A DNA stretch of 64,000 nt from Clostridia bacterium (GTDB lineage: Bacteria > Bacillota > Clostridia > Christensenellales > Borkfalkiaceae). The stretch spans positions 25,099 through 89,098 of the forward strand of contig JAFUJR010000017.1 in NCBI GenBank assembly GCA_017468085.1, given 5' to 3'. How positions within the stretch are numbered: the stretch's first letter is position 1; each line of letters opens with the position of its first letter. A model generated the notes under the pieces. The model ran no database searches. It saw only the letters and a list, made by a program, of their open reading frames with translations, and was not told where the DNA came from. The position numbers and the translations under genes were made by a program. Shown here in pieces: positions 1 to 64,000 of the stretch.

Positions 1-11
1 AGGAAAAACAA

Positions 12-500
12 ATGAAAAAATGTCCCTTTTGCGATTGGGAAAACGAAGATGACGCAAGTAAATGCCTTGCTTGCGGCTGTGAATTATCGACGGCTATAAC
101 GAACAATGTGGAGATAAAGGGGGGTGATAATGGCGAAGAAAGCGGCGCTTACAGCGTTACCATTACACGCGTAGGTGGGAATAAAATCGCGGTTATCAAA
201 GTGATAAAAGAATACTTAAATTGCGGACTTGCTGAAGCAAAAGAAAAGTGCGAAAAGGGGTACGTAACGGGGAATTTAACCAAGGCAAATGCGGACTCGC
301 TTATTGCGCAGTTGCGGAGCGTCGGTGCAGAGGCTGAGGCGGTTGCAGGTGAGATAGACCCCTCTTCCGAAAGCAGACCTATCGATCAAAACGGTTTTGC
401 AAATAAGGCAGACGGTAGCGATATGAAAAAGTTTATTATCACGTTTTTAATTGCTATGGGTATAATGATGCTGGTCGTATTTTTGTTTGTTTTGAGATAA
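12..500 (+). CDS. Zinc-ribbon / L7-L12 C-terminal-like domain membrane protein
   Basis: The 162-aa protein starts with a zinc ribbon (C4, C7, C18, C21). Residues about 47-115 resemble the C-terminal domain of ribosomal protein L7/L12, with the signature GNKIAVIKVIKEY followed by GLAEAKEKCEKG. A single C-terminal membrane helix spans about 139-161. In the ribosome this fold recruits translational GTPases; here it is tethered to the membrane with no ribosomal stalk N-terminus, so the role is unknown. An AGGA lies upstream of the ATG. A terminator follows at once, so it ends its unit. The domain call is from motif reading; function is not claimed. Confidence 0.8.
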   Translation: MKKCPFCDWENEDDASKCLACGCELSTAITNNVEIKGGDNGEESGAYSVTITRVGGNKIAVIKVIKEYLNCGLAEAKEKCEKGYVTGNLTKANADSLIAQLRSVGAEAEAVAGEIDPSSESRPIDQNGFANKADGSDMKKFIITFLIAMGIMMLVVFLFVLR

Positions 501-508
501 ATTAAAAT

Positions 509-537
509 AAAAACCGTTCCTTGTGGGGCGGTTTTTC
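509..537 (+). terminator. Rho-independent terminator after the zinc-ribbon gene
   Basis: An AAAACCG / CGGTTTT stem with a 12-nt loop ends in a T-run, 9 nt after the stop codon. Confidence 0.8.
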
Positions 538-599
538 CGTTATTTTTCAAGCCTTTTGTGTAAATCGGGTAAAAATCGGTAAAAATATCCTAAAACCGC

Positions 600-628
600 T
601 TGACGGAAAGTAAAATAAAATGTACAAT
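600..628 (+). promoter_or_regulatory. Sigma-A promoter for the PPIase-like lipoprotein
   Basis: TTGACG (600-605) and TACAAT (623-628) are separated by 17 nt. The start codon is about 60 nt further on, after a GGAG ribosome site. Confidence 0.6.
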
Positions 629-690
629 AAAGGAGTGAAAATGCGGTAGAATGCGCTTGGCGCGTTCCGTATAGATAGGAGAGCAAATTT

Positions 691-1560
691 ATGTCCAAAA
701 AGATGAAGAGATTTTTAAGCTGTACGTTAGCGGCGTGCGGTATCGTTGCTTGCGCGGGTACGTTGACCGCTTGCGAAACCAACAACCCCGAAGTGGAAAT
801 GAAAATCGAGTTTAACGGCGAGACCTACACGCTCGATTATAAACTTTACAGAAAAATTACGCCCAGCACCGTAGAACACTTTTTGTGGCTTGTAGACGGC
901 GGTTTTTACAACGATACCGTCATTCACGATTACGACGCTGACACGTTGAAAATGTACGGCGGTTTGTACGATTATGACGAAAACGAAACGGACGGCGATT
1001 ATTACAAGGAAGATAAGTCTTACGCGGCGTTCTGCGAAACGTATAAAGACAAATTCCCTGCAAGCGTATTCTTGGATAAGGGTGAAACGCCGATCTACAC
1101 CGTATACGGCGAATTTAAAAACAACCAATTTAACGTTTCAAGCGGTTTATTGAAGGAAGATTTCGGTACGCTTTCGATGTATTATCACGCAAAGGATACG
1201 GACAGCCGCGTATACGTAAAGCGTGCGGACGGCAACGGTTATTCGGATCGCGATTACGCGCAAAACAGCGCAACGTCTATGTTCTATATGACGTTGTCCA
1301 CCTCTGCAAAAACGCAAAACGACTATTGCACCTTTGCAACCTTGACGGGGGACAGCAAAGAAGTTTTGGAGGACTTCAAGCAGGCGATTGCCGATTATAT
1401 CGAGGAAAATTACGATGAGGACGAAAGCAGATTCGTAACGGCAACCGAGATGTATATCGACGAAGAGGATGAAATCGAGAACAATCAAGACAAAAAGACG
1501 ACTTTTGATATTCCCAACGAGGCTATCATTATCAAATCGATAACGGTAAAGAAATATTAA
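691..1560 (+). CDS. Cyclophilin-like lipoprotein (putative peptidyl-prolyl isomerase)
   Basis: This 289-aa protein has a signal peptide with lipobox LTAC (C28), so it should be lipid-anchored outside the membrane. Residues about 36-85 carry the early cyclophilin signature: a short ORKLY-type strand, then TPSTVEHFLWLVDGGFYN, like the conserved TVxNFxxLxxxGFYDG region. The later part is divergent: the usual FHR is VIHDY, and the active-site Arg is not obvious, so catalysis is doubtful. A plausible role is folding of exported proteins. The SD GGAGAG precedes the ATG, and a bidirectional terminator follows. The family call is moderate. Confidence 0.65.
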   Translation: MSKKMKRFLSCTLAACGIVACAGTLTACETNNPEVEMKIEFNGETYTLDYKLYRKITPSTVEHFLWLVDGGFYNDTVIHDYDADTLKMYGGLYDYDENETDGDYYKEDKSYAAFCETYKDKFPASVFLDKGETPIYTVYGEFKNNQFNVSSGLLKEDFGTLSMYYHAKDTDSRVYVKRADGNGYSDRDYAQNSATSMFYMTLSTSAKTQNDYCTFATLTGDSKEVLEDFKQAIADYIEENYDEDESRFVTATEMYIDEEDEIENNQDKKTTFDIPNEAIIIKSITVKKY

Positions 1561-1570
1561 CAGAAAAGAA

Positions 1571-1600
1571 AAAATCACCGAGTGGATCGGTGATTTTTTT
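1571..1600. terminator. Bidirectional terminator between convergent genes
   Basis: AAAATCACCGA and TCGGTGATTTT form a strong stem with T-runs on both strands. It serves the lipoprotein gene (+) and the 74-aa gene (-). Confidence 0.85.
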
Positions 1601-1608
1601 AGTTTTAC

Positions 1609-1833
1609 TTAGTCGAGGAATTGTTTTGCCTTGTCGGCGCTTACCCGCTTGATATCTTCTTTCGGATACTTGCTGTCCGCTCCGCCGTTGACGTAAAGGA
1701 AATAATATCCGTCCGCCGTCTTATAAAGGCTTTCTTCATACCCCGTCGGGTCGCCAAACGCGCCAAAGGTCTGCTTTTTAATAAGCTCGGCGCTTTCCGT
1801 GTCGTATACTTTTTTACAAATAATTTTTTTCAT
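1609..1833 (-). CDS. Small conserved hypothetical protein (74 aa)
   Basis: The protein begins MKKIICKKVYDTESAELI and contains GDPTGYEESLYKTADGYYFLY, a pattern I associate with small uncharacterised proteins often seen near mobile elements in Bacillota. There is no signal peptide or membrane segment. A strong SD (AAAGGAGA) lies 7 nt before the ATG, and it has its own promoter at 1874-1903. The function is unknown. Aromatic Tyr and Phe are concentrated in the centre, suggesting a compact beta-rich fold (inference). Confidence 0.75.
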   Translation of the reverse strand: MKKIICKKVYDTESAELIKKQTFGAFGDPTGYEESLYKTADGYYFLYVNGGADSKYPKEDIKRVSADKAKQFLD

Positions 1834-1873
1834 AGTTTATCTCCTTTTTTGATACTTTTGTATCGTCAATGCT

Positions 1874-1903
1874 ATTGTAACGGAAAGGAAAATTTCTTGT
1901 CAA
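1874..1903 (-). promoter_or_regulatory. Sigma-A promoter for the 74-aa gene
   Basis: On the minus strand, TTGACA (1903-1898) and TACAAT (1879-1874) are separated by 18 nt, about 40 nt ahead of the start codon. Confidence 0.6.
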
Positions 1904-1921
1904 GTCTTTCATCTTGGGAAT

Positions 1922-2827
1922 TTAAGCCGTAATTTCCACGATTTTCCCGTCTTTTATCGAAATTTGGAAATAATCCACGGAAAACAGCCGTTCTTCCTTT
2001 TTGCGCACAAGTCCGCACCGCGTGGGGCTGTCGGTGAGGATAACGCTTTCAAAATCCCCCAAAAACGCGCGAATTTTATCCTTGTCGGCAAGTAATTCAC
2101 CGTCGAGCATATCGTCGAAATTTGCCCCGATTAACACGCTTTCAAAAAAGGCGTAGGCGAGCAGTCCCTCGTCCGTTTTTTCTTTGCCTGCCGCTGTGCT
2201 TGGTTGGCAAACGGTAAAGGCGGTTTGCGTGCATTCCCCCTCGGATAATTCCCAAACGCAATCGGCATAACGTCCCAAGCGGTCAGAAAGGGGTAAGCGG
2301 GCGGTGAGTACGTTTCCCTCCACGGAAAAAGAAAGGACTTTTTCATGCAACAGCTCTTTGCCGTCTAAGGTAAAAAGTATCAGCTCGTTTTGAGTGGAAA
2401 GTAGAATAAATTCTCCGTGAAAAGAGGGAGTTGCAGAGGAAAACGAGGGGGGCAGGTGCGCGTTGAAAAAATTTTTCGGCGTTTGTACGGATAGATATAA
2501 ATGCCCTTGCGAAAAGAGGGTGGTAAGGCAATCCCCGTGCGTTTTCTGCCATATCACGCGCAAAGTGAGGTCGGTGGGCGGAAAGTCGCGCGCATACACG
2601 GCAATTCCGTCTTCAAGCAAATACACTTCACACCCTTCGGGCGGGGTCGTGCGGAGCCGTTCCGTAATAAAAAAACGGATAGGTTGCGCGTTTTCGGGCA
2701 GAAATTCGGCGTAGAGGTTGTCGCGCAGGTCTACGTCGGCGGTGCGTTCAAAGAGGTCGGTAACGCCAAAATACGCGCCGCTTATAAACAGGGCGCAGGG
2801 CGTGGAAGACAAAAAATACAATTTCAT
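1922..2827 (-). CDS. Hypothetical cytoplasmic protein (301 aa)
   Basis: I do not recognise this protein. It has no signal peptide and no membrane helix. The first two thirds look beta-rich, with many short strands such as GEFILLST and NELILFTLDGKELL. The last 90 residues look helical, then end in SVDYFQISIKDGKIVEI. No clear Shine-Dalgarno is visible before the ATG. The gene is convergent with nothing close and stands alone between small genes. It carries an antisense copy of the dispersed GTRCGMGTTGAA motif (2448-2468). Confidence 0.65.
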   Translation of the reverse strand: MKLYFLSSTPCALFISGAYFGVTDLFERTADVDLRDNLYAEFLPENAQPIRFFITERLRTTPPEGCEVYLLEDGIAVYARDFPPTDLTLRVIWQKTHGDCLTTLFSQGHLYLSVQTPKNFFNAHLPPSFSSATPSFHGEFILLSTQNELILFTLDGKELLHEKVLSFSVEGNVLTARLPLSDRLGRYADCVWELSEGECTQTAFTVCQPSTAAGKEKTDEGLLAYAFFESVLIGANFDDMLDGELLADKDKIRAFLGDFESVILTDSPTRCGLVRKKEERLFSVDYFQISIKDGKIVEITA

Positions 2828-2920
2828 AGTGTATTTTATTATTTTTCCGTATTAAAAATGTATAGAAAAAGAAAAATAGGTTAATAATTTCTCCGAAATC
2901 TAAAAATCGGAGGAAAAACC

Positions 2921-3565
2921 ATGAACAAAATCAACGGCTATACGGAAGAAGAGGCGCGCGGCTTGGTGGAATACATCAAGGCGGGCAAGCAGAAGGGAAA
3001 AACGCTTACTTATTTGTTTGAAACGTACGGCTTAAAGCACGGCAGGGCAAAGGGGAGCGTGCGCAATTACTATTACGCGCTGATGAAAAACGAAAAAGGG
3101 GACGAGCGCATCGTACAGCTTTTGGACGGAAGCGCGCTGTCCGTAGAGAAGATCCGCGAGTTTACCGAGGAAGAAACGACGGAGGCGCTTAAAAGTATTT
3201 TGCTTGAAAAGAGTAAGGGGATTTCCGTACGCCGCGCCATCTTCAATTTGGCGAACGGGGACGATAAATTGATGCTCCGCTTACAAAATAAATACCGCAA
3301 CACCTTAAAAAAACAGCCCGAAAAACTTGCCGAAATCGCCAAGGAATTGGGGCTTAGCGAGGAGCTTTACGCAACGGGCAAACGGAATAGAGGTGCGGAC
3401 GGACGTGCGGCTCGGCTGCCCGACAAGGATTTTTTACGCAGACGGCTGGAAAATGAAATCAACGCCTTATACGACAGACTTGCGCAGGCGTTAAAGGTGG
3501 AAAACGAGCGGCTTCGCGCGGAAAACGAGAAATTAAAAGCGGAAAATGAACGTTTAAAAGCCTAA
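2921..3565 (+). CDS. Putative Myb/RsfA-like DNA-binding protein with C-terminal coiled coil
   Basis: The 214-aa protein opens with GYTEEEARGLVEYI and GRAKGSVRNYYYALM, which looks like a SANT/Myb-type helix-turn-helix as in RsfA-type prespore regulators (inference). A second helical part (about 60-130) follows. From about residue 185 there is a clean leucine-zipper heptad pattern with repeated ENERL/AENEKLKA units, so it probably dimerises. A perfect SD (GGAGGA) precedes the ATG. No operon partner is visible. It could equally be a structural coiled-coil protein, so the DNA-binding call is tentative. Confidence 0.6.
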   Translation: MNKINGYTEEEARGLVEYIKAGKQKGKTLTYLFETYGLKHGRAKGSVRNYYYALMKNEKGDERIVQLLDGSALSVEKIREFTEEETTEALKSILLEKSKGISVRRAIFNLANGDDKLMLRLQNKYRNTLKKQPEKLAEIAKELGLSEELYATGKRNRGADGRAARLPDKDFLRRRLENEINALYDRLAQALKVENERLRAENEKLKAENERLKA

Positions 3566-3570
3566 AATAC

Positions 3571-3592
3571 CCCACCCATGTACGCGGTGAAA
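3571..3592 (+). repeat. Dispersed GTACGCG(K)TGAA motif, copy 1
   Basis: CCCACCCATGTACGCGGTGA sits between the stop codon and the terminator. It is near-identical to 8881-8900 and 47168-47188. Confidence 0.7.
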
Positions 3593-3593
3593 G

Positions 3594-3623
3594 AAAAAAC
3601 TCTGCTTTTGGCAGAGTTTTTTT
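3594..3623. terminator. Bidirectional terminator
   Basis: AAAAACTCTGC/GCAGAGTTTTT has a short T-rich loop and T-runs on both strands. It serves the gene ending at 3565 (+) and the one ending at 3638 (-). Confidence 0.85.
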
Positions 3624-3637
3624 CAAGTGGGTTCCTC

Positions 3638-3910
3638 TTAATTTGCCTCGACGGTTTTTTTGGCGGTTTTGCGTTTGGGCGCGACTTTTGCGGGCTTGTT
3701 TTCCGCCTCCGCCGCCGCTTCGGCGGTTTCCGTTTTGATTTCGTCCGTCATCGCTTCCATCGCACGGATTTTTTCGTCCATCATTTGGTCGAGTTTTGCC
3801 TGCAATTCCGCTTGCGTTTTGCGTACTAAGGTACGCATTTTATAGCTATTCGCCGTAGCGAGCGCGCCGGCAACCGCGCCGATAACGAGCCCTAACGTGA
3901 ATTTTTCCAT
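3638..3910 (-). CDS. YtxH-like small membrane protein
   Basis: The 90-aa protein has a glycine/alanine-rich N-terminal hydrophobic segment (GLVIGAVAGALATA, about 7-20), then a charged coiled-coil (about 27-60) and a lysine-rich tail. This order matches YtxH-type small stress and envelope proteins in Bacillota, whose role is poorly known. A perfect SD (AAGGAGGT) lies before the ATG. The gene is monocistronic, ending at the shared terminator. Confidence 0.7.
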   Translation of the reverse strand: MEKFTLGLVIGAVAGALATANSYKMRTLVRKTQAELQAKLDQMMDEKIRAMEAMTDEIKTETAEAAAEAENKPAKVAPKRKTAKKTVEAN

Positions 3911-3978
3911 ATTTCTACCTCCTTACGGTATATTTACTGCCGTTAGTATGTAACAATATGAGAAATTTATACAAAAAC

Positions 3979-4935
3979 TCAGTTCCAACCGATTCTATGT
4001 TGGTAATTCCCGTTTTTCGCAGTGTAGGTAAAACAAATTATGGGTAGGGCGTTAAAACATTGTTCATTGTAATTATGACGAACTTTCACCCAAGGATTAT
4101 TACCGTCAAAGAAATTCATTTCTATTTTATAATCGGTACCGCTACTATCTTTGGTTAAATCTTTGGAAAAATAATTTTTTACATTGTCAAATACCTGTTT
4201 TGCGATTATACACTTTGTCGGGAAATCGTTGATTTTTTCTAAGCGACTTTCGTCGAAATCTAATATTTTATCATAGTGATCGTTAATTTTTTCAGCAAGG
4301 CAAATACCGTTTTTTCCAAAGAAGAAATATAAGTTGACGGATATCGTTTCAATATGGCTGGCACGGGATGCAGTGTTGACTTTTAATCTAAAAAAGCTGT
4401 AAATATATGTTGCGACCAATGAAACCGCAGCGTTATAGCCTTTCTTCGGCAATCGTTTGGTTTCATTGAGTATTTTTTCTAAGGTGTTACGTATGTCGCG
4501 TTTGATATTTTCAATATTCCGCATTCTTTTAGGCTTACTAACGGCGTTGGTTATCAAATATCCAATAATAAACAAAGGATATAAAACTACTCCCCAAGTA
4601 AACGTAATGGCAATTCTGCCTATGGTGGCGCCTCCAATGCCGCCGGCAAGCGAGATGAAAATAAATTCAACTAAATTTTTCGTTGAACCGACGGGAAATT
4701 CCGTAAACAAAATAAAAATTACGATAGAAATGGGAAGAAAAGCAAAAAGGGCGACCCATAAAAATTTTTTAAATGCGAGAGTTTTTAAATAATCCCAAAA
4801 AAGTCCTTCGGGAACACCAGGAATTACAGAGTAATACCCCTCTTTATCTATCTTTTGTTCCGCGTTTTTTAAATTCTGCTGTTTCTTCTCGTACTCGCTA
4901 CATAATTGTTTTAATTGCAAATATTCATTTTCCAT
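3979..4935 (-). CDS. Membrane protein of unknown function, under XRE operator control
   Basis: The 318-aa protein has a short N-terminal helix, then three hydrophobic segments (about residues 57-78, 86-107 and 115-137), and a soluble C-terminal half with SRLEKINDFPTKCIIAKQVF and a basic end. I do not recognise the family. I chose the ATG at 4935 because AGAGGT lies 8 nt upstream; a longer in-frame ORF (to 4983) would run through the promoter. It is divergent from an XRE regulator and shares a promoter region with two identical-type operators, so it is probably repressed by that regulator. Codon use is AT-richer than the neighbours. Confidence 0.7.
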   Translation of the reverse strand: MENEYLQLKQLCSEYEKKQQNLKNAEQKIDKEGYYSVIPGVPEGLFWDYLKTLAFKKFLWVALFAFLPISIVIFILFTEFPVGSTKNLVEFIFISLAGGIGGATIGRIAITFTWGVVLYPLFIIGYLITNAVSKPKRMRNIENIKRDIRNTLEKILNETKRLPKKGYNAAVSLVATYIYSFFRLKVNTASRASHIETISVNLYFFFGKNGICLAEKINDHYDKILDFDESRLEKINDFPTKCIIAKQVFDNVKNYFSKDLTKDSSGTDYKIEMNFFDGNNPWVKVRHNYNEQCFNALPIICFTYTAKNGNYQHRIGWN

Positions 4936-4954
4936 AATTAATACCTCTTTTCTT

Positions 4955-4983
4955 ATTATAACCTGTTTCAGGTTAAAAGTCAA
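4955..4983 (-). promoter_or_regulatory. Sigma-A promoter of the membrane protein gene
   Basis: On the minus strand, TTGACT (4983-4978) and TATAAT (4960-4955) are separated by 17 nt. Operator 1 fills the spacer, the usual position for repression. Confidence 0.8.
4960..4974. promoter_or_regulatory. Operator 1 for the XRE regulator
   Basis: AACCTGTTTCAGGTT is a 15-bp palindrome between -35 and -10 of the minus-strand promoter. It matches operator 2 with consensus AAYCTGAAACAGRTT. Confidence 0.75.
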
Positions 4984-4984
4984 T

Positions 4985-4999
4985 AATCTGAAACAGATT
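4985..4999. promoter_or_regulatory. Operator 2 for the XRE regulator
   Basis: AATCTGAAACAGATT is a perfect 15-bp palindrome. It lies 25 bp from operator 1 and just upstream of a TATAAT (5004-5009) that probably serves the regulator gene, which would allow autoregulation. Confidence 0.75.
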
Positions 5000-5033
5000 A
5001 AATTATAATTGAGAAAAATTCGGGAGAGTATTT

Positions 5034-5246
5034 ATGTATCAAAGGATAAGAGATTTAAGGGAAGATAGGGATTTAACACAGACGGAAGTGGCAAAAATGT
5101 TGGAAATGTCGCAAACGGGATATTCTAAGTATGAAACGGGGGAAAACGATATCCCCACAACGGTTTTAATTAAGTTGGCAAAATTTTATAATACGAGCAT
5201 AGATTATCTTTTAGGGCAAACGAAAACCCGCAAGCGTTATCCGTAA
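5034..5246 (+). CDS. XRE-family transcriptional regulator
   Basis: The 70-aa protein consists almost only of an HTH_3 domain. The residues LREDRDLTQTEVAKMLEMSQTGYSKYE are the helix-turn-helix core, followed by the family ending FYNTSIDYLLG. It should bind DNA as a dimer. It has a GGGAG ribosome site. It is divergent from a membrane protein gene with two palindromes in between, which makes these its likely operators. It resembles small phage-type repressors. Confidence 0.9.
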   Translation: MYQRIRDLREDRDLTQTEVAKMLEMSQTGYSKYETGENDIPTTVLIKLAKFYNTSIDYLLGQTKTRKRYP

Positions 5247-5302
5247 TTTTCATAAAAATTGTTATTTAAACCTCTGAAACGATAGACGGGCGGGCGGTTT
5301 TG

Positions 5303-5317
5303 TGTTATAATAAGCGT
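5303..5317 (+). promoter_or_regulatory. Extended -10 promoter, probable leaderless start of ruvX
   Basis: TGTTATAAT (5303-5311) ends 6 nt before the ATG at 5318, so transcription should begin at or next to the start codon. No Shine-Dalgarno can fit, and no good -35 is visible. Confidence 0.65.
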
Positions 5318-6094
5318 ATGATAACCAAGCGAGCGATTGCCTTTGATATCGGCAACAAGAGAATAGGCGTGGCGATTTCCGATCCGTTCAACGAATACGC
5401 AATGCCCTGCGAAACGTATACGCGCACCCGTAATTTTCAAGCGGACGTGGAGGCGATTGCGAATATCGCCAAGGCGCGCGGCGTGGGCGTGATCGTGTGC
5501 GGTATGCCTTTTAATTTCGACGGCACGGAAAGTATTCAAACGGTGAAAACGCGGGAGTTCGTGGACGCGCTCCGTCAAAAAACCGACCTACCTATCGAGT
5601 TAGAGGACGAACGCTTTACGACGATGCAGGCGCGCGAAACGCAGATTATGGGCGGTATTAAGCGCGAGGATAGGAAAAAGACGATTGATTCCATTGCGGC
5701 GTCGTATATTTTGGAAAGCTGGCTCGCAAGGGAAAAAATAAAAAATAAAAAGGTGGAGGAGCCTATTATGAATAACGAATTCAACGAAGAAATTTACGAC
5801 GAGGAAGAGGACCGCATTTTCGAGGTGGAAGCAGAGGACGGCACGGTTGAAAAATTGTATCACGTAGCAACCATCGAATACCGTAAGGCTATGTACTGCA
5901 TTTTCCAAAAAGCAGAACCCGAAACGGAAGAGGAAGAGGACGAAGTTATCATTTTCGCGTTGCAGGGCGAGGGGGACGACGCTATGCTTGTGCCCATCGA
6001 GGACGCACAGCTTCTCGACGAGGTCTTTGCAGAATTCTGCCATCAATACGAGCAGTTTGAAAACAGCGACGAGGCGATGGAGCTGGAGGACTAA
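5318..6094 (+). CDS. ruvX: RuvX (YqgF)-type nuclease fused in frame to a DUF1292 (YrzB) domain
   Basis: Residues 1 to about 140 are a YqgF/RuvX fold: IAFDIGNKRIGVAISD with catalytic D10, then GMPFNFDG, LEDERFTTMQA and DSIAASYILESWL. RuvX family members are putative Holliday-junction resolvases that act in 16S rRNA processing. Residues 151-258 are an acidic DUF1292 domain (EEEDRIFEVEAEDG onward), which in Bacillota is normally the separate gene yrzB just after yrrK. Here no stop separates them. An internal SD and ATG (5752-5770) in the same frame could also give free DUF1292 protein. The start at 5318 follows an extended -10 by 6 nt; an in-frame TTG at 5300 lies upstream of the -10, so it is rejected. 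Confidence 0.88.
   Translation: MITKRAIAFDIGNKRIGVAISDPFNEYAMPCETYTRTRNFQADVEAIANIAKARGVGVIVCGMPFNFDGTESIQTVKTREFVDALRQKTDLPIELEDERFTTMQARETQIMGGIKREDRKKTIDSIAASYILESWLAREKIKNKKVEEPIMNNEFNEEIYDEEEDRIFEVEAEDGTVEKLYHVATIEYRKAMYCIFQKAEPETEEEEDEVIIFALQGEGDDAMLVPIEDAQLLDEVFAEFCHQYEQFENSDEAMELED
5752..5770 (+). promoter_or_regulatory. Internal ribosome site for free DUF1292 product
   Basis: GTGGAGGAG is followed 7 nt later by an in-frame ATG (5768). This is a normal gene start kept inside the ruvX fusion. Confidence 0.65.
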
Positions 6095-6207
6095 GCTATT
6101 AAAGCAAATTTGCAATCGGTGTTGGGGCGTGAAAAAGCGCCCCGACGTTTTTTGCGCGTATACGGGCGTGAAATAAAAAGTTTTTGCAAGAACACGCCAA
6201 AAAAGTA

Positions 6208-6236
6208 TTGACATTTGCCGTCGAAACGGATATAAT
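6208..6236 (+). promoter_or_regulatory. Promoter of tRNA-Gly
   Basis: Consensus TTGACA (6208-6213) and TATAAT (6231-6236) are separated by 17 nt. The tRNA starts 40 nt further on. Confidence 0.85.
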
Positions 6237-6275
6237 AAGCGTGTTGATAGGGCAATTGCTCTTATAATTGAATAT

Positions 6276-6350
6276 GCAGGTGTCGCCTAGCGGTATGGCG
6301 GCAGCTTCCCAAGCTGTTCCCGGCGAGTTCGACTCTCGTCACCTGCTCCA
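6276..6350 (+). tRNA. tRNA-Gly (anticodon CCC)
   Basis: A full cloverleaf can be drawn. The acceptor GCAGGTG pairs with CACCTGC, with T then an encoded CCA end. The D arm is GCCTAGCGGTATGGC. The anticodon stem GCAGC/GCTGT encloses the loop TTCCCAA, giving anticodon CCC. The T arm has GTTCGACTC. It is a single tRNA with its own promoter and terminator. Confidence 0.95.
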
Positions 6351-6357
6351 AAAAGAC

Positions 6358-6386
6358 AAACGTCCCAGCGGGGCGTTTTTCTTTTT
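6358..6386 (+). terminator. Terminator of tRNA-Gly
   Basis: AAACGTCCC and GGGGCGTTTTT form a stem with loop AGC, followed by CTTTTT. Confidence 0.85.
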
Positions 6387-6595
6387 AGAAGGAGTACAGA
6401 ATTTTGACGAGAGTCGAGGGTGGAGCCGCGAGCGGGAGCAAGCGTTTTGCCTTACGGACTTTTATTAAGAGTTGCTTTGAGGGCAAAATGGACAATTGAT
6501 AATTGTCCAGCGGGGCGCGCCGCCAAAGGCGCGACTCTCGAACGCTCATACTTCGCTATCCTGTCGCTATGCGCCTTATGCCTGCTCCAACTCTG
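6387..6595. other. Gene-free stretch between tRNA-Gly and the Fic module
   Basis: No supported gene is present. It holds a perfect hairpin (GGACAATT/AATTGTCC, 6490-6508) and an inverted pair CGAGAGTCG ... CGACTCTCG. The latter recalls the tRNA T-arm sequence upstream, so this may be scar DNA from an insertion next to the tRNA (inference). Confidence 0.4.
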
Positions 6596-6652
6596 CACAC
6601 TTCCACCACCTTGAATTGTAAGGTATATGGAAGTGTGTTTTGCTTTTTCGGG
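6596..6652 (+). repeat. 57-bp direct repeat with nested hairpin, left of Fic gene
   Basis: It begins CACACTTCCACCACCTTGAA and is identical to 8191-8247. It folds as CACACTTCCA...TGGAAGTGTG around ACCTT/AAGGT and is followed by T-rich DNA, so it can also act as a terminator. Confidence 0.9.
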
Positions 6653-6777
6653 GATTTTTTTGCTTGAACGTAAGTGGTTTAAGGAATACTTCATCAAATT
6701 CTACTCGAAAAGCTCTTGACAATAAAAAGTTTTTAGAGTAGATAATGGGCAATAATAAAAAAAGTGGTAGTACCCTA

Positions 6778-6805
6778 TTGACAAATAAAAAATAGATGAT
6801 ATAAT
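6778..6805 (+). promoter_or_regulatory. Promoter ahead of the Fic module
   Basis: TTGACA (6778-6783) and TATAAT (6800-6805) are separated by 16 nt. Three copies of GTTTAC follow at 6851, 6863 and 6896 and may be binding sites, although they also form codons of a small ORF. Confidence 0.7.
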
Positions 6806-6820
6806 GTCAAAACGCAAAAA

Positions 6821-6913
6821 ATGAATAAAAATCAATTTTTTGACAAAATAGTTTACGATACGGTTTACAATTTAATTGACAAAGATAAAAAAAAGGTTTA
6901 CAATAATATATAA
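6821..6913 (+). CDS. Possible 30-aa leader or partner peptide of Fic
   Basis: This ORF starts about 15 nt after the -10 box and ends 23 nt before the Fic gene. It has no Shine-Dalgarno. The product is Asp/Lys/Tyr-rich (FDKIVYDTVYNLIDKDKKK). It could be a small antitoxin-like partner, a leader peptide or chance. Only its position between promoter and Fic supports it. Confidence 0.3.
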   Translation: MNKNQFFDKIVYDTVYNLIDKDKKKVYNNI

Positions 6914-6936
6914 TCTTGATAATAAGGGGATAAAGA

Positions 6937-8172
6937 ATGGATAGGAAAGATTATTTTAAGTTGATATTTGGAAATGAATATTATACGATTAAAGATTTGA
7001 GATATAATAAAAAATTGGGCTTTTTATTTTCAAAGGATGAGTTGGAGCAATTTTTTGATGAAAAAGAAAAATTAATTGAAGAAAATAATAGGCACATTAA
7101 AAATTTGCCGTTAAAAACTTTTAATTCCAAATATCTCTTCTTTGTTAGGGGGAAATATTTGCTTGAAAATTATAAAGAATATTTGTCAACGTTTATAGAA
7201 GATCTTGAATTAAATCAACAAACACTGTTTGAAAGAAATATCGAGGATATTTTAATGTCAAGAGCCTTTTCTGAAGTGGAGGGAACACTTAATGTTGAAA
7301 ACGTTCCAACGACGCGCAAACAGATAAAACAAATTTATCAAAAAAGAATTTTAACTAGTAAAAATGACATTATTGTAAAAAATATGTTAGATGCGATGAG
7401 TTTTATTGTAAAAGAAAAACCTGCATTTAATAAAGATAATCTTTTAAAATTATATAATATCTTGAGTGAAAATTGTTTAGAGGAGGACTGTCGGTTAAAA
7501 GAGGGGTGTTATTATCGTGATGAGGGAGTGATTATTGGTGGGTTTGAAGGCGCGCCCGAAGCGATTATAGAAGAGTGTATGGATAGTTTATTTGCTTTTG
7601 TAAATAATCCTGAAAACATACAAGAATACGATGCGCTCCTACCCCATATATGCCATTATTATATTTTATATATCCATCCGTATTTCGATTATAACGGAAG
7701 AACGGCAAGAATGGTTTCTTTTTGGTTGAATTATATTTTTGATATTAATGACGCTCCCTTATTTATGAGCGAGGCCATCAACGATAACAAGAAAGAATAT
7801 TACGATGCTATTATCAATACGAGAAACACACACAACGATCTAACTTATTTTTTGGGGTATATCTTGGAAACCGCCATTAAATATAGTTTAGTATATAAAA
7901 ATTTGGAAAACGTGAAAGAATTGTTGTCCAAAACAGGGGACACGCTTACTTCCACCGAATGGGGATATCTTAAAAAAATAATTGTTCATAATTCAACAGG
8001 ATATTTTACCTACAAAGACTTTTTAAATTATATTCATAGTACTATGACAAAGCAAGGCGGGTTAAAAAAATTAAACACATTTGTAGAATATAATATTTTA
8101 ATTAAAGATGTAAATAAGAAAAAAGAAAATATTTACAAAGTTAACCCTGAAATTTTAATTTATGAATTTTAA
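6937..8172 (+). CDS. Fic family protein (class II, with inhibitory helix)
   Basis: The 411-aa protein has the Fic active-site loop HPYFDYNGRTAR (247-258), close to HPFxxGNGRxxR but with Tyr where the first Gly of GNGR usually is. A sequence like the inhibitory motif, FSEVEGT (111-117), lies N-terminal, as in class II Fic proteins that block themselves with a Glu (E115). Fic enzymes usually transfer AMP from ATP to a target protein. The C-terminal 90 residues look like a winged helix (TSTEWGYLKKIIVHNSTGYFTYKDFL), common in Fic-wHTH proteins. The gene is strikingly AT-rich compared with its neighbours and lies between 57-bp direct repeats, which suggests transfer. SD AAGGGGA. Confidence 0.92.
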   Translation: MDRKDYFKLIFGNEYYTIKDLRYNKKLGFLFSKDELEQFFDEKEKLIEENNRHIKNLPLKTFNSKYLFFVRGKYLLENYKEYLSTFIEDLELNQQTLFERNIEDILMSRAFSEVEGTLNVENVPTTRKQIKQIYQKRILTSKNDIIVKNMLDAMSFIVKEKPAFNKDNLLKLYNILSENCLEEDCRLKEGCYYRDEGVIIGGFEGAPEAIIEECMDSLFAFVNNPENIQEYDALLPHICHYYILYIHPYFDYNGRTARMVSFWLNYIFDINDAPLFMSEAINDNKKEYYDAIINTRNTHNDLTYFLGYILETAIKYSLVYKNLENVKELLSKTGDTLTSTEWGYLKKIIVHNSTGYFTYKDFLNYIHSTMTKQGGLKKLNTFVEYNILIKDVNKKKENIYKVNPEILIYEF

Positions 8173-8190
8173 AACAATAAATAAAACTTA

Positions 8191-8247
8191 CACACTTCCA
8201 CCACCTTGAATTGTAAGGTATATGGAAGTGTGTTTTGCTTTTTCGGG
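8191..8247 (+). repeat. 57-bp direct repeat with nested hairpin, right of Fic gene
   Basis: It is identical to 6596-6652, 1,595 bp downstream in the same orientation, and begins 18 nt after the Fic stop. It can act as the Fic terminator. Confidence 0.9.
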
Positions 8248-8287
8248 GGGGATTTTGCCTTAATTGCAAGGGGGTTACGGAATTACC

Positions 8288-8453
8288 CTATCTTATATAT
8301 TCATCCGTATTTCCATTATAACGGAAGGACGGTGAGAATGGTTTCTTTTTGGCTGAATTATCTCTTTGAAATTAACGATGCACCTTTGTTTATGAGCGAG
8401 TCTATCAACGACAATAAAAAGATTATTATAACGCCATTGTCAATACGAGAAAC
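8288..8453 (+). pseudogene. Remnant of a second Fic gene
   Basis: The translation contains YIHPYFHYNGRTVRMVSFWL and INDAPLFMSESINDNK, clearly homologous to residues 243-290 of the intact Fic, but with His for Asp in the motif. A 1-nt deletion near 8416 shifts the frame; the next frame continues KDYYNAIVNTRNT before homology stops. The N- and C-terminal parts are missing. The preceding 40 bp resemble the DNA after the left 57-bp repeat, so this is a collapsed second copy of the whole module. Confidence 0.85.
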
Positions 8454-8462
8454 ACCTTCCCC

Positions 8463-8861
8463 TTGACGTGCGCGGAAATGCAAGCATTTATGGAATACGT
8501 ATATGAAGCGCTGGCGTTAGACAACGACAGCATTGTTTACCGCGTAGGCGATACGGCGTTTGCATACGAGGATAACTCGACGGGCGAATTGGTGATTTGG
8601 GACAGAGCAACGGAAATCCGCCAAACGATTGCGGTTGGGGATAAAATTCAAACGGCTGTAAAAAATTGGCATATTATGTTTACGGAAGATAAAAATTATC
8701 AATCCGCTTGCTTTCAAGTAAACACGGCGGAAGGCACGTATTATATCGGCTACGATGAGAAAAATCCCGCCAAGACTTGGAGCGAATATTCTACGACGCC
8801 CTTTGAAAAAGAGGAAGAGTTGGACGCGTATTACGTGCTGTTGAGAAACACGCAAAAATAA
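8463..8861 (+). CDS. Hypothetical protein, probably 5'-truncated at the Fic remnant
   Basis: About 132 aa of unknown family, with GDTAFAYEDNSTGELVIWD and NTAEGTYYIGYDEKNPAKTW. It has normal GC and codon use for the region, unlike the Fic DNA. The reading frame is open upstream into the second frame of the Fic remnant (to about 8418), so the native start has been lost. The candidate TTG (8463) and ATG (8478) both lack a ribosome site. It may be silent. The right part ends with a copy of the dispersed GTACGCG motif and a terminator. Confidence 0.5.
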   Translation: MTCAEMQAFMEYVYEALALDNDSIVYRVGDTAFAYEDNSTGELVIWDRATEIRQTIAVGDKIQTAVKNWHIMFTEDKNYQSACFQVNTAEGTYYIGYDEKNPAKTWSEYSTTPFEKEEELDAYYVLLRNTQK

Positions 8862-8880
8862 CGTAAAAATGCAAAATAAT

Positions 8881-8900
8881 CCACCCATGTACGCGGTGAA
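8881..8900 (+). repeat. Dispersed GTACGCG(K)TGAA motif, copy 2
   Basis: CCACCCATGTACGCGGTGAA lies just after a stop codon, as in copy 1. Confidence 0.7.
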
Positions 8901-8929
8901 TAAAAATTCGCGTTTACAATCGGACCAAA

Positions 8930-8987
8930 AGAAGAATTGCAGTTTTTTACTTAACGGTAAAGAGTTGCAATTCTTTACTTTTTTTTC
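8930..8987 (+). terminator. Terminator with long hairpin
   Basis: AAGAATTGCA and TTGCAATTCTT pair across about 26 nt and are followed by TTACTTTTTTTT. Confidence 0.75.
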
Positions 8988-8994
8988 GTGTGTA

Positions 8995-9023
8995 TTGACA
9001 AAATATTAAAAAAAATATAAAAT
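8995..9023 (+). promoter_or_regulatory. Promoter of the phosphoesterase lipoprotein
   Basis: TTGACA (8995-9000) and TAAAAT (9018-9023) are separated by 17 nt. Confidence 0.65.
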
Positions 9024-9096
9024 AAAAACAGAATCGTGCTACATTTCTATTTGTTTCTATGATACAATTAAAAGGTAAAAAGGAGAGTGTTAGCGT

Positions 9097-11100
9097 ATGC
9101 AGAAATTCAAAAAACTCATTTTAACGGCATTATCTCTGTGCTTTGCCGCTTCGCTTTCGTTGGCGGTGGCTTGCGGCGGAGGCGGCAATCATAACGATAC
9201 GGGTAGCGTGGGCGGTTCGTCTAATACGGCTTCGTCCGACGACGGCTCGTCAGAGATTGTTCTCCCCGACGATGATTCTTCCGATACGGCGGAGCACGTT
9301 TGCGTAACGGAGGGCGCATGGGTAAGCGACAGCGACGGGCATTGGATCGTTTGCACGTGCGGCGAGGCAGTAGAATACGCAGAGCATACGACGGAGGGGC
9401 TTTATTGCGAGAGTAAGCCCGTCTGCGACGTTTGTGAAGCGGAGTACGGCAAGGCTTCGGGGCATAGCTACGGCACGCTGACCGACGGAGAGGCGGGGGA
9501 GGCGTATTATTGTGCGTGCGGCGCTTACGTAACTAACGCCGACTTAACGGATTTTACCGTTTCCGTGGCGGAAGGGAAAGACCCTATCGTGTTGCAGCTT
9601 TCCGACCCTCAAATGTGGGACGCGCAAAACGTAGAGGAATATTGCTATCAATATATTCGCGAAACGGTGGAGGCGACCAAGCCCGATTTGATTATCGTAA
9701 CGGGCGACCTCGTATACGGAAAATTTGACGATAACGGGGCGATTTTCGCCGATTATATCCGCTTTATGGAAAGTTTTCAAATCCCTTGGGCGCCCGTGTT
9801 CGGCAACCATGACAACGAGAGCTTGATGGGCGTAGATTGGCAATGCAAACAGCTTGAAGCGGCGGAATATTGTCTATTTAAGCAGGGTGAAATAACGGGA
9901 AACGGCAATTATTCCGTGGGTATCGTGCAAGGCGGAAAGCTTTTGCGCGCGTTCTATATGATGGACTCCAACGGCTGTTCCGCACCGATGACGAGCGATA
10001 ACGGCGATACGATCACGCCCGAGGCGGGAACGAACGAAGTTCAAAAGAGCAACGGATTTGCGCTTGACCAAGTGCTTTGGTATAAAAGAAAGATAACCGC
10101 TCTGCACGAGATATTCCCCGACGTAAAAATTTCGTTTGCATACCATATCCAGCAATCGATTTTTAGCGACGTACCCAAGAAATACAGCGAGTATAGCCAA
10201 ACGGTAAAACCCGGTTCTTCTTCCGAATTAAAAAAGCCCCTTAACTTGGATACCTTGGAAACGGCGGACGAAACGGACTTCGGTTACGTTGCCAGATTGC
10301 CGAAAGGCGCGTGGGGCACGAAGGACAACTATATCAGCGAAATGAAGAAGTTGGGCGTGGATTCTATTTTCGTCGGGCACGAGCATTGCAACAGCTACAG
10401 CATCGTTTACGAGGGTATTCGTTTCCAATACGGGCAAAAATCTTCCCGTTACGACAGATATAATTGGCTGACAGCCGACGGCACAATCGTTGGAGGCTAC
10501 GGTTCGGCTATGCCCGAAACGGCAACGCCTCTTATGGGCGGCACGGTTATTCCTCTTTCTCAGGAGGACGGCGCAGTGGAAACGGGGTATATCTATTACT
10601 GCGGCGATCCGTTCAATCCCGAAACCGAAGAACCCGACCCCACGCCTGTGGTAAACGGTTTGCAGTTCGGTACGGATTTGACGGTGCATACTGCGGGCAC
10701 GGTGGAAGCGGTTGTTTATGCAGAGGGTATCAACGCGTATAAATACACCTCGCAGACAGATTATAACAAGCTGTATATCGACCCCGAATTATTGAAAGGG
10801 AAAACGGAAATTTCCTTCAAAATTTTGGTGGAAACGGAAGCTGTGGACGCAAGCGGAGAGGGTGTGCCCGAATTTGCAATTCGTATCAAACCCAACGATT
10901 TGACAAATCAAATCACGGGCTCTGCCAACGGATATATATACTATAACGTCGGCGGCGAAGGGGATTTGAACGTAACCCTCAACGAGTGGAAAACGGTAAC
11001 GATAGATATTTCGCAATTTGGCGACGCGTGCACGGAATTTTCCATTTATCTCTTTGCCCTCAACAACACGGTGTACGTGCGCGATATCGCCGTAGCATGA
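9097..11100 (+). CDS. Calcineurin-like metallophosphoesterase lipoprotein
   Basis: This 667-aa protein is a putative surface lipoprotein: a signal peptide ends at C26 (LAVAC), and a Ser/Asp-rich linker follows. Residues about 68-150 hold a Cys/His-rich stretch (HVCVTEGAW, CTCGEAVEYAEH, CDVCEAEYG) like small repeats seen in surface proteins of gut Clostridia. The metallophosphoesterase core (about 165-475) shows LQLSDPQMW, VTGDLVYG, VFGNHDNE and VGHEHCN, the metal-binding motifs of the Mre11/PhoD-like class, with Gln rather than His in the first motif. A C-terminal beta-sandwich (about 520-667) may bind carbohydrate. Substrate unknown; Icc- or purple-phosphatase-like. SD AAAGGAGAG. Confidence 0.88.
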   Translation: MQKFKKLILTALSLCFAASLSLAVACGGGGNHNDTGSVGGSSNTASSDDGSSEIVLPDDDSSDTAEHVCVTEGAWVSDSDGHWIVCTCGEAVEYAEHTTEGLYCESKPVCDVCEAEYGKASGHSYGTLTDGEAGEAYYCACGAYVTNADLTDFTVSVAEGKDPIVLQLSDPQMWDAQNVEEYCYQYIRETVEATKPDLIIVTGDLVYGKFDDNGAIFADYIRFMESFQIPWAPVFGNHDNESLMGVDWQCKQLEAAEYCLFKQGEITGNGNYSVGIVQGGKLLRAFYMMDSNGCSAPMTSDNGDTITPEAGTNEVQKSNGFALDQVLWYKRKITALHEIFPDVKISFAYHIQQSIFSDVPKKYSEYSQTVKPGSSSELKKPLNLDTLETADETDFGYVARLPKGAWGTKDNYISEMKKLGVDSIFVGHEHCNSYSIVYEGIRFQYGQKSSRYDRYNWLTADGTIVGGYGSAMPETATPLMGGTVIPLSQEDGAVETGYIYYCGDPFNPETEEPDPTPVVNGLQFGTDLTVHTAGTVEAVVYAEGINAYKYTSQTDYNKLYIDPELLKGKTEISFKILVETEAVDASGEGVPEFAIRIKPNDLTNQITGSANGYIYYNVGGEGDLNVTLNEWKTVTIDISQFGDACTEFSIYLFALNNTVYVRDIAVA

Positions 11101-11132
11101 CGAAAAACTTTGCGAACGATGGATGATTGTAA

Positions 11133-11163
11133 AAAAAAGAGAGGCGTACAGCCTCTCTTTTTT
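11133..11163 (+). terminator. Terminator of the phosphoesterase gene
   Basis: AAAGAGAGGC, loop GTACA, GCCTCTCTTTTTT. T-runs on both sides. Confidence 0.9.
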
Positions 11164-11183
11164 ACGTAAAACACAAAACGAGC

Positions 11184-11203
11184 CGCCCGTGTACGCGTTG
11201 AAA
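11184..11203 (+). repeat. Dispersed GTACGCGTTGAA motif, copy 3
   Basis: CGCCCGTGTACGCGTTGAAA lies in the gap between convergent genes. Confidence 0.65.
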
Positions 11204-11277
11204 GTGGAGATTCACACCATAAGCGGCGAAATAGGCAATGCAAGGCAGGTAGTAAGGTTGGGTGCAGACTCAGCCAG

Positions 11278-11316
11278 CAAAACGCCCCGAAACCAAGGTA
11301 CGGCTTCGGGGCGTTA
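11278..11316 (-). terminator. Terminator of the DUF1538/PII-like operon
   Basis: An 11-bp stem AACGCCCCGAA/TTCGGGGCGTT with a 13-nt loop, 17 nt after the last stop of the minus-strand operon. A short T-run follows on the minus strand. Confidence 0.75.
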
Positions 11317-11332
11317 CGTTTATCTAAACGAA

Positions 11333-11677
11333 TTATTTTTCGCTTTTTTCGGCGGACGTATCGTTGGGGGTAGCAAGCCCGACTACGCTTTCTACGGGCA
11401 CGGAAAAGGCAATGCCTTGTCCCGGCGTATCCAATCCGACCTCTTTATACAGGGCGTGCAAAACGCCGTCTTTGAGTTTTTTCGGTACTAAAATCATAAC
11501 GATTTCTTTTTCGGGGTGGATGGTAATATGGAAGAATTTTTCCGCTTCTTTACTTGCCGTACCGCGCGCGTTGATGACCGTACCGCCGCGCGCGCCCAAT
11601 CTTTTTGCCGCGTCCATGACCGCTTCGCTGTAACCGCTGTTTACGATACAAAAAATCGCTTCGTGATTATATTGCAT
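11333..11677 (-). CDS. PII-like regulatory protein, second of pair
   Basis: The 114-aa protein has a PII-like ferredoxin fold pattern: AIFCIVNSGYSEAVMDAAKRLGARGGTVINARG, a short loop, then HPEKEIVMILVPKKLKDGVL and the ending GQGIAFSVPVESVVGL. It lacks the uridylylation Tyr of classical GlnB. PII-like proteins bind small ligands and gate transporters or enzymes. It is last in an operon with another PII-like gene and a DUF1538 membrane protein, so it probably senses a ligand for that transporter. Confidence 0.8.
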   Translation of the reverse strand: MQYNHEAIFCIVNSGYSEAVMDAAKRLGARGGTVINARGTASKEAEKFFHITIHPEKEIVMILVPKKLKDGVLHALYKEVGLDTPGQGIAFSVPVESVVGLATPNDTSAEKSEK

Positions 11678-11712
11678 ACAATTTTCCTCCTAAGAAGATA
11701 TTTTAGAAAGGC

Positions 11713-12150
11713 TCACGCCCGATGATTGCTTAAAAAACGATACATTGCCACGCCGATCACGCTGGACATCGGCACGGTGAAGGCAATCCCTTTGCCCCGC
11801 TTTAAGGTGTTAAATTTATCCTCGATAGCGTGCAGAGCCTCTTCGGCTTTGTCCTCGCGTACGATACTGAAAATCACGCTCTTATCCGCGTCGTCTAAGC
11901 CGAGCATATGCAGCGTTTCGTTGGTGGCAGTGCCCTGCGCCAATACGGCGGTTTGCAAATTGACCTCGTACGCCGTCAAGAGGTCCATAAAGAATTCCGT
12001 TTTACTGCGGTTGATGACGGTGATTAAAATTTTCAGCTTACGGAAGCCGTCGTCCACGGGCGGTTTTTTCTTTGCCACAGGCTTTCTTTTTGCGTTTTTT
12101 TGCACGGTTTTGCTTGCGCTGTTTTCCGTGGTATTTTCAATTGATTGCAT
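11713..12150 (-). CDS. PII-like regulatory protein, first of pair
   Basis: The 145-aa protein has a Lys-rich N-terminal tail of about 35 residues, then a PII-like core (LKILITVINRSKTEFFMDLLTAYEVNLQTAVLAQGTA) ending in GKGIAFTVPMSSVIGVAMYRFL. It shares the GxGIAFxVPxxSVxGxA ending with its neighbour, so the two are paralogues and may form heterotrimers (inference). The start ATG sits directly after GGAGGGGGCAGGT, which supplies the ribosome site and overlaps a variant of the dispersed motif. It lies 15 nt after the DUF1538 gene. Confidence 0.8.
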   Translation of the reverse strand: MQSIENTTENSASKTVQKNAKRKPVAKKKPPVDDGFRKLKILITVINRSKTEFFMDLLTAYEVNLQTAVLAQGTATNETLHMLGLDDADKSVIFSIVREDKAEEALHAIEDKFNTLKRGKGIAFTVPMSSVIGVAMYRFLSNHRA

Positions 12151-12165
12151 ACCTGCCCCCTCCGT

Positions 12166-13713
12166 TTACATAAATTTGATAATTTGCTGGTCGTCTTTGT
12201 CCAAAATGCGGCGCATAGAAATTTTTTCTTTCAGCCGTTTGGAAACAACCGCTCTGAAACCAAGCGTTTGAATGGTGATAAGCGGCGTCATAGCAACCAT
12301 CGCAACGATACCGAACGCGTCGGTGAGAACGGCGGCGGAGCTATCTCCGTTTACCGCAAAGCAAAGCCCGATAACAAAAGGCAGAATAAACGTGGAAGTG
12401 AGCGGCCCGCTGGCTACGCCGCCCGAGTCGAACGCGATTGCCGTGTAAATCTTGGGTACGAAGAAAGACAAGCCCAAGGACAAAATATACCCCGGCACAA
12501 GATAATACAAAATCGAGAAGGAGAAAAACACACGGATAACCGAAAGCGCGATAGACACACCCACGCCCACCGAAAGGGCGATGAGCATCGAACGCTTGGT
12601 GATCGCGCCGCCCGTAACCGTTTCTACTTGCTTGTTCAATACGTGAATGGCAGGCTCTGCCAAAACGACGGTCAAGCCGAGTACGAACGCGAGGATAGCG
12701 ACCAACCATTTTTCAGCATTTGCAAGCTGATACCCCATCTTAAAGCCGATGGCGGTAAAGCCGATTTCCACGGCGGAAAGGAAGATAACAAGACCGAAAT
12801 AGGTATAAAAAATACCGATGATGATCTGCTTTACTTTGCGTTTTGAGGAGCGCATAAAAATCGCTTGTAATACAAAGAAGAACACGACGATAGGCGCAAG
12901 CGCGATGGCTACGTTTTTCAAGGTATCCAAAATCGCGTAGGGCGCGTGTCCCAAATTTAAAGCGTACTGCGCCGCAAATTCCGTGCCGTCCGCGCCCAAA
13001 ACCGGGTCGCCCGTTGCCGTCAAGCCCAAAATCATTACGGCGATGATCGGCCCGATAGAACAAAGCGCGATAAAACCGAAGCTGCTTTCTCTGTCGCGTT
13101 TGTCGCCAAGCACGGTGGATACGCCAAGCCCCAGCGCCATGATGAAAGGAACTGTGATGGGCCCCGTCGTTACGCCGCCCGAGTCAAATCCGAGGGGTAA
13201 AAATCCTTCTTTCCCTTGCACGATAAGCAAGGTTACGATAGAAAACAAAAGCGCGTAGAAGAAGGTGAGCATTTTGGAAAGGCTGATTTTAAACACGACT
13301 TTCAAAATAGAAAGGACCAAAAAGATACCTACGCCCATACCGATGGCAATGATGAGCGCCCACTTCCCGCCGACGACGATGTCGCCAACCTGCCGCGCAA
13401 GTACGGTAAGGTCGGGCTCGGCAATCGTAATAAACACGCCCATCACGAGGCAGATAATTAAAAGCGTGTTAAATTTCCCCGATTTCGACAAGCCTGAACC
13501 GATCTGTTCGCCCATAGGCGTCATAGCGATGTCCGCGCCGAGGTTAAAAAGCGCCATGCCGAGAATAAGCGCGAGCGCGCAACATATAAACACGACGGTT
13601 TCCGTCGGCGAAAAGGAAATGAGGGGGGTAAAGTTGAGGATAAGCACGATTGCCGTTACGGGTAAAACCGAAACGGTAGATTCCGCTAATTTTTTAAGTA
13701 ACGCTTTCCACAT
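12166..13713 (-). CDS. DUF1538 family membrane transporter (two repeats)
   Basis: The 515-aa protein has about 12-14 membrane helices in two homologous halves. Each half carries the same signature: GFDSGGVTTGPITVPF (about 176-191) and AFDSGGVASGPLTSTF (about 425-440), and each has an AEP-containing helix (TIAEPDLTVLARQV, VLAEPAIHVLNKQV). This is the DUF1538 fold, a predicted transporter of unknown substrate. The SD AAAGGAGGC precedes the ATG. It heads an operon with two PII-like proteins, like AmtB with GlnK, so its activity is likely gated by them (inference from context). Confidence 0.87.
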   Translation of the reverse strand: MWKALLKKLAESTVSVLPVTAIVLILNFTPLISFSPTETVVFICCALALILGMALFNLGADIAMTPMGEQIGSGLSKSGKFNTLLIICLVMGVFITIAEPDLTVLARQVGDIVVGGKWALIIAIGMGVGIFLVLSILKVVFKISLSKMLTFFYALLFSIVTLLIVQGKEGFLPLGFDSGGVTTGPITVPFIMALGLGVSTVLGDKRDRESSFGFIALCSIGPIIAVMILGLTATGDPVLGADGTEFAAQYALNLGHAPYAILDTLKNVAIALAPIVVFFFVLQAIFMRSSKRKVKQIIIGIFYTYFGLVIFLSAVEIGFTAIGFKMGYQLANAEKWLVAILAFVLGLTVVLAEPAIHVLNKQVETVTGGAITKRSMLIALSVGVGVSIALSVIRVFFSFSILYYLVPGYILSLGLSFFVPKIYTAIAFDSGGVASGPLTSTFILPFVIGLCFAVNGDSSAAVLTDAFGIVAMVAMTPLITIQTLGFRAVVSKRLKEKISMRRILDKDDQQIIKFM

Positions 13714-13843
13714 ATCGCGCCTCGCCTCCTTTTTGAACGATATCTAACCCATTATAACATACCCGCGCCAAAAAAGCTAATAAAAACACGGGTAGGAATG
13801 CAAAAAAAGAGAAAAATAATCGCTGTTTTACGCTTGCAAATCA

Positions 13844-13872
13844 TTGACTTAATTTTTCTCATGTGTTATCAT
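13844..13872 (+). promoter_or_regulatory. Promoter of ilvE
   Basis: TTGACT (13844-13849) and TATCAT (13867-13872) are separated by 17 nt. A second weak TATAAT (13883-13888) lies just downstream. Confidence 0.65.
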
Positions 13873-13948
13873 AGTATTATCATATAATTAAATGGTGTAC
13901 GCGCGTTTAATTCAAAAAACGAATAAATCAAAAAAGAGGAAGAACGAT

Positions 13949-15010
13949 ATGGAAATCCGCATAGAGAGAACGAAAAACCCGAAAACGATGCCGCCTGAAA
14001 ACGAGCTTGGTTTCGGTAAGGTATTTACCGACCATATGCTCCTTGTCGATTGGGAGGAGGGCAAGGGTTGGTACGACGCGAGGATCGTGCCGTTCGGGCG
14101 CATTGATTTGCACCCTGCCTCCACCGTTTTGCATTACGGCGCGGAAATCTTCGAAGGGTTAAAGGTCTACCGCCGCGCAGACGGCGGCATTCAAATGTTC
14201 CGTCCGCAGGAAAACGTGAAGCGCATGAACAACTCTGCCGAACGTATGAGCCTGCCGCAGATGGATGAAAAGGATATGTTGGAGCTGATGACCGCCTTCG
14301 TCAAGTTGGAGGAAAAGTGGGTGCCTAAATCCTTTGGCACTTCCCTTTATCTCCGTCCGTTCATGTTCGGCAACGACGAAGCGCTTGGCGTGCACGCGGT
14401 GAAAAACGCGACCTTTATGATCATCGCTTCCCCGAGCGGCAGTTATTATAAAGAGGGAATCAATCCCGTAGGGATCATGATTGAAAACGAGGACGTGCGT
14501 ACCGTCCGCGGCGGCACGGGCTATGCAAAGTGCGGCGGCAACTACGCGGCGAGCACGAGAGCGGGCGAGCGCGCGGCGAAGAAGGGGTATTCGCAGGTGC
14601 TTTGGTTGGACGGCGTACATCGCAAGTACGTGGAAGAAGTGGGCGCGATGAACGTTATGTTTAAAATAAGCGGCGAAATCATCACCCCGATGCTTACGGG
14701 CTCTATTCTTCCCGGTATTACGCGCAAGAGCTGTATCGAGGTGCTGCGTAAGCTCGGCTATACGGTAACGGAACGGCTTTTTTCGATTGACGAGCTTGTA
14801 AAGGCGTTGGAAAACGGCACTTTGGAAGAGGCTTGGGGATGCGGTACGGCGGCTGTCGTTTCGCCCATCGGTAAACTTGCGTACAACGGCAAGGAATACG
14901 TCATCGGCGGCGGAAAAATCGGGGACGTAACGCAAAAATTGTACGATACGCTGACGGGAATCCAGTGGGGTAAAACCGCAGATTATTTTAATTGGGTGTA
15001 TAAACTGTAA
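13949..15010 (+). CDS. ilvE: Branched-chain amino acid aminotransferase
   Basis: The 353-aa protein is a fold-type IV PLP aminotransferase that makes Ile, Val and Leu from their 2-oxo acids with glutamate. It is of the longer eukaryotic-like type (IlvE II): HYGAEIFEGLKVYR, LYLRPFMFG, the PLP lysine K194 in GYAKCGGNYAAS, and EEVGAMNVMF. The ATG at 13949 follows AGAGGAAG; a longer ORF from 13892 has no ribosome site. It stands just before the T-box of the leu/ilv cluster and has its own promoter, so it may be expressed partly independently. Confidence 0.95.
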   Translation: MEIRIERTKNPKTMPPENELGFGKVFTDHMLLVDWEEGKGWYDARIVPFGRIDLHPASTVLHYGAEIFEGLKVYRRADGGIQMFRPQENVKRMNNSAERMSLPQMDEKDMLELMTAFVKLEEKWVPKSFGTSLYLRPFMFGNDEALGVHAVKNATFMIIASPSGSYYKEGINPVGIMIENEDVRTVRGGTGYAKCGGNYAASTRAGERAAKKGYSQVLWLDGVHRKYVEEVGAMNVMFKISGEIITPMLTGSILPGITRKSCIEVLRKLGYTVTERLFSIDELVKALENGTLEEAWGCGTAAVVSPIGKLAYNGKEYVIGGGKIGDVTQKLYDTLTGIQWGKTADYFNWVYKL

Positions 15011-15046
15011 AATTCTAAAAAAGCAAGAAAATCATAGCGCATTTCG

Positions 15047-15075
15047 TTGACAAACGCAAGCGCAATCAGTAAAAT
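15047..15075 (+). promoter_or_regulatory. Promoter of the leu/ilv operon, upstream of the T-box
   Basis: TTGACA (15047-15052) and TAAAAT (15070-15075) are separated by 17 nt. Transcription would begin just before the T-box stem I. Confidence 0.75.
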
Positions 15076-15094
15076 ATAAATATTAAAATATTTA

Positions 15095-15392
15095 TCAATA
15101 AAAAGGCAACGACGGGAACGAAATCCGCGCAAGGTCGCTTACAGAGAGTCGGCGGACGGTGCAAGCCGATAGGACGGCGCGGAAAATATCTCCTCCCCGA
15201 GCCGCCGACAGAACGGCAATGCGAAACTTGCTTAGTAGATTCGGACGGGTTCTCCCGTTATAGAGAAGTCTGTAAGGACGCGAGTGGGCGGGCAACCGTC
15301 AAACAGAGTGGTACCGCGGAGAAAAAATCTTCGTCTCTTTCGTATAGGCGTGTTGTAAGCGCGCTTATAGAAAGGGATTTTTTATTTTTATT
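15095..15392 (+). ncRNA. T-box leader of the leucine/isoleucine operon
   Basis: The hallmark AGAGTGGTACCGCGG (15305-15319) is the T-box/antiterminator sequence. Stem I can be drawn from CCGCGC/GCGCGG, with the conserved AGAGAG and GGTGCAAGCC elements of its apical part. The specifier bulge AAAATATCTCCTC contains CTC (Leu) and ATC (Ile); I cannot decide between them by eye. The terminator (15334-15390) pairs CTTTCGTATAGGCG with CGCTTATAGAAAG and ends in GATTTTTTATTTTT. Uncharged tRNA should favour antitermination and so leuA and downstream genes. Confidence 0.93.
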
Positions 15393-15437
15393 AAAGTAGG
15401 AGCCGATTGAACGGCTCTCGCTTGTTAAGGTTGGATT

Positions 15438-17126
15438 ATGAAGAACAGCAACAAATACGTCAAACAATATTTCGAGCCGCAGGGCGTTACGATGGATTGG
15501 ACGAAGCGTTCGTCCATTGACAAGCCGCCCGTTTGGTGCAGCGTGGATTTGCGCGACGGCAACCAAGCGCTCGTGATTCCTATGAGCTTAGAAGAAAAGT
15601 TGGAATTTTTTAAACTTTTGTGTAAAGTCGGATTTAAGGAAATTGAAATCGGTTTTCCCGCGGCAAGCGAAACGGAGTACGAGTTCTGTCGTAAGTTGAT
15701 TGAGGAAAATCTCATTCCCGACGACGTAACCATACAGGTGCTTACGCAATCGCGCGAGCATATCATCGCCAAAACCTTCGAGGCAATAAAGGGCGCAAAG
15801 AGGGCGGTGGTGCACTTGTATAATTCCACGTCCGTGGCGCAAAGAGAGCAGGTGTTCAAGCGGGAAAAGCAGGAAATTATTGACATCGCCGTTTTCGGCG
15901 CAAAACTTTGCAAAACGTACCGCGAGAAGGCGGAGGGAAAAATCATCTTTGAATACTCCCCCGAAAGTTTTACGGGTACGGAACCCGAATTTGCGGCGGA
16001 AATCTGCAACGCCGTGCTCGATATTTGGCAACCGACGGCGGAGGATAAAACGATTATTAACCTGCCCGTTACGGTGGCGCACTCTATGCCGCACGTCTAT
16101 GCAAATCAGGTCGAGTATATGTGCAAAAACCTGAAAAACCGTGAAAACGTGATCGTTTCCCTCCACCCCCACAACGACAGAGGTTGCGCGGTGGCGGACA
16201 GCGAAATGGGCTTGCTTGCAGGCGGAGACCGTATCGAGGGCACTCTATTTGGCAACGGCGAACGCACGGGCAACGTGGACGTCATTACTTTGGCGTTGAA
16301 TATGTATTCGCAGGGCGTCGACCCCAAGCTCGATTTTTCTAATCTGCCCCAAATCACCGAGGTGTACGAGCGCGTAACGAGAATGAAGGTCAGCGACAGA
16401 CAGCCGTACAGCGGCGCGCTCGTCTTTGCAGCTTTCTCGGGCTCTCACCAAGACGCGATTGCTAAGGGCATGAAATACAGAATGGAACGCGATGCAACGA
16501 CGTGGACGGTCCCCTATCTGCCCATCGATCCCGCCGACGTCGGCAGGGCGTACGAAGCGGACGTTATCCGTATCAATTCGCAGTCGGGCAAGGGCGGCAT
16601 AGGCTACGTTTTGGAAACGCAGTTCAAGCTGATTTTGCCCCCCAAGATGCGGGAGGTGTTCGGCTATCACGTCAAAAATATTTCTGACCGCGCCCACAAG
16701 GAGCTTTTGCCCGTTGAGGTTTACGAAATTTTCATGCGGGACTTTACCAACCGCCACGACAGGCTTGCATTCGTCAATGCAAAGCAAGAGGAAAGCAACG
16801 GCGAAACCGTGCGCGTGAACGTAGAGCTCTGTTTCGATAACGAACGCTACGTCTTGGCAACGGAAGGGACGGGACGATTGGACTGTATCAGCAACGCCAT
16901 CAAAAGCGTTACGGGCAAGGAGTATATTTTGGAAAGCTACGTACAGCACGCCATCGAAGAAAAATCTTCGGCGAAGGCGGCGGCGTATATCGGTATCTTA
17001 GCGGACGGCGTTACCTATTGGGGCGCAGGTATCCACGCCGACATCGTCATCTCGTCTATCCGCGCCCTCGTAACGGCGGTGAATAGAATGTTGGAGCTGG
17101 AAGGCAGTCAAGATCTGTATAAATAA
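15438..17126 (+). CDS. leuA: 2-isopropylmalate synthase (LeuA type 2)
   Basis: The 562-aa enzyme condenses acetyl-CoA with 2-oxoisovalerate, the first committed leucine step. [19 protein letters not shown] holds the catalytic DRDGNQ-type motif in its type-2 form (LRDGNQ), and [14 protein letters not shown] supplies metal-binding His. The length and N-terminus match the longer yeast/actinobacterial type rather than the usual 510-aa Firmicutes LeuA. The C-terminal regulatory domain (about 430-562) ends with TAVNRMLEL and should mediate leucine feedback. First gene after the T-box. Confidence 0.95.
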
Positions 17127-17160
17127 CCAAGACAAACACGGAGAAAAAGGAGAAAGAAAT

Positions 17161-18837
17161 ATGCAATTAAACGGCGCGCAAATTTTAATCCGCACCCTCA
17201 TCGAGCAGGGCGTAACCGACGTTTTCGGTTATCCCGGCGGTCAGGTCATCAATATTTACGACGCTTTGTACGAATATAAAGACGAAATCAACCACGTTCT
17301 CACCGCGCACGAGCAGGGCGCTTCCCACGCGGCGGACGGATATTCCCGCGCGACGGGCAAAGTCGGCGTTTGTATCGCGACGAGCGGTCCGGGCGCAACT
17401 AACCTCGTAACGGGCATTGCGACGGCTATGTTGGACAGTATCCCCATGGTCGCCATCACGGGCAACGTGCCTTGTTCGCTTATCGGCAAGGACAGCTTCC
17501 AAGAAATAGACATTACGGGCGTAACTCTGCCCATCACCAAGCATAACTTTTTTGTGTCGAACGTAGCGGACTTGGCGGACACCCTTCGTCAAGCCTTCCA
17601 AATTGCCAAATCGGGCAGACCCGGCCCCGTCCTCGTAGATATTCCCAAAGACGTGCAGGTGGCAAAGTATGATTACGAGCCGCAACCCGTCGTAGAAAAG
17701 ACCCCTTTGCCCAAGGTAAAGGAAAGCTTGATCGACGAGGCGGCGGCGCTTATTAACGAGGCGAAAAAGCCGTATATCTACGTCGGCGGCGGCGCGGCGG
17801 GTTTGGGCTTGGGCGCAGACGTTCTCGCCTTTGCCGAAAAAATCGGCGCGGTCATCGGCTGTTCCTTTATGGGGCTTTCGGCTGTACCGCAGGAGAGCGA
17901 ACGTTTCCTCGGTATGCAAGGTATGCACGGGCATTACGCGTCAAGTATGGCGCAAAACGAGGCGGACCTCATCTTTGCAGTCGGCGTGCGTTTTTCGGAC
18001 AGAGCGACGGGCAACGTTTCCAAATTCGCAAAGCAGAGCAAAATCATTCAGCTCGACCCCGACAGCGCGGAAATCAACAAAAACGTCCGCGTGAATTTGG
18101 GGATCGTCGGCGACGTAACGGACGCTTTCTCGCGCATCGCGGCAAAGTGCAAAGAGAGCGCAAAACCCGATTGGTTTGCGCAGGTCAAGGCGTTAAAAGC
18201 GGAGGAAAAACGGTTTGAGGACGAGATCGCGGCGGCAAATTCCGCGTCTCTTACCCCCAAGCAGGTGTTTGAAATCATCAACGCGACGAAGCCGAAAAAT
18301 ACGATCATCGCTACGGACGTAGGTCAACACCAAATGTGGACGGCGCAGTACGTGGAATTCGGCGGCGCGCGTCAATTCGTTTCCAGCGGCGGCTTGGGAA
18401 CGATGGGCTTTGGCTTGGGCGCGGCGATAGGCGCTTACGTAGCTACCAAACAGCCCGTGGCGCTCATTACGGGCGACGGTAGTTTTGGTATGAACCTCAA
18501 CGAGCTCGCTACCGCGGTTACCTATAAGATACCCGTCGTTATCGTACTTATGAACAACGGCGTGTTGGGTATGGTACGGCAGTGGCAAACCTTATTCTTC
18601 GGCAAGCGGTACTCAAATACCGTCCTCACCCGTCAAACGGACTTCGTACAGCTTGCAAAAGCGTTCGGCGCGGAGGGGGTACTTGCGGAAACGCCCGTAG
18701 AATTCAAGCGCGCGTTTGAGGCGGCTTTGTGCTCGGGTAAACCTACGGTCATCGACGTGCGTATAGACAAGGACGAAATGGTATTGCCGATGTTGCCCCC
18801 GGGCGGCGCGATCAGCGATATAATTACAAAGGTTTAA
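17161..18837 (+). CDS. ilvB: Acetolactate synthase, large subunit
   Basis: The 558-aa ThDP enzyme joins two pyruvates, or pyruvate and 2-oxobutanoate. The catalytic Glu lies in [20 protein letters not shown]. The ThDP/Mg motif is [36 protein letters not shown] and a C-terminal LPMLPPGG are typical of AHAS. SD AAAGGAG before the ATG. It lies 34 nt after leuA and ahead of ilvN. Confidence 0.97.
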
Positions 18838-18846
18838 CGCGATAAA

Positions 18847-18910
18847 AACGGAGAACCCGCTACGCAATACAGCGGCGGGCGGGCGAAAAATCCGCTCCTA
18901 TCTCCGCATA
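18847..18910 (+). repeat. Shortened copy of the structured palindromic element (copy 1)
   Basis: It starts 10 nt after the ilvB stop. AAAACGGAG and CTCCGCAT-like ends enclose CGCTACGCAATACAGCGG, matching the left part of the copy at 49907. The centre has been replaced or lost. It sits between ilvB and ilvN. Confidence 0.5.
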
Positions 18911-18961
18911 AAAAGACGGCAAAAATTTACCCCCAATTCAGCACTCAAAAGGAGGCTCTCA

Positions 18962-20540
<1,579 letters not shown>

Positions 20541-20666
20541 TAAAACAAAGAATATACTGCACAATACGGCGTTGCGTTTGCGTTTTCCCTTGGTCATTTA
20601 CGCACAGTAAACTCCCGTCGGGAAAGCCGCGCGCGCCTTGTCTTGCTTGTATCTTGCTTTGTTTTC
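20541..20666 (+). repeat. Structured palindromic element, copy 2
   Basis: It starts directly after the ilvC stop. The outer stem AAAACAAAG/CTTTGTTTT, middle TTTTCCC/GGGAAAG and apical TTTAC-GCACA-GTAAA all pair, and differ from other copies by compensating changes. Confidence 0.85.
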
Positions 20667-20719
20667 ACCATTTTGGCAGGCGCCTTGAACTGCTTGCATC
20701 TCCACATCAAAAACCTATA

Positions 20720-20838
20720 ACACAAAACGACGAAGATACAGCGTTGCGTTTGCGTTTTCCCTTAGTCATTTACGCACAGTAAACTCCCGTCGGGAAAGCC
20801 GCGCGCGCCTTGTCTTGCTTGTATCTTGCTTTGTTTTT
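20720..20838 (+). repeat. Structured palindromic element, copy 3
   Basis: A near-identical second copy of 20541-20666 in the ilvC-ilvD gap. GAAGATAC/GTATCTTG pairs near the ends. A leftover right end (CGCCTTGAACTGCTTGCATC) lies between the two copies at 20681. Confidence 0.85.
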
Positions 20839-20932
20839 AAGACGGATAAGGGGCGCACTTCACCCCCCAAACATCTAAAATTTTAGCCATATTCAGCATT
20901 CAGCGTGAAAAACGGCTTTCAAAGGATTAACC

Positions 20933-22591
20933 ATGATTAAAGACACCATTGTAGACGGCTTTCAAAACGCGCCGCACAGATCCCTTTATCACGCGCTCGG
21001 TTTGACGGACGAGGAGCTTTCCCGTCCTCTCATCGGCGTAGTATGCTCGCACAACGAAATCGTTCCCGGCCACACCAACCTCGACAAAATCGCGCAGGCG
21101 GTAAAAATGGGGGTTGCGATGGCGGGCGGTACGCCCATTATGTTCCCTGCAATCACCGTTTGCGACGGTATCGCAATGGGACACAAAGGAATGAAATATT
21201 CCCTCGTAACCCGCGATTTGATTGCGGATTCCACCGAAGCGATGGTGCTTGCGCACGGCTTCGACGGGCTCGTTATGATTCCCAACTGCGATAAAAACGT
21301 ACCCGGGCTTTTGATGGCGGCGGCGAGATTGAATATCCCCACCGTTTTCGTCAGCGGCGGGCCCATGCTCGCGGGCAGGGTAGGGGGCAAAAAGCGCTCT
21401 CTTTCGAGTATGTTCGAGGCAGTCGGCGCGTACACCGCAGGCAAAATCAACGAAGAACAGCTTACCGAATTTGAAAGAAAGGTTTGCCCGACCTGCGGTT
21501 CGTGTTCGGGTATGTACACGGCAAATTCCATGAATTGCCTGACCGAGGTTTTGGGAATGGGCTTACGCGGCAACGGCACGATCCCCGCCGTCTATTCCGC
21601 GCGTATCGAGCTTGCTAAGCACGCAGGTATGCAGGTAATGGAACTCGTGAAGAAGAATATCCGTCCTCGCGATATTATGACGGCGGCGGCAATTAAAAAC
21701 GCGATCACTGCGGATATGGCGCTCGGCTGTTCCACCAACAGTATGCTCCATCTCCCTGCAATCGCCAACGAGTGCGAAGTGCCCTTTGATTTGGACGAAG
21801 TCAACGCCATCAGCGAAAAGACCCCCAATTTGTGCCACCTCGCCCCCGCGGGTCCTACTTATATGGAGGACTTGAACGAAGCGGGCGGCGTGTACGCAGT
21901 GTTAAAAGAGCTTGAAAATCTCAACCTTTTGGATACTTCCGTCATGACCTGTACGGGCAAGACGATGAAGCAAAATTTGGAAGGGGTTGTCAACCTTGAC
22001 GAAGAGGTTATCCGCAAGCCTGAAAACGCGTTTGGCAAAACGGGCGGTATCGCGGTGCTCAAGGGCAACCTCGCCCCCGACGGCTGTGTGGTAAAACGTG
22101 CGGCAGTCGCGCCCGAAATGCTCGTGCACGAGGGCCCTGCCAAGGTATTTGAAAGCGAGGAAGAGTGTATTGCGGCGATCTACGGCGGAAAAATCGTCAA
22201 GGGCGACGTCGTCGTGATCCGTTACGAAGGTCCTGCGGGCGGTCCCGGCATGCGCGAAATGCTTTCGCCTACCTCTGCAATCGCGGGTATGGGCTTGGAT
22301 AAGGACGTAGCCCTCATCACCGACGGCAGATTTTCGGGCGCAACGCGTGGCGCGTCTATCGGGCACGTTTCCCCCGAGGCGGTTTCTGGCGGACTCATTG
22401 CCTACGTGCAAAACGGGGATATTATCGCCATCGATATCCCGAACTATAAAATCGAACTCAAGGTATCGGACGAGGAGCTTGCCAAGCGCAAAGCCACCAC
22501 AACCTTAAAGAAGAAAGAGGTAAGCGGCTACTTGAAACGCTATGCGGCGCAAGTGAGCTCTGCCGACAAAGGCGCAATTATCAACAAATAA
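20933..22591 (+). CDS. ilvD: Dihydroxy-acid dehydratase
   Basis: The 552-aa iron-sulfur enzyme dehydrates dihydroxy acids to 2-oxo acids for Ile and Val. Cluster cysteines are in NCDKNVPG and [19 protein letters not shown]. The C-terminal [15 protein letters not shown] and TDGRFSG are family signatures. The start follows AAAGGATTAACC. It is separated from ilvC by 392 bp of repeats but lacks a promoter of its own that I can see. Confidence 0.97.
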
Positions 22592-22707
22592 AAACGTATA
22601 TACTTCACATTTCAGCGTTGTTGTTCCGTGCGCCTCGTTCACATACGACAAGTATGCTCCCTGCGGCGTACCCGCAACGCCTTGAACTGTTCGCATCTTC
22701 GTTTTTA
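22590..22707 (+). repeat. Structured palindromic element, copy 4
   Basis: It overlaps the ilvD stop codon. Outer AAAAACG/CGTTTTT, middle GTGCGCC/GGCGTAC, apical CATAC-GACAA-GTATG. The apical pairs differ from copies 2-3 and 7-9 but still pair. Confidence 0.85.
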
Positions 22708-22752
22708 TTCTTTTCCAGCGAGCGTATTTTACGCTCCAATATTAAAAATAAG

Positions 22753-22772
22753 CGTACCGTGTACGCGTTGAA
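22753..22772 (+). repeat. Dispersed GTACGCGTTGAA motif, copy 4
   Basis: CGTACCGTGTACGCGTTGAA lies 18 nt before the leuC start codon, just upstream of its ribosome site. Confidence 0.7.
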
Positions 22773-22789
22773 TAAGAAGGTATAAAACT

Positions 22790-24052
22790 ATGTCAATGAC
22801 AATGACGCAAAAAATCCTTGCGGCGCACGCAGGGCTTGACAGCGTAGAGGCAGGTCAACTCATTCTCGTGAGCGTAGACAGAGTGCTCGGCAACGACATC
22901 ACCTCGCCCGTCGCCATCAAGGAATTTAACCGTATCGGCGCGACGGAAGTCTACGATAAGGACAAGGTAACGATGGTCATGGACCATTTCGCCCCCAACA
23001 AGGACATCAAAGCTGCCGAACAATGCAAAATGTGCCGCGATTTTTGCGACAAACACGAGGTTACCCACTTCTACGACGTGGGAAGAATGGGAATCGAACA
23101 CGCTCTGCTCCCCGAAAAAGGTTTGGTTTTGCCCGGCGACGTCGTTATCGGCGCGGATTCCCACACCTGCACCTACGGTGCGCTCGGCGCGTTTTCCACG
23201 GGCGTCGGCTCTACGGATATGGCGTGCGGTATGGCGACGGGCAAGGCATGGTTTAAAGTGCCTTCCGCCATCAAATTCGTCCTCAAGGGCAAGCTGAACA
23301 AATACGTTTCGGGTAAAGACGTTATTTTGCATATCATCGGTAAAATCGGCGTGGACGGCGCGCTGTATAAATCCATGGAATTCGTCGGCGAAGGCGTGCA
23401 AGCTCTCACCGTCTACGATAGGCTCACCATTTCTAATATGGCAATCGAGGCGGGCGCAAAAAACGGCATTTTCGAGGTGGACGAACAAACCCTCGCCTAC
23501 GTAAAAGAACGCTCTGACCGCGATTTTACCGTCTATAAAGCGGACGAGGACGCGGTGTACGACGAAACCTACGAAATCGACCTTTCGACCATTCGATCCA
23601 CCGTCGCGTTCCCGCATTTGCCCGAGAACACAAAGACCTTTGACGAGATCGGGGATATTCCCATCGACCAAGTCGTTATCGGCTCTTGCACCAACGGTCA
23701 GTATAAAGACATCGCGGAGGCGGCGGAAATCCTCAAAGGCAAAAAGATCGCCAAGCGCGTCCGCGCCATTATCATTCCCGCCACCCAAGATATTTATATG
23801 AAAGCGGTGGAAAACGGACTTGTGAAAATCTTCATCGACGCGGGCTGCGTGGTATCCACGCCCACCTGCGGGCCCTGCCTTGGCGGTTATATGGGCATTT
23901 TGGCGGCGGGCGAAAGGGCGGTTGCCACCACGAATCGTAACTTCGTCGGGCGTATGGGACACGTAGAGAGCGAGGTATATCTCGCCTCTCCTGCGGTGGC
24001 GGCAGCAAGCGCTGTTATGGGCAAGATTTCTGCTCCACAGGAGGTAATGTAA
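22790..24052 (+). CDS. leuC: 3-isopropylmalate dehydratase, large subunit
   Basis: The 420-aa aconitase-family subunit carries the [4Fe-4S] cysteines in GSCTNGQ and [32 protein letters not shown] is the substrate-site signature. It is the shorter archaeal-like (LeuC2/HacA-type) form. With LeuD it isomerises 2- to 3-isopropylmalate. The SD AGAAGG lies before the ATG. Its stop overlaps the leuD start (TAATG). Confidence 0.96.
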
Positions 24053-24546
24053 TGATTTTCAACGGAAAAGGTATCAAATACGGCGACAACGTCGATACGG
24101 ACGTCATTATCCCCGCCCGCTACTTAAACACCATCGACAAAGCCGAGCTTGCTTCCCATTGTATGGAGGACATCGACAAGGACTTTAAAAACAAGGTAGA
24201 AAAGGGGGATATTATCATCGCAGGCTACAACTTCGGTTGCGGCTCTTCGCGCGAACACGCCCCCATCGCTATTAAAGAGAGCGGGATTTCTCTCGTCATC
24301 GCAAAGAGCTTTGCGCGCATCTTCTACCGTAATTCCATCAACATCGGACTTGCAATCGTCGAGTGTCCCGAGGCGGTGGACGGCATAGCGGACGGCGACA
24401 AGGTGGAGGCGGATTTGGAAAACGGAATTCTCTACAACCGCACCACGGGCGCGAGCTTTAAAACCCAGCCCTTCCCCGCGTTTATCCAAAGCATTATCGA
24501 AAACGGCGGGTTGGTTGCGTCGATAAAATCGGGCGTAATTAAGTAA
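24052..24546 (+). CDS. leuD: 3-isopropylmalate dehydratase, small subunit
   Basis: The 164-aa swivel-domain subunit shows [15 protein letters not shown] and [14 protein letters not shown], the family signatures. It overlaps leuC by one base, so the two are translationally coupled. SD ACAGGAGG lies inside leuC. Confidence 0.96.
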
Positions 24547-24573
24547 AAACAAAAGGGCAGGTACGAGTTGAAT

Positions 24574-25644
24574 ATGAAAACTTACAAAATCGCTTTATTA
24601 AAAGGGGACGGCATCGGCCCTGAAATCGTCGAAAGCGCCGTCCGAGTATTAGAGGTGGTCGGCAAAAAGCACGATATCCGTTTCGAGTTCACCCCCTATC
24701 TTATCGGCGGCGCGGCAATCGACGCCTGCGGCAATCCGTTACCCCCAGAAACGGTGGACGGGTGCTTAAACGCCGATTCCGTTCTTCTCGGCGCAGTCGG
24801 AGGGCCGAGGTGGGACAATCTCCCCGGCAATATCCGTCCCGAAAAGGCGCTTCTTGGCATTCGTGCGGCGATGGGCTTGTTCACCAATCTACGCCCTGCA
24901 AAATTATATCCCGCCCTTAAAGGGGAATGTCCCTTGCGCGAGGATATCGTCGCAAACGGCTTCGATATTATGATCGTGCGCGAGCTGACGGGCGGTATTT
25001 ATTTTGGCGAGCGCGGTTACCGTGAGGGCAAGTACGGCGAGGAGGCGTTCGACACCGAAAGCTACAGCCGTATGGAAATCGAGCGTATCGTCCGCGTAGC
25101 CTTTGAAACGGCGAAAAAACGCCGCAAAAAACTGACTTCTATCGACAAGGCGAACGTCTTGGAAACCTCCCGTTTATGGCGCAAAATCGTGCATGAAATC
25201 GCGGCGGAATATCCCGATGTCGAGGTTTACGATATGCTCGTGGACAATGCGGCAATGCAGCTCGTACGCAACCCGTCCCAGTTCGACGTTATCGTAACGA
25301 GCAATATGTTCGGCGACATTTTATCCGACGAGGCGTCGCAAATCACAGGTTCTATCGGTATGCTCCCGTCCGCGTCTTTAAACGAGGGTAAGCGCGGCCT
25401 TTACGAGCCTATCCACGGCTCTGCGCCCGATATTGCAGGGCAGAACAAAGCCAACCCGATTGCCACTATTCTGTCCGCGGCGATGATGCTCTTATACGCC
25501 TTTGACGAAAGCGTAGCGGCAGACGATATCGTAAACGCGGTAGACAAGGTGTTAAACGACGGCTATCGCACGGCGGATTTGGCGCACGGCGCGCCCGCTC
25601 TTTCCACCGCGGAAATGACGGAAAAAATTATCGAAAATCTCTAA
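24574..25644 (+). CDS. leuB: 3-isopropylmalate dehydrogenase
   Basis: The 356-aa NAD-dependent enzyme oxidises and decarboxylates 3-isopropylmalate. It has [30 protein letters not shown], the metal-binding [17 protein letters not shown] and [10 protein letters not shown]. The ATG at 24574 lies two codons inside a TTG-started frame. No normal Shine-Dalgarno is present: the 20 bp before it are a copy of the dispersed motif (AGGGCAGGTACGAGTTGAAT), whose GCAGGT may serve as a weak ribosome site. Confidence 0.96.
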
Positions 25645-25660
25645 AAAACGAAAAAAGCGC

Positions 25661-25680
25661 GTACCGTGTACGCGTTGAAA
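25661..25680 (+). repeat. Dispersed GTACGCGTTGAA motif, copy 5
   Basis: GTACCGTGTACGCGTTGAAA lies between leuB and the ilvA ribosome site. Confidence 0.7.
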
Positions 25681-25699
25681 CCCGTAAAGGAGTCAAAAT

Positions 25700-26896
25700 A
25701 TGCTTACGATAGACAGCGTATATCGCGCGCGAAACGTTCTTAAAAGCGTGATTCGCGAAACGGACGTCATCTATGCCCCCAAGCTTTGCGAGGGTACGCA
25801 GTTATATTTAAAAACGGAAAACTTACAGCTCACGGGCTCGTTCAAGGTGCGCGGCGCGTATTATAAAATGTCCTGTCTTTCCGACGAGGAAAAAGCACGC
25901 GGCGTGGTGGCTTGTTCGGCAGGTAACCACGCGCAGGGCGTTGCGCTTGCGGCGCAAAAAAGCGGCATTAAGTCGGTAATTTGTCTGCCCGACGGCGCGC
26001 CCATTTCCAAGGTCGAGGCAACTAAAAGCTACGGCGCGGAGGTGTGCTTGGTCGAGGGCGTGTACGACGACGCCTACCAAAAAGCGCTTGCGCTCCGTGA
26101 AGAAAAGGGCTATACCTTTATCCACCCCTTTAACGACGAGGACGTGATTGCAGGGCAAGCGACGATTGCGTTAGAGCTTGCCGAACAGCTTCCCGATTTG
26201 GACGCAATCCTCGTGCCCATCGGCGGCGGCGGTTTGATTTCGGGCATCGCCTACGCAATCAAGACGATAAACCCCAAGGTGAAGGTGTACGGCGTGCAGG
26301 CAAAGGGCGCTCCGTCCATGAAAAATGCGGTGGAGCACGGCGAAATTGAAGAACTTCCGTCCGTTTCCACAATAGCAGACGGTATCGCCGTCAAAAAGCC
26401 GGGCGCGCTCACCTACGAGCTTTGCTCTAAATACGTGGACGAAATCGTAACGGTTACGGACGATGAAATTTCCGCGGCGATTTTGGCGCTTATGGAACGG
26501 CACAAGCTGGTTACGGAAGGCGCCGGCGCGGTGTCGGTTGCGGCGGCTATGTTCAACAAGGTCGATTTGAAGGGCAAAAAGGCGGTGTGCGTCCTTTCGG
26601 GCGGCAATATCGACGTAACGATACTTTCGCGCGTTATCAAACGCGGACTTTTGATGTCGGGCAGAAGCTGTCAACTCATGATAGAGCTTGTCGACAAGCC
26701 GGGACAGCTCAAAAACGTATCGCGCATCATTGCGGACCTCGGCGGCAACGTTACCTCGGTGCACCACGAAAGAGCGAACGAGGGCTCGGACGTCAACGGC
26801 TGTTATCTGCGTATCGTTTTAGAAACGAAAAATTACGAGCATATCGCGCAAATCAAGCAAGCTCTGCGCGATTTTGGCTTTAAATTATTGCAATAA
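25700..26896 (+). CDS. ilvA: Threonine ammonia-lyase with ACT domain
   Basis: The 398-aa PLP enzyme makes 2-oxobutanoate from threonine for isoleucine. The PLP lysine lies in LTGSFKVRGAYYKM, with PIGGGGLISGIAYA as the phosphate loop. One C-terminal ACT domain (about 325-398, MIELVDKPGQLKNVSRIIADLGGNV) marks the medium-length type. That type can be catabolic or biosynthetic; its place inside the leu/ilv cluster favours biosynthesis. SD AAAGGAG. Confidence 0.95.
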   Translation: MLTIDSVYRARNVLKSVIRETDVIYAPKLCEGTQLYLKTENLQLTGSFKVRGAYYKMSCLSDEEKARGVVACSAGNHAQGVALAAQKSGIKSVICLPDGAPISKVEATKSYGAEVCLVEGVYDDAYQKALALREEKGYTFIHPFNDEDVIAGQATIALELAEQLPDLDAILVPIGGGGLISGIAYAIKTINPKVKVYGVQAKGAPSMKNAVEHGEIEELPSVSTIADGIAVKKPGALTYELCSKYVDEIVTVTDDEISAAILALMERHKLVTEGAGAVSVAAAMFNKVDLKGKKAVCVLSGGNIDVTILSRVIKRGLLMSGRSCQLMIELVDKPGQLKNVSRIIADLGGNVTSVHHERANEGSDVNGCYLRIVLETKNYEHIAQIKQALRDFGFKLLQ

Positions 26897-26910
26897 AGGG
26901 AGATAAACAA

Positions 26911-27288
26911 ATGGAACTTAAAAAGGTAGCAACGGAAAGCGCACCCGCGGCAATCGGCCCGTATTCGCAGGCGATTATCTGCGGCGAAACGGTGTTTACG
27001 TCGGGGCAGATTCCCATCAATCCCGCCACGGGCAATATAGAGGCAACGACGATTGAAGGGCAAGCAGAACAGGTCATGAAAAACCTCGGCGAAGTGTTAA
27101 AAGCGGCAGGCAGTAGCTTTGAAAAAGCAGTAAAAACCACCTGCTTTTTGGCGGATATGGCGGATTTTGCGGCGTTCAACGGCGTATACGCAAAATATTT
27201 CACCACCAACCCCGCGCGTAGCTGCGTCGCGGTAAAAACGCTTCCCAAAAACGTCCTCGTCGAAGTGGAAGTCATCGCCACGTTATAA
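26911..27288 (+). CDS. ridA: RidA family enamine/imine deaminase
   Basis: The 125-aa protein has the RidA pattern: AAIGPYSQAIICGETVFTSGQIPINPATG, then the active-site Arg in NPARSCVAVKTLPKNVLVEVEVIA. RidA hydrolyses the reactive 2-aminoacrylate and 2-aminocrotonate released by IlvA and protects PLP enzymes such as IlvE. It follows ilvA by 14 nt with SD AAAGGGAG, which fits this role. Last gene of the cluster. Confidence 0.96.
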   Translation: MELKKVATESAPAAIGPYSQAIICGETVFTSGQIPINPATGNIEATTIEGQAEQVMKNLGEVLKAAGSSFEKAVKTTCFLADMADFAAFNGVYAKYFTTNPARSCVAVKTLPKNVLVEVEVIATL

Positions 27289-27302
27289 AATAACGGAACA
27301 AA

Positions 27303-27343
27303 AAAAACCGACTGCAAGGCAAGCTGCCCGCAGTCGTTTTTTC
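27303..27343 (+). terminator. Terminator of the leu/ilv operon
   Basis: A stem of ACTGC/GCAGT with extended CGACTGC pairing, followed by CGTTTTTTC. Confidence 0.85.
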
Positions 27344-27432
27344 TATATCATATAGCAAAACAAAAAGAATTTTATTCAAATCCGCGCGTCCACACAGTCG
27401 ATATGCCTATAAAAGAACGGGCGATGGGTAGT

Positions 27433-27457
27433 GAGGTTGTGTCAAACTTCAAGTTTG
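27433..27457 (-). repeat. CAAACTTGAAGTTTGACACA repeat, copy 1
   Basis: The minus strand reads CAAACTTGAAGTTTGACACA then ACCTC. It matches 52437-52462; the first 15 nt are a palindrome. Confidence 0.7.
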
Positions 27458-27462
27458 TAAAC

Positions 27463-27499
27463 AGATAGCCGCCCCGAAAACGTTTCGGGGCGGCTATCT
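27463..27499. repeat. Perfect 17-bp inverted repeat
   Basis: AGATAGCCGCCCCGAAA and TTTCGGGGCGGCTATCT enclose a 3-nt loop. There is no T-run on either side long enough for a classical terminator. Confidence 0.85.
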
Positions 27500-27706
27500 A
27501 TATGATAAGGGGGAAAATGATGAGCTGTTTTAGGTATCTCGGTTATCCACAACCGATTTACAAGTATATTCTATCACGCCCCCACAAAAAAGTAAAGGGA
27601 AAAATCAAACATTTTTTAAAAACTTAAAAACTATATCGTACACGCAAAAAATGTTCAAAATTAACATTTTCACACTTTTTTCAAAAAATTCACAAAATGC
27701 AATCAT

Positions 27707-28249
27707 TTACGATAACAGCGCAAATACGTACTCTAAAAGGTAGTAAAAACCCGCTACAATACTTCCTACGGCGCCGCCTGCCAATAAGTCGGACGGGTAA
27801 TGCAAGCCGAGCGCAAACCGCACCCACGCCAAAATCACCGCCAGCGCAAGCAATCCGCCGCCCATAATCGGCAAAGAGGGAAAAAAGCACAACACGATTG
27901 CCGCCGCGCACGCCAAATGACGGCTGGGGAAAGAATCTTCCTCGCTCCCCTTCCTTTTCGTTAAGGGGGTAATGCCGGCGCCTTTTGTAGAATAGGGACG
28001 GGGACGGGCAATCATTGCGCGCAAAACGCTCACCAAAAATAGGGTAAGTAAGGGAATAAATGCAATACGGATAAAATCGTGCGTGGAAAAATTCCCCCAA
28101 AGCACGGCGTACACCCACAGCCCGATATAAGCAAGCCCAAACGTGCCCGTCAACAGCTTATCGAATAAGGACAACGCCTTTTTTGCTTTAGGGCGCGCCT
28201 CAAAGAAAGCCGCGCTTTTTTCGTAAAGTTTTTTGTAACTGTAACCCAT
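27707..28249 (-). CDS. PAP2-family membrane phosphatase
   Basis: The 180-aa protein has about 5 membrane helices and the phosphatase motifs ARPRPYS, SFPSRHLAC and VRFALGLHYPSDLLAG. The family includes undecaprenyl pyrophosphatases and phosphatidylglycerophosphatases; the substrate cannot be told. The ATG at 28249 is 6 nt after an extended -10 (TGGTATACT) of a strong promoter, so the mRNA is probably leaderless. A longer frame from 28276 would begin upstream of the transcription start, so I reject it. Confidence 0.9.
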   Translation of the reverse strand: MGYSYKKLYEKSAAFFEARPKAKKALSLFDKLLTGTFGLAYIGLWVYAVLWGNFSTHDFIRIAFIPLLTLFLVSVLRAMIARPRPYSTKGAGITPLTKRKGSEEDSFPSRHLACAAAIVLCFFPSLPIMGGGLLALAVILAWVRFALGLHYPSDLLAGGAVGSIVAGFYYLLEYVFALLS

Positions 28250-28255
28250 AAACAC

Positions 28256-28284
28256 AGTATACCACAATATAGCCAAAATGTAAA
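28256..28284 (-). promoter_or_regulatory. Promoter giving a leaderless PAP2 mRNA
   Basis: Minus strand TTTACA (28284-28279), 17 nt, TATACT (28261-28256), with the extended TGG. The start codon A lies 7 nt downstream of the -10, the usual transcription start. Confidence 0.8.
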
Positions 28285-28325
28285 GTAAAAAAAGAAAACC
28301 TTTCGGGGGGACGAAAGGTTTTCTG
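28284..28325 (-). terminator. Terminator of the EF-G-like gene
   Basis: AGAAAACCTTTCG and CGAAAGGTTTTCT pair around a 6-nt loop. On the minus strand TTTTTTT follows. It abuts the PAP2 promoter. Confidence 0.85.
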
Positions 28326-28349
28326 GTAATGCTTAGTTAATAGAGGGAA

Positions 28350-30413
28350 TTAAGCCTCTTTTTTGGATTCTGCAATAATTTTATCCACGAGCATAGGAGG
28401 TACGTCCTCATAGCCGAGGAATTCGGAAACGAACTTACCGCTGCCGCGCGTCAAGGAGCGGAGTTCCATCGTGTAAGTCTTAATTTCCGCAAGAGGCACT
28501 TCCGCCGTGATGATAGAGCGCGCGCCTTCCGTGTCCGTACCCATAATTCTGCCGCGACGCTTGTTGATGTCGCCCATAACGTCGCCGAGGTAATCGGCAG
28601 GGATAGCGATTTTCAAGCTGTAAATGGGTTCAAGAAGAACGGGTTTTGCATTCTTCAAGCCCTCCTTAAACGCGATGGAAGCCGCCATCTTGAAGGAAAG
28701 CTCGTTCGAGTCGACGTCGTGATAGCTTCCGTCGTAAAGCACTGCCTTTAAGCCGGTAACGGGATAGCCTGCAAGAGGGCCTTCCGCCATACATTCGCGC
28801 AAGCCTTTTTCAACTGCGGGGAAGTAGTTCTTGGGTACTGCGCCGCCAACGACTTCTTCGTCAAATACGAATTCTTCTTCGCTGGGCGAGAAGCGGATTT
28901 TAACGTGTCCGTACTGACCGTGTCCGCCCGACTGCTTCTTGTGCTTGCCTTCCGCTTCCGCTTTGCCGCGGATGGTTTCGCGATAAGCGATTTTCGGTTC
29001 GGAAAGTTTCATTTCTACGCCGTAACGCGCTTTCACTTTCTTCGCCAAAATTTCAAGCTGCGCGTCGCCTTGGCCGCCGATGACCATTTCACCCGTTTCC
29101 GCGTTCTTTTCGATAGAGAAGGTGTAATCTTCTTCCTTTAATTTCGCAAGACCTGCAAACACCTTGTCTTCCTCGCCTTTCTTCGCCGCCGCAACCGACA
29201 TAAAGAGGGTGGGCTTCGGGAAGTAGATGGGGGAGAACTTCACTTTCGCGTTCAAGTCGCAAAGGGTGTCGCCCGTGTTGGTGTTGTTCAGCTTGTTCAC
29301 CGCGCCGATATCGCCTGCCGCAAGCTGGTCGACGGGCTCCATCTTCTTGCCGCGGAGGGCGTAAATTTGACCGATTCTTTCTTCCGTTTCCGTGTTGGGA
29401 TTCCAAACGGTAGAGCCGCTCTTCAAAACGCCGCGGAAAGATTTCAGATAGCTGAGCTTGCCGGAGAACGGGTCGATGACCGTCTTAAATACCTGCGCCG
29501 CGAAAGGTGCGTCCGCTTCGGTGCGGAGGGAGTACATTTTCCCTTCTTCGTTGAGGTCCTCAACCATCGTGTTCAGACGTTCGCGCGCCAAAGGCATATA
29601 AGTAACGATTTCGTTCAAAAGGTTGATAACGCCGCGGTTGGTAAGCGCCGAACCCGCCATAACGGGGATAGTGTTTACGGATGCGATACCGATACGGATA
29701 CCGCGAATGGTCTCTTCGCGCGTTAAATCGCCCGACTCAAAGTATTTGTCAAGCAGGACCTCGTCGTTTTCAGCCGCCGTTTCCATAAGCTGCGCCTTCA
29801 TTTCTTCTACTTGGTCCAACATATTTTCAGGAATCGCGATTTCTTGAGGACCGCCTTCTTTAAAGAGATACGCCTTTTCTTGCAAAGCGTTGATACAGCC
29901 CTGCATCTTGCCGTTTTCCATAATGGGGATTTGGATAGGCGCAAGTTTACCCGAATATTTTGCCTTCAAAGCGTTTACCGTACCGAGATAGTCTGCGTTT
30001 TCCTTGTCCATGCCGTTGATGAAAATGATAAGCGGTTTACCAAGTTTTAAGCAAGAATCTACAATCGTTTCCGCGCCGATAGGCAATACGCCGTTCGCGC
30101 CGATAACGAGCAGAGCGCCGCCCGCCGCGCGCAAGCCCTCGTTGCGTTCGCCTTCAAAATCGTAATAACCGGGCAAGTCGAGCAAGTTTACTTTTACGTT
30201 CTTCCAAATAAGGTTAGAGCAAGACGTGTAAATCGACATCGTCTTTGCCTTTTCCAAATCGTCGTAATCGCTTACCGTCGTGCCGGCGGTAACCGTACCC
30301 ATGCGGTCAATCACGCCGCCGTTAAAAAGCATGGCCTCAACAAGCGTGGTTTTGCCTTCGCCGCTGTGGCCCACTACCGCAATATTACGGATGCTCTCAA
30401 ATGTTGTGCTCAT
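28350..30413 (-). CDS. EF-G-like translational GTPase (FusA2-type)
   Basis: The 687-aa protein has all five EF-G domains. G1 is GHSGEGKTT (15-23). G3 is DLPGYYDFEG, where EF-G has DTPGHVDF: the catalytic His is Tyr. G4 is NGMDKE. Domain IV has GGHGQYGHVKIRFSP and the C-terminus has DINKRRGRIMG. It belongs to the EF-G-like group with DxPGY seen in Thermus, Actinobacteria and Clostridia, whose role is unclear. It stands alone, with its own promoter and terminator, away from rpsL-rpsG-tufA, which argues against it being the housekeeping EF-G. SD AAGGGGG. Confidence 0.9.
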   Translation of the reverse strand: MSTTFESIRNIAVVGHSGEGKTTLVEAMLFNGGVIDRMGTVTAGTTVSDYDDLEKAKTMSIYTSCSNLIWKNVKVNLLDLPGYYDFEGERNEGLRAAGGALLVIGANGVLPIGAETIVDSCLKLGKPLIIFINGMDKENADYLGTVNALKAKYSGKLAPIQIPIMENGKMQGCINALQEKAYLFKEGGPQEIAIPENMLDQVEEMKAQLMETAAENDEVLLDKYFESGDLTREETIRGIRIGIASVNTIPVMAGSALTNRGVINLLNEIVTYMPLARERLNTMVEDLNEEGKMYSLRTEADAPFAAQVFKTVIDPFSGKLSYLKSFRGVLKSGSTVWNPNTETEERIGQIYALRGKKMEPVDQLAAGDIGAVNKLNNTNTGDTLCDLNAKVKFSPIYFPKPTLFMSVAAAKKGEEDKVFAGLAKLKEEDYTFSIEKNAETGEMVIGGQGDAQLEILAKKVKARYGVEMKLSEPKIAYRETIRGKAEAEGKHKKQSGGHGQYGHVKIRFSPSEEEFVFDEEVVGGAVPKNYFPAVEKGLRECMAEGPLAGYPVTGLKAVLYDGSYHDVDSNELSFKMAASIAFKEGLKNAKPVLLEPIYSLKIAIPADYLGDVMGDINKRRGRIMGTDTEGARSIITAEVPLAEIKTYTMELRSLTRGSGKFVSEFLGYEDVPPMLVDKIIAESKKEA

Positions 30414-30541
30414 AATAAAAATCCCCCTTGTGTGGTTGAAATATATTTTATCGGCGGTTTCGGCTCTGTTTTTAAGGAGAGCGGAGTTCTCTCATCTCCG
30501 CGTCCTCGCCGTCCGTTGCAAGGAAACCGATAATTACAAAC

Positions 30542-30570
30542 ATTATATTATATTTTCAAACATTTTTCAA
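30542..30570 (-). promoter_or_regulatory. Promoter of the EF-G-like gene
   Basis: Minus strand TTGAAA (30570-30565), 17 nt, TATAAT (30547-30542). Confidence 0.7.
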
Positions 30571-30641
30571 GGGGGTTTTGGAAAAAAGTTACCTGATTTG
30601 CTAAAAAATTTTCTGCTTTTCCAATAAAATCCACCGCCTGA

Positions 30642-30670
30642 TTGACAAAAACGGAAAAAGGGGGTATAAT
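30642..30670 (+). promoter_or_regulatory. Promoter of the cysteine desulfurase gene
   Basis: TTGACA (30642-30647) and TATAAT (30665-30670) with 17-nt spacing. A heptamer array starts directly at +1. Confidence 0.85.
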
Positions 30671-30704
30671 AAATGCAAAATGCTGAGTGCGAAATGCGGA
30701 ATTA
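30671..30704 (+). repeat. Heptamer array (RRTGCKG) in the 5' leader
   Basis: Units AATGCAA, AATGCTG, AGTGCGA, AATGCGG then AATT, all within the transcribed leader of the cysteine desulfurase gene. Confidence 0.7.
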
Positions 30705-30745
30705 TGGAATAACGTAAACGTAACAACGCGCAATAAAGGAAAGAA

Positions 30746-31885
30746 ATGGACGCCGTTTATTTAGACCACGCGGCAACGACGCCGCTCGACAAAGAAATAC
30801 TCGAAAAGATGTTGCCCTACTTAACCGAAATCTTCGGCAACGCCGATTCCCCCCATGCCTTGGGCAGAAAGGCGATGAACGCCGTAGACAACGCGCGCGA
30901 TTGCGTTGCGGCGCTCATAAACGCGAAGCCTAACGAAGTGTATTTCACCGCAGGCGGTACGGAAGCAGACAACTGGGCGGTCATCGGCGGCGCGTATGCG
31001 GCAAAAGAGAAAGGGCGGACGAAACTTTTAATTTCCGCCATTGAACACCACGCCGTGCTTGCGGCGGCGGAAAAATTGCGCGCGGACGGCTTTGAAATCG
31101 TCCAAATTCCCGTAAACGAGGGGGGCAGGTGCGAGTTGAACGCCTTAGAACCCCTTTTAGATGATACCGTCGGCTTGGTTGCCGTTATGGCGGCAAACAA
31201 CGAAACGGGCGCGGTGCAGCCTATCAAAGAGCTTGCGGATTTGGCGCATAAAGCAGGCGCAGTATTCTTTACCGACGCGGTGCAAGCCGCTCCGTATATG
31301 CCCCTCGACGTCAAGGCGTTGGGGGTGGATATGCTTTCCCTTTCCTCACATAAATTTTACGGTCCGAAGGGTTGCGGCGCGCTGTATATTAAAAACGGCG
31401 TAAAAATAAAAGGGCACGTCGTCGGCGGCGAGCAGGAACGGGGCTTGCGCGGCGGCACGACCAACGTCGCGGCAGTCGTCGGCTTAGCAGAGGCGTATAA
31501 AAAGACGGTGGAAAATCTTCCCCAAACGACAGAAACACTGACCACTCTCCGCAAGGCGTTTTTGGACGGGCTTTCCGTTTTAGACGGCATAACCGTCAAC
31601 GGCGGAAACGAGGGAGATTTGCCCTCGGTGCTCAATCTGCGTATCGAAGGGGTAAACAACGCCGATTTCGTGTACAGTATGGATTTGCAGGGGGTGTGCG
31701 TTGCGGCAGGGTCTGCGTGCGCCAGCGCGTCGATAAAGCCCAGCCACGTGTTGACGGCGATGGGGTTTACGGAAGCGCAAGCCAAGGAATGCGTACGTAT
31801 CAGCTTCGGAAAATATAACACGGAAGAGGAAGTGCGCGAGGCGGCAAAAAAAGCGGTTGAAATCATCAACCGCCTGCGTGGATAA
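30746..31885 (+). CDS. Cysteine desulfurase (NifS/IscS-like)
   Basis: The 379-aa PLP enzyme takes sulfur from cysteine for Fe-S clusters or thiolated tRNA. It starts YLDHAATTPLDKEIL. It has TAGGTEADNWAVIGG, the His stacking on PLP in EHHAV, the PLP Lys in SLSSHKFYGPKGCG and the catalytic Cys in GSACASASIKPSHVL. No scaffold gene (iscU) is next to it, so the acceptor is unknown. A copy of the dispersed motif is embedded in the frame (31121-31141, encoding GGRCELN), apparently in a tolerant surface region. SD AAAGGAAAG. Confidence 0.94.
   Translation: MDAVYLDHAATTPLDKEILEKMLPYLTEIFGNADSPHALGRKAMNAVDNARDCVAALINAKPNEVYFTAGGTEADNWAVIGGAYAAKEKGRTKLLISAIEHHAVLAAAEKLRADGFEIVQIPVNEGGRCELNALEPLLDDTVGLVAVMAANNETGAVQPIKELADLAHKAGAVFFTDAVQAAPYMPLDVKALGVDMLSLSSHKFYGPKGCGALYIKNGVKIKGHVVGGEQERGLRGGTTNVAAVVGLAEAYKKTVENLPQTTETLTTLRKAFLDGLSVLDGITVNGGNEGDLPSVLNLRIEGVNNADFVYSMDLQGVCVAAGSACASASIKPSHVLTAMGFTEAQAKECVRISFGKYNTEEEVREAAKKAVEIINRLRG
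31121..31141 (+). repeat. Dispersed motif inside the cysteine desulfurase gene
   Basis: GGGGGCAGGTGCGAGTTGAA, in frame, of the same variant as at 24554 and 2448. Confidence 0.6.
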
Positions 31886-31961
31886 TTTTCGCGCTTTGCC
31901 TTATGTCTATATTGAATATAATAATATTATATTCCACAATTCAGCATTCAACGTTTCGCAT

Positions 31962-31998
31962 TAAAAAACAAGGACGCGTCTGCGCCCTTGTTTTTTTC
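31962..31998. terminator. Bidirectional terminator
   Basis: AACAAGG-CGC/GCG-CCTTGTT stem with T-runs on both sides. It ends the cysteine desulfurase unit and the minus-strand membrane gene. Confidence 0.8.
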
Positions 31999-32466
31999 TT
32001 AACCGTAGTAAGGTGCCATTACTTTATCAACGACCCCTGCAAAATCTATTGCGCCCAATACTGCGATAAGGATAGCCGCTACGAGGAACGCCAAACCTAT
32101 GTACGCAAGCACAATCGTCGAAGCCGCCTTCGTTTCCGATTTATTGCCGTAGTATTTGCAGATTGCAACGATGTCGCAAATGAACGAGATCAGCATAAAC
32201 AACCCGCCGCTGAAATAGATTGCGCCAAACGCAAATTTCATACCGAACTTAAACGCGTCCAATACCGCAAATTCTTCCGCCGTCGTCGCTACGCCGGTGC
32301 CAAGCTCCGTAGAAATCGTTTCGGTAAGGATTTCCGTCATCATATCCTTCATACCGGTGAATACCAAAGCGATAATGCCCGTGATAACGAACGCAACGAT
32401 TGCCAAAATCATCGCCGCAAGCGCGGGACCAAAGCCTTTCTTTTCGTCATTGTTCGAATTAGCCAT
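31999..32466 (-). CDS. Small membrane protein, three or four helices
   Basis: The 155-aa protein has hydrophobic segments at about 15-37, 80-101 and 115-142, with a short charged N-terminus. I do not recognise a family with confidence; DUF4190-like proteins are similar in layout. SD GGAGGATAAAT precedes the ATG. It is followed upstream by another small membrane protein gene on the same strand. Confidence 0.65.
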   Translation of the reverse strand: MANSNNDEKKGFGPALAAMILAIVAFVITGIIALVFTGMKDMMTEILTETISTELGTGVATTAEEFAVLDAFKFGMKFAFGAIYFSGGLFMLISFICDIVAICKYYGNKSETKAASTIVLAYIGLAFLVAAILIAVLGAIDFAGVVDKVMAPYYG

Positions 32467-32539
32467 AATATTTATCCTCCATAATTTATAATATATTCGG
32501 TACGGAATGCAAATTGCCCTCCAAACCTAAAAATTCCCT

Positions 32540-32869
32540 TTACATTAAAAACTGAACGAGGGTGATAATGAAAAACACCGCAAAGTTCAGCGTTGTGATC
32601 GCCGTCAATACAACGGATAAAGCAAGTGTGAGCTTGGGTTTTTCTTCCGTCCCTGCCGATACGTATTCTTTTCGTGCTTTCACGCTGAAAAATACGCACG
32701 CGCCAGACCCAGCCGCCGCCAAAATCGCCAAGAATATCCACGCCGCGAAATCTTTTTTATGTAAGGCGAGGAAAAATAAAGCCGTACAAGCAACCGTCGC
32801 CGCCATAATCAGCAGCTCCGTCCATATAAGGCTTAAATTTTCCGTTTTCCTATTCTTCGAGGGCGACAT
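32540..32869 (-). CDS. Small membrane protein, three helices
   Basis: The 109-aa protein has hydrophobic segments at about 14-36, 41-63 and 83-107. The family is unknown. I chose the ATG at 32869 because GGAAAGGAG lies 8 nt upstream; a longer frame exists to 32899. The gap to the next membrane gene is 73 bp, so both may share a transcript. Confidence 0.6.
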   Translation of the reverse strand: MSPSKNRKTENLSLIWTELLIMAATVACTALFFLALHKKDFAAWIFLAILAAAGSGACVFFSVKARKEYVSAGTEEKPKLTLALSVVLTAITTLNFAVFFIITLVQFLM

Positions 32870-32985
32870 ACGAACACTCCTTTCCAAGCGATGAAACAAA
32901 CCCGCAATCCGCGGCCCGTTTTCTACTTAGTATATATAAGTATAGCACAACCTCGCGCATAAAGCAATAGTTTTTTACGCTTTTT

Positions 32986-33612
32986 TTATGGCGCATACGG
33001 CGAATTTTCAAAGAATTTCGCCTGCAAAGCGTCCTTATTCGCAACGGAAAGAAAATACCTTTCCCCGTCCAAACAGATTTTGCGCGTCTGCACTTTTTCT
33101 TCTCCCGTTTCTATGCGGTTGGGGATAAATTTCGGGTAATCGCCCGTTTTAAAAAGACTTTCTTTTTTCGACCAAACCTCCAACAAAAACTCGTTGGCGT
33201 TTTCGGGGGAAAGGGCAAGCCGACGGTATTCCTCCGTTTCCCATTCCGTCAAAATTTTTTCTGCGATCCGTTTTTCGTTTTTTACCGCCGTAAGCCTTTC
33301 AATATCCACGCCGACGGGGGAATCGGACACCGCCACCGCCACCGCGTTATGACTGTGCGAGAGGGAAAAATAGCAAAAATCACATTCCCATTTCCCGTTT
33401 TCCAGCTTCGTAAAGGAAAGCTCTTGTATTTGCTTGCCGAACGCATGCCAAAGCGCGTATTCCAACAGTTTCCACACGCAATATTTCTCTTTTTGCGCTT
33501 TTTCAGAGGAGCAGGAAGAAATTTCTTCGTTGCGCAAGGACGGAAAAACCCCTCTTACGCGAAGGTGAGAGGGGATGGATGCCGTATAAACGGAAAGGAA
33601 GGGGGCGCGCAT
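32986..33612 (-). CDS. 4'-phosphopantetheinyl transferase (Sfp-like)
   Basis: The 208-aa enzyme transfers phosphopantetheine from CoA to a carrier protein serine. It shows SLSHSHNAVAVAVSDSPVGVDIER (with the Mg-binding DIE) and WSKKESLFK (the WxxKEA motif). It is of the Sfp type used for secondary or specialised carrier proteins, not AcpS. Its start codon overlaps the stop of the ACP gene by one base, so the three genes ligase-ACP-transferase are one coupled unit. Confidence 0.9.
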   Translation of the reverse strand: MRAPFLSVYTASIPSHLRVRGVFPSLRNEEISSCSSEKAQKEKYCVWKLLEYALWHAFGKQIQELSFTKLENGKWECDFCYFSLSHSHNAVAVAVSDSPVGVDIERLTAVKNEKRIAEKILTEWETEEYRRLALSPENANEFLLEVWSKKESLFKTGDYPKFIPNRIETGEEKVQTRKICLDGERYFLSVANKDALQAKFFENSPYAP

Positions 33613-33866
33613 TAGCCGTTCACTTCGCTTTCAATATAATCAACTACGTCGCCAACCGTCTTGAAATCGGAAACGCTGTCTTCGTCAAAACAGATATCGA
33701 AGGTTTCTTCAATCGCAATGACGACGAACAAGAGCCCTATGGAGTTCATACCCAAATCGGTGGTGAGGTTAGACGCCTCCGAGCAGTTATCCAGCGAAGA
33801 GGGGTCGTTGCCCGTTGCCTGCAAAATAATTTCTTTTAATTTTTCAATAATTTCGTTTCTCGTCAT
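33612..33866 (-). CDS. Acyl/peptidyl carrier protein
   Basis: The 84-aa four-helix carrier has the modification Ser at 42 in LGMNSIGLLFVV (N before S instead of the usual D). The acidic helix II (VVIAIEETFDI) is typical. It lies 5 nt after the acyl-AMP ligase gene and overlaps the Sfp-type transferase. A dedicated ACP outside a fab cluster suggests a specialised pathway such as lipid, cell-wall or peptide modification. Confidence 0.9.
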   Translation of the reverse strand: MTRNEIIEKLKEIILQATGNDPSSLDNCSEASNLTTDLGMNSIGLLFVVIAIEETFDICFDEDSVSDFKTVGDVVDYIESEVNG

Positions 33867-33871
33867 AATGC

Positions 33872-35383
33872 TTATCTCTGCTGATTTCTCAAAATTTTCA
33901 TTGCGGGCGAACGCTTAAAGTCCTCATAGCGGAACACGATTTTGCTGATGCGTTGGAATGCGGGCAATTTCGCGTTTACTTTGTTGATTTCTTCGCGAAT
34001 GAACGCTTCGGGATCGGTCAAGCCGAGCGCTTTAACCACAACCGCGCGGGGAAGAACTTCCAAAACGAGCAAGCTCTTGCCGTCCGTGTTGTCCTCGTAA
34101 ACCAAGCAGTCCTGAATGGCGTCGATTGCATAAAATTTGTTTTCGATTTCCGCAGGGGAGATATTTTCGCCCGTCGAAAGAACGATAATCTCTTTCTTTC
34201 TGCCGACGATGTAAAGGAAGCCGTCTTCGTCAACGCGTACGAGGTCGCCCGTCTTAAACCAACCGTCCTCAAACGCGGTTGCGTTTTCTTCGGGTTCGCC
34301 TACGTAGCAGTCAAGCATGTTTTCGCCCTTGAGCCAAAGCTCGCCTTCCACGATTTTGTATTCGAGGTTGGGATAGAAATAACCGACGGAATTTTTCTTT
34401 TCGAGGGGGATAGGGTTGCCGCTTACGAGATTCGCGCTTTCCGTCAAACCGTAGCCTGCAAGCATATCTACGCCGAATTTTTTGTATTCTTCAATCAAAT
34501 ACTGAGGAACGTGCGCCGCGCCCGCGATGATGAATTTCAAATCTTCGCCAAGCATGTTCTTGCCAAACTGTTTGGAAAGGTTCATCGCCATTTCTGCAAG
34601 CGCGGGAACCATAACTATACCCGTAGGCTTGAAAGCAGGGATTTCACGGAACATATTCTTCGTATTTCTGCAAATATAAAGGGAGCTGCCCGAGCAGAGC
34701 GTCGTCAATAAGTTACGGATAAGCCCGAATACGTGCGTCAAAGGAAGCACGAGGAAATATCTTTGATGGAAGGTGTGTTTAATGCCGTAGCAGCCGTTTC
34801 TCGTACCTGCCATAACCGCGCGGTGAGAAAGCTGAGCCGCCTTGCTCTTACCCGTCGTACCGCCCGTGAAGATATAGGTGCAGGGCGCGCTCGAATCCAC
34901 GTCAACCGCAGGCGCGGACTTGTCGCAGGTCGAAGCCGCGTCAATGCACTTCACCGCAGGGTTTTTCGCTTTCAAAATATCCAATTTTTCCGCAAGCGCG
35001 TCTGCGTAAGCGATTACGGAAAGACCGAATTTCAGCGAGCAGCCGAACACGGTCATGTTGTCAAGGTGCGCGGGAAGAAGTACCGCAACCGCGCCGAGGG
35101 TAGTGATTGCAAGGAACGCCTTTGCCCAATCGTAAGAGTTGGGGCAGAATACGCCAACTTTATCGCCTGCCTTAACGCCGTTGTCCACAAGGATAGCGCG
35201 GAATGCCGCAACGTCCTTATCTACTTCTGCATAAGTATAGTTTTTACCGTCTACCAAAGCAACGAGGTCTGCAAATTCGCTTGCGCTCCAAGTCCACATT
35301 TCCGTAACGTTCTTAAACGTGCGGATTTTTGCGTATTCTTCGGGAACGGTGTAATTGCTGAAAAAGTTCTGGTTAATACTCAT
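33872..35383 (-). CDS. Acyl-AMP ligase (AMP-binding, ANL superfamily)
   Basis: The 503-aa adenylating enzyme has the core motifs A3 YIFTGGTTGKSKAAQLSH, A5 AGYGLTES, A7 FKTGDLVRVDEDGFLYIVGRKKEIIVLSTGENISPAEIE and A10 Lys in RSPAMKIL. It would activate a carboxylic acid as the acyl-AMP and load it on the ACP encoded next. It could be an acyl-ACP synthetase, an O-succinylbenzoate-type ligase or a stand-alone NRPS A domain; the substrate cannot be read. SD AAAGGAGA. It leads a three-gene unit with ACP and Sfp. Confidence 0.9.
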   Translation of the reverse strand: MSINQNFFSNYTVPEEYAKIRTFKNVTEMWTWSASEFADLVALVDGKNYTYAEVDKDVAAFRAILVDNGVKAGDKVGVFCPNSYDWAKAFLAITTLGAVAVLLPAHLDNMTVFGCSLKFGLSVIAYADALAEKLDILKAKNPAVKCIDAASTCDKSAPAVDVDSSAPCTYIFTGGTTGKSKAAQLSHRAVMAGTRNGCYGIKHTFHQRYFLVLPLTHVFGLIRNLLTTLCSGSSLYICRNTKNMFREIPAFKPTGIVMVPALAEMAMNLSKQFGKNMLGEDLKFIIAGAAHVPQYLIEEYKKFGVDMLAGYGLTESANLVSGNPIPLEKKNSVGYFYPNLEYKIVEGELWLKGENMLDCYVGEPEENATAFEDGWFKTGDLVRVDEDGFLYIVGRKKEIIVLSTGENISPAEIENKFYAIDAIQDCLVYEDNTDGKSLLVLEVLPRAVVVKALGLTDPEAFIREEINKVNAKLPAFQRISKIVFRYEDFKRSPAMKILRNQQR

Positions 35384-35613
35384 CTTTTGTTTCTCCTTTA
35401 TTATGAGTTGGATTTTAGAAAGTTATCGGCGATGACGATTTGTAAAAGCAATCGCCGACGCATTCATACGTGCGTTCCATTAACCAAAAAACAAACGCAC
35501 ATACGATTACATGATACTATTTTATCACCAAACTGTCAACTATTTTTCAACTCAACCTCACTTTTTGTTGAGGAAAGTAACAATTTGTAATATTTTATCC
35601 TTACAAAAAATAT

Positions 35614-35636
35614 TTCAACGCGTACATGGTAGGGGG
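35614..35636 (-). repeat. Dispersed GTACGCGTTGAA motif, inverted copy
   Basis: The minus strand reads CCCCCTACCATGTACGCGTT then GAA. It lies in the gap upstream of the 144-aa gene. Confidence 0.7.
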
Positions 35637-35640
35637 TAAT

Positions 35641-35678
35641 GAAAAATGCGGAATATAGAATGCGGAATGCTGAATTAA
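35641..35678 (+). repeat. Heptamer array (RRTGCKG)
   Basis: AAATGCGG, AATATAG, AATGCGG, AATGCTG, AATT in tandem, just upstream of a promoter. Confidence 0.7.
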
Positions 35679-35695
35679 AAACGCGTGTAAAAATA

Positions 35696-35724
35696 TTGAC
35701 AAAATAAAAAATATCTGTTATACT
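35696..35724 (+). promoter_or_regulatory. Promoter of the 144-aa gene
   Basis: TTGACA (35696-35701), 17 nt, TATACT (35719-35724). Confidence 0.8.
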
Positions 35725-35754
35725 TTGTCTAACGCGAATTTGGCGGAGGGAATT

Positions 35755-36189
35755 ATGAATTTAAAGAAGACGGAAAAAAACTTGACCGACCTACTCAATA
35801 AAAAGATGGGGTTGGAATTTACCTATAAAACGGAAGAGGGACTTTTGCTTGCCAATTGCAATATTTCTTTGTACGGGCGGGAAAAGCCGATCACCTGCAA
35901 TCTTTGGATTTTTGAGGCGGGCTCGGTGCTGATTTCTTTCTTGTGCGGAGAAGCGCCCTACACGGCGCGCGTGCTCGACGCCGCTTCCCGCTTTAACAGT
36001 GAGGTTACCTTCCTCAAGGCTACGGTTATGTCGGGCGTTTTGAATATTTTACACGAGGCGTACGTCGTCGAGGAAAAACTTTTGCCCGCTTACGTAAAGG
36101 GCATTTTAGGCGTTTTGGTTTCCGACGAAGTAAAGAAAAATTTGGAAGAGCTGTTGCAGGCCTGTGAAGAAACTTCCCTTCAATCCTAA
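35755..36189 (+). CDS. Hypothetical protein, YbjN/secretion-chaperone-like layout
   Basis: The 144-aa soluble protein has an alpha-beta pattern: an N-terminal helix, then strands such as GLLLANCNISLYG and SVLISFLCGE, then helices (YTARVLDAASRFN, YVKGILGVLVSDEVKKNLEELL). The order resembles YbjN-type folds, but no signature proves it. The ATG at 35755 follows GGAGGG; a frame from 35725 overlaps the promoter, so it is rejected. Function unknown. Confidence 0.65.
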   Translation: MNLKKTEKNLTDLLNKKMGLEFTYKTEEGLLLANCNISLYGREKPITCNLWIFEAGSVLISFLCGEAPYTARVLDAASRFNSEVTFLKATVMSGVLNILHEAYVVEEKLLPAYVKGILGVLVSDEVKKNLEELLQACEETSLQS

Positions 36190-36198
36190 AAATTCCAG

Positions 36199-36228
36199 CC
36201 GCAATTCAGCACTTAGCATTCAGCATTT
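36199..36228 (+). repeat. Heptamer array, inverted orientation
   Basis: AATTCAGCACTTAGCATTCA then GCATTT: the reverse-complement form of the RRTGCKG units. Confidence 0.65.
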
Positions 36229-36266
36229 AAAAACGCGCTCCCCCCGCATAAGGAAGCGCGTTTTTC
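36228..36266 (-). terminator. Terminator of spmAB
   Basis: AAAACGCGCT and AGCGCGTTTT pair across a C-rich loop; the T-run lies on the minus strand. Confidence 0.75.
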
Positions 36267-36780
36267 ACATAATTTTACACAAAAAGCAGGCGAAAACCAC
36301 GGACGCCAAATAGGAAATTACGGCAATACATACCGCCGCGTTCAGCTTTTTCCGTTTTAGACCCGCAAAATACACCGCGCCGACGTAAAAAATCGTTTCC
36401 GACGACCCATACACTACGCAAGCGCACCGCGAAATATAGCTGTCGACCCCGTAAATTTCCAATATGTCGGACAGAACGGCAATCCCGCCGCTCCCCGAAA
36501 GGGGCTTGATCAAAATCAGGGGCGCAATTTCCTTGGGTACGCCCAAAAAATCAAAGGCAGGCGCAAGCCATTTTGCCATTGCCGCGCTCAGTCCGCTTAC
36601 CTCCATCAGCTTGGAAAGCATGGTTATCGCCGCTATGTAGGGAAAGACGGAAATGATCAACGGAAGCACCCCTTTCACGCCGTCCGCAAACGAATCGTAT
36701 ACCCGCACTTTTCGAAAAAGCGCAAACGCAAACGACCCGAAAAAGATAAGGGGGATTATGAGTGCCAAAATCTTCGTCAT
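36265..36780 (-). CDS. spmB: Spore maturation protein B
   Basis: The 171-aa membrane protein has a nucleoside-recognition (Gate) domain: VLPLIISVFPYIAAITML, then IKPLSGSGGIAVLSDI and VYGSSETIFYVGAVYFA, the SpmB signatures. In Bacillus SpmA and SpmB are needed for spore core dehydration. It overlaps spmA by 4 bases (ATGA), so they are translationally coupled. The sequence ahead of the ATG is GGGGGCAGGTACGCG, a dispersed-motif variant that also provides the ribosome site. Confidence 0.93.
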   Translation of the reverse strand: MTKILALIIPLIFFGSFAFALFRKVRVYDSFADGVKGVLPLIISVFPYIAAITMLSKLMEVSGLSAAMAKWLAPAFDFLGVPKEIAPLILIKPLSGSGGIAVLSDILEIYGVDSYISRCACVVYGSSETIFYVGAVYFAGLKRKKLNAAVCIAVISYLASVVFACFLCKIM

Positions 36781-37403
36781 CGCGTACCTGCCCCCGCCGT
36801 TTTCCGTTTTTTACCCCATACGTGCCTCGTTTTTTCCTTGCAAGCAGCCGTCTTTTTCGGCTTAATAAATACGAACACCAGCAAAACCCCAAGCGCCGTC
36901 GAAAATATGGAAGTGAAAAGGGTGGGCAGAATAATATCCGTCGGCGCGCCGCTCCCCATCGCCACGCGCACGGCAACGAGAGAGGTCGGCAAAAGCTGTA
37001 ACGAGGTCGCGTTTAAAACGAAGAACATCGCGGATGAAAATTCCGCGTTTTCCGTCCTATCCAAAAGCTGCGCCGTCTGTACGCCGTAGGGGGTTGCCGC
37101 CCCCGAAATCCCAAGCACGTTGACGGACAAATTCATGCACGCCGCCGAAAGCGCTTCCTCGTCGTCCGTTTTCAAAATCCGCCGCGCAATCGGTTTTAAA
37201 AGACGGGAAACACCCCTCGAAACGCCGCTGTTTTCCCAAACGCGCATCAACCCCATCCATACGGAATAGGTTGCGATAAGCGAAGCGGAGAGGGTGGCTG
37301 CCCTCGACGCGCCCTCCAGCATTGCCGACAAAAAATTCTCGGGCGAGGCGCAGAGCAGTAAAAAGGTACAAACTAAAAAAATCAGGGTAAAAATCACGTT
37401 CAT
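36777..37403 (-). CDS. spmA: Spore maturation protein A
   Basis: The 208-aa membrane protein has the Gate fold: YSVWMGLMRVWENSGVSRG, LSVNVLGISGAATPYGVQTAQLL and FVLNATSLQLLPTSLVAVR are typical of SpmA. A Lys/Arg-rich tail follows (about 180-208). It forms a two-gene unit with spmB. Its presence suggests an endospore-forming lineage or one that recently lost sporulation. Confidence 0.93.
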   Translation of the reverse strand: MNVIFTLIFLVCTFLLLCASPENFLSAMLEGASRAATLSASLIATYSVWMGLMRVWENSGVSRGVSRLLKPIARRILKTDDEEALSAACMNLSVNVLGISGAATPYGVQTAQLLDRTENAEFSSAMFFVLNATSLQLLPTSLVAVRVAMGSGAPTDIILPTLFTSIFSTALGVLLVFVFIKPKKTAACKEKTRHVWGKKRKTAGAGTR

Positions 37404-37470
37404 AGCCTTAATATATGCGCAAAAAAGGGCAAAAATGAGCGCCTTTTCCCTATCAGCCCTCTCAAAACAG

Positions 37471-37499
37471 TTTACTTTTCAAGTAAAAAGCGGTATAAT
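37471..37499 (+). promoter_or_regulatory. Promoter of metG
   Basis: TTTACT (37471-37476), 17 nt, TATAAT (37494-37499). Confidence 0.75.
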
Positions 37500-37507
37500 G
37501 AAGAATA

Positions 37508-37570
37508 ATGGATAACTGTGCGCCTTTCAGGCGCGGTATTTCGCAAGATAAACAAGAAATCAACGCATAA
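37508..37570 (+). CDS. Possible 20-aa leader peptide of metG
   Basis: An ATG 8 nt after the -10 opens a 20-codon frame (MDNCAPFRRGISQDKQEINA). Its stop overlaps the metG ribosome site TAAGGAG. No Met codons beyond the first, so an attenuation role is not evident. Weak evidence: position only. Confidence 0.2.
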   Translation: MDNCAPFRRGISQDKQEINA

Positions 37571-37585
37571 GGAGTAAACGCTATT

Positions 37586-39583
37586 ATGGCAAAAAAACCT
37601 TATTATATCACCACCGCAATTGCCTATACTTCGGGCAAACCGCATATCGGCAATACTTACGAAGCAATTTTGGCAGACGCTATCGCTCGTTTTAAGCGCA
37701 AGCAGGGCTACGACGTGTTCTTTATGACCGGCACGGACGAGCACGGCCAAAAAATTCAAGAAAAAGCACAGGCGGCAGGCGTAACGCCCCAAGCGTTCGT
37801 CGATAAAGTAGCGGGCGAAATCAAAGAAATTTGGGATAACGTCGGCACGTCGTACGATAAATTTATCCGCACCACCGACGCAGACCACGTCGCGCAGGTG
37901 GCAAAAATCTTCAAAAAATTCTACGAGCAGGGCGACATTTACAAGGATTATTACGAGGGTATGTATTGTACCCCTTGCGAATCCTTTTGGACGGAAAGCC
38001 AACTCAAAGACGGCAAATGCCCCGATTGCGGAAGAGATTGTAAGCCCGCCAAGGAAGAAGCCTACTTCTTCAAGATGAGCAAATACGCCGACAGACTTAT
38101 CGAGCATATCAACACCCACCCCGAGTTCATTCAACCCGTTTCCCGTAAAAACGAGATGATGAACAACTTCCTCTTGAAAGGTTTGCAGGACTTGTGCGTA
38201 TCGAGAACTTCGTTCTCGTGGGGTATTCCCGTCGATTTTGACAATCGCCACGTCGTTTACGTATGGCTCGACGCGCTGAGCAACTACATCACGGGCTTAG
38301 GCTTTGACGCGGACGGCAACCACGGCGAAAATTACAAAAAATATTGGCCCGCGGATCTGCACCTCATCGGCAAGGATATTCTCCGTTTCCACACCATTTA
38401 TTGGCCCATCTTCCTTATGGCGCTCGGCGAACCCTTACCCAAGCAGATTTTCGGCCATCCTTGGCTGTTGCAAGGGGACGGAAAAATGAGTAAATCCAAG
38501 GGCAACGTCATTTACGCGGACGACCTCGCCCGCCTTTTCGGCGTGGACGCGGTGCGTTATTTCGTCTTGCACGAAATGCCTTTCGATAACGACGGACAAA
38601 TCACTTGGGAGCTCGTAACCGAACGCTTCAACACCGAGCTTGCCAACGTCCTTGGCAATTTGGTCAGCAGAACGATTGCAATGATAGAAAAATACTTCGG
38701 CGGCACGGTGGTAAGATCCTTGCCGGCAAACGAGGAAGACCCCGACGCAGAATTTAAAGCAACCGTAACGGGCGTCGTGGCAAAGGTCGGCGCGAAAGCG
38801 GACGAGCTTCGTATCGCAGACGCCATCTCCGAAGTGTTCACGCTGTTCCGCCGTGCAAACAAATACATCGACGAAACCATGCCTTGGGCGCTTGCGAAAG
38901 ACGAAAGCAAAAAATCCCGTCTTAACGACGTGCTTTACAACCTTGCAGAGGCAATTCAGATCGGCGCGAGCTTGCTTGATAGCTTCATGCCCGAAACCTC
39001 CGCAAAAATTCTGTCCGCCTACGGCGCGGAGAGCAGAACGCTTGAAGATTGCGCAAAATTCGGCATTCGCGACAGCGTAACCGTAACGGCAATTCCGCCT
39101 ATGTTCGCCCGTATCGACTTCAAGAATATCGCGCCCGAAATCGAAAAAATCAGAGCGGCGCAAGCGGCGGCATACGCGGCGGAAACGGCGGCTGCAGCAC
39201 CTGTAAAAACGCAAGAAAAATCCGCCGAAGCTCCCGCGGAAGAAACGGAAAAAACGCCCGAAATCACCTTTGACGATTTTGTAAAGGTAGAGCTTCGCGT
39301 CGGCGAAATTATCGCTTGCGAGCCCGTACCCAAGTCCAACAAGCTCTTAAAAGAAACGGTGAAATTCGGCAATGAAACGCGCACCATCGTTTCGGGTATC
39401 GCCAAGCATTACACCCCCGAAGAAATGGTGGGCAAAAAGGTGGTGTTCGTTACCAACCTCGCCCCCAGAAAGGTTTGCGGTATTATGTCCGAGGGTATGA
39501 TTTTGGCGGCAGAGGACGAAAGCGGCACGCTCTCGCTCGTCAGTCCCGAAAAGGATATTGCCAGCGGCACTCGTTTAGGCTAA
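37586..39583 (+). CDS. metG: Methionyl-tRNA synthetase
   Basis: The 665-aa class I enzyme charges tRNA-Met. The HIGH motif is PHIGNTYEA. One zinc knuckle is CTPCESFW...CPDCGRDC, and the KMSKS motif is GKMSKSKGN. The C-terminal Trbp111-like tRNA-binding domain (about 560-665) starts DFVKVELRVGEIIACE and forms the dimer. An Ala/Glu-rich linker precedes it. SD AAGGAG. It heads a run metG-tatD-radical SAM that is common near ruvC/rsmA in Clostridia. Confidence 0.97.
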   Translation: MAKKPYYITTAIAYTSGKPHIGNTYEAILADAIARFKRKQGYDVFFMTGTDEHGQKIQEKAQAAGVTPQAFVDKVAGEIKEIWDNVGTSYDKFIRTTDADHVAQVAKIFKKFYEQGDIYKDYYEGMYCTPCESFWTESQLKDGKCPDCGRDCKPAKEEAYFFKMSKYADRLIEHINTHPEFIQPVSRKNEMMNNFLLKGLQDLCVSRTSFSWGIPVDFDNRHVVYVWLDALSNYITGLGFDADGNHGENYKKYWPADLHLIGKDILRFHTIYWPIFLMALGEPLPKQIFGHPWLLQGDGKMSKSKGNVIYADDLARLFGVDAVRYFVLHEMPFDNDGQITWELVTERFNTELANVLGNLVSRTIAMIEKYFGGTVVRSLPANEEDPDAEFKATVTGVVAKVGAKADELRIADAISEVFTLFRRANKYIDETMPWALAKDESKKSRLNDVLYNLAEAIQIGASLLDSFMPETSAKILSAYGAESRTLEDCAKFGIRDSVTVTAIPPMFARIDFKNIAPEIEKIRAAQAAAYAAETAAAAPVKTQEKSAEAPAEETEKTPEITFDDFVKVELRVGEIIACEPVPKSNKLLKETVKFGNETRTIVSGIAKHYTPEEMVGKKVVFVTNLAPRKVCGIMSEGMILAAEDESGTLSLVSPEKDIASGTRLG

Positions 39584-39706
39584 AAAACGGCGTATATACT
39601 TCGCAATACGGCGTTGCGGTGCGGTAACCCTCGGTTATGTACTTCAATGTACACGCCCTCGGGCTGTCCTCCCGCGCCTTGTCTTGCTCGCATCTCCGCC
39701 GTTTTA
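39583..39706 (+). repeat. Structured palindromic element, copy 5
   Basis: It overlaps the last base of the metG stop. Outer AAAACGGCG/CGCCGTTTT; apical TGTAC-TTCAAT-GTACA. Confidence 0.88.
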
Positions 39707-39711
39707 CGAAC

Positions 39712-39822
39712 AGCGTATATACTTCGCAATACGGCGTTGCGGTGCGGTAACCCTCGGTTATGTACTTTAATGTACACGCCCTCGGGCTGTCCTCCCGCGC
39801 CTTGTCTTGCTCCGCCGTTTTA
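39712..39822 (+). repeat. Structured palindromic element, copy 6 (tandem)
   Basis: A tandem copy of 39583-39706 starting at the GCGTATATACTTCGC end; it differs by one base in the apical loop and a short deletion near the right end. Confidence 0.88.
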
Positions 39823-39855
39823 CCGTTCTTAAAGTAACGGCGTAAAATTTCAGCC

Positions 39856-39890
39856 GCAATTCAGCACTCAGCACTCAGCATTTCGCATTT
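39856..39890 (+). repeat. Heptamer array upstream of tatD
   Basis: AATTCAGCACTCAGCACTCA then GCATTTCGCATTT: five tandem units in reverse-complement form, about 15 nt before the tatD start. Confidence 0.75.
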
Positions 39891-39905
39891 AAAAACGGAG
39901 TTTTT

Positions 39906-40691
39906 ATGTATATCGACGTACACTGCCACTTAACGGGTGGCGAATACGACGCGCTCGGCGGCGTGGACGAGGTGATTTCTCAAGCCAAAGCCGACGGCGT
40001 AGAACGCATGATTTGTTCGGGGTTTGACCTCGATTCCTCGTATATCGCAAAGGAGTTGAGCGAAAAACACCCCGAGGTTTATTTCTGCGCAGGCTTCCAT
40101 CCCAGCGAACTTGATAAATATCAAGAGGGGGATTTGGATAAGCTCAAAGCCCTCTGCAAGCACGAAAAATGCGTGGCGGTGGGGGAAATCGGGCTCGATT
40201 ATCATTTCGACGACAATCCGCCCAAGGAAACCCAACGCGAGTTTTTCATTAAGCAGTTAGAAATCGCAAACGAGCTGAAATTGCCCGTGGTCATTCACAG
40301 CCGCGACGCCGCGCAGGAAACCTTAGAACTGTTAAAACGAAACGCCTGCCTTTTGCAAAGCAAAGGCTTAATGCATTGCTATTCCTATTCGGCGGAAATG
40401 CTGGACGAATTTGCAAAATTAGGGCTTTCTTTTTCCTTCGGCGGTCCGTCCACATTCAAGAACGCAAAAAAGGTGTGGGAGTGCGTTCAACGCATACCTG
40501 CCCCCTTGCTTTTATCCGAAACGGATTGTCCCTATCTCACCCCCGTCCCCTTTAGGGGAGAATTTCCCAACCAACCCAAACACGTAGCGCCCATCGTCAA
40601 AAATATGGCGGCGCTCCGCAACGAAAACGAGGAGATTTTGAAAAAGCAAATTTTCGACAACGCAAAAAAGCTCTTTTTCAAATTGAACTGA
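39906..40691 (+). CDS. tatD: TatD-family metal-dependent DNase
   Basis: The 261-aa TIM-barrel hydrolase begins YIDVHCHL (first metal site) and has GEIGLDYHFD, VIHSRDA, LMHCYSYS and SETDCPYLTP, all metal or active-site signatures. The family has 3'-5' DNase and D-aminoacyl-tRNA-linked roles. It lies after metG and 4 nt before a radical SAM gene of the TatD-associated type. A dispersed motif lies inside the frame on the opposite strand (40486-40505). SD GGAG. Confidence 0.93.
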   Translation: MYIDVHCHLTGGEYDALGGVDEVISQAKADGVERMICSGFDLDSSYIAKELSEKHPEVYFCAGFHPSELDKYQEGDLDKLKALCKHEKCVAVGEIGLDYHFDDNPPKETQREFFIKQLEIANELKLPVVIHSRDAAQETLELLKRNACLLQSKGLMHCYSYSAEMLDEFAKLGLSFSFGGPSTFKNAKKVWECVQRIPAPLLLSETDCPYLTPVPFRGEFPNQPKHVAPIVKNMAALRNENEEILKKQIFDNAKKLFFKLN

Positions 40692-40695
40692 TATC

Positions 40696-41688
40696 ATGGA
40701 CGAAATCAAGAACAAAAACGAACAACCTAACGCGCAACAGGGTAGCCCTAACGGCGGCAGAAAACGCCGTCGTCATAGAGGCGGAAAAGGCAATAAGGGC
40801 AACAATCAAAGCCCCGAAAACCGCGTCCAACAGCCCCAGCAGTCCGCGCAAGCTCCGCAAAAGCCCCAAAATACCCAAAACGGCAATAAGCCGAAGGGGG
40901 ATAAGCAGAAAAATAAGCAGGACAAAAACGCGCAACCTCAGCAAAACGGGCAGAAGCAGCAATCTCAGCCCCAAAAGCAACAGCCCAAACAGCCTCAGTC
41001 CCAAAAGCAGAACAATCAAAACGGAAACAAGCAAAAGGGCAATAAGCAGGAAAAGCAGGATAAGCGAGAGGAAAACCGCAAGGATACCTACGTGTATACC
41101 TTGGACGGCAATTTGTACATCAATCTCACCAACAAATGCTCTAACGCCTGCGATTTCTGCGTTCGCAACGAGCGTTCCAGCTACTACGGCAATTATCTGT
41201 GGCTGAGAAACGGCGATCCGACGGTGGAAAAGGTGATTGCCGCGGCAAACGGAATGGGTGATTTGAGCCGTTTCAAGGAGGTCGTATTCTGCGGCTTTGG
41301 CGAGCCTACCTACAAGATAGCGGAAATGGTCGCCCTCTGCGATTTTTTCCATGAAAAAGGCTTAAAAACCCGCCTCAACACCAACGGTCAGGGCAACCTC
41401 ATCAACAAGCGCGACGTCGTGCCCGACTTGAAGGACAAAATCGACTTCGTTAATATTTCGCTCAACGCGTCTTGTTACGAAAAATATCAGCCCATCTGCC
41501 GTTCGCAATTTAAAGAGGCAGGCTTCGAGGGCATGATTGAATTTGCCAAGCTCTGCCGCCGCAACGGCATAAACTGCCGTTTCTCGATTGTCGATTGTAT
41601 CGGCGAGGAGGAGGTTGCGGCGTGTAAATGCCTCGCAGACAGCGTGAAGATTCCGCTTTACGTTCGTAAGTATATCACAGATAGTTAA
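40696..41688 (+). CDS. TatD-associated radical SAM protein with long low-complexity N-terminus
   Basis: The C-terminal 200 residues (131-330) are a compact radical SAM protein: YINLTNKCSNACDFCVRNE gives the CxxxCxxC cluster motif, followed by VVFCGFGEPTYK and RLNTNGQGN. This matches the group that sits next to tatD in Clostridia. Residues about 5-130 are a Gln/Lys/Asn/Pro-rich, strongly basic, disordered stretch (GRKRRRHRGGKG, then repeats of PQKQQPKQPQ type) that the family normally lacks; it looks RNA-binding (inference). No alternative start with a ribosome site is seen between the tail and the domain. It follows tatD by 4 nt. Confidence 0.87.
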   Translation: MDEIKNKNEQPNAQQGSPNGGRKRRRHRGGKGNKGNNQSPENRVQQPQQSAQAPQKPQNTQNGNKPKGDKQKNKQDKNAQPQQNGQKQQSQPQKQQPKQPQSQKQNNQNGNKQKGNKQEKQDKREENRKDTYVYTLDGNLYINLTNKCSNACDFCVRNERSSYYGNYLWLRNGDPTVEKVIAAANGMGDLSRFKEVVFCGFGEPTYKIAEMVALCDFFHEKGLKTRLNTNGQGNLINKRDVVPDLKDKIDFVNISLNASCYEKYQPICRSQFKEAGFEGMIEFAKLCRRNGINCRFSIVDCIGEEEVAACKCLADSVKIPLYVRKYITDS

Positions 41689-41812
41689 AAAACGGACGTA
41701 TATACTTCGCAATACGGCGTTGTCGTTCTGCGCCCTCATTCACGTACAAACAAGTACGCTCCTATCGGGGTACTCACGACGCCTTGTCTTGCTTGCATCT
41801 CCGCCGTTTTTC
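41688..41812 (+). repeat. Structured palindromic element, copy 7
   Basis: It overlaps the stop of the radical SAM gene. Outer AAAAACGG/CCGTTTTT; apical CGTAC-AAACAA-GTACG; GGCGT/ACGCC-type inner pairing. Confidence 0.88.
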
Positions 41813-41877
41813 CAAACCGCAGACGAGCGGTGTATAAATCACAGCCGCAATTCAGCATTTTAACAAAGGAACAACCT

Positions 41878-42627
41878 ATGTACAAACCCCAACCTTTATC
41901 TCCGATCCGCAAAAAATTTCTTTGCATATTTTTGCCGATTTGGTGCACGGCAACCCTCGTGCCCTTGATCATCATTTGCGTTTTAATGGCAATGCACGGC
42001 GAGGAAAAATACGAGCCGCACATTTTAATTTGGACTGCTTTTACGTTGGGTACGGGCTTGACTTCTTTGGGTATTTTTCTGCCGTGGCTCAACCGCAAAG
42101 AAGGTTTGGAACGCGAATTAAACCGCTTTTCGTATCTGTTTAAAGACCCGAAACCCTTGACGGAAAACGAGGTGAAGATCCAAGACGAAAGCACGGGAAT
42201 TACCTACACCCTCACCCAAGACGGCATCGCCGCGGAGTGGGAGCAAGACGAGCAAGCAGAGGGGCAGGTATTCGACGAAGTGCAGGAAAACCAACTTTTT
42301 CTGCCTTGGGAAAAGGCGGAGCTTCTTTTCGCCTCGCAAAAAGGCTTTTACTGCGTACATATCGCTTTGGCGGTAATGCCGGGCGCTAACGCCGACGTCG
42401 CGGAGGAATACGTGCATATAATTCCTATGCAAGAAAAATTATTTCAAGCGATTTGCGCGTTTGATTTAAAGGAAAAATTAGACGGACAATGGCAATATCT
42501 TTTTTACAACCCCAAGGACGCCTTTAAGCAGATATTAAAAAAGGGTCGCATTTTGGAAATGCGCAACAAAAACACGGGCAAAATTTTTGTGGATAAGCAC
42601 GGAAATTTCCTCGGCGACCAAGAATAA
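41878..42627 (+). CDS. Hypothetical protein with two membrane helices (YcxB-like layout)
   Basis: The 249-aa protein has membrane helices at about 16-40 and 53-71, then a soluble domain of about 160 residues with ITYTLTQDGIAAEW and ENQLFLPWEKAELLFASQKGFYCVHI, a pattern like YcxB-type proteins (strand-rich, after two helices). The ATG at 41878 follows AAAGGAAC; an upstream in-frame ATG at 41830 lies in repeat DNA and is rejected. Function unknown. Confidence 0.65.
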   Translation: MYKPQPLSPIRKKFLCIFLPIWCTATLVPLIIICVLMAMHGEEKYEPHILIWTAFTLGTGLTSLGIFLPWLNRKEGLERELNRFSYLFKDPKPLTENEVKIQDESTGITYTLTQDGIAAEWEQDEQAEGQVFDEVQENQLFLPWEKAELLFASQKGFYCVHIALAVMPGANADVAEEYVHIIPMQEKLFQAICAFDLKEKLDGQWQYLFYNPKDAFKQILKKGRILEMRNKNTGKIFVDKHGNFLGDQE

Positions 42628-42639
42628 AATTTAAGCAAT

Positions 42640-42676
42640 AATTCAGCGTTCAGCACTCAATATTCAGCATTTCCGC
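42640..42676 (+). repeat. Heptamer array upstream of rsmA
   Basis: ATTCAGCGTTCAGCACTCAA then TATTCAGCATTTCCGC: units of the RRTGCKG family in reverse form, running into the rsmA leader hairpin. Confidence 0.7.
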
Positions 42677-42699
42677 AAGGCGTTGCCTTGCAAAGGACT
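42674..42699 (+). promoter_or_regulatory. Hairpin-plus-SD leader module of rsmA
   Basis: GCAAGGC-GTT-GCCTTGC hairpin (42675-42691) is followed at once by AAAGGACT. The same 26 nt precede ruvB (46077-46102). Confidence 0.75.
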
Positions 42700-42702
42700 T
42701 TT

Positions 42703-43545
42703 ATGCAAGACCTTCGCAGTATTCTCGAAAAACACGGCTTTCATTTTAAAAAGCAATTCGGGCAAAATTTCATATCCGACGCCAACCTTTTGCGTTCTAT
42801 CGTCGAGGCTTCGGGCATTGATAAAAACACAACCGTCGTTGAAATCGGTTGCGGCGCAGGCACGCTGACAAGGGCGCTTGCCGAGGCGGCAAAAAAGGTA
42901 TACGCCTTCGACATCGACAGAGATTTGCAGCCCGTCTTGGCGGAAACTTTGGCGGGGCTTGACAACGTAGAGGTTATTTTCCGCGATTTCAGCAAGCTCG
43001 ATTTAAAGGAATTTGAAGCGGAAATCGGGGAATACGCCGTCGTGGCAAATCTGCCCTACTATATCACCACGCCCCTCGTAACCAAATTGTTGGAAGAAAG
43101 CGACAAGGTGCAGGGCTTGTCCGTGATGGTACAAGAGGAGGTGGCGGACAGATTTTGCGCCAAAGAGAACACGCCCGAATACGGCTCTATTACGGCGGCG
43201 ATAGCTTTAAAGGGTGTTGCAAAAATCGTAAAGCGCGTCCCCAGAACCCTTTTTTATCCCCGTCCAAACGTCGATTCTGCAGTTGTAAAAATCGAATTTG
43301 ACAGGGGCAGGGTCGCGGTGAAAGACGAAAGAGCCTATCGCCAAACGGTAAAGTGCGCCTTTTTAAACCGCAGAAAAACCTTAGAAAACAACCTCGTCAA
43401 TTTCTTCAAACTGACGAGGGAACAAGCAAAATCCGCATTAAGCCAAGCGGGCGTGGACGAAAAGGCGAGGGGGGAAACCTTATCGCCGTACGCCTTTGCA
43501 AAACTCGCCGATATTTTGCTCGATATGGGCGCTATTAAATTGTAA
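42703..43545 (+). CDS. rsmA: 16S rRNA (A1518/A1519) dimethyltransferase
   Basis: The 280-aa KsgA methyltransferase modifies two adenines in helix 45 of 16S rRNA. It has KKQFGQNFISD, the SAM motif EIGCGAGTLTRAL, the catalytic NLPYYITTPLV and the C-terminal RVPRTLFYPRPNVDSAVV. The ATG at 42703 lies 5 nt after AAAGGAC; an in-frame TTG at 42688 lies inside the leader hairpin and is rejected. Confidence 0.95.
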   Translation: MQDLRSILEKHGFHFKKQFGQNFISDANLLRSIVEASGIDKNTTVVEIGCGAGTLTRALAEAAKKVYAFDIDRDLQPVLAETLAGLDNVEVIFRDFSKLDLKEFEAEIGEYAVVANLPYYITTPLVTKLLEESDKVQGLSVMVQEEVADRFCAKENTPEYGSITAAIALKGVAKIVKRVPRTLFYPRPNVDSAVVKIEFDRGRVAVKDERAYRQTVKCAFLNRRKTLENNLVNFFKLTREQAKSALSQAGVDEKARGETLSPYAFAKLADILLDMGAIKL

Positions 43546-43649
43546 ATCTGCAAACGGATTTTTGGGCAGCCAATATTCCGCGAATATGATAAAATCGGTA
43601 AGCCCGATGGATTTTCCAAAAAAATCTGTATAAAAACTTGGCGTAAGCC

Positions 43650-43678
43650 TTTACTAATTGAAAAAAATGTGATATAAT
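43650..43678 (+). promoter_or_regulatory. Promoter of the ferredoxin gene
   Basis: TTTACT (43650-43655), 17 nt, TATAAT (43673-43678). Confidence 0.75.
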
Positions 43679-43713
43679 ATACACATAAAAGCAAAAAACG
43701 GAGGTAAATAACT

Positions 43714-43884
43714 ATGGCACATATCATTACGGATGCTTGCGTAGCTTGCGGCGCATGTGAAGCAACCTGCCCTGTAAACGCAATTTCTTTGGGTGATAAC
43801 GGTATTTACGTTATCAGCGACGAATGCGTAGACTGCGGCGCTTGTGCAGCAGAATGCCCTGTAGAAGCGATCAAAGGCGAATAA
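43714..43884 (+). CDS. 2[4Fe-4S] ferredoxin (56 aa)
   Basis: A complete small clostridial ferredoxin. Two CxxCxxCxxxCP motifs are CVACGACEATCP (C9, C12, C15, C19) and CVDCGACAAECP (C38, C41, C44, C48), the standard ligand sets for two [4Fe-4S] clusters. It is 56 aa, as is usual for the family, and soluble. It carries electrons at low potential for anaerobic metabolism. SD GGAGG 8 nt before the ATG; own promoter and terminator, so monocistronic and probably highly expressed. Confidence 0.97.
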   Translation: MAHIITDACVACGACEATCPVNAISLGDNGIYVISDECVDCGACAAECPVEAIKGE

Positions 43885-43906
43885 TTTAATTGAAATTAAA
43901 AACGGA

Positions 43907-43938
43907 AGGAGCGTTGCAAAACGCTCTTTTTGTTTTTT
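43907..43938 (+). terminator. Terminator of the ferredoxin gene
   Basis: GAGCGTT-GCAA-AACGCTC followed by TTTTTGTTTTTT. Confidence 0.9.
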
Positions 43939-43939
43939 A

Positions 43940-44064
43940 TAAAACGGACGTATATACGTCGCATTTCCGCGTTGTTGCTCCGTGCGGCTTGGTCACGTAC
44001 GCCAAGTACGCTCCCCGCGCCGTACTCGCAACGCCTTGAACTGCTCGTATCTCCGCCGTTTTAC
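43940..44064 (+). repeat. Structured palindromic element, copy 8
   Basis: It follows the ferredoxin terminator. Outer AAAACGG/CCGTTTT; middle GTGCGGC/GCCGTAC; apical CGTAC-GCCAA-GTACG. Confidence 0.88.
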
Positions 44065-44120
44065 CGTTTTTTCAATAACGACATAAAATCCCTGCCACAA
44101 TTTCTCATTTCGCATTTAGA

Positions 44121-44155
44121 TAAAAAATTCCCCGAACGGCAAGGGCGTTCGGGGT
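44121..44155 (-). terminator. Terminator of the 55-aa minus-strand gene
   Basis: CCCCGAACG/CGTTCGGGG stem with 7-nt loop; on the minus strand AATTTTTT follows. Confidence 0.85.
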
Positions 44156-44223
44156 GCAATTATCGCCTGAGTATCCACGCCCCCAAAAGGCGCGGTAAGC
44201 GGTTGCAGATTTCTACGAGCAGG

Positions 44224-44391
44224 CTATAAAGCGCACTCGCAATCGTTTTGGCGACAAGTGAGGAAACCCTCGAAAATTTCTTTCATTTTAGAGAGTTTTT
44301 TGTTCAGCGCAGCCACCAACCGCTCGAGCAGCTTCATCAAAAGCGCGTCGAGCCCTAAAAAATGCAACAACTTACACAATTTCATTTTCAT
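44224..44391 (-). CDS. Small 55-aa protein, amphipathic Leu/Lys helix with Cys-rich end
   Basis: I do not recognise the family. The 55 codons encode MKMKLCKLLHFLGLDALL, then MKLLERLVAALNKKLSKMKE and a tail with three Cys (CRQNDCEC). The body can form one or two amphipathic Leu/Lys helices. The gene has every element of a real unit on the minus strand: TTGACA-N16-TATACT promoter (44555-44528), an SD (AGAGGTGA) 7 nt before the ATG, and a strong terminator (44155-44121). The leader of about 130 nt may carry control sequences. It could be a membrane-active peptide, a type I toxin-like peptide or a structural small protein. Coding is not proven. Confidence 0.65.
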   Translation of the reverse strand: MKMKLCKLLHFLGLDALLMKLLERLVAALNKKLSKMKEIFEGFLTCRQNDCECAL

Positions 44392-44527
44392 ATTCACTCA
44401 CCTCTGAATTTTTTCGCTCGGATACTTTTTGTTTCCTCGCTTTTTTCCACGGAGCTAAGGTGTAAAGCCGTTGCGCCACTAAGCAAAAGAGGGTAAGGGG
44501 GAACGCTTTTTCTGCCGTTGCGCAATC
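44392..44527 (-). other. Leader of the 55-aa gene
   Basis: Transcribed stretch between the minus-strand promoter and the ribosome site. I see GCGCAACGG twice (near 44520 and 44470) but no known riboswitch. Confidence 0.4.
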
Positions 44528-44555
44528 AGTATATCACCTTTTTTCCTTTTGTCAA
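44528..44555 (-). promoter_or_regulatory. Promoter of the 55-aa gene
   Basis: Minus strand TTGACA (44555-44550), 16 nt, TATACT (44533-44528). Confidence 0.8.
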
Positions 44556-44637
44556 TAGACCACTGACAACTTTTTTTGCATTTTTTTAAAAAATTTTCTC
44601 GCGTCGGCATGAAACCGCGGTTAAGTCTTTGTAAAAC

Positions 44638-44666
44638 TTGACAAACGTCCAAATTTTTTGTATAAT
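44638..44666 (+). promoter_or_regulatory. Promoter of ruvCAB-queA
   Basis: TTGACA (44638-44643), 17 nt, TATAAT (44661-44666). Confidence 0.85.
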
Positions 44667-44696
44667 AAAAAACGGAATATAACGAGGTAAACGCAA

Positions 44697-45401
44697 ATGA
44701 TTATTTTGGGCATCGACCCGGGTATCGCCACACTCGGCTACGGCGTAATTGAAAAGGACGAACGGGGCAACTTCCGCGCGGTGGATTACGGAGTAATCCT
44801 CACCCCCAAGGACGAGGGTTTGCCCGTCCGTTTGGCAATGCTGGAAGAGGGCGTGAAAAAGGTTTTGGATAAATATCACCCCGACGAGATTGCGATGGAA
44901 GAGTTGTTCTTTTCCAAAAATATCACCACGGGTATTGCGGTGGCGCACGCTCGCGGCGTGGCAATGCTGACCTGCGTAAAAGCGTGCGGAAAGCTATATG
45001 AATACACCCCCATGCAAATCAAGCAAGCGCTTACCGGTTATGGCAAGGCGGACAAAAAGCAAATACAGTCTGTCGTGGCGTCTATGCTCCGTTTACAGAG
45101 CATTCCCAAGCCCGACGACGCGGCGGACGCGCTGGGTATTGCGCTCTGCCACGGATTTTCCAGCAGGTTTGGCGAGCTGTTCGCCGTCGGAAATATGACG
45201 AGGGCGAAAGGACAAAACGCCGCTCCCGCAAGCGCGTATCAAGAATTGATGGCGGCGGGCTCAAAGCAGGGCAAGCGCGGTAAATCGGGCGGCGGATTTT
45301 CGTCTGCGACTTCGGTAAACGCCTTGCAAAACGCAACGGGTATCAGCGGCGTAACGGGCGTAGGCAGAGCCTCCTCCCTGCCAACCCCCAAAAAGAAATA
45401 G
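44697..45401 (+). CDS. ruvC: Holliday junction endonuclease RuvC with C-terminal extension
   Basis: Residues 1 to about 165 are RuvC: ILGIDPGIATLGYGVIEKD (catalytic D7), AMEELFFSKNITTG (catalytic E) and PKPDDAADALGIALCH (the last two acidic residues). It cuts Holliday junctions with RuvAB. The tail (about 166-234) is Ser/Gly/Ala/Lys-rich, seems disordered, and is not part of the usual 160-190 aa protein. SD GAGGT. First gene of ruvC-ruvA-ruvB-queA. Confidence 0.94.
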   Translation: MIILGIDPGIATLGYGVIEKDERGNFRAVDYGVILTPKDEGLPVRLAMLEEGVKKVLDKYHPDEIAMEELFFSKNITTGIAVAHARGVAMLTCVKACGKLYEYTPMQIKQALTGYGKADKKQIQSVVASMLRLQSIPKPDDAADALGIALCHGFSSRFGELFAVGNMTRAKGQNAAPASAYQELMAAGSKQGKRGKSGGGFSSATSVNALQNATGISGVTGVGRASSLPTPKKK

Positions 45402-45424
45402 TAAATGGATAAAAAGAGGGAAAT

Positions 45425-46036
45425 ATGATTGCGTATTTAAGAGGTAAAGTATTAACGACCACGGAAGAAACGGTGATCGTAGACGTCAACGGCGTGGGCT
45501 ATGAAGTATATTGCACGGGAAGCGTGTTCCGCAAAATCACCGTCGGCGCGGTGGCGGAAATTTTCACCTATATGCAGGTGAAAGAGGACGGCATGACCTT
45601 GTTCGGGTTTGACGCGCCACAGGAAAAAGAACTGTTTTTAAAGTTGATTTCCGTTTCGGGCGTAGGGCCCAAGCTGGGTATTTCCATTTTGGCGAGCTTG
45701 AGCGCGGACGAATTTGCGGTGGCGGTTGCGACGGCGGACGTCAAGCGTTTAAGCAAGGTAAAGGGGCTTGGCAAAAAGACGGCGGAAAAAATCGTTTTAG
45801 AGCTCCACGGCAAAATTTCGGCGGCGGAGGTTTTGGGCGCAAGCGGCGACGATTTAACGCCGAGCGCAACGTCGACGGCAAACGCAAAGCTTTCTGCGAC
45901 GGACGAGGAGGCCGTTTCCGCATTGATGAATTTGGGCTTTACGAGAACGGAAAGCATGCAAGCGGTAAAAAAAGCGCATGACCTCGGCGCCGTTACGGTG
46001 GAAGAGGTGATTATGCGCGCACTCCAAGGCTTCTAA
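45425..46036 (+). CDS. ruvA: Holliday junction branch migration protein RuvA
   Basis: The 203-aa protein has the N-terminal OB fold (MIAYLRGKVLTTTEETVIVDVNGVGYEVY), two HhH motifs (SGVGPKLGISIL and KGLGKKTAEKIVLEL) and the C-terminal UBA-like domain (AVSALMNLGFTRTESMQAVKKA). It binds the junction as a tetramer and loads RuvB. It lies 23 nt after ruvC with SD GAGGGAA. Confidence 0.96.
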   Translation: MIAYLRGKVLTTTEETVIVDVNGVGYEVYCTGSVFRKITVGAVAEIFTYMQVKEDGMTLFGFDAPQEKELFLKLISVSGVGPKLGISILASLSADEFAVAVATADVKRLSKVKGLGKKTAEKIVLELHGKISAAEVLGASGDDLTPSATSTANAKLSATDEEAVSALMNLGFTRTESMQAVKKAHDLGAVTVEEVIMRALQGF

Positions 46037-46076
46037 AAACGGCGTATAAAACCGTTCAACAATCATTTTGCATTTT

Positions 46077-46102
46077 CGCAAGGCGTTGCCTTGCAAAGGA
46101 CT
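46077..46102 (+). promoter_or_regulatory. Hairpin-plus-SD leader module of ruvB
   Basis: Identical over 26 nt to the rsmA leader: GCAAGGC-GTT-GCCTTGC then AAAGGACT. A fragment of the palindromic element (AAAACGGCGTATA, 46036-46049) lies upstream. Confidence 0.75.
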
Positions 46103-46106
46103 AACC

Positions 46107-47162
46107 ATGTTTGAAGATGAAAACTACGGCGAGGAAAATTTACTCGTCAGCACGAAAACGGAATACGACGTAGAAGAAAACGTGCTTCGCCCCAAGGTAA
46201 TGGCGGATTACGTCGGTCAGCAAAAGGTGAAGGATAACCTCAGCGTATATATCGCGGCGGCAAAAGCGCGCGGCGAGGCGCTTGACCACGTTCTTTTATA
46301 CGGTCCTCCCGGTCTTGGTAAAACCACCCTTTCCCACATTATCGCCAACGAAATGGGGGTGTCTATCAAGCTCACGAGCGGTCCTGCCATCGAGCGTTCG
46401 GGCGATTTGGCGGCAATTTTGACCAACCTCAACGACGGCGACGTTTTGTTCATTGACGAAATCCACCGCCTCAACCGTTCGGTGGAAGAAATTTTGTATT
46501 CCGCGATGGAAGATTACGCCCTCGACATCATCGTCGGTAAAGGCCCGTCGGCGCGGAATATCCGTTTTTCCCTTAAAAAATTCACCCTTATCGGCGCAAC
46601 GACCCGTGTGGGTATGCTTGCCGCGCCCTTGCGCGACAGATTTGGCATCGTCAACCGTTTGGAAATGTACACGCCCAGCGAATTGCAACAAATCGTAACC
46701 CGTTCGGCGCGCGCCTTGGATATCGCGATTGCGGACGAGGCGGCGGCAGAGATTGCGCGGCGTAGCCGCGGTACGCCCCGTATTGCCAACCGCTTGTTGA
46801 AGCGCGTCCGCGACTTCTCTATGGTCAAGGGCAACACGGAAATCACCCGTGAGGACGCCCGTTTTGCGCTTGCTCGCCAAGAAATCGACGAGCTTGGTTT
46901 GGACGAAACGGACAGAAGTCTGCTCCGTGCCCTCATTGAAAAATTCGGCGGCGGACCGACGGGCTTGGAAACGCTCGCGGCGACCATCAACGAGGACGCA
47001 AACACCATCGAGGACGTTTACGAACCCTATCTTTTACAGCTTGGCTTTATTGCGCGCACCCCTCGCGGCAGAATTTGCTTAAAGGACGGTTATGCCCATA
47101 TGGGTATGCAACCGAGCGCAAAGGCAAGGCGGCAGATGTCCGTTTTTGATTTAGACGACTAA
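46107..47162 (+). CDS. ruvB: Holliday junction branch migration ATPase RuvB
   Basis: The 351-aa AAA+ motor drives branch migration. Walker A is [13 protein letters not shown], Walker B is [12 protein letters not shown], sensor I is LIGATTRVG, the Arg finger region is APLRDRFGI, and the C-terminal winged helix has [12 protein letters not shown]. The ATG at 46107 is chosen because it follows AAAGGACTAACC; the longer frame from 46068 runs through the hairpin. Confidence 0.97.
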
Positions 47163-47167
47163 ACGAC

Positions 47168-47188
47168 CCACCCATGTACGCGTTGAAA
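47168..47188 (+). repeat. Dispersed GTACGCGTTGAA motif, copy after ruvB
   Basis: CCACCCATGTACGCGTTGAA lies 5 nt after the ruvB stop, ahead of queA. Confidence 0.7.
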
Positions 47189-47225
47189 CGCGTTTTTGGG
47201 AAGAAATACACCTATTTGGATAGAT

Positions 47226-48263
47226 ATGCAAGAAAAAGTACAGTATAAAAAAAGCGATTTTTATTACGATTTGCCCGAGGAACGGATTGCGCAAACGCCT
47301 GCCGAGCCGAGGGATTCTTCCCGTTTGCTCGTTTACGATAGGGAAAGCAAGCAAATCGAGGACAAAATTTTCCGCGATATAGCCGATTATTTGCAAGAAG
47401 GGGACGTTTTGGTGGTCAATAACACCAAGGTTATCCCCGCCAGAATGTACGCGCTGACCGAGCACGGCGGCGTGGTAGAGGTTCTGCTTTTAAAACGCTA
47501 CGATTTAAACACTTGGGAAGTGTTGATGCGCCCCGGCAAGAAAGGGAAAATCGGCGTAAAAATGACCGTCGGCGACGAGCTTTCTTTCACCGTCAAGGAT
47601 ATCACCGAAACGGGCGAGCGCATCGTCGAATTTGCCTATGAGGGCGCGTTTGAGGACGTTTTGTCCAAGGTCGGCACGATGCCCCTGCCCCCGTATATTA
47701 AGGAAAAGTTGGAAAATCAAGCCCGTTACAATACGGTGTACAGCAAGGTGGACGGCTCGGCTGCCGCGCCGACGGCAGGGTTGCATTTTACGGACGAATT
47801 GCTTGCCAAATTAAAAGCCAAGGGCGTGCAGATGGCAGAGGTGCTGCTGCACGTTGGCTTGGGAACGTTCAGACCCGTTTCCGAGGATATCATCACCGAC
47901 CACAAAATGCACTCCGAGTATTACGAAATTAAGAGCGAGGCGGCGGAAATTATCAACGCGGCAAAGCGGGAAGGGCGGCGCGTGATTGCCGTCGGTACGA
48001 CCTCGGTGCGCACGTTAGAGAGCGTAGCGGACGAAAAGGGGTTTGTGCGCGCTTGCAGCGGCAACACGGAAATTTTCCTTTATCCGCCTTACAAAATGAA
48101 GTGTGTGGACGCGCTTATTACAAACTTCCACTTGCCCGAAAGCACGCTGATTATGCTGGTGGCTTGTTTGACGGGCAGGGAAGAAATTTTGTCGGTATAT
48201 AACTACGCGGTGGAAAATAAATACCGCTTTTTCTCGTTTGGGGACGCCTGCCTAATTTTATAA
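47226..48263 (+). CDS. queA: S-adenosylmethionine:tRNA ribosyltransferase-isomerase
   Basis: The 345-aa enzyme adds the epoxycyclopentane ring for queuosine in tRNA. It has [77 protein letters not shown] and [14 protein letters not shown], all family hallmarks. The ATG at 47226 gives the standard N-terminus; its ribosome site is weak (GGAT). The ruvB-queA order is common in Bacillota; tgt is not next to it here. Confidence 0.95.
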
Positions 48264-48362
48264 ACGGCGCAATACGGCGTTGAACTCCGCTTTGTTTCGG
48301 TCACGTACGTCTATGTACGCTCCCGTCAACAAATGTTCGTTCGCCTTGTCTTGCTTGTTTCT
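48262..48362 (+). repeat. Structured palindromic element, copy 9 (right end altered)
   Basis: It overlaps the queA stop. It keeps CGCAATACGGCGTTG, the apical CGTAC-GTCTAT-GTACG hairpin and CGCCTTGTCTTGCTTG, but lacks the outer right stem. Confidence 0.8.
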
Positions 48363-48461
48363 AAAAATAGGCAATCCTGCTTCCCGTAAAATTCGGGGAA
48401 AGCACGTTTGATATAAATTCTTTCCCCGCATTCAACGTTCCGCATTTGCGGAACGCGATCA

Positions 48462-48485
48462 CCCTATACCGTGTACGCGTTGAAA
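48462..48485 (+). repeat. Dispersed GTACGCGTTGAA motif, copy before the DUF559 element
   Basis: CCCTATACCGTGTACGCGTT then GAAA. Confidence 0.7.
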
Positions 48486-48502
48486 CGCAAAGGCTCTTAT
48501 TT

Positions 48503-48523
48503 GGCTTCCCCTTGAGGGGGAGC
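48503..48523 (+). repeat. Left palindrome of the DUF559 element
   Basis: GGCTTCCCCTTGAGGGGGAG then C. Its reverse complement matches the right palindrome (48938-48962) at about 18 of 21 positions. Confidence 0.75.
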
Positions 48524-48555
48524 TGTCAACGTAGTTGACTGAGGAGGTGTTTTCA

Positions 48556-48912
48556 TTGAATACGCTTCATAATCAACAATTAAAACGCTATTCTCAAAAA
48601 TTAAGAAGAGAAATGACGGCGGAAGAAAGAAAACTGTGGTACGAGTTTTTAAAAACGCTTCCGTTGATAGTAAAAAGGCAAAAGATAATCGGTAAATATA
48701 TCGTTGATTTTTATATTGCCAAAGCAAAGTTGATTATTGAATTAGACGGTTCGCAACATTACGAGGAAGACAACGCACAATTTGATAAGGAGCGAGACGC
48801 GAATTTAAGGGAATTGGGATACACGGTCTTGCGCTATATGAATTTAGACATAAATCGGCGATTTAAAGAAGTATGTCTGGATATAGAAAATCACTTGGAC
48901 GGAATTTTGTAA
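48556..48912 (+). CDS. DUF559 (Vsr-like) endonuclease-domain protein
   Basis: The 118-aa protein has the PD-(D/E)XK-like core of DUF559: MTAEERKLWYEFL, then IIGKYIVDFYIAKAKLIIELDGSQHY and RDANLRELGYTVLRYMNLDI. The likely catalytic residues are D in VDF, E and D in IELDGSQH. I chose the TTG at 48556 because AGGAGGTG lies 7 nt upstream; a longer frame from 48535 lacks this. The gene sits tightly between two inverted palindromes, suggesting a small mobile unit. Confidence 0.88.
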   Translation: MNTLHNQQLKRYSQKLRREMTAEERKLWYEFLKTLPLIVKRQKIIGKYIVDFYIAKAKLIIELDGSQHYEEDNAQFDKERDANLRELGYTVLRYMNLDINRRFKEVCLDIENHLDGIL

Positions 48913-48937
48913 CACCTCATCCGTCTTGCTATGCAAG

Positions 48938-48962
48938 CCACCTTCCCCTCAAGGGGAAGGCA
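48938..48962 (+). repeat. Right palindrome of the DUF559 element
   Basis: CCACCTTCCCCTCAAGGGGA then AGGC. Palindromic itself and inverted relative to 48503-48523. Confidence 0.75.
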
Positions 48963-49050
48963 AAAGTCGGGTATACCCCTACCGCTTTTCGGCAGGAGAA
49001 AGCAAAGGCGGAAACAAAAAATAAAAACAATGCAAGGATAGGGAGAAAAA

Positions 49051-49422
49051 ATGAACACTTACGCAAAATACAATCAATCGGAAGAGGATTACCTCGAAAG
49101 CATTTTGACTATCAGCAAAGCGCAGGACGTCGTGCATCGCGTGGACGTCGCGAAGCGCATGAACGTTTCGCAAGCCGCCGTCAACAAAGCCGTCAAGCTC
49201 CTTTGCGAAAAGGGCTACGTTTACGAGGACGGAAAACACCTTTACCTCACCCCCACGGGCAAAGCCTACGCCGAACGCGTGTATGAAAGACACTGCATTA
49301 TCCGTGAATATTTGGAAAAGAACGGCGTTTCCGCCGCGACTGCCGAGGAGGACGCTTGCCGTATGGAACACCTGCTCTCCGACGAGACCTTCCAAATGAT
49401 GAAAAAATTTCTTGGCAAATAA
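49051..49422 (+). CDS. DtxR/MntR-family metal-dependent regulator
   Basis: The 123-aa protein has the DtxR winged helix: SEEDYLESILTISKAQDVVHRVDVAKRMNVSQAAVNKAVKLL, then the metal-binding helix region with RHCIIREYLEKNGV and EEDACRMEHLLSDE, which carries His, Glu and Cys ligands. It lacks an SH3-like domain, as in MntR-type short members. Its position just before feoAB, with two matching palindromes in the feo promoter, points to an iron- or manganese-responsive repressor of iron uptake. SD AGGGAGA. Confidence 0.93.
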   Translation: MNTYAKYNQSEEDYLESILTISKAQDVVHRVDVAKRMNVSQAAVNKAVKLLCEKGYVYEDGKHLYLTPTGKAYAERVYERHCIIREYLEKNGVSAATAEEDACRMEHLLSDETFQMMKKFLGK

Positions 49423-49429
49423 TTGCTTG

Positions 49430-49460
49430 AAAAGCTCTGTACTTTCAGGGCTTTTTTATT
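49430..49460 (+). terminator. Terminator of the DtxR-family gene
   Basis: AAAGCTCTG/CAGGGCTTT stem with a 6-nt loop, followed by TTTATTT. Confidence 0.75.
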
Positions 49461-49553
49461 TATATTGTTATATTACGTCGCGCGCGAGCAAAAACGAACG
49501 CGCCCGATAAACGAGCAAAGCAAATTTTTTTTGTAAAAATTTTCAAAAAATTT

Positions 49554-49569
49554 CTTAACCATGGTTTAT
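49554..49569. promoter_or_regulatory. Operator 1 of feoAB
   Basis: CTTAACCATGGTTTAT, a palindrome of the CTTAACCNNGGTTAAG type, 6 nt upstream of the -35. Confidence 0.7.
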
Positions 49570-49575
49570 TTTTGC

Positions 49576-49604
49576 TTGACAACCGCATACAATAGTGATA
49601 TAAT
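49576..49604 (+). promoter_or_regulatory. Promoter of feoAB
   Basis: TTGACA (49576-49581), 17 nt, TATAAT (49599-49604). Confidence 0.85.
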
Positions 49605-49652
49605 ACGTTTGCATAACGGTTGAATACATCCGCTTTTTATTTTGAATTAAAA

Positions 49653-49668
49653 CTTAACCTCGGTTAAG
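49653..49668. promoter_or_regulatory. Operator 2 of feoAB
   Basis: CTTAACCTCGGTTAAG, a perfect palindrome within the leader, 18 nt before the feoA start. Same half-sites as operator 1, 99 bp downstream. Confidence 0.75.
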
Positions 49669-49686
49669 ATTTATGGAGGATTAGGC

Positions 49687-49908
49687 ATGAAAAAATTATC
49701 CGATTTAAAGATTGGAGAAAAAGCCGTCGTAACGGCGGTGAACGGCGAAGGCGCGATTCGTCGCAGGTTGTTTGATATGGGCATAACGCCCGGCGCGGAG
49801 GTATATTTAAGAAAGAAAGCGCCTCTGGGCGACCCGATTGAAATTGCTATTCGCGGCTACGAATTGACTTTGCGTAAGGCGGAAGCCGCGCACGTGGAGG
49901 TGAAGTAA
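49687..49908 (+). CDS. feoA: Ferrous iron transport protein A
   Basis: The 73-aa SH3-like protein shows LSDLKIGEKAVVTAV, RRRLFDMGITPGAEVYLRKKAPLGDPIEI and RGYELTLRKAEAAHVEV, the standard FeoA pattern. It is a small cytosolic partner of FeoB. SD GGAGGAT. A palindromic element separates it from feoB. Confidence 0.95.
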   Translation: MKKLSDLKIGEKAVVTAVNGEGAIRRRLFDMGITPGAEVYLRKKAPLGDPIEIAIRGYELTLRKAEAAHVEVK

Positions 49909-50031
49909 AACAGAGAATTCGCTACGCAATACGGCGTTGCGGTGTGGTAACCCTCGGTTATGTACGTTTAAGTACACGCCCTCGGGCTGTCCTCGCGCGT
50001 CTTGTCTTGCTTGCGTCTTGCTCCGTTTTAT
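49907..50031 (+). repeat. Structured palindromic element, copy 10 (between feoA and feoB)
   Basis: It begins in the feoA stop. Outer AAAACAGAG/CTCCGTTTT; apical TGTAC-GTTTAA-GTACA. Confidence 0.88.
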
Positions 50032-50081
50032 AGATTGCAAGTTATTTAACTTGTATTAGGATTATAGGAGAGGAAAGTATT

Positions 50082-52364
50082 ATGTTAAAATTTGCATTGG
50101 CAGGCAACCCCAACTCGGGGAAAACGACGCTGTTCAACGCCCTGACGGGCAGTACGGCGCACGTAGGCAACTGGCCGGGCGTTACCGTAGACAAAAAAGA
50201 GGGCGTTTATAAAAAGGGACCCGAACCCGTCGAAATTATCGACTTGCCGGGTATTTATTCCCTTTCGCCCTATACGCCCGAAGAAGTCATCACGAGAAAT
50301 TATTTGTTGGACGGCGAGGCGAGCTGTATCATCAACATCGTGGACGCGACGAACTTAGAGCGTAATCTGTACTTGACGACGCAGATCATGGAAGTGGATA
50401 TTCCCATCGTCGTGGCGCTCAATATGGCGGACGTACTCCGCAAAAACGGCGACACCATCGACGTAAAAACGTTGGAACGCCGTATCGGTTTGCCCGTCGT
50501 GGAAATTTCCGCGCTCAAAGGGGACAATATCGATTTATTGATGGAACGCGCCCTGCAAGCGGTGAAGGAAAAGCGTACGGGAACGAGCATTTTGAAGCAG
50601 TCCGTTATCTGGCCCGCGATTTCGAACGCGGAGATCGCTTTAAAGCTTAAAGACGTACCTGCCCCCCTCTTCCACGCGATAAAGCTGGTGGAAAAGGACG
50701 AAATCGAGGTGAAAAATCACCCTGCGGAAGCGCGGGCGGCGCAGGCGTTTATCAAAGAGAACGTGTGCAAAAAAGAGGAAAACGGTATCGACGCGGAAGC
50801 GGAAATTGCCGACGCGCGCTATAAGTACATAACCGCGCATTTCTCGTCTACCTTGACGAGAGCGAGAAAACCGAGCTACGACCATTTATCCAAATCGGAC
50901 AAAGCGGACAGAGTGCTTACGCACAAAATTTGGGGTTTGCCCATTTTCCTTGTCATTCTCTTCCTTATTTTCCATTTGACTTTCTCGGACGACTTGTTTT
51001 TTATCGGCGCGATGACGAACGGGTTTGGCGGGCACGCGGAAACGCTTGCCGAGCACCCCGTAGGTTATATCTTCTTCGGCGGCGGCTTAAATACGCCGGG
51101 TATGATTTTGTTCAACCTCATGGATACGTTCACGGGCTTGATCGGCGAGGGGCTTACCCTCGGCTTTGAGGCGATGCAAGCGCACCCCGGTCTTACCGAT
51201 TTTATTGTCGAAGGGGCGTGGGGCGGCATTGCGAGCGTGCTTTCTTTCCTGCCGCAAATACTCGTGCTTTTCTTGTTCTTCTCGATTTTGGAAGATACGG
51301 GGTATATGGCGCGCGTAGCGTTTATGCTCGATAGAATTTTCCGCCGTTTCGGCGTTTCGGGCAGAGCGTTTATGCCGATGATCATGGGCTTTGGCTGTTC
51401 CGTTCCCGCAATGATCAATACGCGTACGATGGCGGACGAAAAGGAAAGAGAGGCGACTTTGCGCGTCATTCCTTTCTTCACCTGCGGTGCGAAAACGCCT
51501 ATTTTGTTGGCGGTGGCAGGGGCGTTTGTTACCTATTTCAAAATCGGTAATGCGGACGTAATCACCTACGCCATGTATTTAGCGGGTATCGTAGCGGCGA
51601 TGATTGCTTTGTTGGTAATGCGTAGCACCACCAAGCGCGGGGAAGCGTCTCCGTTTATTATGGAATTGCCCACCTACCATTTGCCCGGCTTTAAGAACTT
51701 GATGCTCCACCTTTGGGATAAATCTAAGCACTTCTTGCAAAAGGCGTTTACGATTATTTTGCTTTCCTGCATTATCATTCGCTTGCTCTCCACTTTCTCG
51801 TGGGATTGGAGCTATATCGGCGAGGACATGGACCGCTCTATTTTGGCGTCGCTTGGGCAGTTTGTACAGCCTATTTTCACGCCGCTTGGGTTCGGTAGTC
51901 AAATCCCTCAATACGGTTGGGTATTTGCCGTAGCGGCGGTTACGGGCTTGATTGCAAAAGAAGACGTAATTGCAACGTTCGGCACGTTGGCGGCTTGCCT
52001 TGGCGCGGTGCTTTCCCAAGAACAGCTTGACGGCGGCGTAGCGCAGGTGGCGTATTTGATTGAAGTTACGGGTATCACCAAGGCGGCGGTAATTTCCTTT
52101 ATTATCTTCAATATGCTTACCATTCCTTGCTTCGCGGCGGTTGCGGCGGCAAAGGGCGAAACGGCAAAAGGCAAGTTTAAGTGGACGCTGTTGTTCTGGA
52201 TCGCGACCTCGTACATTGCAGGCGCGGCGGTGTATACCGTAGGCGAGTTCGTATGGCCCGTTGCTATTTGGGTTGCGGCTATCGCGGCGGCGGTTGTCGG
52301 TATCGTTATCTATAACAAGAAAATGAACAAGAAAGAAGCGAGAGCGAAGTTGCTCGGACAATAA
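50082..52364 (+). CDS. feoB: Ferrous iron transporter FeoB
   Basis: The 760-aa protein has an N-terminal G domain (G1 GNPNSGKTT at 8-16, G3 DLPGIYSL, G4 NMAD), a helical GDI-like part and about 10 membrane helices. The two Gate domains contain GFGCSVPAMINTR and the Cys-containing FFTCGAKTPI, typical of Fe(II) FeoB. It imports Fe2+. SD AGGAGAGG. A small FeoB-associated gene follows. Confidence 0.96.
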   Translation: MLKFALAGNPNSGKTTLFNALTGSTAHVGNWPGVTVDKKEGVYKKGPEPVEIIDLPGIYSLSPYTPEEVITRNYLLDGEASCIINIVDATNLERNLYLTTQIMEVDIPIVVALNMADVLRKNGDTIDVKTLERRIGLPVVEISALKGDNIDLLMERALQAVKEKRTGTSILKQSVIWPAISNAEIALKLKDVPAPLFHAIKLVEKDEIEVKNHPAEARAAQAFIKENVCKKEENGIDAEAEIADARYKYITAHFSSTLTRARKPSYDHLSKSDKADRVLTHKIWGLPIFLVILFLIFHLTFSDDLFFIGAMTNGFGGHAETLAEHPVGYIFFGGGLNTPGMILFNLMDTFTGLIGEGLTLGFEAMQAHPGLTDFIVEGAWGGIASVLSFLPQILVLFLFFSILEDTGYMARVAFMLDRIFRRFGVSGRAFMPMIMGFGCSVPAMINTRTMADEKEREATLRVIPFFTCGAKTPILLAVAGAFVTYFKIGNADVITYAMYLAGIVAAMIALLVMRSTTKRGEASPFIMELPTYHLPGFKNLMLHLWDKSKHFLQKAFTIILLSCIIIRLLSTFSWDWSYIGEDMDRSILASLGQFVQPIFTPLGFGSQIPQYGWVFAVAAVTGLIAKEDVIATFGTLAACLGAVLSQEQLDGGVAQVAYLIEVTGITKAAVISFIIFNMLTIPCFAAVAAAKGETAKGKFKWTLLFWIATSYIAGAAVYTVGEFVWPVAIWVAAIAAAVVGIVIYNKKMNKKEARAKLLGQ

Positions 52365-52436
52365 AAATAGCTTATAAGAATACCTCATTTTTTGCTGAAT
52401 GCCTGTCCCTGACGAGTAACAATAGGGGCAGGTATT

Positions 52437-52462
52437 CAAACTTGAAGTTTGACACAGCCTTA
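52437..52462 (+). repeat. CAAACTTGAAGTTTGACACA repeat, copy 2
   Basis: CAAACTTGAAGTTTGACACA then GCCTTA. Matches 27433-27457 in the opposite orientation. Confidence 0.7.
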
Positions 52463-52529
52463 CAACAAGCCGTCCGTTCCGTAAGGAAATAACGGATTGT
52501 ATGGGTGAGAGGGGTGAACGGGCGTATTT

Positions 52530-52548
52530 TAAGTTTGACACAGCCTTA
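52530..52548 (+). repeat. CAAACTTGAAGTTTGACACA repeat, copy 3 (partial)
   Basis: TAAGTTTGACACAGCCTTA lacks the first half of the repeat. Confidence 0.65.
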
Positions 52549-52615
52549 GCGCATTAGCAACGTGTTATCAGATGGCAAAGTGCAAAAAAGGAGTAAATAA
52601 TATATAGGTAAAATT

Positions 52616-52852
52616 ATGAAATTATATAATTTATTATCAGGCGGTTTTAAAGCCGTGGATTACATCATCATTGCCGCTATTGCGGTAATCGTTTTGGCGG
52701 TGATAGCTATTATTATCTGGCGAAAAGTAAAAGGAAAAAGCAGTTGCGGCTGCGATTGCGGAAGCTGTAAAAGCTGTTCGTCCTCGTCTGCTTGCAGCGG
52801 AAATTGCAGCAGTTGTAATTCCTGTCCTCCTAAAAAGGAAAAGGACGAATAA
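52616..52852 (+). CDS. FeoB-associated Cys-rich membrane protein
   Basis: The 78-aa protein has one membrane helix (VDYIIIAAIAVIVLAVIAIIIW, about 14-35) and a C-terminal tail with 11 Cys (CGCDCGSCKSC, then CSGNCSSCNSC). This is the FeoB-associated Cys-rich type that follows feoB in many Clostridia and may hand iron to or from FeoB. The ribosome site is weak (AGGTAAAATT); GGAGT lies further upstream. Confidence 0.9.
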   Translation: MKLYNLLSGGFKAVDYIIIAAIAVIVLAVIAIIIWRKVKGKSSCGCDCGSCKSCSSSSACSGNCSSCNSCPPKKEKDE

Positions 52853-52939
52853 GAGATATAAAAAATTGAATAAAATGCAGAGAAAGGAGTGGTTTTCCGC
52901 TCCTTTTCAATTATAAATTGAAAAAAATAGGCAGAAGTA

Positions 52940-52968
52940 TTGCAAAATTACATAGAATATGGTATAAT
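52940..52968 (+). promoter_or_regulatory. Promoter of upp, extended -10
   Basis: TTGCAA (52940-52945), 17 nt, TATAAT (52963-52968) with TGG before it. An in-frame ATG lies 5 nt after the -10 (52974). Confidence 0.75.
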
Positions 52969-53054
52969 GCATAATGCGGAATTATGCGGCGCAGGAAAAT
53001 GCGCAGGGGCATAAGCGTTTCGTAGATAAAGATAAAAAACGGCGAGGTACGATT

Positions 53055-53696
53055 ATGAAAAATTATCCAAACGTAGTTATTTTTGAGCATCCCTTGATTC
53101 GTCATAAAATTGCACACTTGCGCGACGAAAAGACGTCGACGAAGGAATTTAGAGAACTCATCGAGGAAATCACCACCTTGATGACCTACGAGGTTTTGCG
53201 TGAGGGCGTACCCACCGCCGTTAAGACGGTAAAAACTCCCTTGGAAACGTGCGAGCAGACGGTGGTTGCCGACAACGCTATCGCCATCGTACCTATTTTG
53301 CGCGCGGGCTTGGGTATGGTTTCGGGTATCCACACCTTATTCCCTGCGGCGCGCGTGGGACATATCGGTATGTACCGCGACGAAGAAACGCTTGAACCCA
53401 AAGAATATTACTGCAAGCTCCCCGACGGCATCGAGGACAAGCTCGTCTTGCTTGTAGACCCTATGTTGGCGACGGGCGGAAGCGCTTGCGACGCGATTGC
53501 GCTTCTTAAAAAGCGGGGCTGTAAAAACATCAAGTTCATGGCGATCATCGGCGCGCCCGAAGGCGTTTCTAAGGTGGCGGAAACCTATCCCGACGTCAAC
53601 GTTTACGTTTCGACCTTGGACAGACAGCTTAACGAAAACGGGTATATACTTCCCGGTCTTGGCGACGCGGGCGACAGACTGTTCGGCACGAAATAA
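53055..53696 (+). CDS. upp: Uracil phosphoribosyltransferase
   Basis: The 213-aa enzyme makes UMP from uracil and PRPP. It has HPLIRHKIAHLRDE, VPILRAGLGMVSGI, the PRPP loop DPMLATGGSACDAI and the C-terminal LNENGYILPGLGDAGDR. I give the ATG at 53055 (SD GAGGTACG) because it matches the normal N-terminus. An ATG at 52974, in frame and 5 nt after the -10, could add 27 basic residues by leaderless translation. Confidence 0.95.
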   Translation: MKNYPNVVIFEHPLIRHKIAHLRDEKTSTKEFRELIEEITTLMTYEVLREGVPTAVKTVKTPLETCEQTVVADNAIAIVPILRAGLGMVSGIHTLFPAARVGHIGMYRDEETLEPKEYYCKLPDGIEDKLVLLVDPMLATGGSACDAIALLKKRGCKNIKFMAIIGAPEGVSKVAETYPDVNVYVSTLDRQLNENGYILPGLGDAGDRLFGTK

Positions 53697-53718
53697 CCCT
53701 ACCGTGTACGCGTTGAAA
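53697..53718 (+). repeat. Dispersed GTACGCGTTGAA motif, copy after upp
   Basis: CCCTACCGTGTACGCGTTGA then AA, directly after the upp stop codon. Confidence 0.7.
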
Positions 53719-53787
53719 GGCGGTCAATCCTTTCTTTTCTGCACGAAAGTTAATTTTCCCTGTCGCGCTTGCGGCGAAGGAGTATAG

Positions 53788-56496
53788 ATGAAGAAGAAAT
53801 TTTTTGCGTTTTTATTGGCGCTTACAACGGCGTTTTCGGCTATGGCTTTCAGCGGCTGTGAATTTTCGCTTTTCGGGTCTGATTCTTACGAGGAGAGCGA
53901 CACGGATAATATAAGCGATACCAACGGCACGGACGGCTCGGGTGGGAACGGCGACGACGGCTGCGCAGAACACACGGACGAAAACGGCGACGGCACTTGC
54001 GACGAGTGTGAAAATTCCGTTATGCGCAACATTGATATTTTTGCCGTCAACGATCTGCACGGCAAGGTGCTGGACGGGGACGGACATATCGGCGTGGACG
54101 AGCTGACTACCTATTTCAAGCAAACGAAAGCGCAAAACCCCGATACGCTATTTCTTTCGTCGGGGGATATGTGGCAGGGCGCAGATCTTTCCAACCTCAC
54201 CAAGGGTATGCTCGTCAACGATTGGATGAACGAATTGGGCTTCGTTTCGATGACGCTTGGCAACCACGAATACGATTGGGGGGAGGAATATATCCAAACG
54301 AACGCAGACGCGGCGAATTTCCCTTATCTTGCCATCAATATTTACGACAGCACCACGAACGAGCGCGTAGAATATTGCGACCCGTCCGTGATGTACGAAA
54401 CGAGCGGCGCGAAAATCGGTGTTATCGGCGCAATGGGGGATTGCTATTCGTCCATTTCGGCGGATAAAGTGCAGAACGTATATTTTAAGACGGGCTCTGC
54501 TTTGACGGGGCTTGTAAGGTCGGAAGCGAATAAACTCCGCGCGGCGGGCGCAGACCTCATCGTATACAGCGTACACGACGATATTTCGGCGTACGACGAT
54601 GCGATTTCCGAGTACGTGGATATCGTGTTTGAGGGACACAGCCATCAATCCTACGCGCAAAAAGACGGAAAGGGCGTTTGGCATTTGCAGGGCGGCGGCG
54701 ACAACGACGGTATCACCCGCGCGCAGATTTCCGTCAATATCGCAAACGAAACGCACAGCGTAACGAGCGCGCAGACGGTGAGCTCGTCCACCTATTCGCA
54801 CTATGCCAAAGACCCTATCGTAGAAGAACTTTCTAAAAAATACAGCGCGCTTTTGGAAGAGTCGAACCGCGTGGTGGGCTATAACGAAAAACTGCGCGAC
54901 AGCAACGAAATTTGCGACACCGTCGCACAGCTTTATTTAGAGCTTGGGCAAAAGTCTTGGGGGGAACAGTACGACATTGTTTTAGGCGGCGCTTTCCTTT
55001 CCACGCGCGCGCCTTACGACGTTAGTATCGGCGACGTAACTTACGGCGATTTGTTAAACGTTCTGCCCTTTGATAACCAAATCGTACTCTGTTCCATTAA
55101 AGGGAATAAGCTGCTTAGCGGATTTATCAATAACAGCAGATATCATAACTGCTTTGCGGACGGATTTACGGCAGAGAGCGTAGATACGACCAAGACCTAT
55201 TACGTGGTAACGGACACCTATTCGTCCACGTATTCGTATAATGAATGTACGGAGCTGGAAAGATACGACGACACGACTTTTGCGCGCGACCTGCTTGCCG
55301 ACTATATCGGCACGGGGGCGTGGGGTACGAAAAAAGAAATGGCGCTCACTCCCATTTCCGAGCTTTTGGAAATCGGCGCAACGCTTGGCTCTGACGAAAC
55401 GACGGCGGAGTACTATTACGTAAAAGGAAAGGTCAGCAGTGTAACGAATACCACCTACGGCAATATCTATATCACGGACGGACAGGGCAACGAGCTGTAC
55501 CTTTACGGCTTATACGATACGAGCAACAACCGTTATGACAATATGACGAGAAAGCCCGTCGAGGGGGACGAGATCATCGTTTACGGCGCGCTGTATAACT
55601 ACAAGGGCACGACGTTGGAAATTAAAAACGCCACCCTCGTGGAATTCGTGGACGAAAGCGGAAGCGGTTCTGGCTCGGGCGACGTTACGACAAGCGACCC
55701 TTACGAAAACGTTTCTAAGACGGAATTCTATATGAACTATACGCCCGCAAGCGACTATATGGACGCGTATTATCGCAGTTTGCACGGGTTGATGTCCGGC
55801 AATTTGGAAACGCCCGACCAAGCGCCGAGCATTTCCGCTACGCAACCCAAACAAAACGGTATGTTTGTCAAGAATACCGAGTTCAAATTTGAGGATAACG
55901 GCAAAACCTATATCGTCGTGGACGCGGCGGGGCAAGAGGCGTTCCGCGTGTATAAGGACGGCGCGTATATCACTTTGGAAGAAGTAGCGGCGTACGTGTA
56001 TGCATTTGGCACGTATCCCAAAAACTATACGGAGAGTAAAAACACCGAGCCAAGCGCCAGCGTTTGGGGGGAATATCTGCGTGTAAATCATACGAAATTT
56101 TCGGGGGATACGAGCAAATGGCCTTACGAGCCCGTTTTGCCCAACATTACGGGTTGCGGCGGCAATTTGCAGTATTACGAAATGGATATCGGTACGACGG
56201 GTACGGACTGCGACCCGAGCTATCCCGCGGAGCTGTATAACGACGGATATTCCATCACCCGCGGCGCGGCGCGTATCGTGTACGGCAAGAACGATTTGAA
56301 CGGAAACGGCGTATATGAGGCGGGGGAACTGCATTTGTTCTACACTTACAACCATTACAACGATTTCCAAGAATACCTCAATTACGCAGGCGGTTGGGGG
56401 GAAATGTTTGGCAATATCACGGGCGGCGGCACGATTTCGAGTAAGTACGATTATGCGCCCACCGATTACGTGGAAGTATATTGGGGCGTTTTGTAA
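53788..56496 (+). CDS. UshA-like 5'-nucleotidase lipoprotein with OB-fold and extra C-terminal domain
   Basis: The 902-aa protein is a putative surface lipoprotein (lipobox FSGC, C24) with an Asp/Gly-rich linker. Residues about 75-330 are a metallophosphatase (FAVNDLHGKVL, FLSSGDMWQGADLS, TLGNHEYDWG, FEGHSHQSY). About 340-530 is the 5'-nucleotidase C-terminal domain (GGAFLSTRAPYDVSIGDVTYGDLLNVLPFDNQIV). About 545-625 is an OB fold (YYYVKGKVSSVTNTTYGNIYI), and about 640-902 an unrecognised domain with ARIVYGKNDLNGNGVYEAGELHLFYTYNHYNDFQEYL. The layout recalls Bacillus YhcR, a nucleotidase joined to a nuclease, so the last domain may be a nuclease (inference). It would release nucleosides outside the cell. 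SD GAAGGAG. Confidence 0.87.
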   Translation: MKKKFFAFLLALTTAFSAMAFSGCEFSLFGSDSYEESDTDNISDTNGTDGSGGNGDDGCAEHTDENGDGTCDECENSVMRNIDIFAVNDLHGKVLDGDGHIGVDELTTYFKQTKAQNPDTLFLSSGDMWQGADLSNLTKGMLVNDWMNELGFVSMTLGNHEYDWGEEYIQTNADAANFPYLAINIYDSTTNERVEYCDPSVMYETSGAKIGVIGAMGDCYSSISADKVQNVYFKTGSALTGLVRSEANKLRAAGADLIVYSVHDDISAYDDAISEYVDIVFEGHSHQSYAQKDGKGVWHLQGGGDNDGITRAQISVNIANETHSVTSAQTVSSSTYSHYAKDPIVEELSKKYSALLEESNRVVGYNEKLRDSNEICDTVAQLYLELGQKSWGEQYDIVLGGAFLSTRAPYDVSIGDVTYGDLLNVLPFDNQIVLCSIKGNKLLSGFINNSRYHNCFADGFTAESVDTTKTYYVVTDTYSSTYSYNECTELERYDDTTFARDLLADYIGTGAWGTKKEMALTPISELLEIGATLGSDETTAEYYYVKGKVSSVTNTTYGNIYITDGQGNELYLYGLYDTSNNRYDNMTRKPVEGDEIIVYGALYNYKGTTLEIKNATLVEFVDESGSGSGSGDVTTSDPYENVSKTEFYMNYTPASDYMDAYYRSLHGLMSGNLETPDQAPSISATQPKQNGMFVKNTEFKFEDNGKTYIVVDAAGQEAFRVYKDGAYITLEEVAAYVYAFGTYPKNYTESKNTEPSASVWGEYLRVNHTKFSGDTSKWPYEPVLPNITGCGGNLQYYEMDIGTTGTDCDPSYPAELYNDGYSITRGAARIVYGKNDLNGNGVYEAGELHLFYTYNHYNDFQEYLNYAGGWGEMFGNITGGGTISSKYDYAPTDYVEVYWGVL

Positions 56497-56512
56497 GGCT
56501 TTGCCTTATGGT

Positions 56513-56538
56513 AAATGCGGAATGCCGCGTGCTGAATT
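56513..56538 (+). repeat. Heptamer array upstream of the HD-domain gene
   Basis: AAATGCGGAATGCCGCGTGC then TGAATT, preceded by a TAAGGC/GCCTTA hairpin like that of rsmA and ruvB. Confidence 0.6.
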
Positions 56539-56568
56539 GAGGTTAAAATAAAGAAAAGGGGAAAATTT

Positions 56569-57762
56569 GTGGCGAATTTTGAAATTCTTTCGAGCGAATT
56601 GAATAGCAAAATCGAAACGGAACGGCAAGCGGCGCAGGGCAGAGGCTTTGACGAGCGTTCTGCTCGCTATCGTGTGGCGGAACACAGCGCGCGCAGAGGG
56701 CTTTTCGGCCCGTTTGCCGAGGATATCGACAAGATTATGCACTGTCCGTATTTCAGCCGCTACGTGGATAAAACGCAGGTATATTCCCTCTTTAAAAACG
56801 ACGATTTGACGAGGAGGAGCTTGCACGTACAGCTCGTTTCCCGCATAGCGCGCACCATCGGCAAGGCGCTTGGGCTCAATCTTGACCTTATCGAGGCGAT
56901 TGCGCTTGGGCACGATATCGGACACCCTGCGTTTGCGCACACGGGCGAGCACCTTATCGACAAGCTGTATTTCGAGCATACGGGCAGACACTTTTTGCAC
57001 AATATCCATTCCGTACGCGTGTTGGATAAAATCCACCCCTTTAATTTGAGCTTGGAAACGTTGAACGGCATCGCCAGCCACAACGGCGAAATGGAGCTTT
57101 CCGTTTACGAGCCGATACCCGTCAAGGACTTTGCGGAATTTGACGAAATTATGGAAAAATGCGCGCTGGATAAAAAGTTTGCGGATAAAATTATGCCCTG
57201 CACCTTAGAAGGGGCGGTGGTGCGCATTTCCGACATTATCGCCTATCTTGGCAAAGACCGCGACGACGCGGTGCTTGCGGGGGCTATCGATAGAAGTGCG
57301 TTCGAGCAGTCGGCTATCGGCGCAAGCAACGACGAAATCGTAAACAATCTTATCGTCAACGTTGTGGAAAACAGCTACGGAAAGCCGTATATCAAGTTGG
57401 ACGAGGCGCATTTTGAGGCGCTCCGTTTGGCAAAGAAGGAAAATTACGAAAAGGTGTATAACTTTGCGGGCGCGCACACGTGCTTGCAGGACGTCATCGC
57501 GCCGATGATGGCAGAGGTCTATAACCAGCTTTTGGCGGATATAAAAGGGGGCGTAAAATCCTCGCCCATTTTCACCCATCACATCGCGCACGTAGTAAAG
57601 CAACCCTTAAAGAGGGATACCAGGTACGAGTTGAACGAGCCAAATCAGCTTGTCGTGGACTATATGGCGAGCATGACGGACGATTATTTTATCGAGCTGC
57701 ACGGCTATCTGTTTAAAGATTCGGCGTACGACGTGCGCTATCGCGGATATTTTGACGAGTAA
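56569..57762 (+). CDS. dGTPase-like HD-domain triphosphohydrolase
   Basis: The 397-aa protein has the metal site of dNTP triphosphohydrolases: SRYVDKTQVYSLF, TRRSLHVQLVSRIARTIGKALG, ALGHDIGHPAFAHTGE (His-Asp pair) and RISDIIAYLGKDRDDA. It probably cleaves dGTP or other dNTPs to nucleosides. The start is GTG (56569) after AAAAGGGGA. A copy of the dispersed motif is inside the frame (57617-57635, encoding RYELN). It lies between a nucleotidase and nucleotide phosphoesterases. Confidence 0.92.
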   Translation: MANFEILSSELNSKIETERQAAQGRGFDERSARYRVAEHSARRGLFGPFAEDIDKIMHCPYFSRYVDKTQVYSLFKNDDLTRRSLHVQLVSRIARTIGKALGLNLDLIEAIALGHDIGHPAFAHTGEHLIDKLYFEHTGRHFLHNIHSVRVLDKIHPFNLSLETLNGIASHNGEMELSVYEPIPVKDFAEFDEIMEKCALDKKFADKIMPCTLEGAVVRISDIIAYLGKDRDDAVLAGAIDRSAFEQSAIGASNDEIVNNLIVNVVENSYGKPYIKLDEAHFEALRLAKKENYEKVYNFAGAHTCLQDVIAPMMAEVYNQLLADIKGGVKSSPIFTHHIAHVVKQPLKRDTRYELNEPNQLVVDYMASMTDDYFIELHGYLFKDSAYDVRYRGYFDE

Positions 57763-57807
57763 GTTTTCCGTTTTTAAAAGGCAAAAAATAACAAAGGAAT
57801 AAGATGT

Positions 57808-58746
57808 ATGTTTGAGAAAATTTTCGAGTTAGTGAAAGCGCATGATACGATTATCATTCACCGCCATACGAGCCCTGACGGGGACGCGTTGGGCAGTCAA
57901 ATCGGGCTGAAAAATTTACTTAAAGACAATTTTCCCGATAAAAAAGTGTACGCGGTGGGGGACGACGCCAAACGCTATGCGTTTATGGACGGTTCTCAAA
58001 TGGACGAAATCGAGGACGGCGTTTACGAGGGCGCGCTTGCCGTTATTTTGGATTGCGGCGCGGCGAGCTTGATCAGCGACGAGCGTTGGAAAACGGCGGC
58101 GAAAACGGCGCGTATCGACCATCATATTTTCTGCGAAAAAATCGCGGACGAAGAAGTGGTGGATACCTCTTACGAAAGCTGTTGCGGCGAGGTAACGGAG
58201 TTTGCGCTTGAAAGCGGACTTGCCCTTTCGCCCGCTTCTGCCAAGGCGCTTTATACGGGTATGGTAACCGATTCGGGGCGGTTCCGTTACGATTCCACTT
58301 CGTCCAATACCTTCCGCTTGGCGTCCGCGCTTATGGAACAAAAATTCGATACAAACGATATTTATTCTCAGCTTTACGCCGACGATTTCGAGAAAGTGAA
58401 GCTGCGCGCGCAGTTCGTGCTCAAAATTCAATTTACCGAGTATAAAGTGGCGTATATTTACACGCCGAAAGCGGAATTTGACAGTTATAACACCGACCCC
58501 TTTACCATCTCGCGCGGTATGGTGAATACCATGTCCGATTTGCGCGGCGTGAATATTTGGGTCAATTTCACCGAGGTAGAGGAAGGGAAAATTTTGGTGG
58601 AGATCCGTTCCAGCAAGCACACGGTGCAGCCCGTGGCGGTGAAATACGGCGGCGGCGGACACGCTAAGGCGTGCGGCTGTTCGGTGAAGGATCGCGCGGA
58701 GGCAATGGCGTTATTAGACGATTTGAATGCGTTTAATAAATGCTGA
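57808..58746 (+). CDS. DHH-family phosphoesterase (NrnA-like), first copy
   Basis: The 312-aa enzyme has the DHH motifs IIHRHTSPDGDALGSQIGL, VILDCGAASLIS, RIDHHIFCEK and TGMVTDSGRFRY, plus the DHHA1 end KYGGGGHAKACG. The NrnA family degrades nanoRNA and removes phosphate from pAp. The last codon and stop (TGCTGA) lie within a heptamer array that fills the gap to a paralogue. SD AAAGGAAT. Confidence 0.93.
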   Translation: MFEKIFELVKAHDTIIIHRHTSPDGDALGSQIGLKNLLKDNFPDKKVYAVGDDAKRYAFMDGSQMDEIEDGVYEGALAVILDCGAASLISDERWKTAAKTARIDHHIFCEKIADEEVVDTSYESCCGEVTEFALESGLALSPASAKALYTGMVTDSGRFRYDSTSSNTFRLASALMEQKFDTNDIYSQLYADDFEKVKLRAQFVLKIQFTEYKVAYIYTPKAEFDSYNTDPFTISRGMVNTMSDLRGVNIWVNFTEVEEGKILVEIRSSKHTVQPVAVKYGGGGHAKACGCSVKDRAEAMALLDDLNAFNKC

Positions 58747-58770
58747 ATGCGGAGTGCGGAATGCTGAATT
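58737..58770 (+). repeat. Heptamer array overlapping a stop codon
   Basis: AATGCTG, AATGCGG, AGTGCGG, AATGCTG, AATT in perfect tandem. The stop codon of the first NrnA-like gene is part of the first unit. Confidence 0.8.
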
Positions 58771-58799
58771 ATGGCATAAATTATAAAGAGAGAAAGATT

Positions 58800-59777
58800 A
58801 TGAACGAAAATATGAAAATCATTTTGGATAAAATTAAGGAATACGACAGAATTTTTATTTTCCGTCATTTCCGTCCCGACGGCGACGCAATCGGTTCGAC
58901 GAAGGGCTTGGCGCGTATTCTGCGCCTTACCTTTCCCGAAAAGGATATTCGCCTTTTAAACGACGATTTTTCGGATTATCTCGCCTTTTTAGGGGGCGAG
59001 GACGAACCTGCGCCCGACGAGGATTATGCAACTGCGCTGGGTATCGTCATGGACACGGGTACGGCGACGCGCGTTTCCAACCAAAAATACAGCCTCTGCA
59101 AAGAGATCATTAAATTCGACCACCATATCCCCGTCGATAGCTATGGCGATTACGAGTGGGTGGAGGAGCACCGTTCGTCCACTTGCGAGATGGTGGCGGC
59201 GTTCTACAACGCTTTCAAGGACGAGTTAAAAATCGACAAAGAGGCGGCGACCTATATTTATACGGGTATGGTAACGGATAGCGGCAGATTCCGCTTCCGT
59301 GAGGTTTCGCCCGAAACCATGCGCCTTGCGGGAAGCATGCTGGAGTTGGGCATAGACACCGACGCCTTATACGCCAACCTCTATATGAAGGATTTTGACA
59401 GCCTTAAATTTGAGGGATACGTATATAAAAAGATCAAAATCAGCAAAAACGGCGTGGCGTCCGTGTACGTGGACGGCGCGATGAAAGAAAAATTTTCGCT
59501 CACCAACGAGCAGGCAAGCTCCGTCGTTTCGTATATGGAAACGATAAAGGGCTCGCTTATTTGGATCGCGTTTATCGATTCGGGCGACGGCTCTATCCGT
59601 GTGCGCTTGCGCTCCCGTTTCGTTACGGTAAGCGAGCTTGGGGAACGCTACAACGGCGGCGGACACGCTTGCGCGGCGGGCGCGACGGTGTATTCCGTGG
59701 CGGAGATGAAAAAACTTTTGAAAGAAGCGGACGAATTATTGAAAGAATATAAAGAAACGCACGAGGGGTGGTTATGA
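58800..59777 (+). CDS. DHH-family phosphoesterase (NrnA-like), second copy
   Basis: The 325-aa paralogue has IFRHFRPDGDAIGSTKGL, GIVMDTGTATRVS, KFDHHIPVDSYG, TGMVTDSGRFRF and the end RYNGGGHACAAG. The domain order is the same, and identity with the first copy is clear but not recent. The ATG at 58800 follows AGAGAGAAAG. Its stop overlaps the surE start (ATGA). Two copies may split oligoribonuclease and pAp phosphatase roles (inference). Confidence 0.93.
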   Translation: MNENMKIILDKIKEYDRIFIFRHFRPDGDAIGSTKGLARILRLTFPEKDIRLLNDDFSDYLAFLGGEDEPAPDEDYATALGIVMDTGTATRVSNQKYSLCKEIIKFDHHIPVDSYGDYEWVEEHRSSTCEMVAAFYNAFKDELKIDKEAATYIYTGMVTDSGRFRFREVSPETMRLAGSMLELGIDTDALYANLYMKDFDSLKFEGYVYKKIKISKNGVASVYVDGAMKEKFSLTNEQASSVVSYMETIKGSLIWIAFIDSGDGSIRVRLRSRFVTVSELGERYNGGGHACAAGATVYSVAEMKKLLKEADELLKEYKETHEGWL

Positions 59778-60499
59778 GAATTTTGATTGTAAACGATGAC
59801 GGCATTGACACGCTTGGTATTAAATTGCTTGCGGCGTGGGCGAAGAAATACGGCGAGGTAACGGTGGTTGCGCCCAAGGTGGAGCAGAGCGGCAAAAGCC
59901 AAGCCATTGAGTTTGTTCAGCCCGTAGAAATTAAAAAAGTGCCCTTTATGGAGGGCGTAACGGCGTATTCGATGGCGTCTACGCCTGCCGATTGCGTGCG
60001 TTTTGGATTTGTGGGGTTAAATACAAGCTACGACCTCGTTTTGTCGGGCGTTAACCGCGGCGTGAACGTCGGCTCGGACATCGTATATTCGGGCACGGTG
60101 GGGGCAATTTTTGAGGCGGGGCGTTTTAACGTGCCCTCCATTGCGTTTTCGTCATTCCCCGACGGGCAGGAAGAGGCGGCAAAGCATTTCGACGCGGTAT
60201 ATCAATATATTTTAGCAAACAACTTGTTTAAGGAAAATCTTTTGTATAACGTGAATATTCCGCACGACCCGACGGGAATCAAACTTACCTATCAGGGCTC
60301 GGCGTATTTTTCGGATATGTTCATAAAGCAAGAGGGGGATTATTATTTGCAGGACGGAGAGCCGCTTGCAGACGAATTTCCCGACGACGTCAACCGCGAC
60401 ACCGTGGCGATCCACAAAGGCTTTATTTCTATTTCCCCACTGATTCAAACGCGTACCTGCATGAAGGTGTATGAGAAATTAAAAGCCAAAGGGTTATGA
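59774..60499 (+). CDS. surE: 5'/3'-nucleotidase SurE
   Basis: The 241-aa metal-dependent phosphatase begins ILIVNDDGIDTLGI (metal-binding DD) and has VVAPKVEQSGKSQAI, DLVLSGVNRGVNVGSDIVYSGTVGAIFEA and the family Asn/Ser sites. The ATG at 59774 (SD GAGGGG) overlaps the previous stop, so the two are coupled. It completes a block of nucleotide-degrading enzymes. Confidence 0.95.
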   Translation: MRILIVNDDGIDTLGIKLLAAWAKKYGEVTVVAPKVEQSGKSQAIEFVQPVEIKKVPFMEGVTAYSMASTPADCVRFGFVGLNTSYDLVLSGVNRGVNVGSDIVYSGTVGAIFEAGRFNVPSIAFSSFPDGQEEAAKHFDAVYQYILANNLFKENLLYNVNIPHDPTGIKLTYQGSAYFSDMFIKQEGDYYLQDGEPLADEFPDDVNRDTVAIHKGFISISPLIQTRTCMKVYEKLKAKGL

Positions 60500-60565
60500 T
60501 AAATGCGGAATGTTGAATGATTGCGGTAGATAAAAATAAGGCGCAGAATTGCGCTAAAACAAAGA

Positions 60566-60598
60566 AAACGAAGTCTTTTGCGTAAGACTTCGTTTTTT
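60566..60598 (+). terminator. Terminator of the dGTPase-NrnA-surE block
   Basis: ACGAAGTCTT-TTGCGT-AAGACTTCGT followed by TTTTTGT. Confidence 0.9.
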
Positions 60599-60684
60599 GT
60601 ATACGAAATAATTTGAAGCTGTATTTCGCAGAAAAACACGCGATAGTCGCGAGGTTTGGCGGAGGTTCACCGACGGGTAGAAAC
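60599..60684. other. Gene-free DNA left of the MITE-like element
   Basis: No gene is seen between the surE terminator and the inverted repeat. The whole gap to 60901 is repeat or terminator. Confidence 0.5.
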
Positions 60685-60819
60685 GTCATACCGACTGAGC
60701 GAAGCGAGTGGAGCGTATCTCAAAAAAGTAAGAAGTAAGGGCGAAAAGTAAATAAGCGAGGTAAAGGTTTATAAAGAGATACGCTCGACTACGCAATAAA
60801 TTGCTCCGCTCGGTATGAC
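60685..60819 (+). mobile_element. MITE-like element, left copy
   Basis: A 135-bp non-coding element with imperfect terminal inverted repeats: GTCATACCGA...GAGCGTATCTC at the left and GAGATACGCTC...TCGGTATGAC at the right. The centre reads AAGTAAGAAGTAAGGGCGAA. It is over 90% identical to the inverted copy at 63882-64000. No transposase is inside. Confidence 0.85.
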
Positions 60820-60835
60820 AGGGGTTAATTTCGCA

Positions 60836-60875
60836 TTAAAAAGAACCGCCCTCGTAAGGAGGACGGTTCAGTTTT
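60836..60875. terminator. Bidirectional terminator
   Basis: GAACCGCCCTC/GGAGGACGGTTC stem with T-runs on both strands; it ends the minus-strand surface lipoprotein gene. Confidence 0.85.
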
Positions 60876-60901
60876 TTATTTTTCAAGATATCTTGCTTGC
60901 A

Positions 60902-63496
60902 TTATTTAACAATCGTAGCGGTGATGGTCTTGATACGGATTTGAGTTCCAGCTGTAGAGTCGATCTTGACATAGGTGTAGCCAAGCGCGCTGTCTACGGT
61001 AACGGTTTGATCTGCGTACGCTACAGTCGTGGTAATGTCAGAAATCTTAACCCAAGTTGAACCGTCGGTAGAGCCGTAAACTTCAAGCGTTCCCGCTTTG
61101 TAACCAAGGTTGAAGGTAAGGCTGGTTACTGCGCCGCTGTATTTAAGGATAGCCCAACCGTTGTTGGAGGCGCTATCGTAAATACGAAGCTGTTGATTGA
61201 AGTGGCAGCCGCCGTTATGCGTGGAAACGGTAAGATCGTCGCCGAAGGTAACCGTTTCGTCAGCGTATTGCTCGCCTTTTGCCAACGTAGAGAAGTCAGC
61301 TAAAACGGTAGCTTCGCCAGCTGCGGGAGCAGCCGCAACGTTTACGGTGTAGGTCTTCGTCTTGGTAACTTCGCCAAGCGTGAAGGTAGCCGTAAGGGTG
61401 ACGCTGGTAGCTTCTGCGGGAAGGGTGTAGGTGATGGTGCTGCCGTTTACTGCCGCAACGTCCGTGTTGGAGGATTCCCAAGCGATTGCAACGTCGGTAA
61501 ACGTTTTACCTACTACGTCAACCGTAACGTCGCCGGCTTCTGTAACGCTGTTGGAAGTAGTGATAACGTAGGTTTCAGCCAATACTTGATGAACGTCTGC
61601 AACCGTTTCGGGCGTCGTGATTTCGATGAAGTGCGCATTTTTAAGCTGAGCGCCGTTGAAGTTGCCTACAACGGATACAAATTTAACGGTGTCGCCAACA
61701 ACGGGCTTCACTTCCAAATCTTGATACAAGGTTTCGCGATTTACGTCATCTTGCGCGTAAACACCGTAAACGAAGAGGGTGTTGCCTTCTGCGTCAGCAA
61801 TCGTCATATTGCCGTATTTTGCGTTTGCAACGTTGATAACCGTACCGGTAACGTAATAGGAAGCGTCCGTGTAGGTGTTGTGCGTCATACCTGCGCCCAT
61901 TGCCACTGCGTCTACGAGGGAAATCGTTTCGGTTGCAACTACCGTGAATTCGTAGTTTTGAAGCGCGAATTCAACTTCGCCCGTTTCTGCGTTCGTAGGA
62001 AGCGCCTTATCCCAAGCGTAGGTCGTGGTGTCCGTATCAGCGGGAAGGAGGTTTGAAACCGTCCAAGCAAGGTCAGCGGGCGTAGCTTCGATACCTTTTT
62101 CCCAATCGGTCATTGCGCCGAAGGTGATAACTTTCGTACCGGTTACGGATTCCCATTCTTGCGTTTCTTCGTTCCAAACGGGATCAAGCTCTACGTTGTT
62201 AAGGGTCAAGGTGTAAGGAGTAACGTCCCAAACCTGCTTAAAGGCAACGCCGTCGATTGCGGAAGAAGCCGTTGCGGGAATGTCGAGCTGTTCACCGTTG
62301 TAGTAGTAAACCCATTTCACGAAGGTTGCGCCTTCGATTGCTTCGGGAGTAGGAAGTTCGATTGCGTCGCCGTATTTATAGGTAACCGTCGAATAGTCGG
62401 GCATATAAACGGTGTAAACGCGTTCTGCTTCGGTTGCGGTGAATTCGTAGTCTTGAAGCGCGAATTCAACTTCGCCCGTTTCTGCGTTCGTAGGAAGCTC
62501 TACTTCGTAAACAACGGTTTCCGTTGCGTATGCAAGGAGAGCGTCTTCGATCTTGAATTCAAGAGAGTAGGGGTTGTTGTAAGCGACGATTTCGTCTGCG
62601 GGATCTTCCGCGTAAACGTCTTCTACACCGATTTTAACCGTTACGACTTCTTCGTTGGGAAGGGTGATGGTGATGGTGTAGGGGATAACTTCCCAAACAG
62701 CCGTCAAGGTAAGACCTTCTGCGGGAACCGTTTCGGGTGCGGGGGTTGCAATTTCGTTACCCTCGTCGTCGTAAGAGAACGAGAACCAACCCTGGAAGAT
62801 TTTGCCTTCTGCCGTAAGGAAGGGAAGGTCAAGCTTTGCGCCTTCTGCAAGGTAGAGGTAGGATACGGAATCCATTTCCCACAAAGGACCGTTGATAAGC
62901 GTCAACGTAACGGGTGCAACTTCGCTTACCGTGAAGGTGTAGTTTTGAAGCGCGAACGTTTCGGGAACGTCTTCCGCCCAAGTATAAGCTGCGTCTTCCG
63001 TGCCTTCGGGAAGGTTGTCCGCAAGGACGTATGCAAGGTCGTTTACGGAAACTAAAATGTCGTTTTCGAAATCGTATTCTACGCCGAACTTGATTTCCGT
63101 CGTCGTTTCGCCGTTGACAATCGTCAAGGTGTAGGGGGTAATTTCCCAAACTGCGGAATAAGCAACAGCTTCTTCGGGCATGGTTGCGGGTGCTGCGTTG
63201 CCTTCGATGTCATACCAACCCTTGAAGGTTTTACCTTCTGCTTCGAGGGTGGGAAGCTCAAGCGCCGCGCCTGCTTCGAATTCCAATTCCTGTACGGAAC
63301 CGCCCATCATGGGGTTGCCGTCGCGAAGGGTAACCTTGTATTTGGTTGCTTCGCTACCCGTATCGGAACCAGTGTTAGAGCTTTCGGTGTTTACGCCGCT
63401 ACCGCTGTTGTCGGGCTTTTCATTTTCGCCGCAAGCCGCCGCAAAAGAGAACGCCATCAACGATGCAAGAAGACCGATGAGTAATTTTTTCTTCAT
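60902..63496 (-). CDS. Repeat-containing surface lipoprotein (InlB B-repeat-like, OB-fold, Ig-like domains)
   Basis: The 864-aa protein has a lipoprotein signal (AAAC, C22) and a Ser/Gly linker. Three tandem units of about 115 residues follow (about 50-490), each with a B-repeat-like half (for example LEAEGKTFKGWYD then AYSAVWEITPYTLTI) and a half ending ALQNYTFTV. Next come an OB fold like that in the 902-aa lipoprotein (YYVTGTVINVANAKYGNMTI), an Ig-like domain (VAIAWESSNTDVAAVNGS) and a C-terminal beta domain that may bind sugars. It probably attaches to host or food glycans (inference). DNA identity between two units shows recent internal exchange. SD AAAGGAG. Confidence 0.88.
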   Translation of the reverse strand: MKKKLLIGLLASLMAFSFAAACGENEKPDNSGSGVNTESSNTGSDTGSEATKYKVTLRDGNPMMGGSVQELEFEAGAALELPTLEAEGKTFKGWYDIEGNAAPATMPEEAVAYSAVWEITPYTLTIVNGETTTEIKFGVEYDFENDILVSVNDLAYVLADNLPEGTEDAAYTWAEDVPETFALQNYTFTVSEVAPVTLTLINGPLWEMDSVSYLYLAEGAKLDLPFLTAEGKIFQGWFSFSYDDEGNEIATPAPETVPAEGLTLTAVWEVIPYTITITLPNEEVVTVKIGVEDVYAEDPADEIVAYNNPYSLEFKIEDALLAYATETVVYEVELPTNAETGEVEFALQDYEFTATEAERVYTVYMPDYSTVTYKYGDAIELPTPEAIEGATFVKWVYYYNGEQLDIPATASSAIDGVAFKQVWDVTPYTLTLNNVELDPVWNEETQEWESVTGTKVITFGAMTDWEKGIEATPADLAWTVSNLLPADTDTTTYAWDKALPTNAETGEVEFALQNYEFTVVATETISLVDAVAMGAGMTHNTYTDASYYVTGTVINVANAKYGNMTIADAEGNTLFVYGVYAQDDVNRETLYQDLEVKPVVGDTVKFVSVVGNFNGAQLKNAHFIEITTPETVADVHQVLAETYVITTSNSVTEAGDVTVDVVGKTFTDVAIAWESSNTDVAAVNGSTITYTLPAEATSVTLTATFTLGEVTKTKTYTVNVAAAPAAGEATVLADFSTLAKGEQYADETVTFGDDLTVSTHNGGCHFNQQLRIYDSASNNGWAILKYSGAVTSLTFNLGYKAGTLEVYGSTDGSTWVKISDITTTVAYADQTVTVDSALGYTYVKIDSTAGTQIRIKTITATIVK

Positions 63497-63597
63497 ACTT
63501 ATAACTCCTTTGATTTTTTTATTTTCCCCTCAAACCGTCCGTTGTGCGGACGTGCCGAAGAATACGTTTCAATATGAAAAAATATGAATACATAATA

Positions 63598-63626
63598 ATT
63601 ATAATACAAAAAAATTGCGTTGTCAA
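63598..63626 (-). promoter_or_regulatory. Promoter of the repeat-containing lipoprotein
   Basis: Minus strand TTGACA (63626-63621), 17 nt, TATAAT (63603-63598): a full consensus promoter, so strong expression is likely. Confidence 0.85.
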
Positions 63627-63881
63627 TTAAATTCTGTAATTTTAATGGGCGAAAGTGAAAAAATTGACGAAAAAGAATAAAGGGGGCAAGAGGTGTGCAT
63701 TATACGCAAAAAAGAGAAATAGAGTAAAAAAATCAATCACCCGAATATCGGATAGATTTTATTTTTCGGGCATAGCCCTTGTTCACTGGCATAGCACAAA
63801 TGGCTCTTTGGTTGACCTGCCAGTCATGCACGTGTTACTTGCTACCCGTCAACGGGCTTTCTCTTTGCGAAATTAACCCCT
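63627..63881. other. Gene-free stretch left of the second MITE copy
   Basis: A short ORF (63655-63876) has no ribosome site and an unconvincing composition. Nothing else is recognised. The last 16 bp match the flank of the other MITE copy in inverted form. Confidence 0.4.
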
Positions 63882-64000
63882 GTCATACCGAGCGGAGCAA
63901 TTTATTGCGTAGTCGAGTGTATCTCTTTATAAACCTTTACCGCACTTATTCACTTTTCGCCCTTACTTCTTACTTTTTTGAGATACACTCCACTCGCTTC
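63882..64000 (-). mobile_element. MITE-like element, right copy (cut by window end)
   Basis: The inverted copy of 60685-60819, starting GTCATACCGAGCGGAGCAAT. Base changes are few (for example GTATCT kept, CGC to CAC). The last part lies outside the window. Confidence 0.85.

Follow-up and report, generated by a model that had tools for sequence, protein, structure and literature searches.

An ERIC-like palindromic repeat of Clostridia with covarying arms and the strand on which it folds better

Nine copies of a palindromic repeat of about 120 bases, every one on the + strand, are spread across a 64,000-nucleotide stretch of DNA from a Clostridia bacterium (the window). The two arms of the repeat covary, and the strand opposite the sense transcript generally gives the better fold. 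On balance, we favor the interpretation of an ERIC-type palindromic DNA repeat that is mobile but non-autonomous.

Copies, placement, and distribution

The repeat is an imperfect palindrome of ~103-126 bases, built from an outer stem, a GCGTT/CGCCTT junction, a middle stem, and a tip consisting of a 5-bp stem over a 3 × 3 internal loop, which reads TCA/CTC in the sense strand and GAG/TGA in the opposite one. The middle stem is interchangeable between copies, both arms of these modules being exchanged together. Copies occur singly and in tandem, and one genome can carry up to tens of them.

Copy 1 (20541..20665) adjoins the ilvC stop codon (20538-20540) on its 3′ side and is paired with copy 2 (20722..20839), which has an identical core. 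The stop codons of ilvD, the MetRS gene, and a radical-SAM gene form the starts of copies 3 (22589..22707), 4 (39581..39706), and 6 (41686..41811), respectively, and copy 5 (39707..39822) repeats copy 4 in tandem. Copy 7 (43940..44063) lies away from any stop codon, the upstream gene ending at 43545. Copy 8 (48261..48363) starts with the queA stop codon and has a short outer stem, AAAC/GTTT; its 103 bases compare with 116-126 in the eight others. At the start of copy 9 (49906..50030) is the stop codon ending a 73-codon ORF that precedes feoB; by its look and the naming in the earlier note, this ORF is feoA. The last two copies sit past position 44064, where the span named in that note ends. 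The apical stems it described, TTTAC/GTAAA (20541, 20720), CATAC/GTATG (22590), TGTAC/GTACA (39583, 39712, 49907), and CGTAC/GTACG (41688, 43940, 48262), read as quoted, and its middle and outer stems are likewise present in the window sequence. At Rfam gathering scores, the window yielded matches to T-box and tRNA alone and none for the repeat.

In two sister species, the repeat usually starts at a TAA stop codon whose gene runs in the repeat's own direction. A stop codon marks the start of 55 of the 71 first copies; at other offsets, stop codons number 1-6 of 82-86. The neighbors are syntenic housekeeping genes, and some copies precede genes read in the opposite direction. The 50 matches (E<0.01) on the nine contigs of the window's genome with at least two matches keep to a single strand per contig, as do those on 25 of 26 such contigs from five other genomes of the genus; long ORFs run against that strand in 24% of cases (81/333). 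Orientation set by replication was rejected as a general rule, given that three genomes from other parts of the phylum showed GC-skew agreements of 9/9, 8/12, and 0/5.

Altogether, the window's genome contains 55 repeat matches at E<0.01, and matches were found in 34 of 37 genomes of the genus, two of which, G034 and G007, hold 36 and 68 copies. With R1, a profile model built from the nine window copies, the top score among the named loci listed was 78.7 bits, for a queA-type copy of a Clostridia bacterium (L321). A model with 5 pairs only (R2) was superseded by R3. Some Bacteroidales, Desulfovibrio, and Verrucomicrobia genomes hold tens of copies among the matches listed, in a comparison of 34 genomes picked because of a pattern hit. 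The 127 cross-phylum copies discussed below are exact matches, among those listed, to GTCACGTACN{4,7}GTACGCTCCC, a pattern that fixes the tip and admits some chance hits. The cross-phylum alignment (A7) comprises 46 loci and 5 copies of the window's family; 54 loci were picked by eye among the matches listed, a choice favoring clear architecture, 53 were retrieved, and 46 were aligned, the omitted loci being L263, L279, L294, L297, L303, L322, and L338.

Covariation and replacement of the arms

In the 94 copies drawn from two genomes, 85.2% of the cells assigned to pairs were paired versus 72.0% (sd 0.5) in shuffles. The covariation score of 0.377 compares with 0.175 in shuffles and with no more than 0.146 after the partner had been slid by 1-3 columns. 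Under a custom tree-aware null modeled on R-scape (86 sequences from the two sister species, 8 of 94 rows being left out as short or identical; 60 null alignments), 8 column pairs reached E<0.05 and 6 of these fall within the 30-pair structure, of which the remaining 24 pairs were non-significant. In A7, likewise under a tree-aware null, 8 of the 9 significant pairs (E<0.1) were structure pairs; columns 31-94, e.g., held GC 17, CG 16, AU 8, and UA 7 times. The compensatory changes proposed in the earlier note thus pass a tree-aware test and are seen again across phyla, which indicates that the pairing is under constraint.

That note had also described sequence drifting while pairing is kept. 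Drift in place is not borne out in that form: at 14 of the 15 sites shared with the sister species G019 (those readable among the sites listed), the occupant is closer to its best paralog elsewhere than to its ortholog, and at the ilvD site the repeat (copy 3 in the window) lies in the opposite orientation in G019. Much of the difference between copies is accounted for by replacement with other palindromes or inner modules. The counter-possibility raised at the outset, that variants arise only by copying of whole palindromes, holds in part.

Comparison of the sister species also revealed filled sites facing empty or remnant ones. The empty sites are not clean, as the spacer differs as well. 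ERIC repeats have TA at both termini and duplicate it on insertion; among the copies here, our pattern matched TA at the 5′ end in 57 of 83, at the 3′ end in 50 of 83, and at both ends in only 35 of 83. The TA counts and the state of the empty sites weigh against the mobile-repeat interpretation. Insertion within pre-existing terminator hairpins was considered because the outer stems vary yet pair.

The better-folding strand and alternative explanations

Contrary to our expectation, the favored fold was not that of the sense strand. Of the 127 cross-phylum copies (among the matches listed), 124 fold better on the opposite strand, whether RNA or DNA energies are used. Among 83 local copies, that strand is preferred in 66 when RNA energies are applied and in 74 when DNA energies are, 11 of 94 copies having been dropped as short or with one flank incomplete. 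After removal of the 32-nt tip, the opposite strand was still favored across phyla (100 vs 26, among the matches listed); the asymmetry was weaker in the window's family (53 vs 30), for which the RNAalifold consensus energies are near-equal (-41.5 for the sense and -42.9 for the other strand). RNA folds of the + strand gave z values of -3 or lower in four of seven window copies and of -1.5 to -0.35 in the other three. On the A7 sense strand, pyrimidine-pyrimidine mismatches outnumber purine-purine ones (93 vs 27) and A·C exceeds G·U (39 vs 19), alongside 943 Watson-Crick cells. Taken together, the stability of the opposite strand and the rarity of G·U in covarying pairs speak for a hairpin of single-stranded DNA rather than for an element of the mRNA. 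Of the earlier claim of selection on RNA (or cruciform) structure, it is therefore the cruciform half that fares better; for RNA of a transcript such as feoAB, the better-folding strand is the wrong one.

The repeat might instead be an element of the mRNA 3′ end, a candidate that we consider unlikely. On this view, the sense transcript would fold past the stop codon and serve in termination, in protecting the mRNA, or in RNase cleavage, the compensations being the product of selection on this RNA. The placement of first copies at the stop codons of same-strand genes agrees with this view, and sense orientation at stop codons is nothing that a purely DNA-level element requires, which counts against our own interpretation. 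There is also precedent: co-transcribed ERIC RNA in Yersinia alters upstream mRNA stability in an orientation-dependent manner (De Gregorio 2005, as related in a section of PMC2229807), and stem-loops as well as some repeats are enriched at gene 3′ ends (part of PMC1590033). In the window's family, the structure derived from the sense strand contains 283 G·U versus 72 A·C cells, a count biased by the choice of that structure, so that strand energies and mismatch counts were weighted instead. These, as noted, point to the other strand. At the eight structure pairs significant across phyla, moreover, G·U fills 4 of 407 cells, whereas 48 tRNAs have it at 69 of 1040 stem pairs. Also at odds with a 3′-end element are the inverted ilvD copy in G019 and the copies lying before oppositely read genes.

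It is rather improbable that, with no selection on folding at all, complementarity of the arms is maintained by whole-palindrome copying and by template switching that corrects quasi-palindromes. Frequent replacement, the simultaneous swapping of both arms of a module, and the scarcity of G·U intermediates at the significant cross-phylum pairs all agree with such a process. Correction should, however, erase mismatches, whereas cross-phylum copies show both internal loops and mismatches at recurring positions (the tip loop there is set by the search pattern, the junction is not), and significant covariation falls on paired columns (6/8) rather than on any module columns. Transcription of the opposite strand into a small antisense RNA whose fold is kept by selection would agree with the favored strand and with the excess of A·C, equivalent to G·U on that strand, but is very improbable, opposite-strand G·U being just ~4% in A7 (39 vs 943 Watson-Crick cells).

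For the mobile DNA repeat that we favor, constraint on the opposite strand, folded as single-stranded DNA, would keep the arms complementary, and the folded strand may be recognized by its tip and its junction during the movement or exchange of copies, through an enzyme presumably supplied from elsewhere. Occupants of a site would be overwritten repeatedly, whole or by inner module; overwriting would alter both arms in one step, so that pairing outlasts replacement, and compensations at single pairs, which are seen within a type as well as between phyla, would be due to selection on folding.

Known repeats and the search for a mover

The ERIC (IRU, RU-1) repeats of Enterobacterales are ~127 bp long, have terminal inverted repeats, and are free of a transposase, as outlined in sections of PMC2229807 and PMC2759123. 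The window repeat is also near 127 bp and an imperfect palindrome along its whole length, and GCGTTG and GCCGCCTT are similarly positioned in enterobacterial loci. It shares its tip, AGTCA-stem-loop-stem-GCTCC, with enterobacterial loci and with the E. coli ERIC L364; from the ERIC-PCR primers, we take this tip to be the ERIC center. The single E. coli copy folded is likewise stabler on the opposite strand (-59.3 kcal/mol vs -44.6 on the sense strand). In contrast, the outer and middle stems have no sequence relation to those of the window repeat, and none of 8 enterobacterial pattern hits (among the matches listed) sat at a same-strand stop codon. ERIC hosts belong to Enterobacterales or Vibrionaceae; for the window repeat, the L321 score points to a clostridial host. 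R1 reported only one of seven enterobacterial loci (L247, L263, L276, L280, L286, L313, and L316), namely L286 at 22.9 bits and E 0.017; the repeat is hence classed as ERIC-like, not as ERIC.

REP/REPIN sequences with TnpA-REP (RAYT) Y1 transposases are interspersed palindromes too, and single-stranded DNA is believed to be the form in which they are processed (a passage of PMC6006769), and REPs measure 20-40 bp (a passage of PMC3733652). The window repeat differs in its ~120 bp and in the lack of Y1 matches in the copy-rich G034 and G007. Integron attC sites, like the repeat, are placed after genes in the sense direction. They also resemble it in their variable sequence and folded strand, the folded bottom strand being the substrate according to part of PMC2727003. 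Typical attC sites carry GTTRRRY / RYYYAAC boxes and are served by an integrase. The neighbors of the repeat are syntenic housekeeping genes rather than cassettes. Copies of RUP, Correia/NEMIS, and other bacterial MITEs are much less diverged than those of the window repeat, for which we know of no parent transposase. Such MITEs are short and non-autonomous with terminal inverted repeats and TA ends, and RUP is linked to IS630-Spn1 (both in sections of PMC2229807).

Y1 transposases were checked across the genus genomes, and no moving enzyme was found. A Y1 match occurs in 14 of 41 genus genomes and in neither G034 nor G007, and a Y1 (IS200/REP-type) transposase was ruled out as the mover, its presence being mismatched to copy number.

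One passage of PMC2759123 calls the movement of ERIC-type repeat units not elucidated. If the same folded element is present in dozens of copies in Clostridia, Bacteroidales, Desulfovibrio, and Verrucomicrobia, comparison across hosts can reveal an accompanying gene, the folding strand, and what binds the tip. As a tentative extension, ERIC might belong, as a single branch, to an ancient superfamily of mobile hairpins of single-stranded DNA that spans many phyla. Its members would be recognized by shape (tip and junction) instead of sequence, would enter genomes in sense orientation at TAA stop codons, and would be moved by an enzyme. A more general caution is that compensatory changes in repeats can stem from a DNA hairpin and whole-palindrome replacement, not from RNA structure in a transcript.

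An E. coli ERIC is flanked by two partial pieces of an Rpn-family gene, consistent with insertion. Only 5 ERIC matches were found in an Enterobacter cloacae genome, and one E. coli ERIC copy overlaps the ubiV stop codon.

Copies in the genome and across phyla

The nine copies and the stems quoted in the earlier note were all present in the window as described. The covariance model R1, built from the cores of these nine copies, retrieved the same nine and none besides at E ≤ 1 in a search of the window. The whole genome (2.06 Mb) gave 57 R1 matches at E ≤ 1, 55 of them at E < 0.01; two of the matched sequences (L056/L063 and L057/L064) are each present on two contigs. Contigs C23 and C29 are identical around L056:6033/L063:6000 and L057:5987/L064:5945, indicating some redundancy in the assembly. 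Among 61 genomes searched, with 0 to 68 copies per genome, R1 matched at E ≤ 0.01 in 34 of the 37 from the genus (own included) and in 4 of the 24 from the order's other families. A search of Rfam gave no family reaching its gathering score on the element.

The pattern of the element's tip matched at least 119 stretches in genomes of many phyla, and the junction (GCGTT or GCGTC, then CCTTG), which lies outside the search pattern, recurs at corresponding positions. We surveyed 34 genomes picked for a pattern hit with the pan-bacterial model R3 (at most 109 candidates scored). Serratia quinivorans carried 82 copies and Klebsiella indica 41; Desulfovibrio sp. A2 had 80, Porphyromonas somerae 69, and two MAGs, one of Bacteroidales and one of Verrucomicrobia, 97 and 103 respectively. 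In 16 of the 34 genomes there were 10 or fewer. Of 299 genomes drawn from the phylum without selection (12 candidates scored in each), 24, own included, had a match at E ≤ 1e-6, and none was found in the nine other same-class genomes among those listed. These low counts and the unselected draw indicate a patchy, not a universal, distribution of the family.

The enterobacterial members look like ERIC; what is said here of ERIC itself is taken from PMC2229807 and PMC2759123. Matches to the copy at locus L276 occur in 5376 of 5426 E. coli genomes, at a median of 12 places. A literature search, with most subscription journals outside its range, found no description of the family beyond enterobacteria and Vibrio. 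In E. coli MB52 (L393:735-1780), two incomplete stretches, both annotated as an Rpn-family gene, flank an ERIC copy.

Covariation and turnover of the stems

Across 94 copies, taken from the window's genome and that of its sister species G019, pairing holds in 85.2% of cells, as against 72.0% after shuffling, and the covariation signal vanished once the partner was slid along the alignment. We also used a tree-aware null that reassigned Fitch substitutions across a tree built with FastTree and scored column pairs by a G statistic under average-product correction (86 local sequences, 60 replicates); this null imitates R-scape without being R-scape itself, and its tree is contradicted by exchange among the copies. 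Eight column pairs reached E < 0.05, six of them structure pairs, and the remaining 24 structure pairs were without significance. The cross-phylum alignment A7 (51 sequences, several phyla) gave nine pairs at E < 0.1, eight within the consensus structure. On its 23-pair structure we counted 246 cells with double changes and a covariation score of 0.457, where shuffles gave 0.122 and slides no more than 0.157; further pair types, as one measure, were not raised (47 versus 51.5). The compensatory changes claimed earlier thus hold against shuffles, slides and an R-scape-like null, locally and across phyla.

How the variants arose was approached by comparing fifteen sites that carry the element in both the window's genome and G019, with flanks about 83-93% identical. 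At 14 of them the best own-genome paralogue resembles the element more than the orthologue does, the fifteenth (L037:5238 and L231:4393) being an ordinary orthologous pair at 91%. The occupant of the ilvD site is inverted between the two genomes, and at some sites one genome has the element where the other has nothing or just an arm of it. Among aligned local copies, basal and middle modules occur in differing combinations, both arms switching together. Much of the difference between copies is therefore replacement by other palindromes or modules. Single-pair compensations also occur (e.g. GCAA/TTGC versus GAAA/TTTC), so that pairs change on their own as well. The earlier picture of sequence drifting in place while pairing is kept is thus not supported as it was put; replacement, common as it is, is not the only source of variants.

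Gene ends and the strand with the more stable predicted fold

IlvC, IlvD, MetRS and QueA, encoded at copies, are complete at their ends, with Pfam family matches reaching to within 9 residues of them; the other genes that end at window copies are one of the radical-SAM kind and an ORF of 73 codons resembling feoA. Counting same-strand ORFs of at least 80 codons or running off the locus, we found a stop codon inside the element's terminal 19 bases for 30 of 41 first copies in the window's genome and 25 of 30 in G019 (52 TAA, 1 TAG, 2 TGA), while eleven other offsets gave 1 to 6 of 82-86. Copy 7 of the window (43940..44063, + strand) is an exception. For pattern hits elsewhere, simple ORF calls placed a same-strand stop between −2 and 8 relative to the estimated start in 5/14 Bacteroidales-like, 4/8 Delta/Desulfovibrio, 16/67 remaining-group and 0/8 enterobacterial hits. 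Directly past the queA stop codon, R1 matched in 19 of 30 orthologous loci and gave no match at E ≤ 0.01 in 11; outer stems of these copies vary (AAC/GTT, AAAC/GTTT, GGC/GCC and AGAC/GTCT among them).

The complement of the sense strand is the more stable in 66 (RNA energies) or 74 (DNA energies) of 83 local copies. The tip contributes part of this asymmetry: on the complement its TCA/CTC loop becomes GAG/TGA, in which tandem G·A pairing may be possible. Folds computed without the tip still favoured the complement, by 100 versus 26 cross-phylum and 53 versus 30 local copies. Sense-strand mismatches in A7 comprise 93 pyrimidine-pyrimidine versus 27 purine-purine and 39 A·C versus 19 G·U. All G·U cells at the eight significant A7 structure pairs fall at columns 11-112, and the other seven pairs have none in 356 cells; for comparison, G·U makes up 69 of 1040 stem pairs in 48 tRNAs from the fetched loci. 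One E. coli ERIC copy (L364) folded at −59.3 kcal/mol as complement versus −44.6 as sense. Counter to complement folding, local copies have 283 G·U versus 72 A·C cells on the sense-derived structure, a count biased by the way that structure was picked, and the local consensus energies are close (−41.5 sense, −42.9 complement).

Of the selection on RNA (or cruciform) structure proposed in the earlier note, the constraint on pairing is supported, but an RNA structure in the transcript fits less well than a DNA one with a complement that folds better in 124 of 127 cross-phylum copies, by RNA and DNA energies alike, and with G·U in 4 of 407 cells at the eight significant A7 structure pairs. The data show the copies themselves, their covariation, the asymmetry between strands, the placement at stop codons and the turnover at sites. 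As the best single account we lean slightly towards an ERIC-like family of non-autonomous mobile hairpins. Such an element would form its hairpin as single-stranded DNA from the complement of the sense strand, and sites carrying it would often be overwritten; its mobility, its mover and the strand folded in vivo are what we infer.

Other features of the window and its relatives

A T-box leader (15100-15341; Rfam 93.9 bits, gathering 93) precedes the ORF at 15438, upstream of branched-chain amino acid genes. A second short repeat, CC[AG]TGTACGCG[GT]TGAA (families D6 and D12), occurs at 3555, 8856, 11158, 22728, 25635, 47143 and 53673; it precedes several window genes, and like stretches lie before genes in relatives. 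The short repeat GGGGCAGGTRCG (family D10; 2441, 24546, 31114 and 43296) is possibly its sister. Degenerate intergenic GCATTCAGCATTCCGC-type runs (30671, 35644, 36206, 39868 and 58738) often lie a short way past the palindromic element. Near the window start, 6596-6668 and 8191-8263 are duplicates at 92% identity, and 7655-7793 and 8282-8420 at 83%. In some genus members, small hairpins flanked by GAATTG/CAATTC stand after ilvD in place of the element (tails of L165, L166 and L190).
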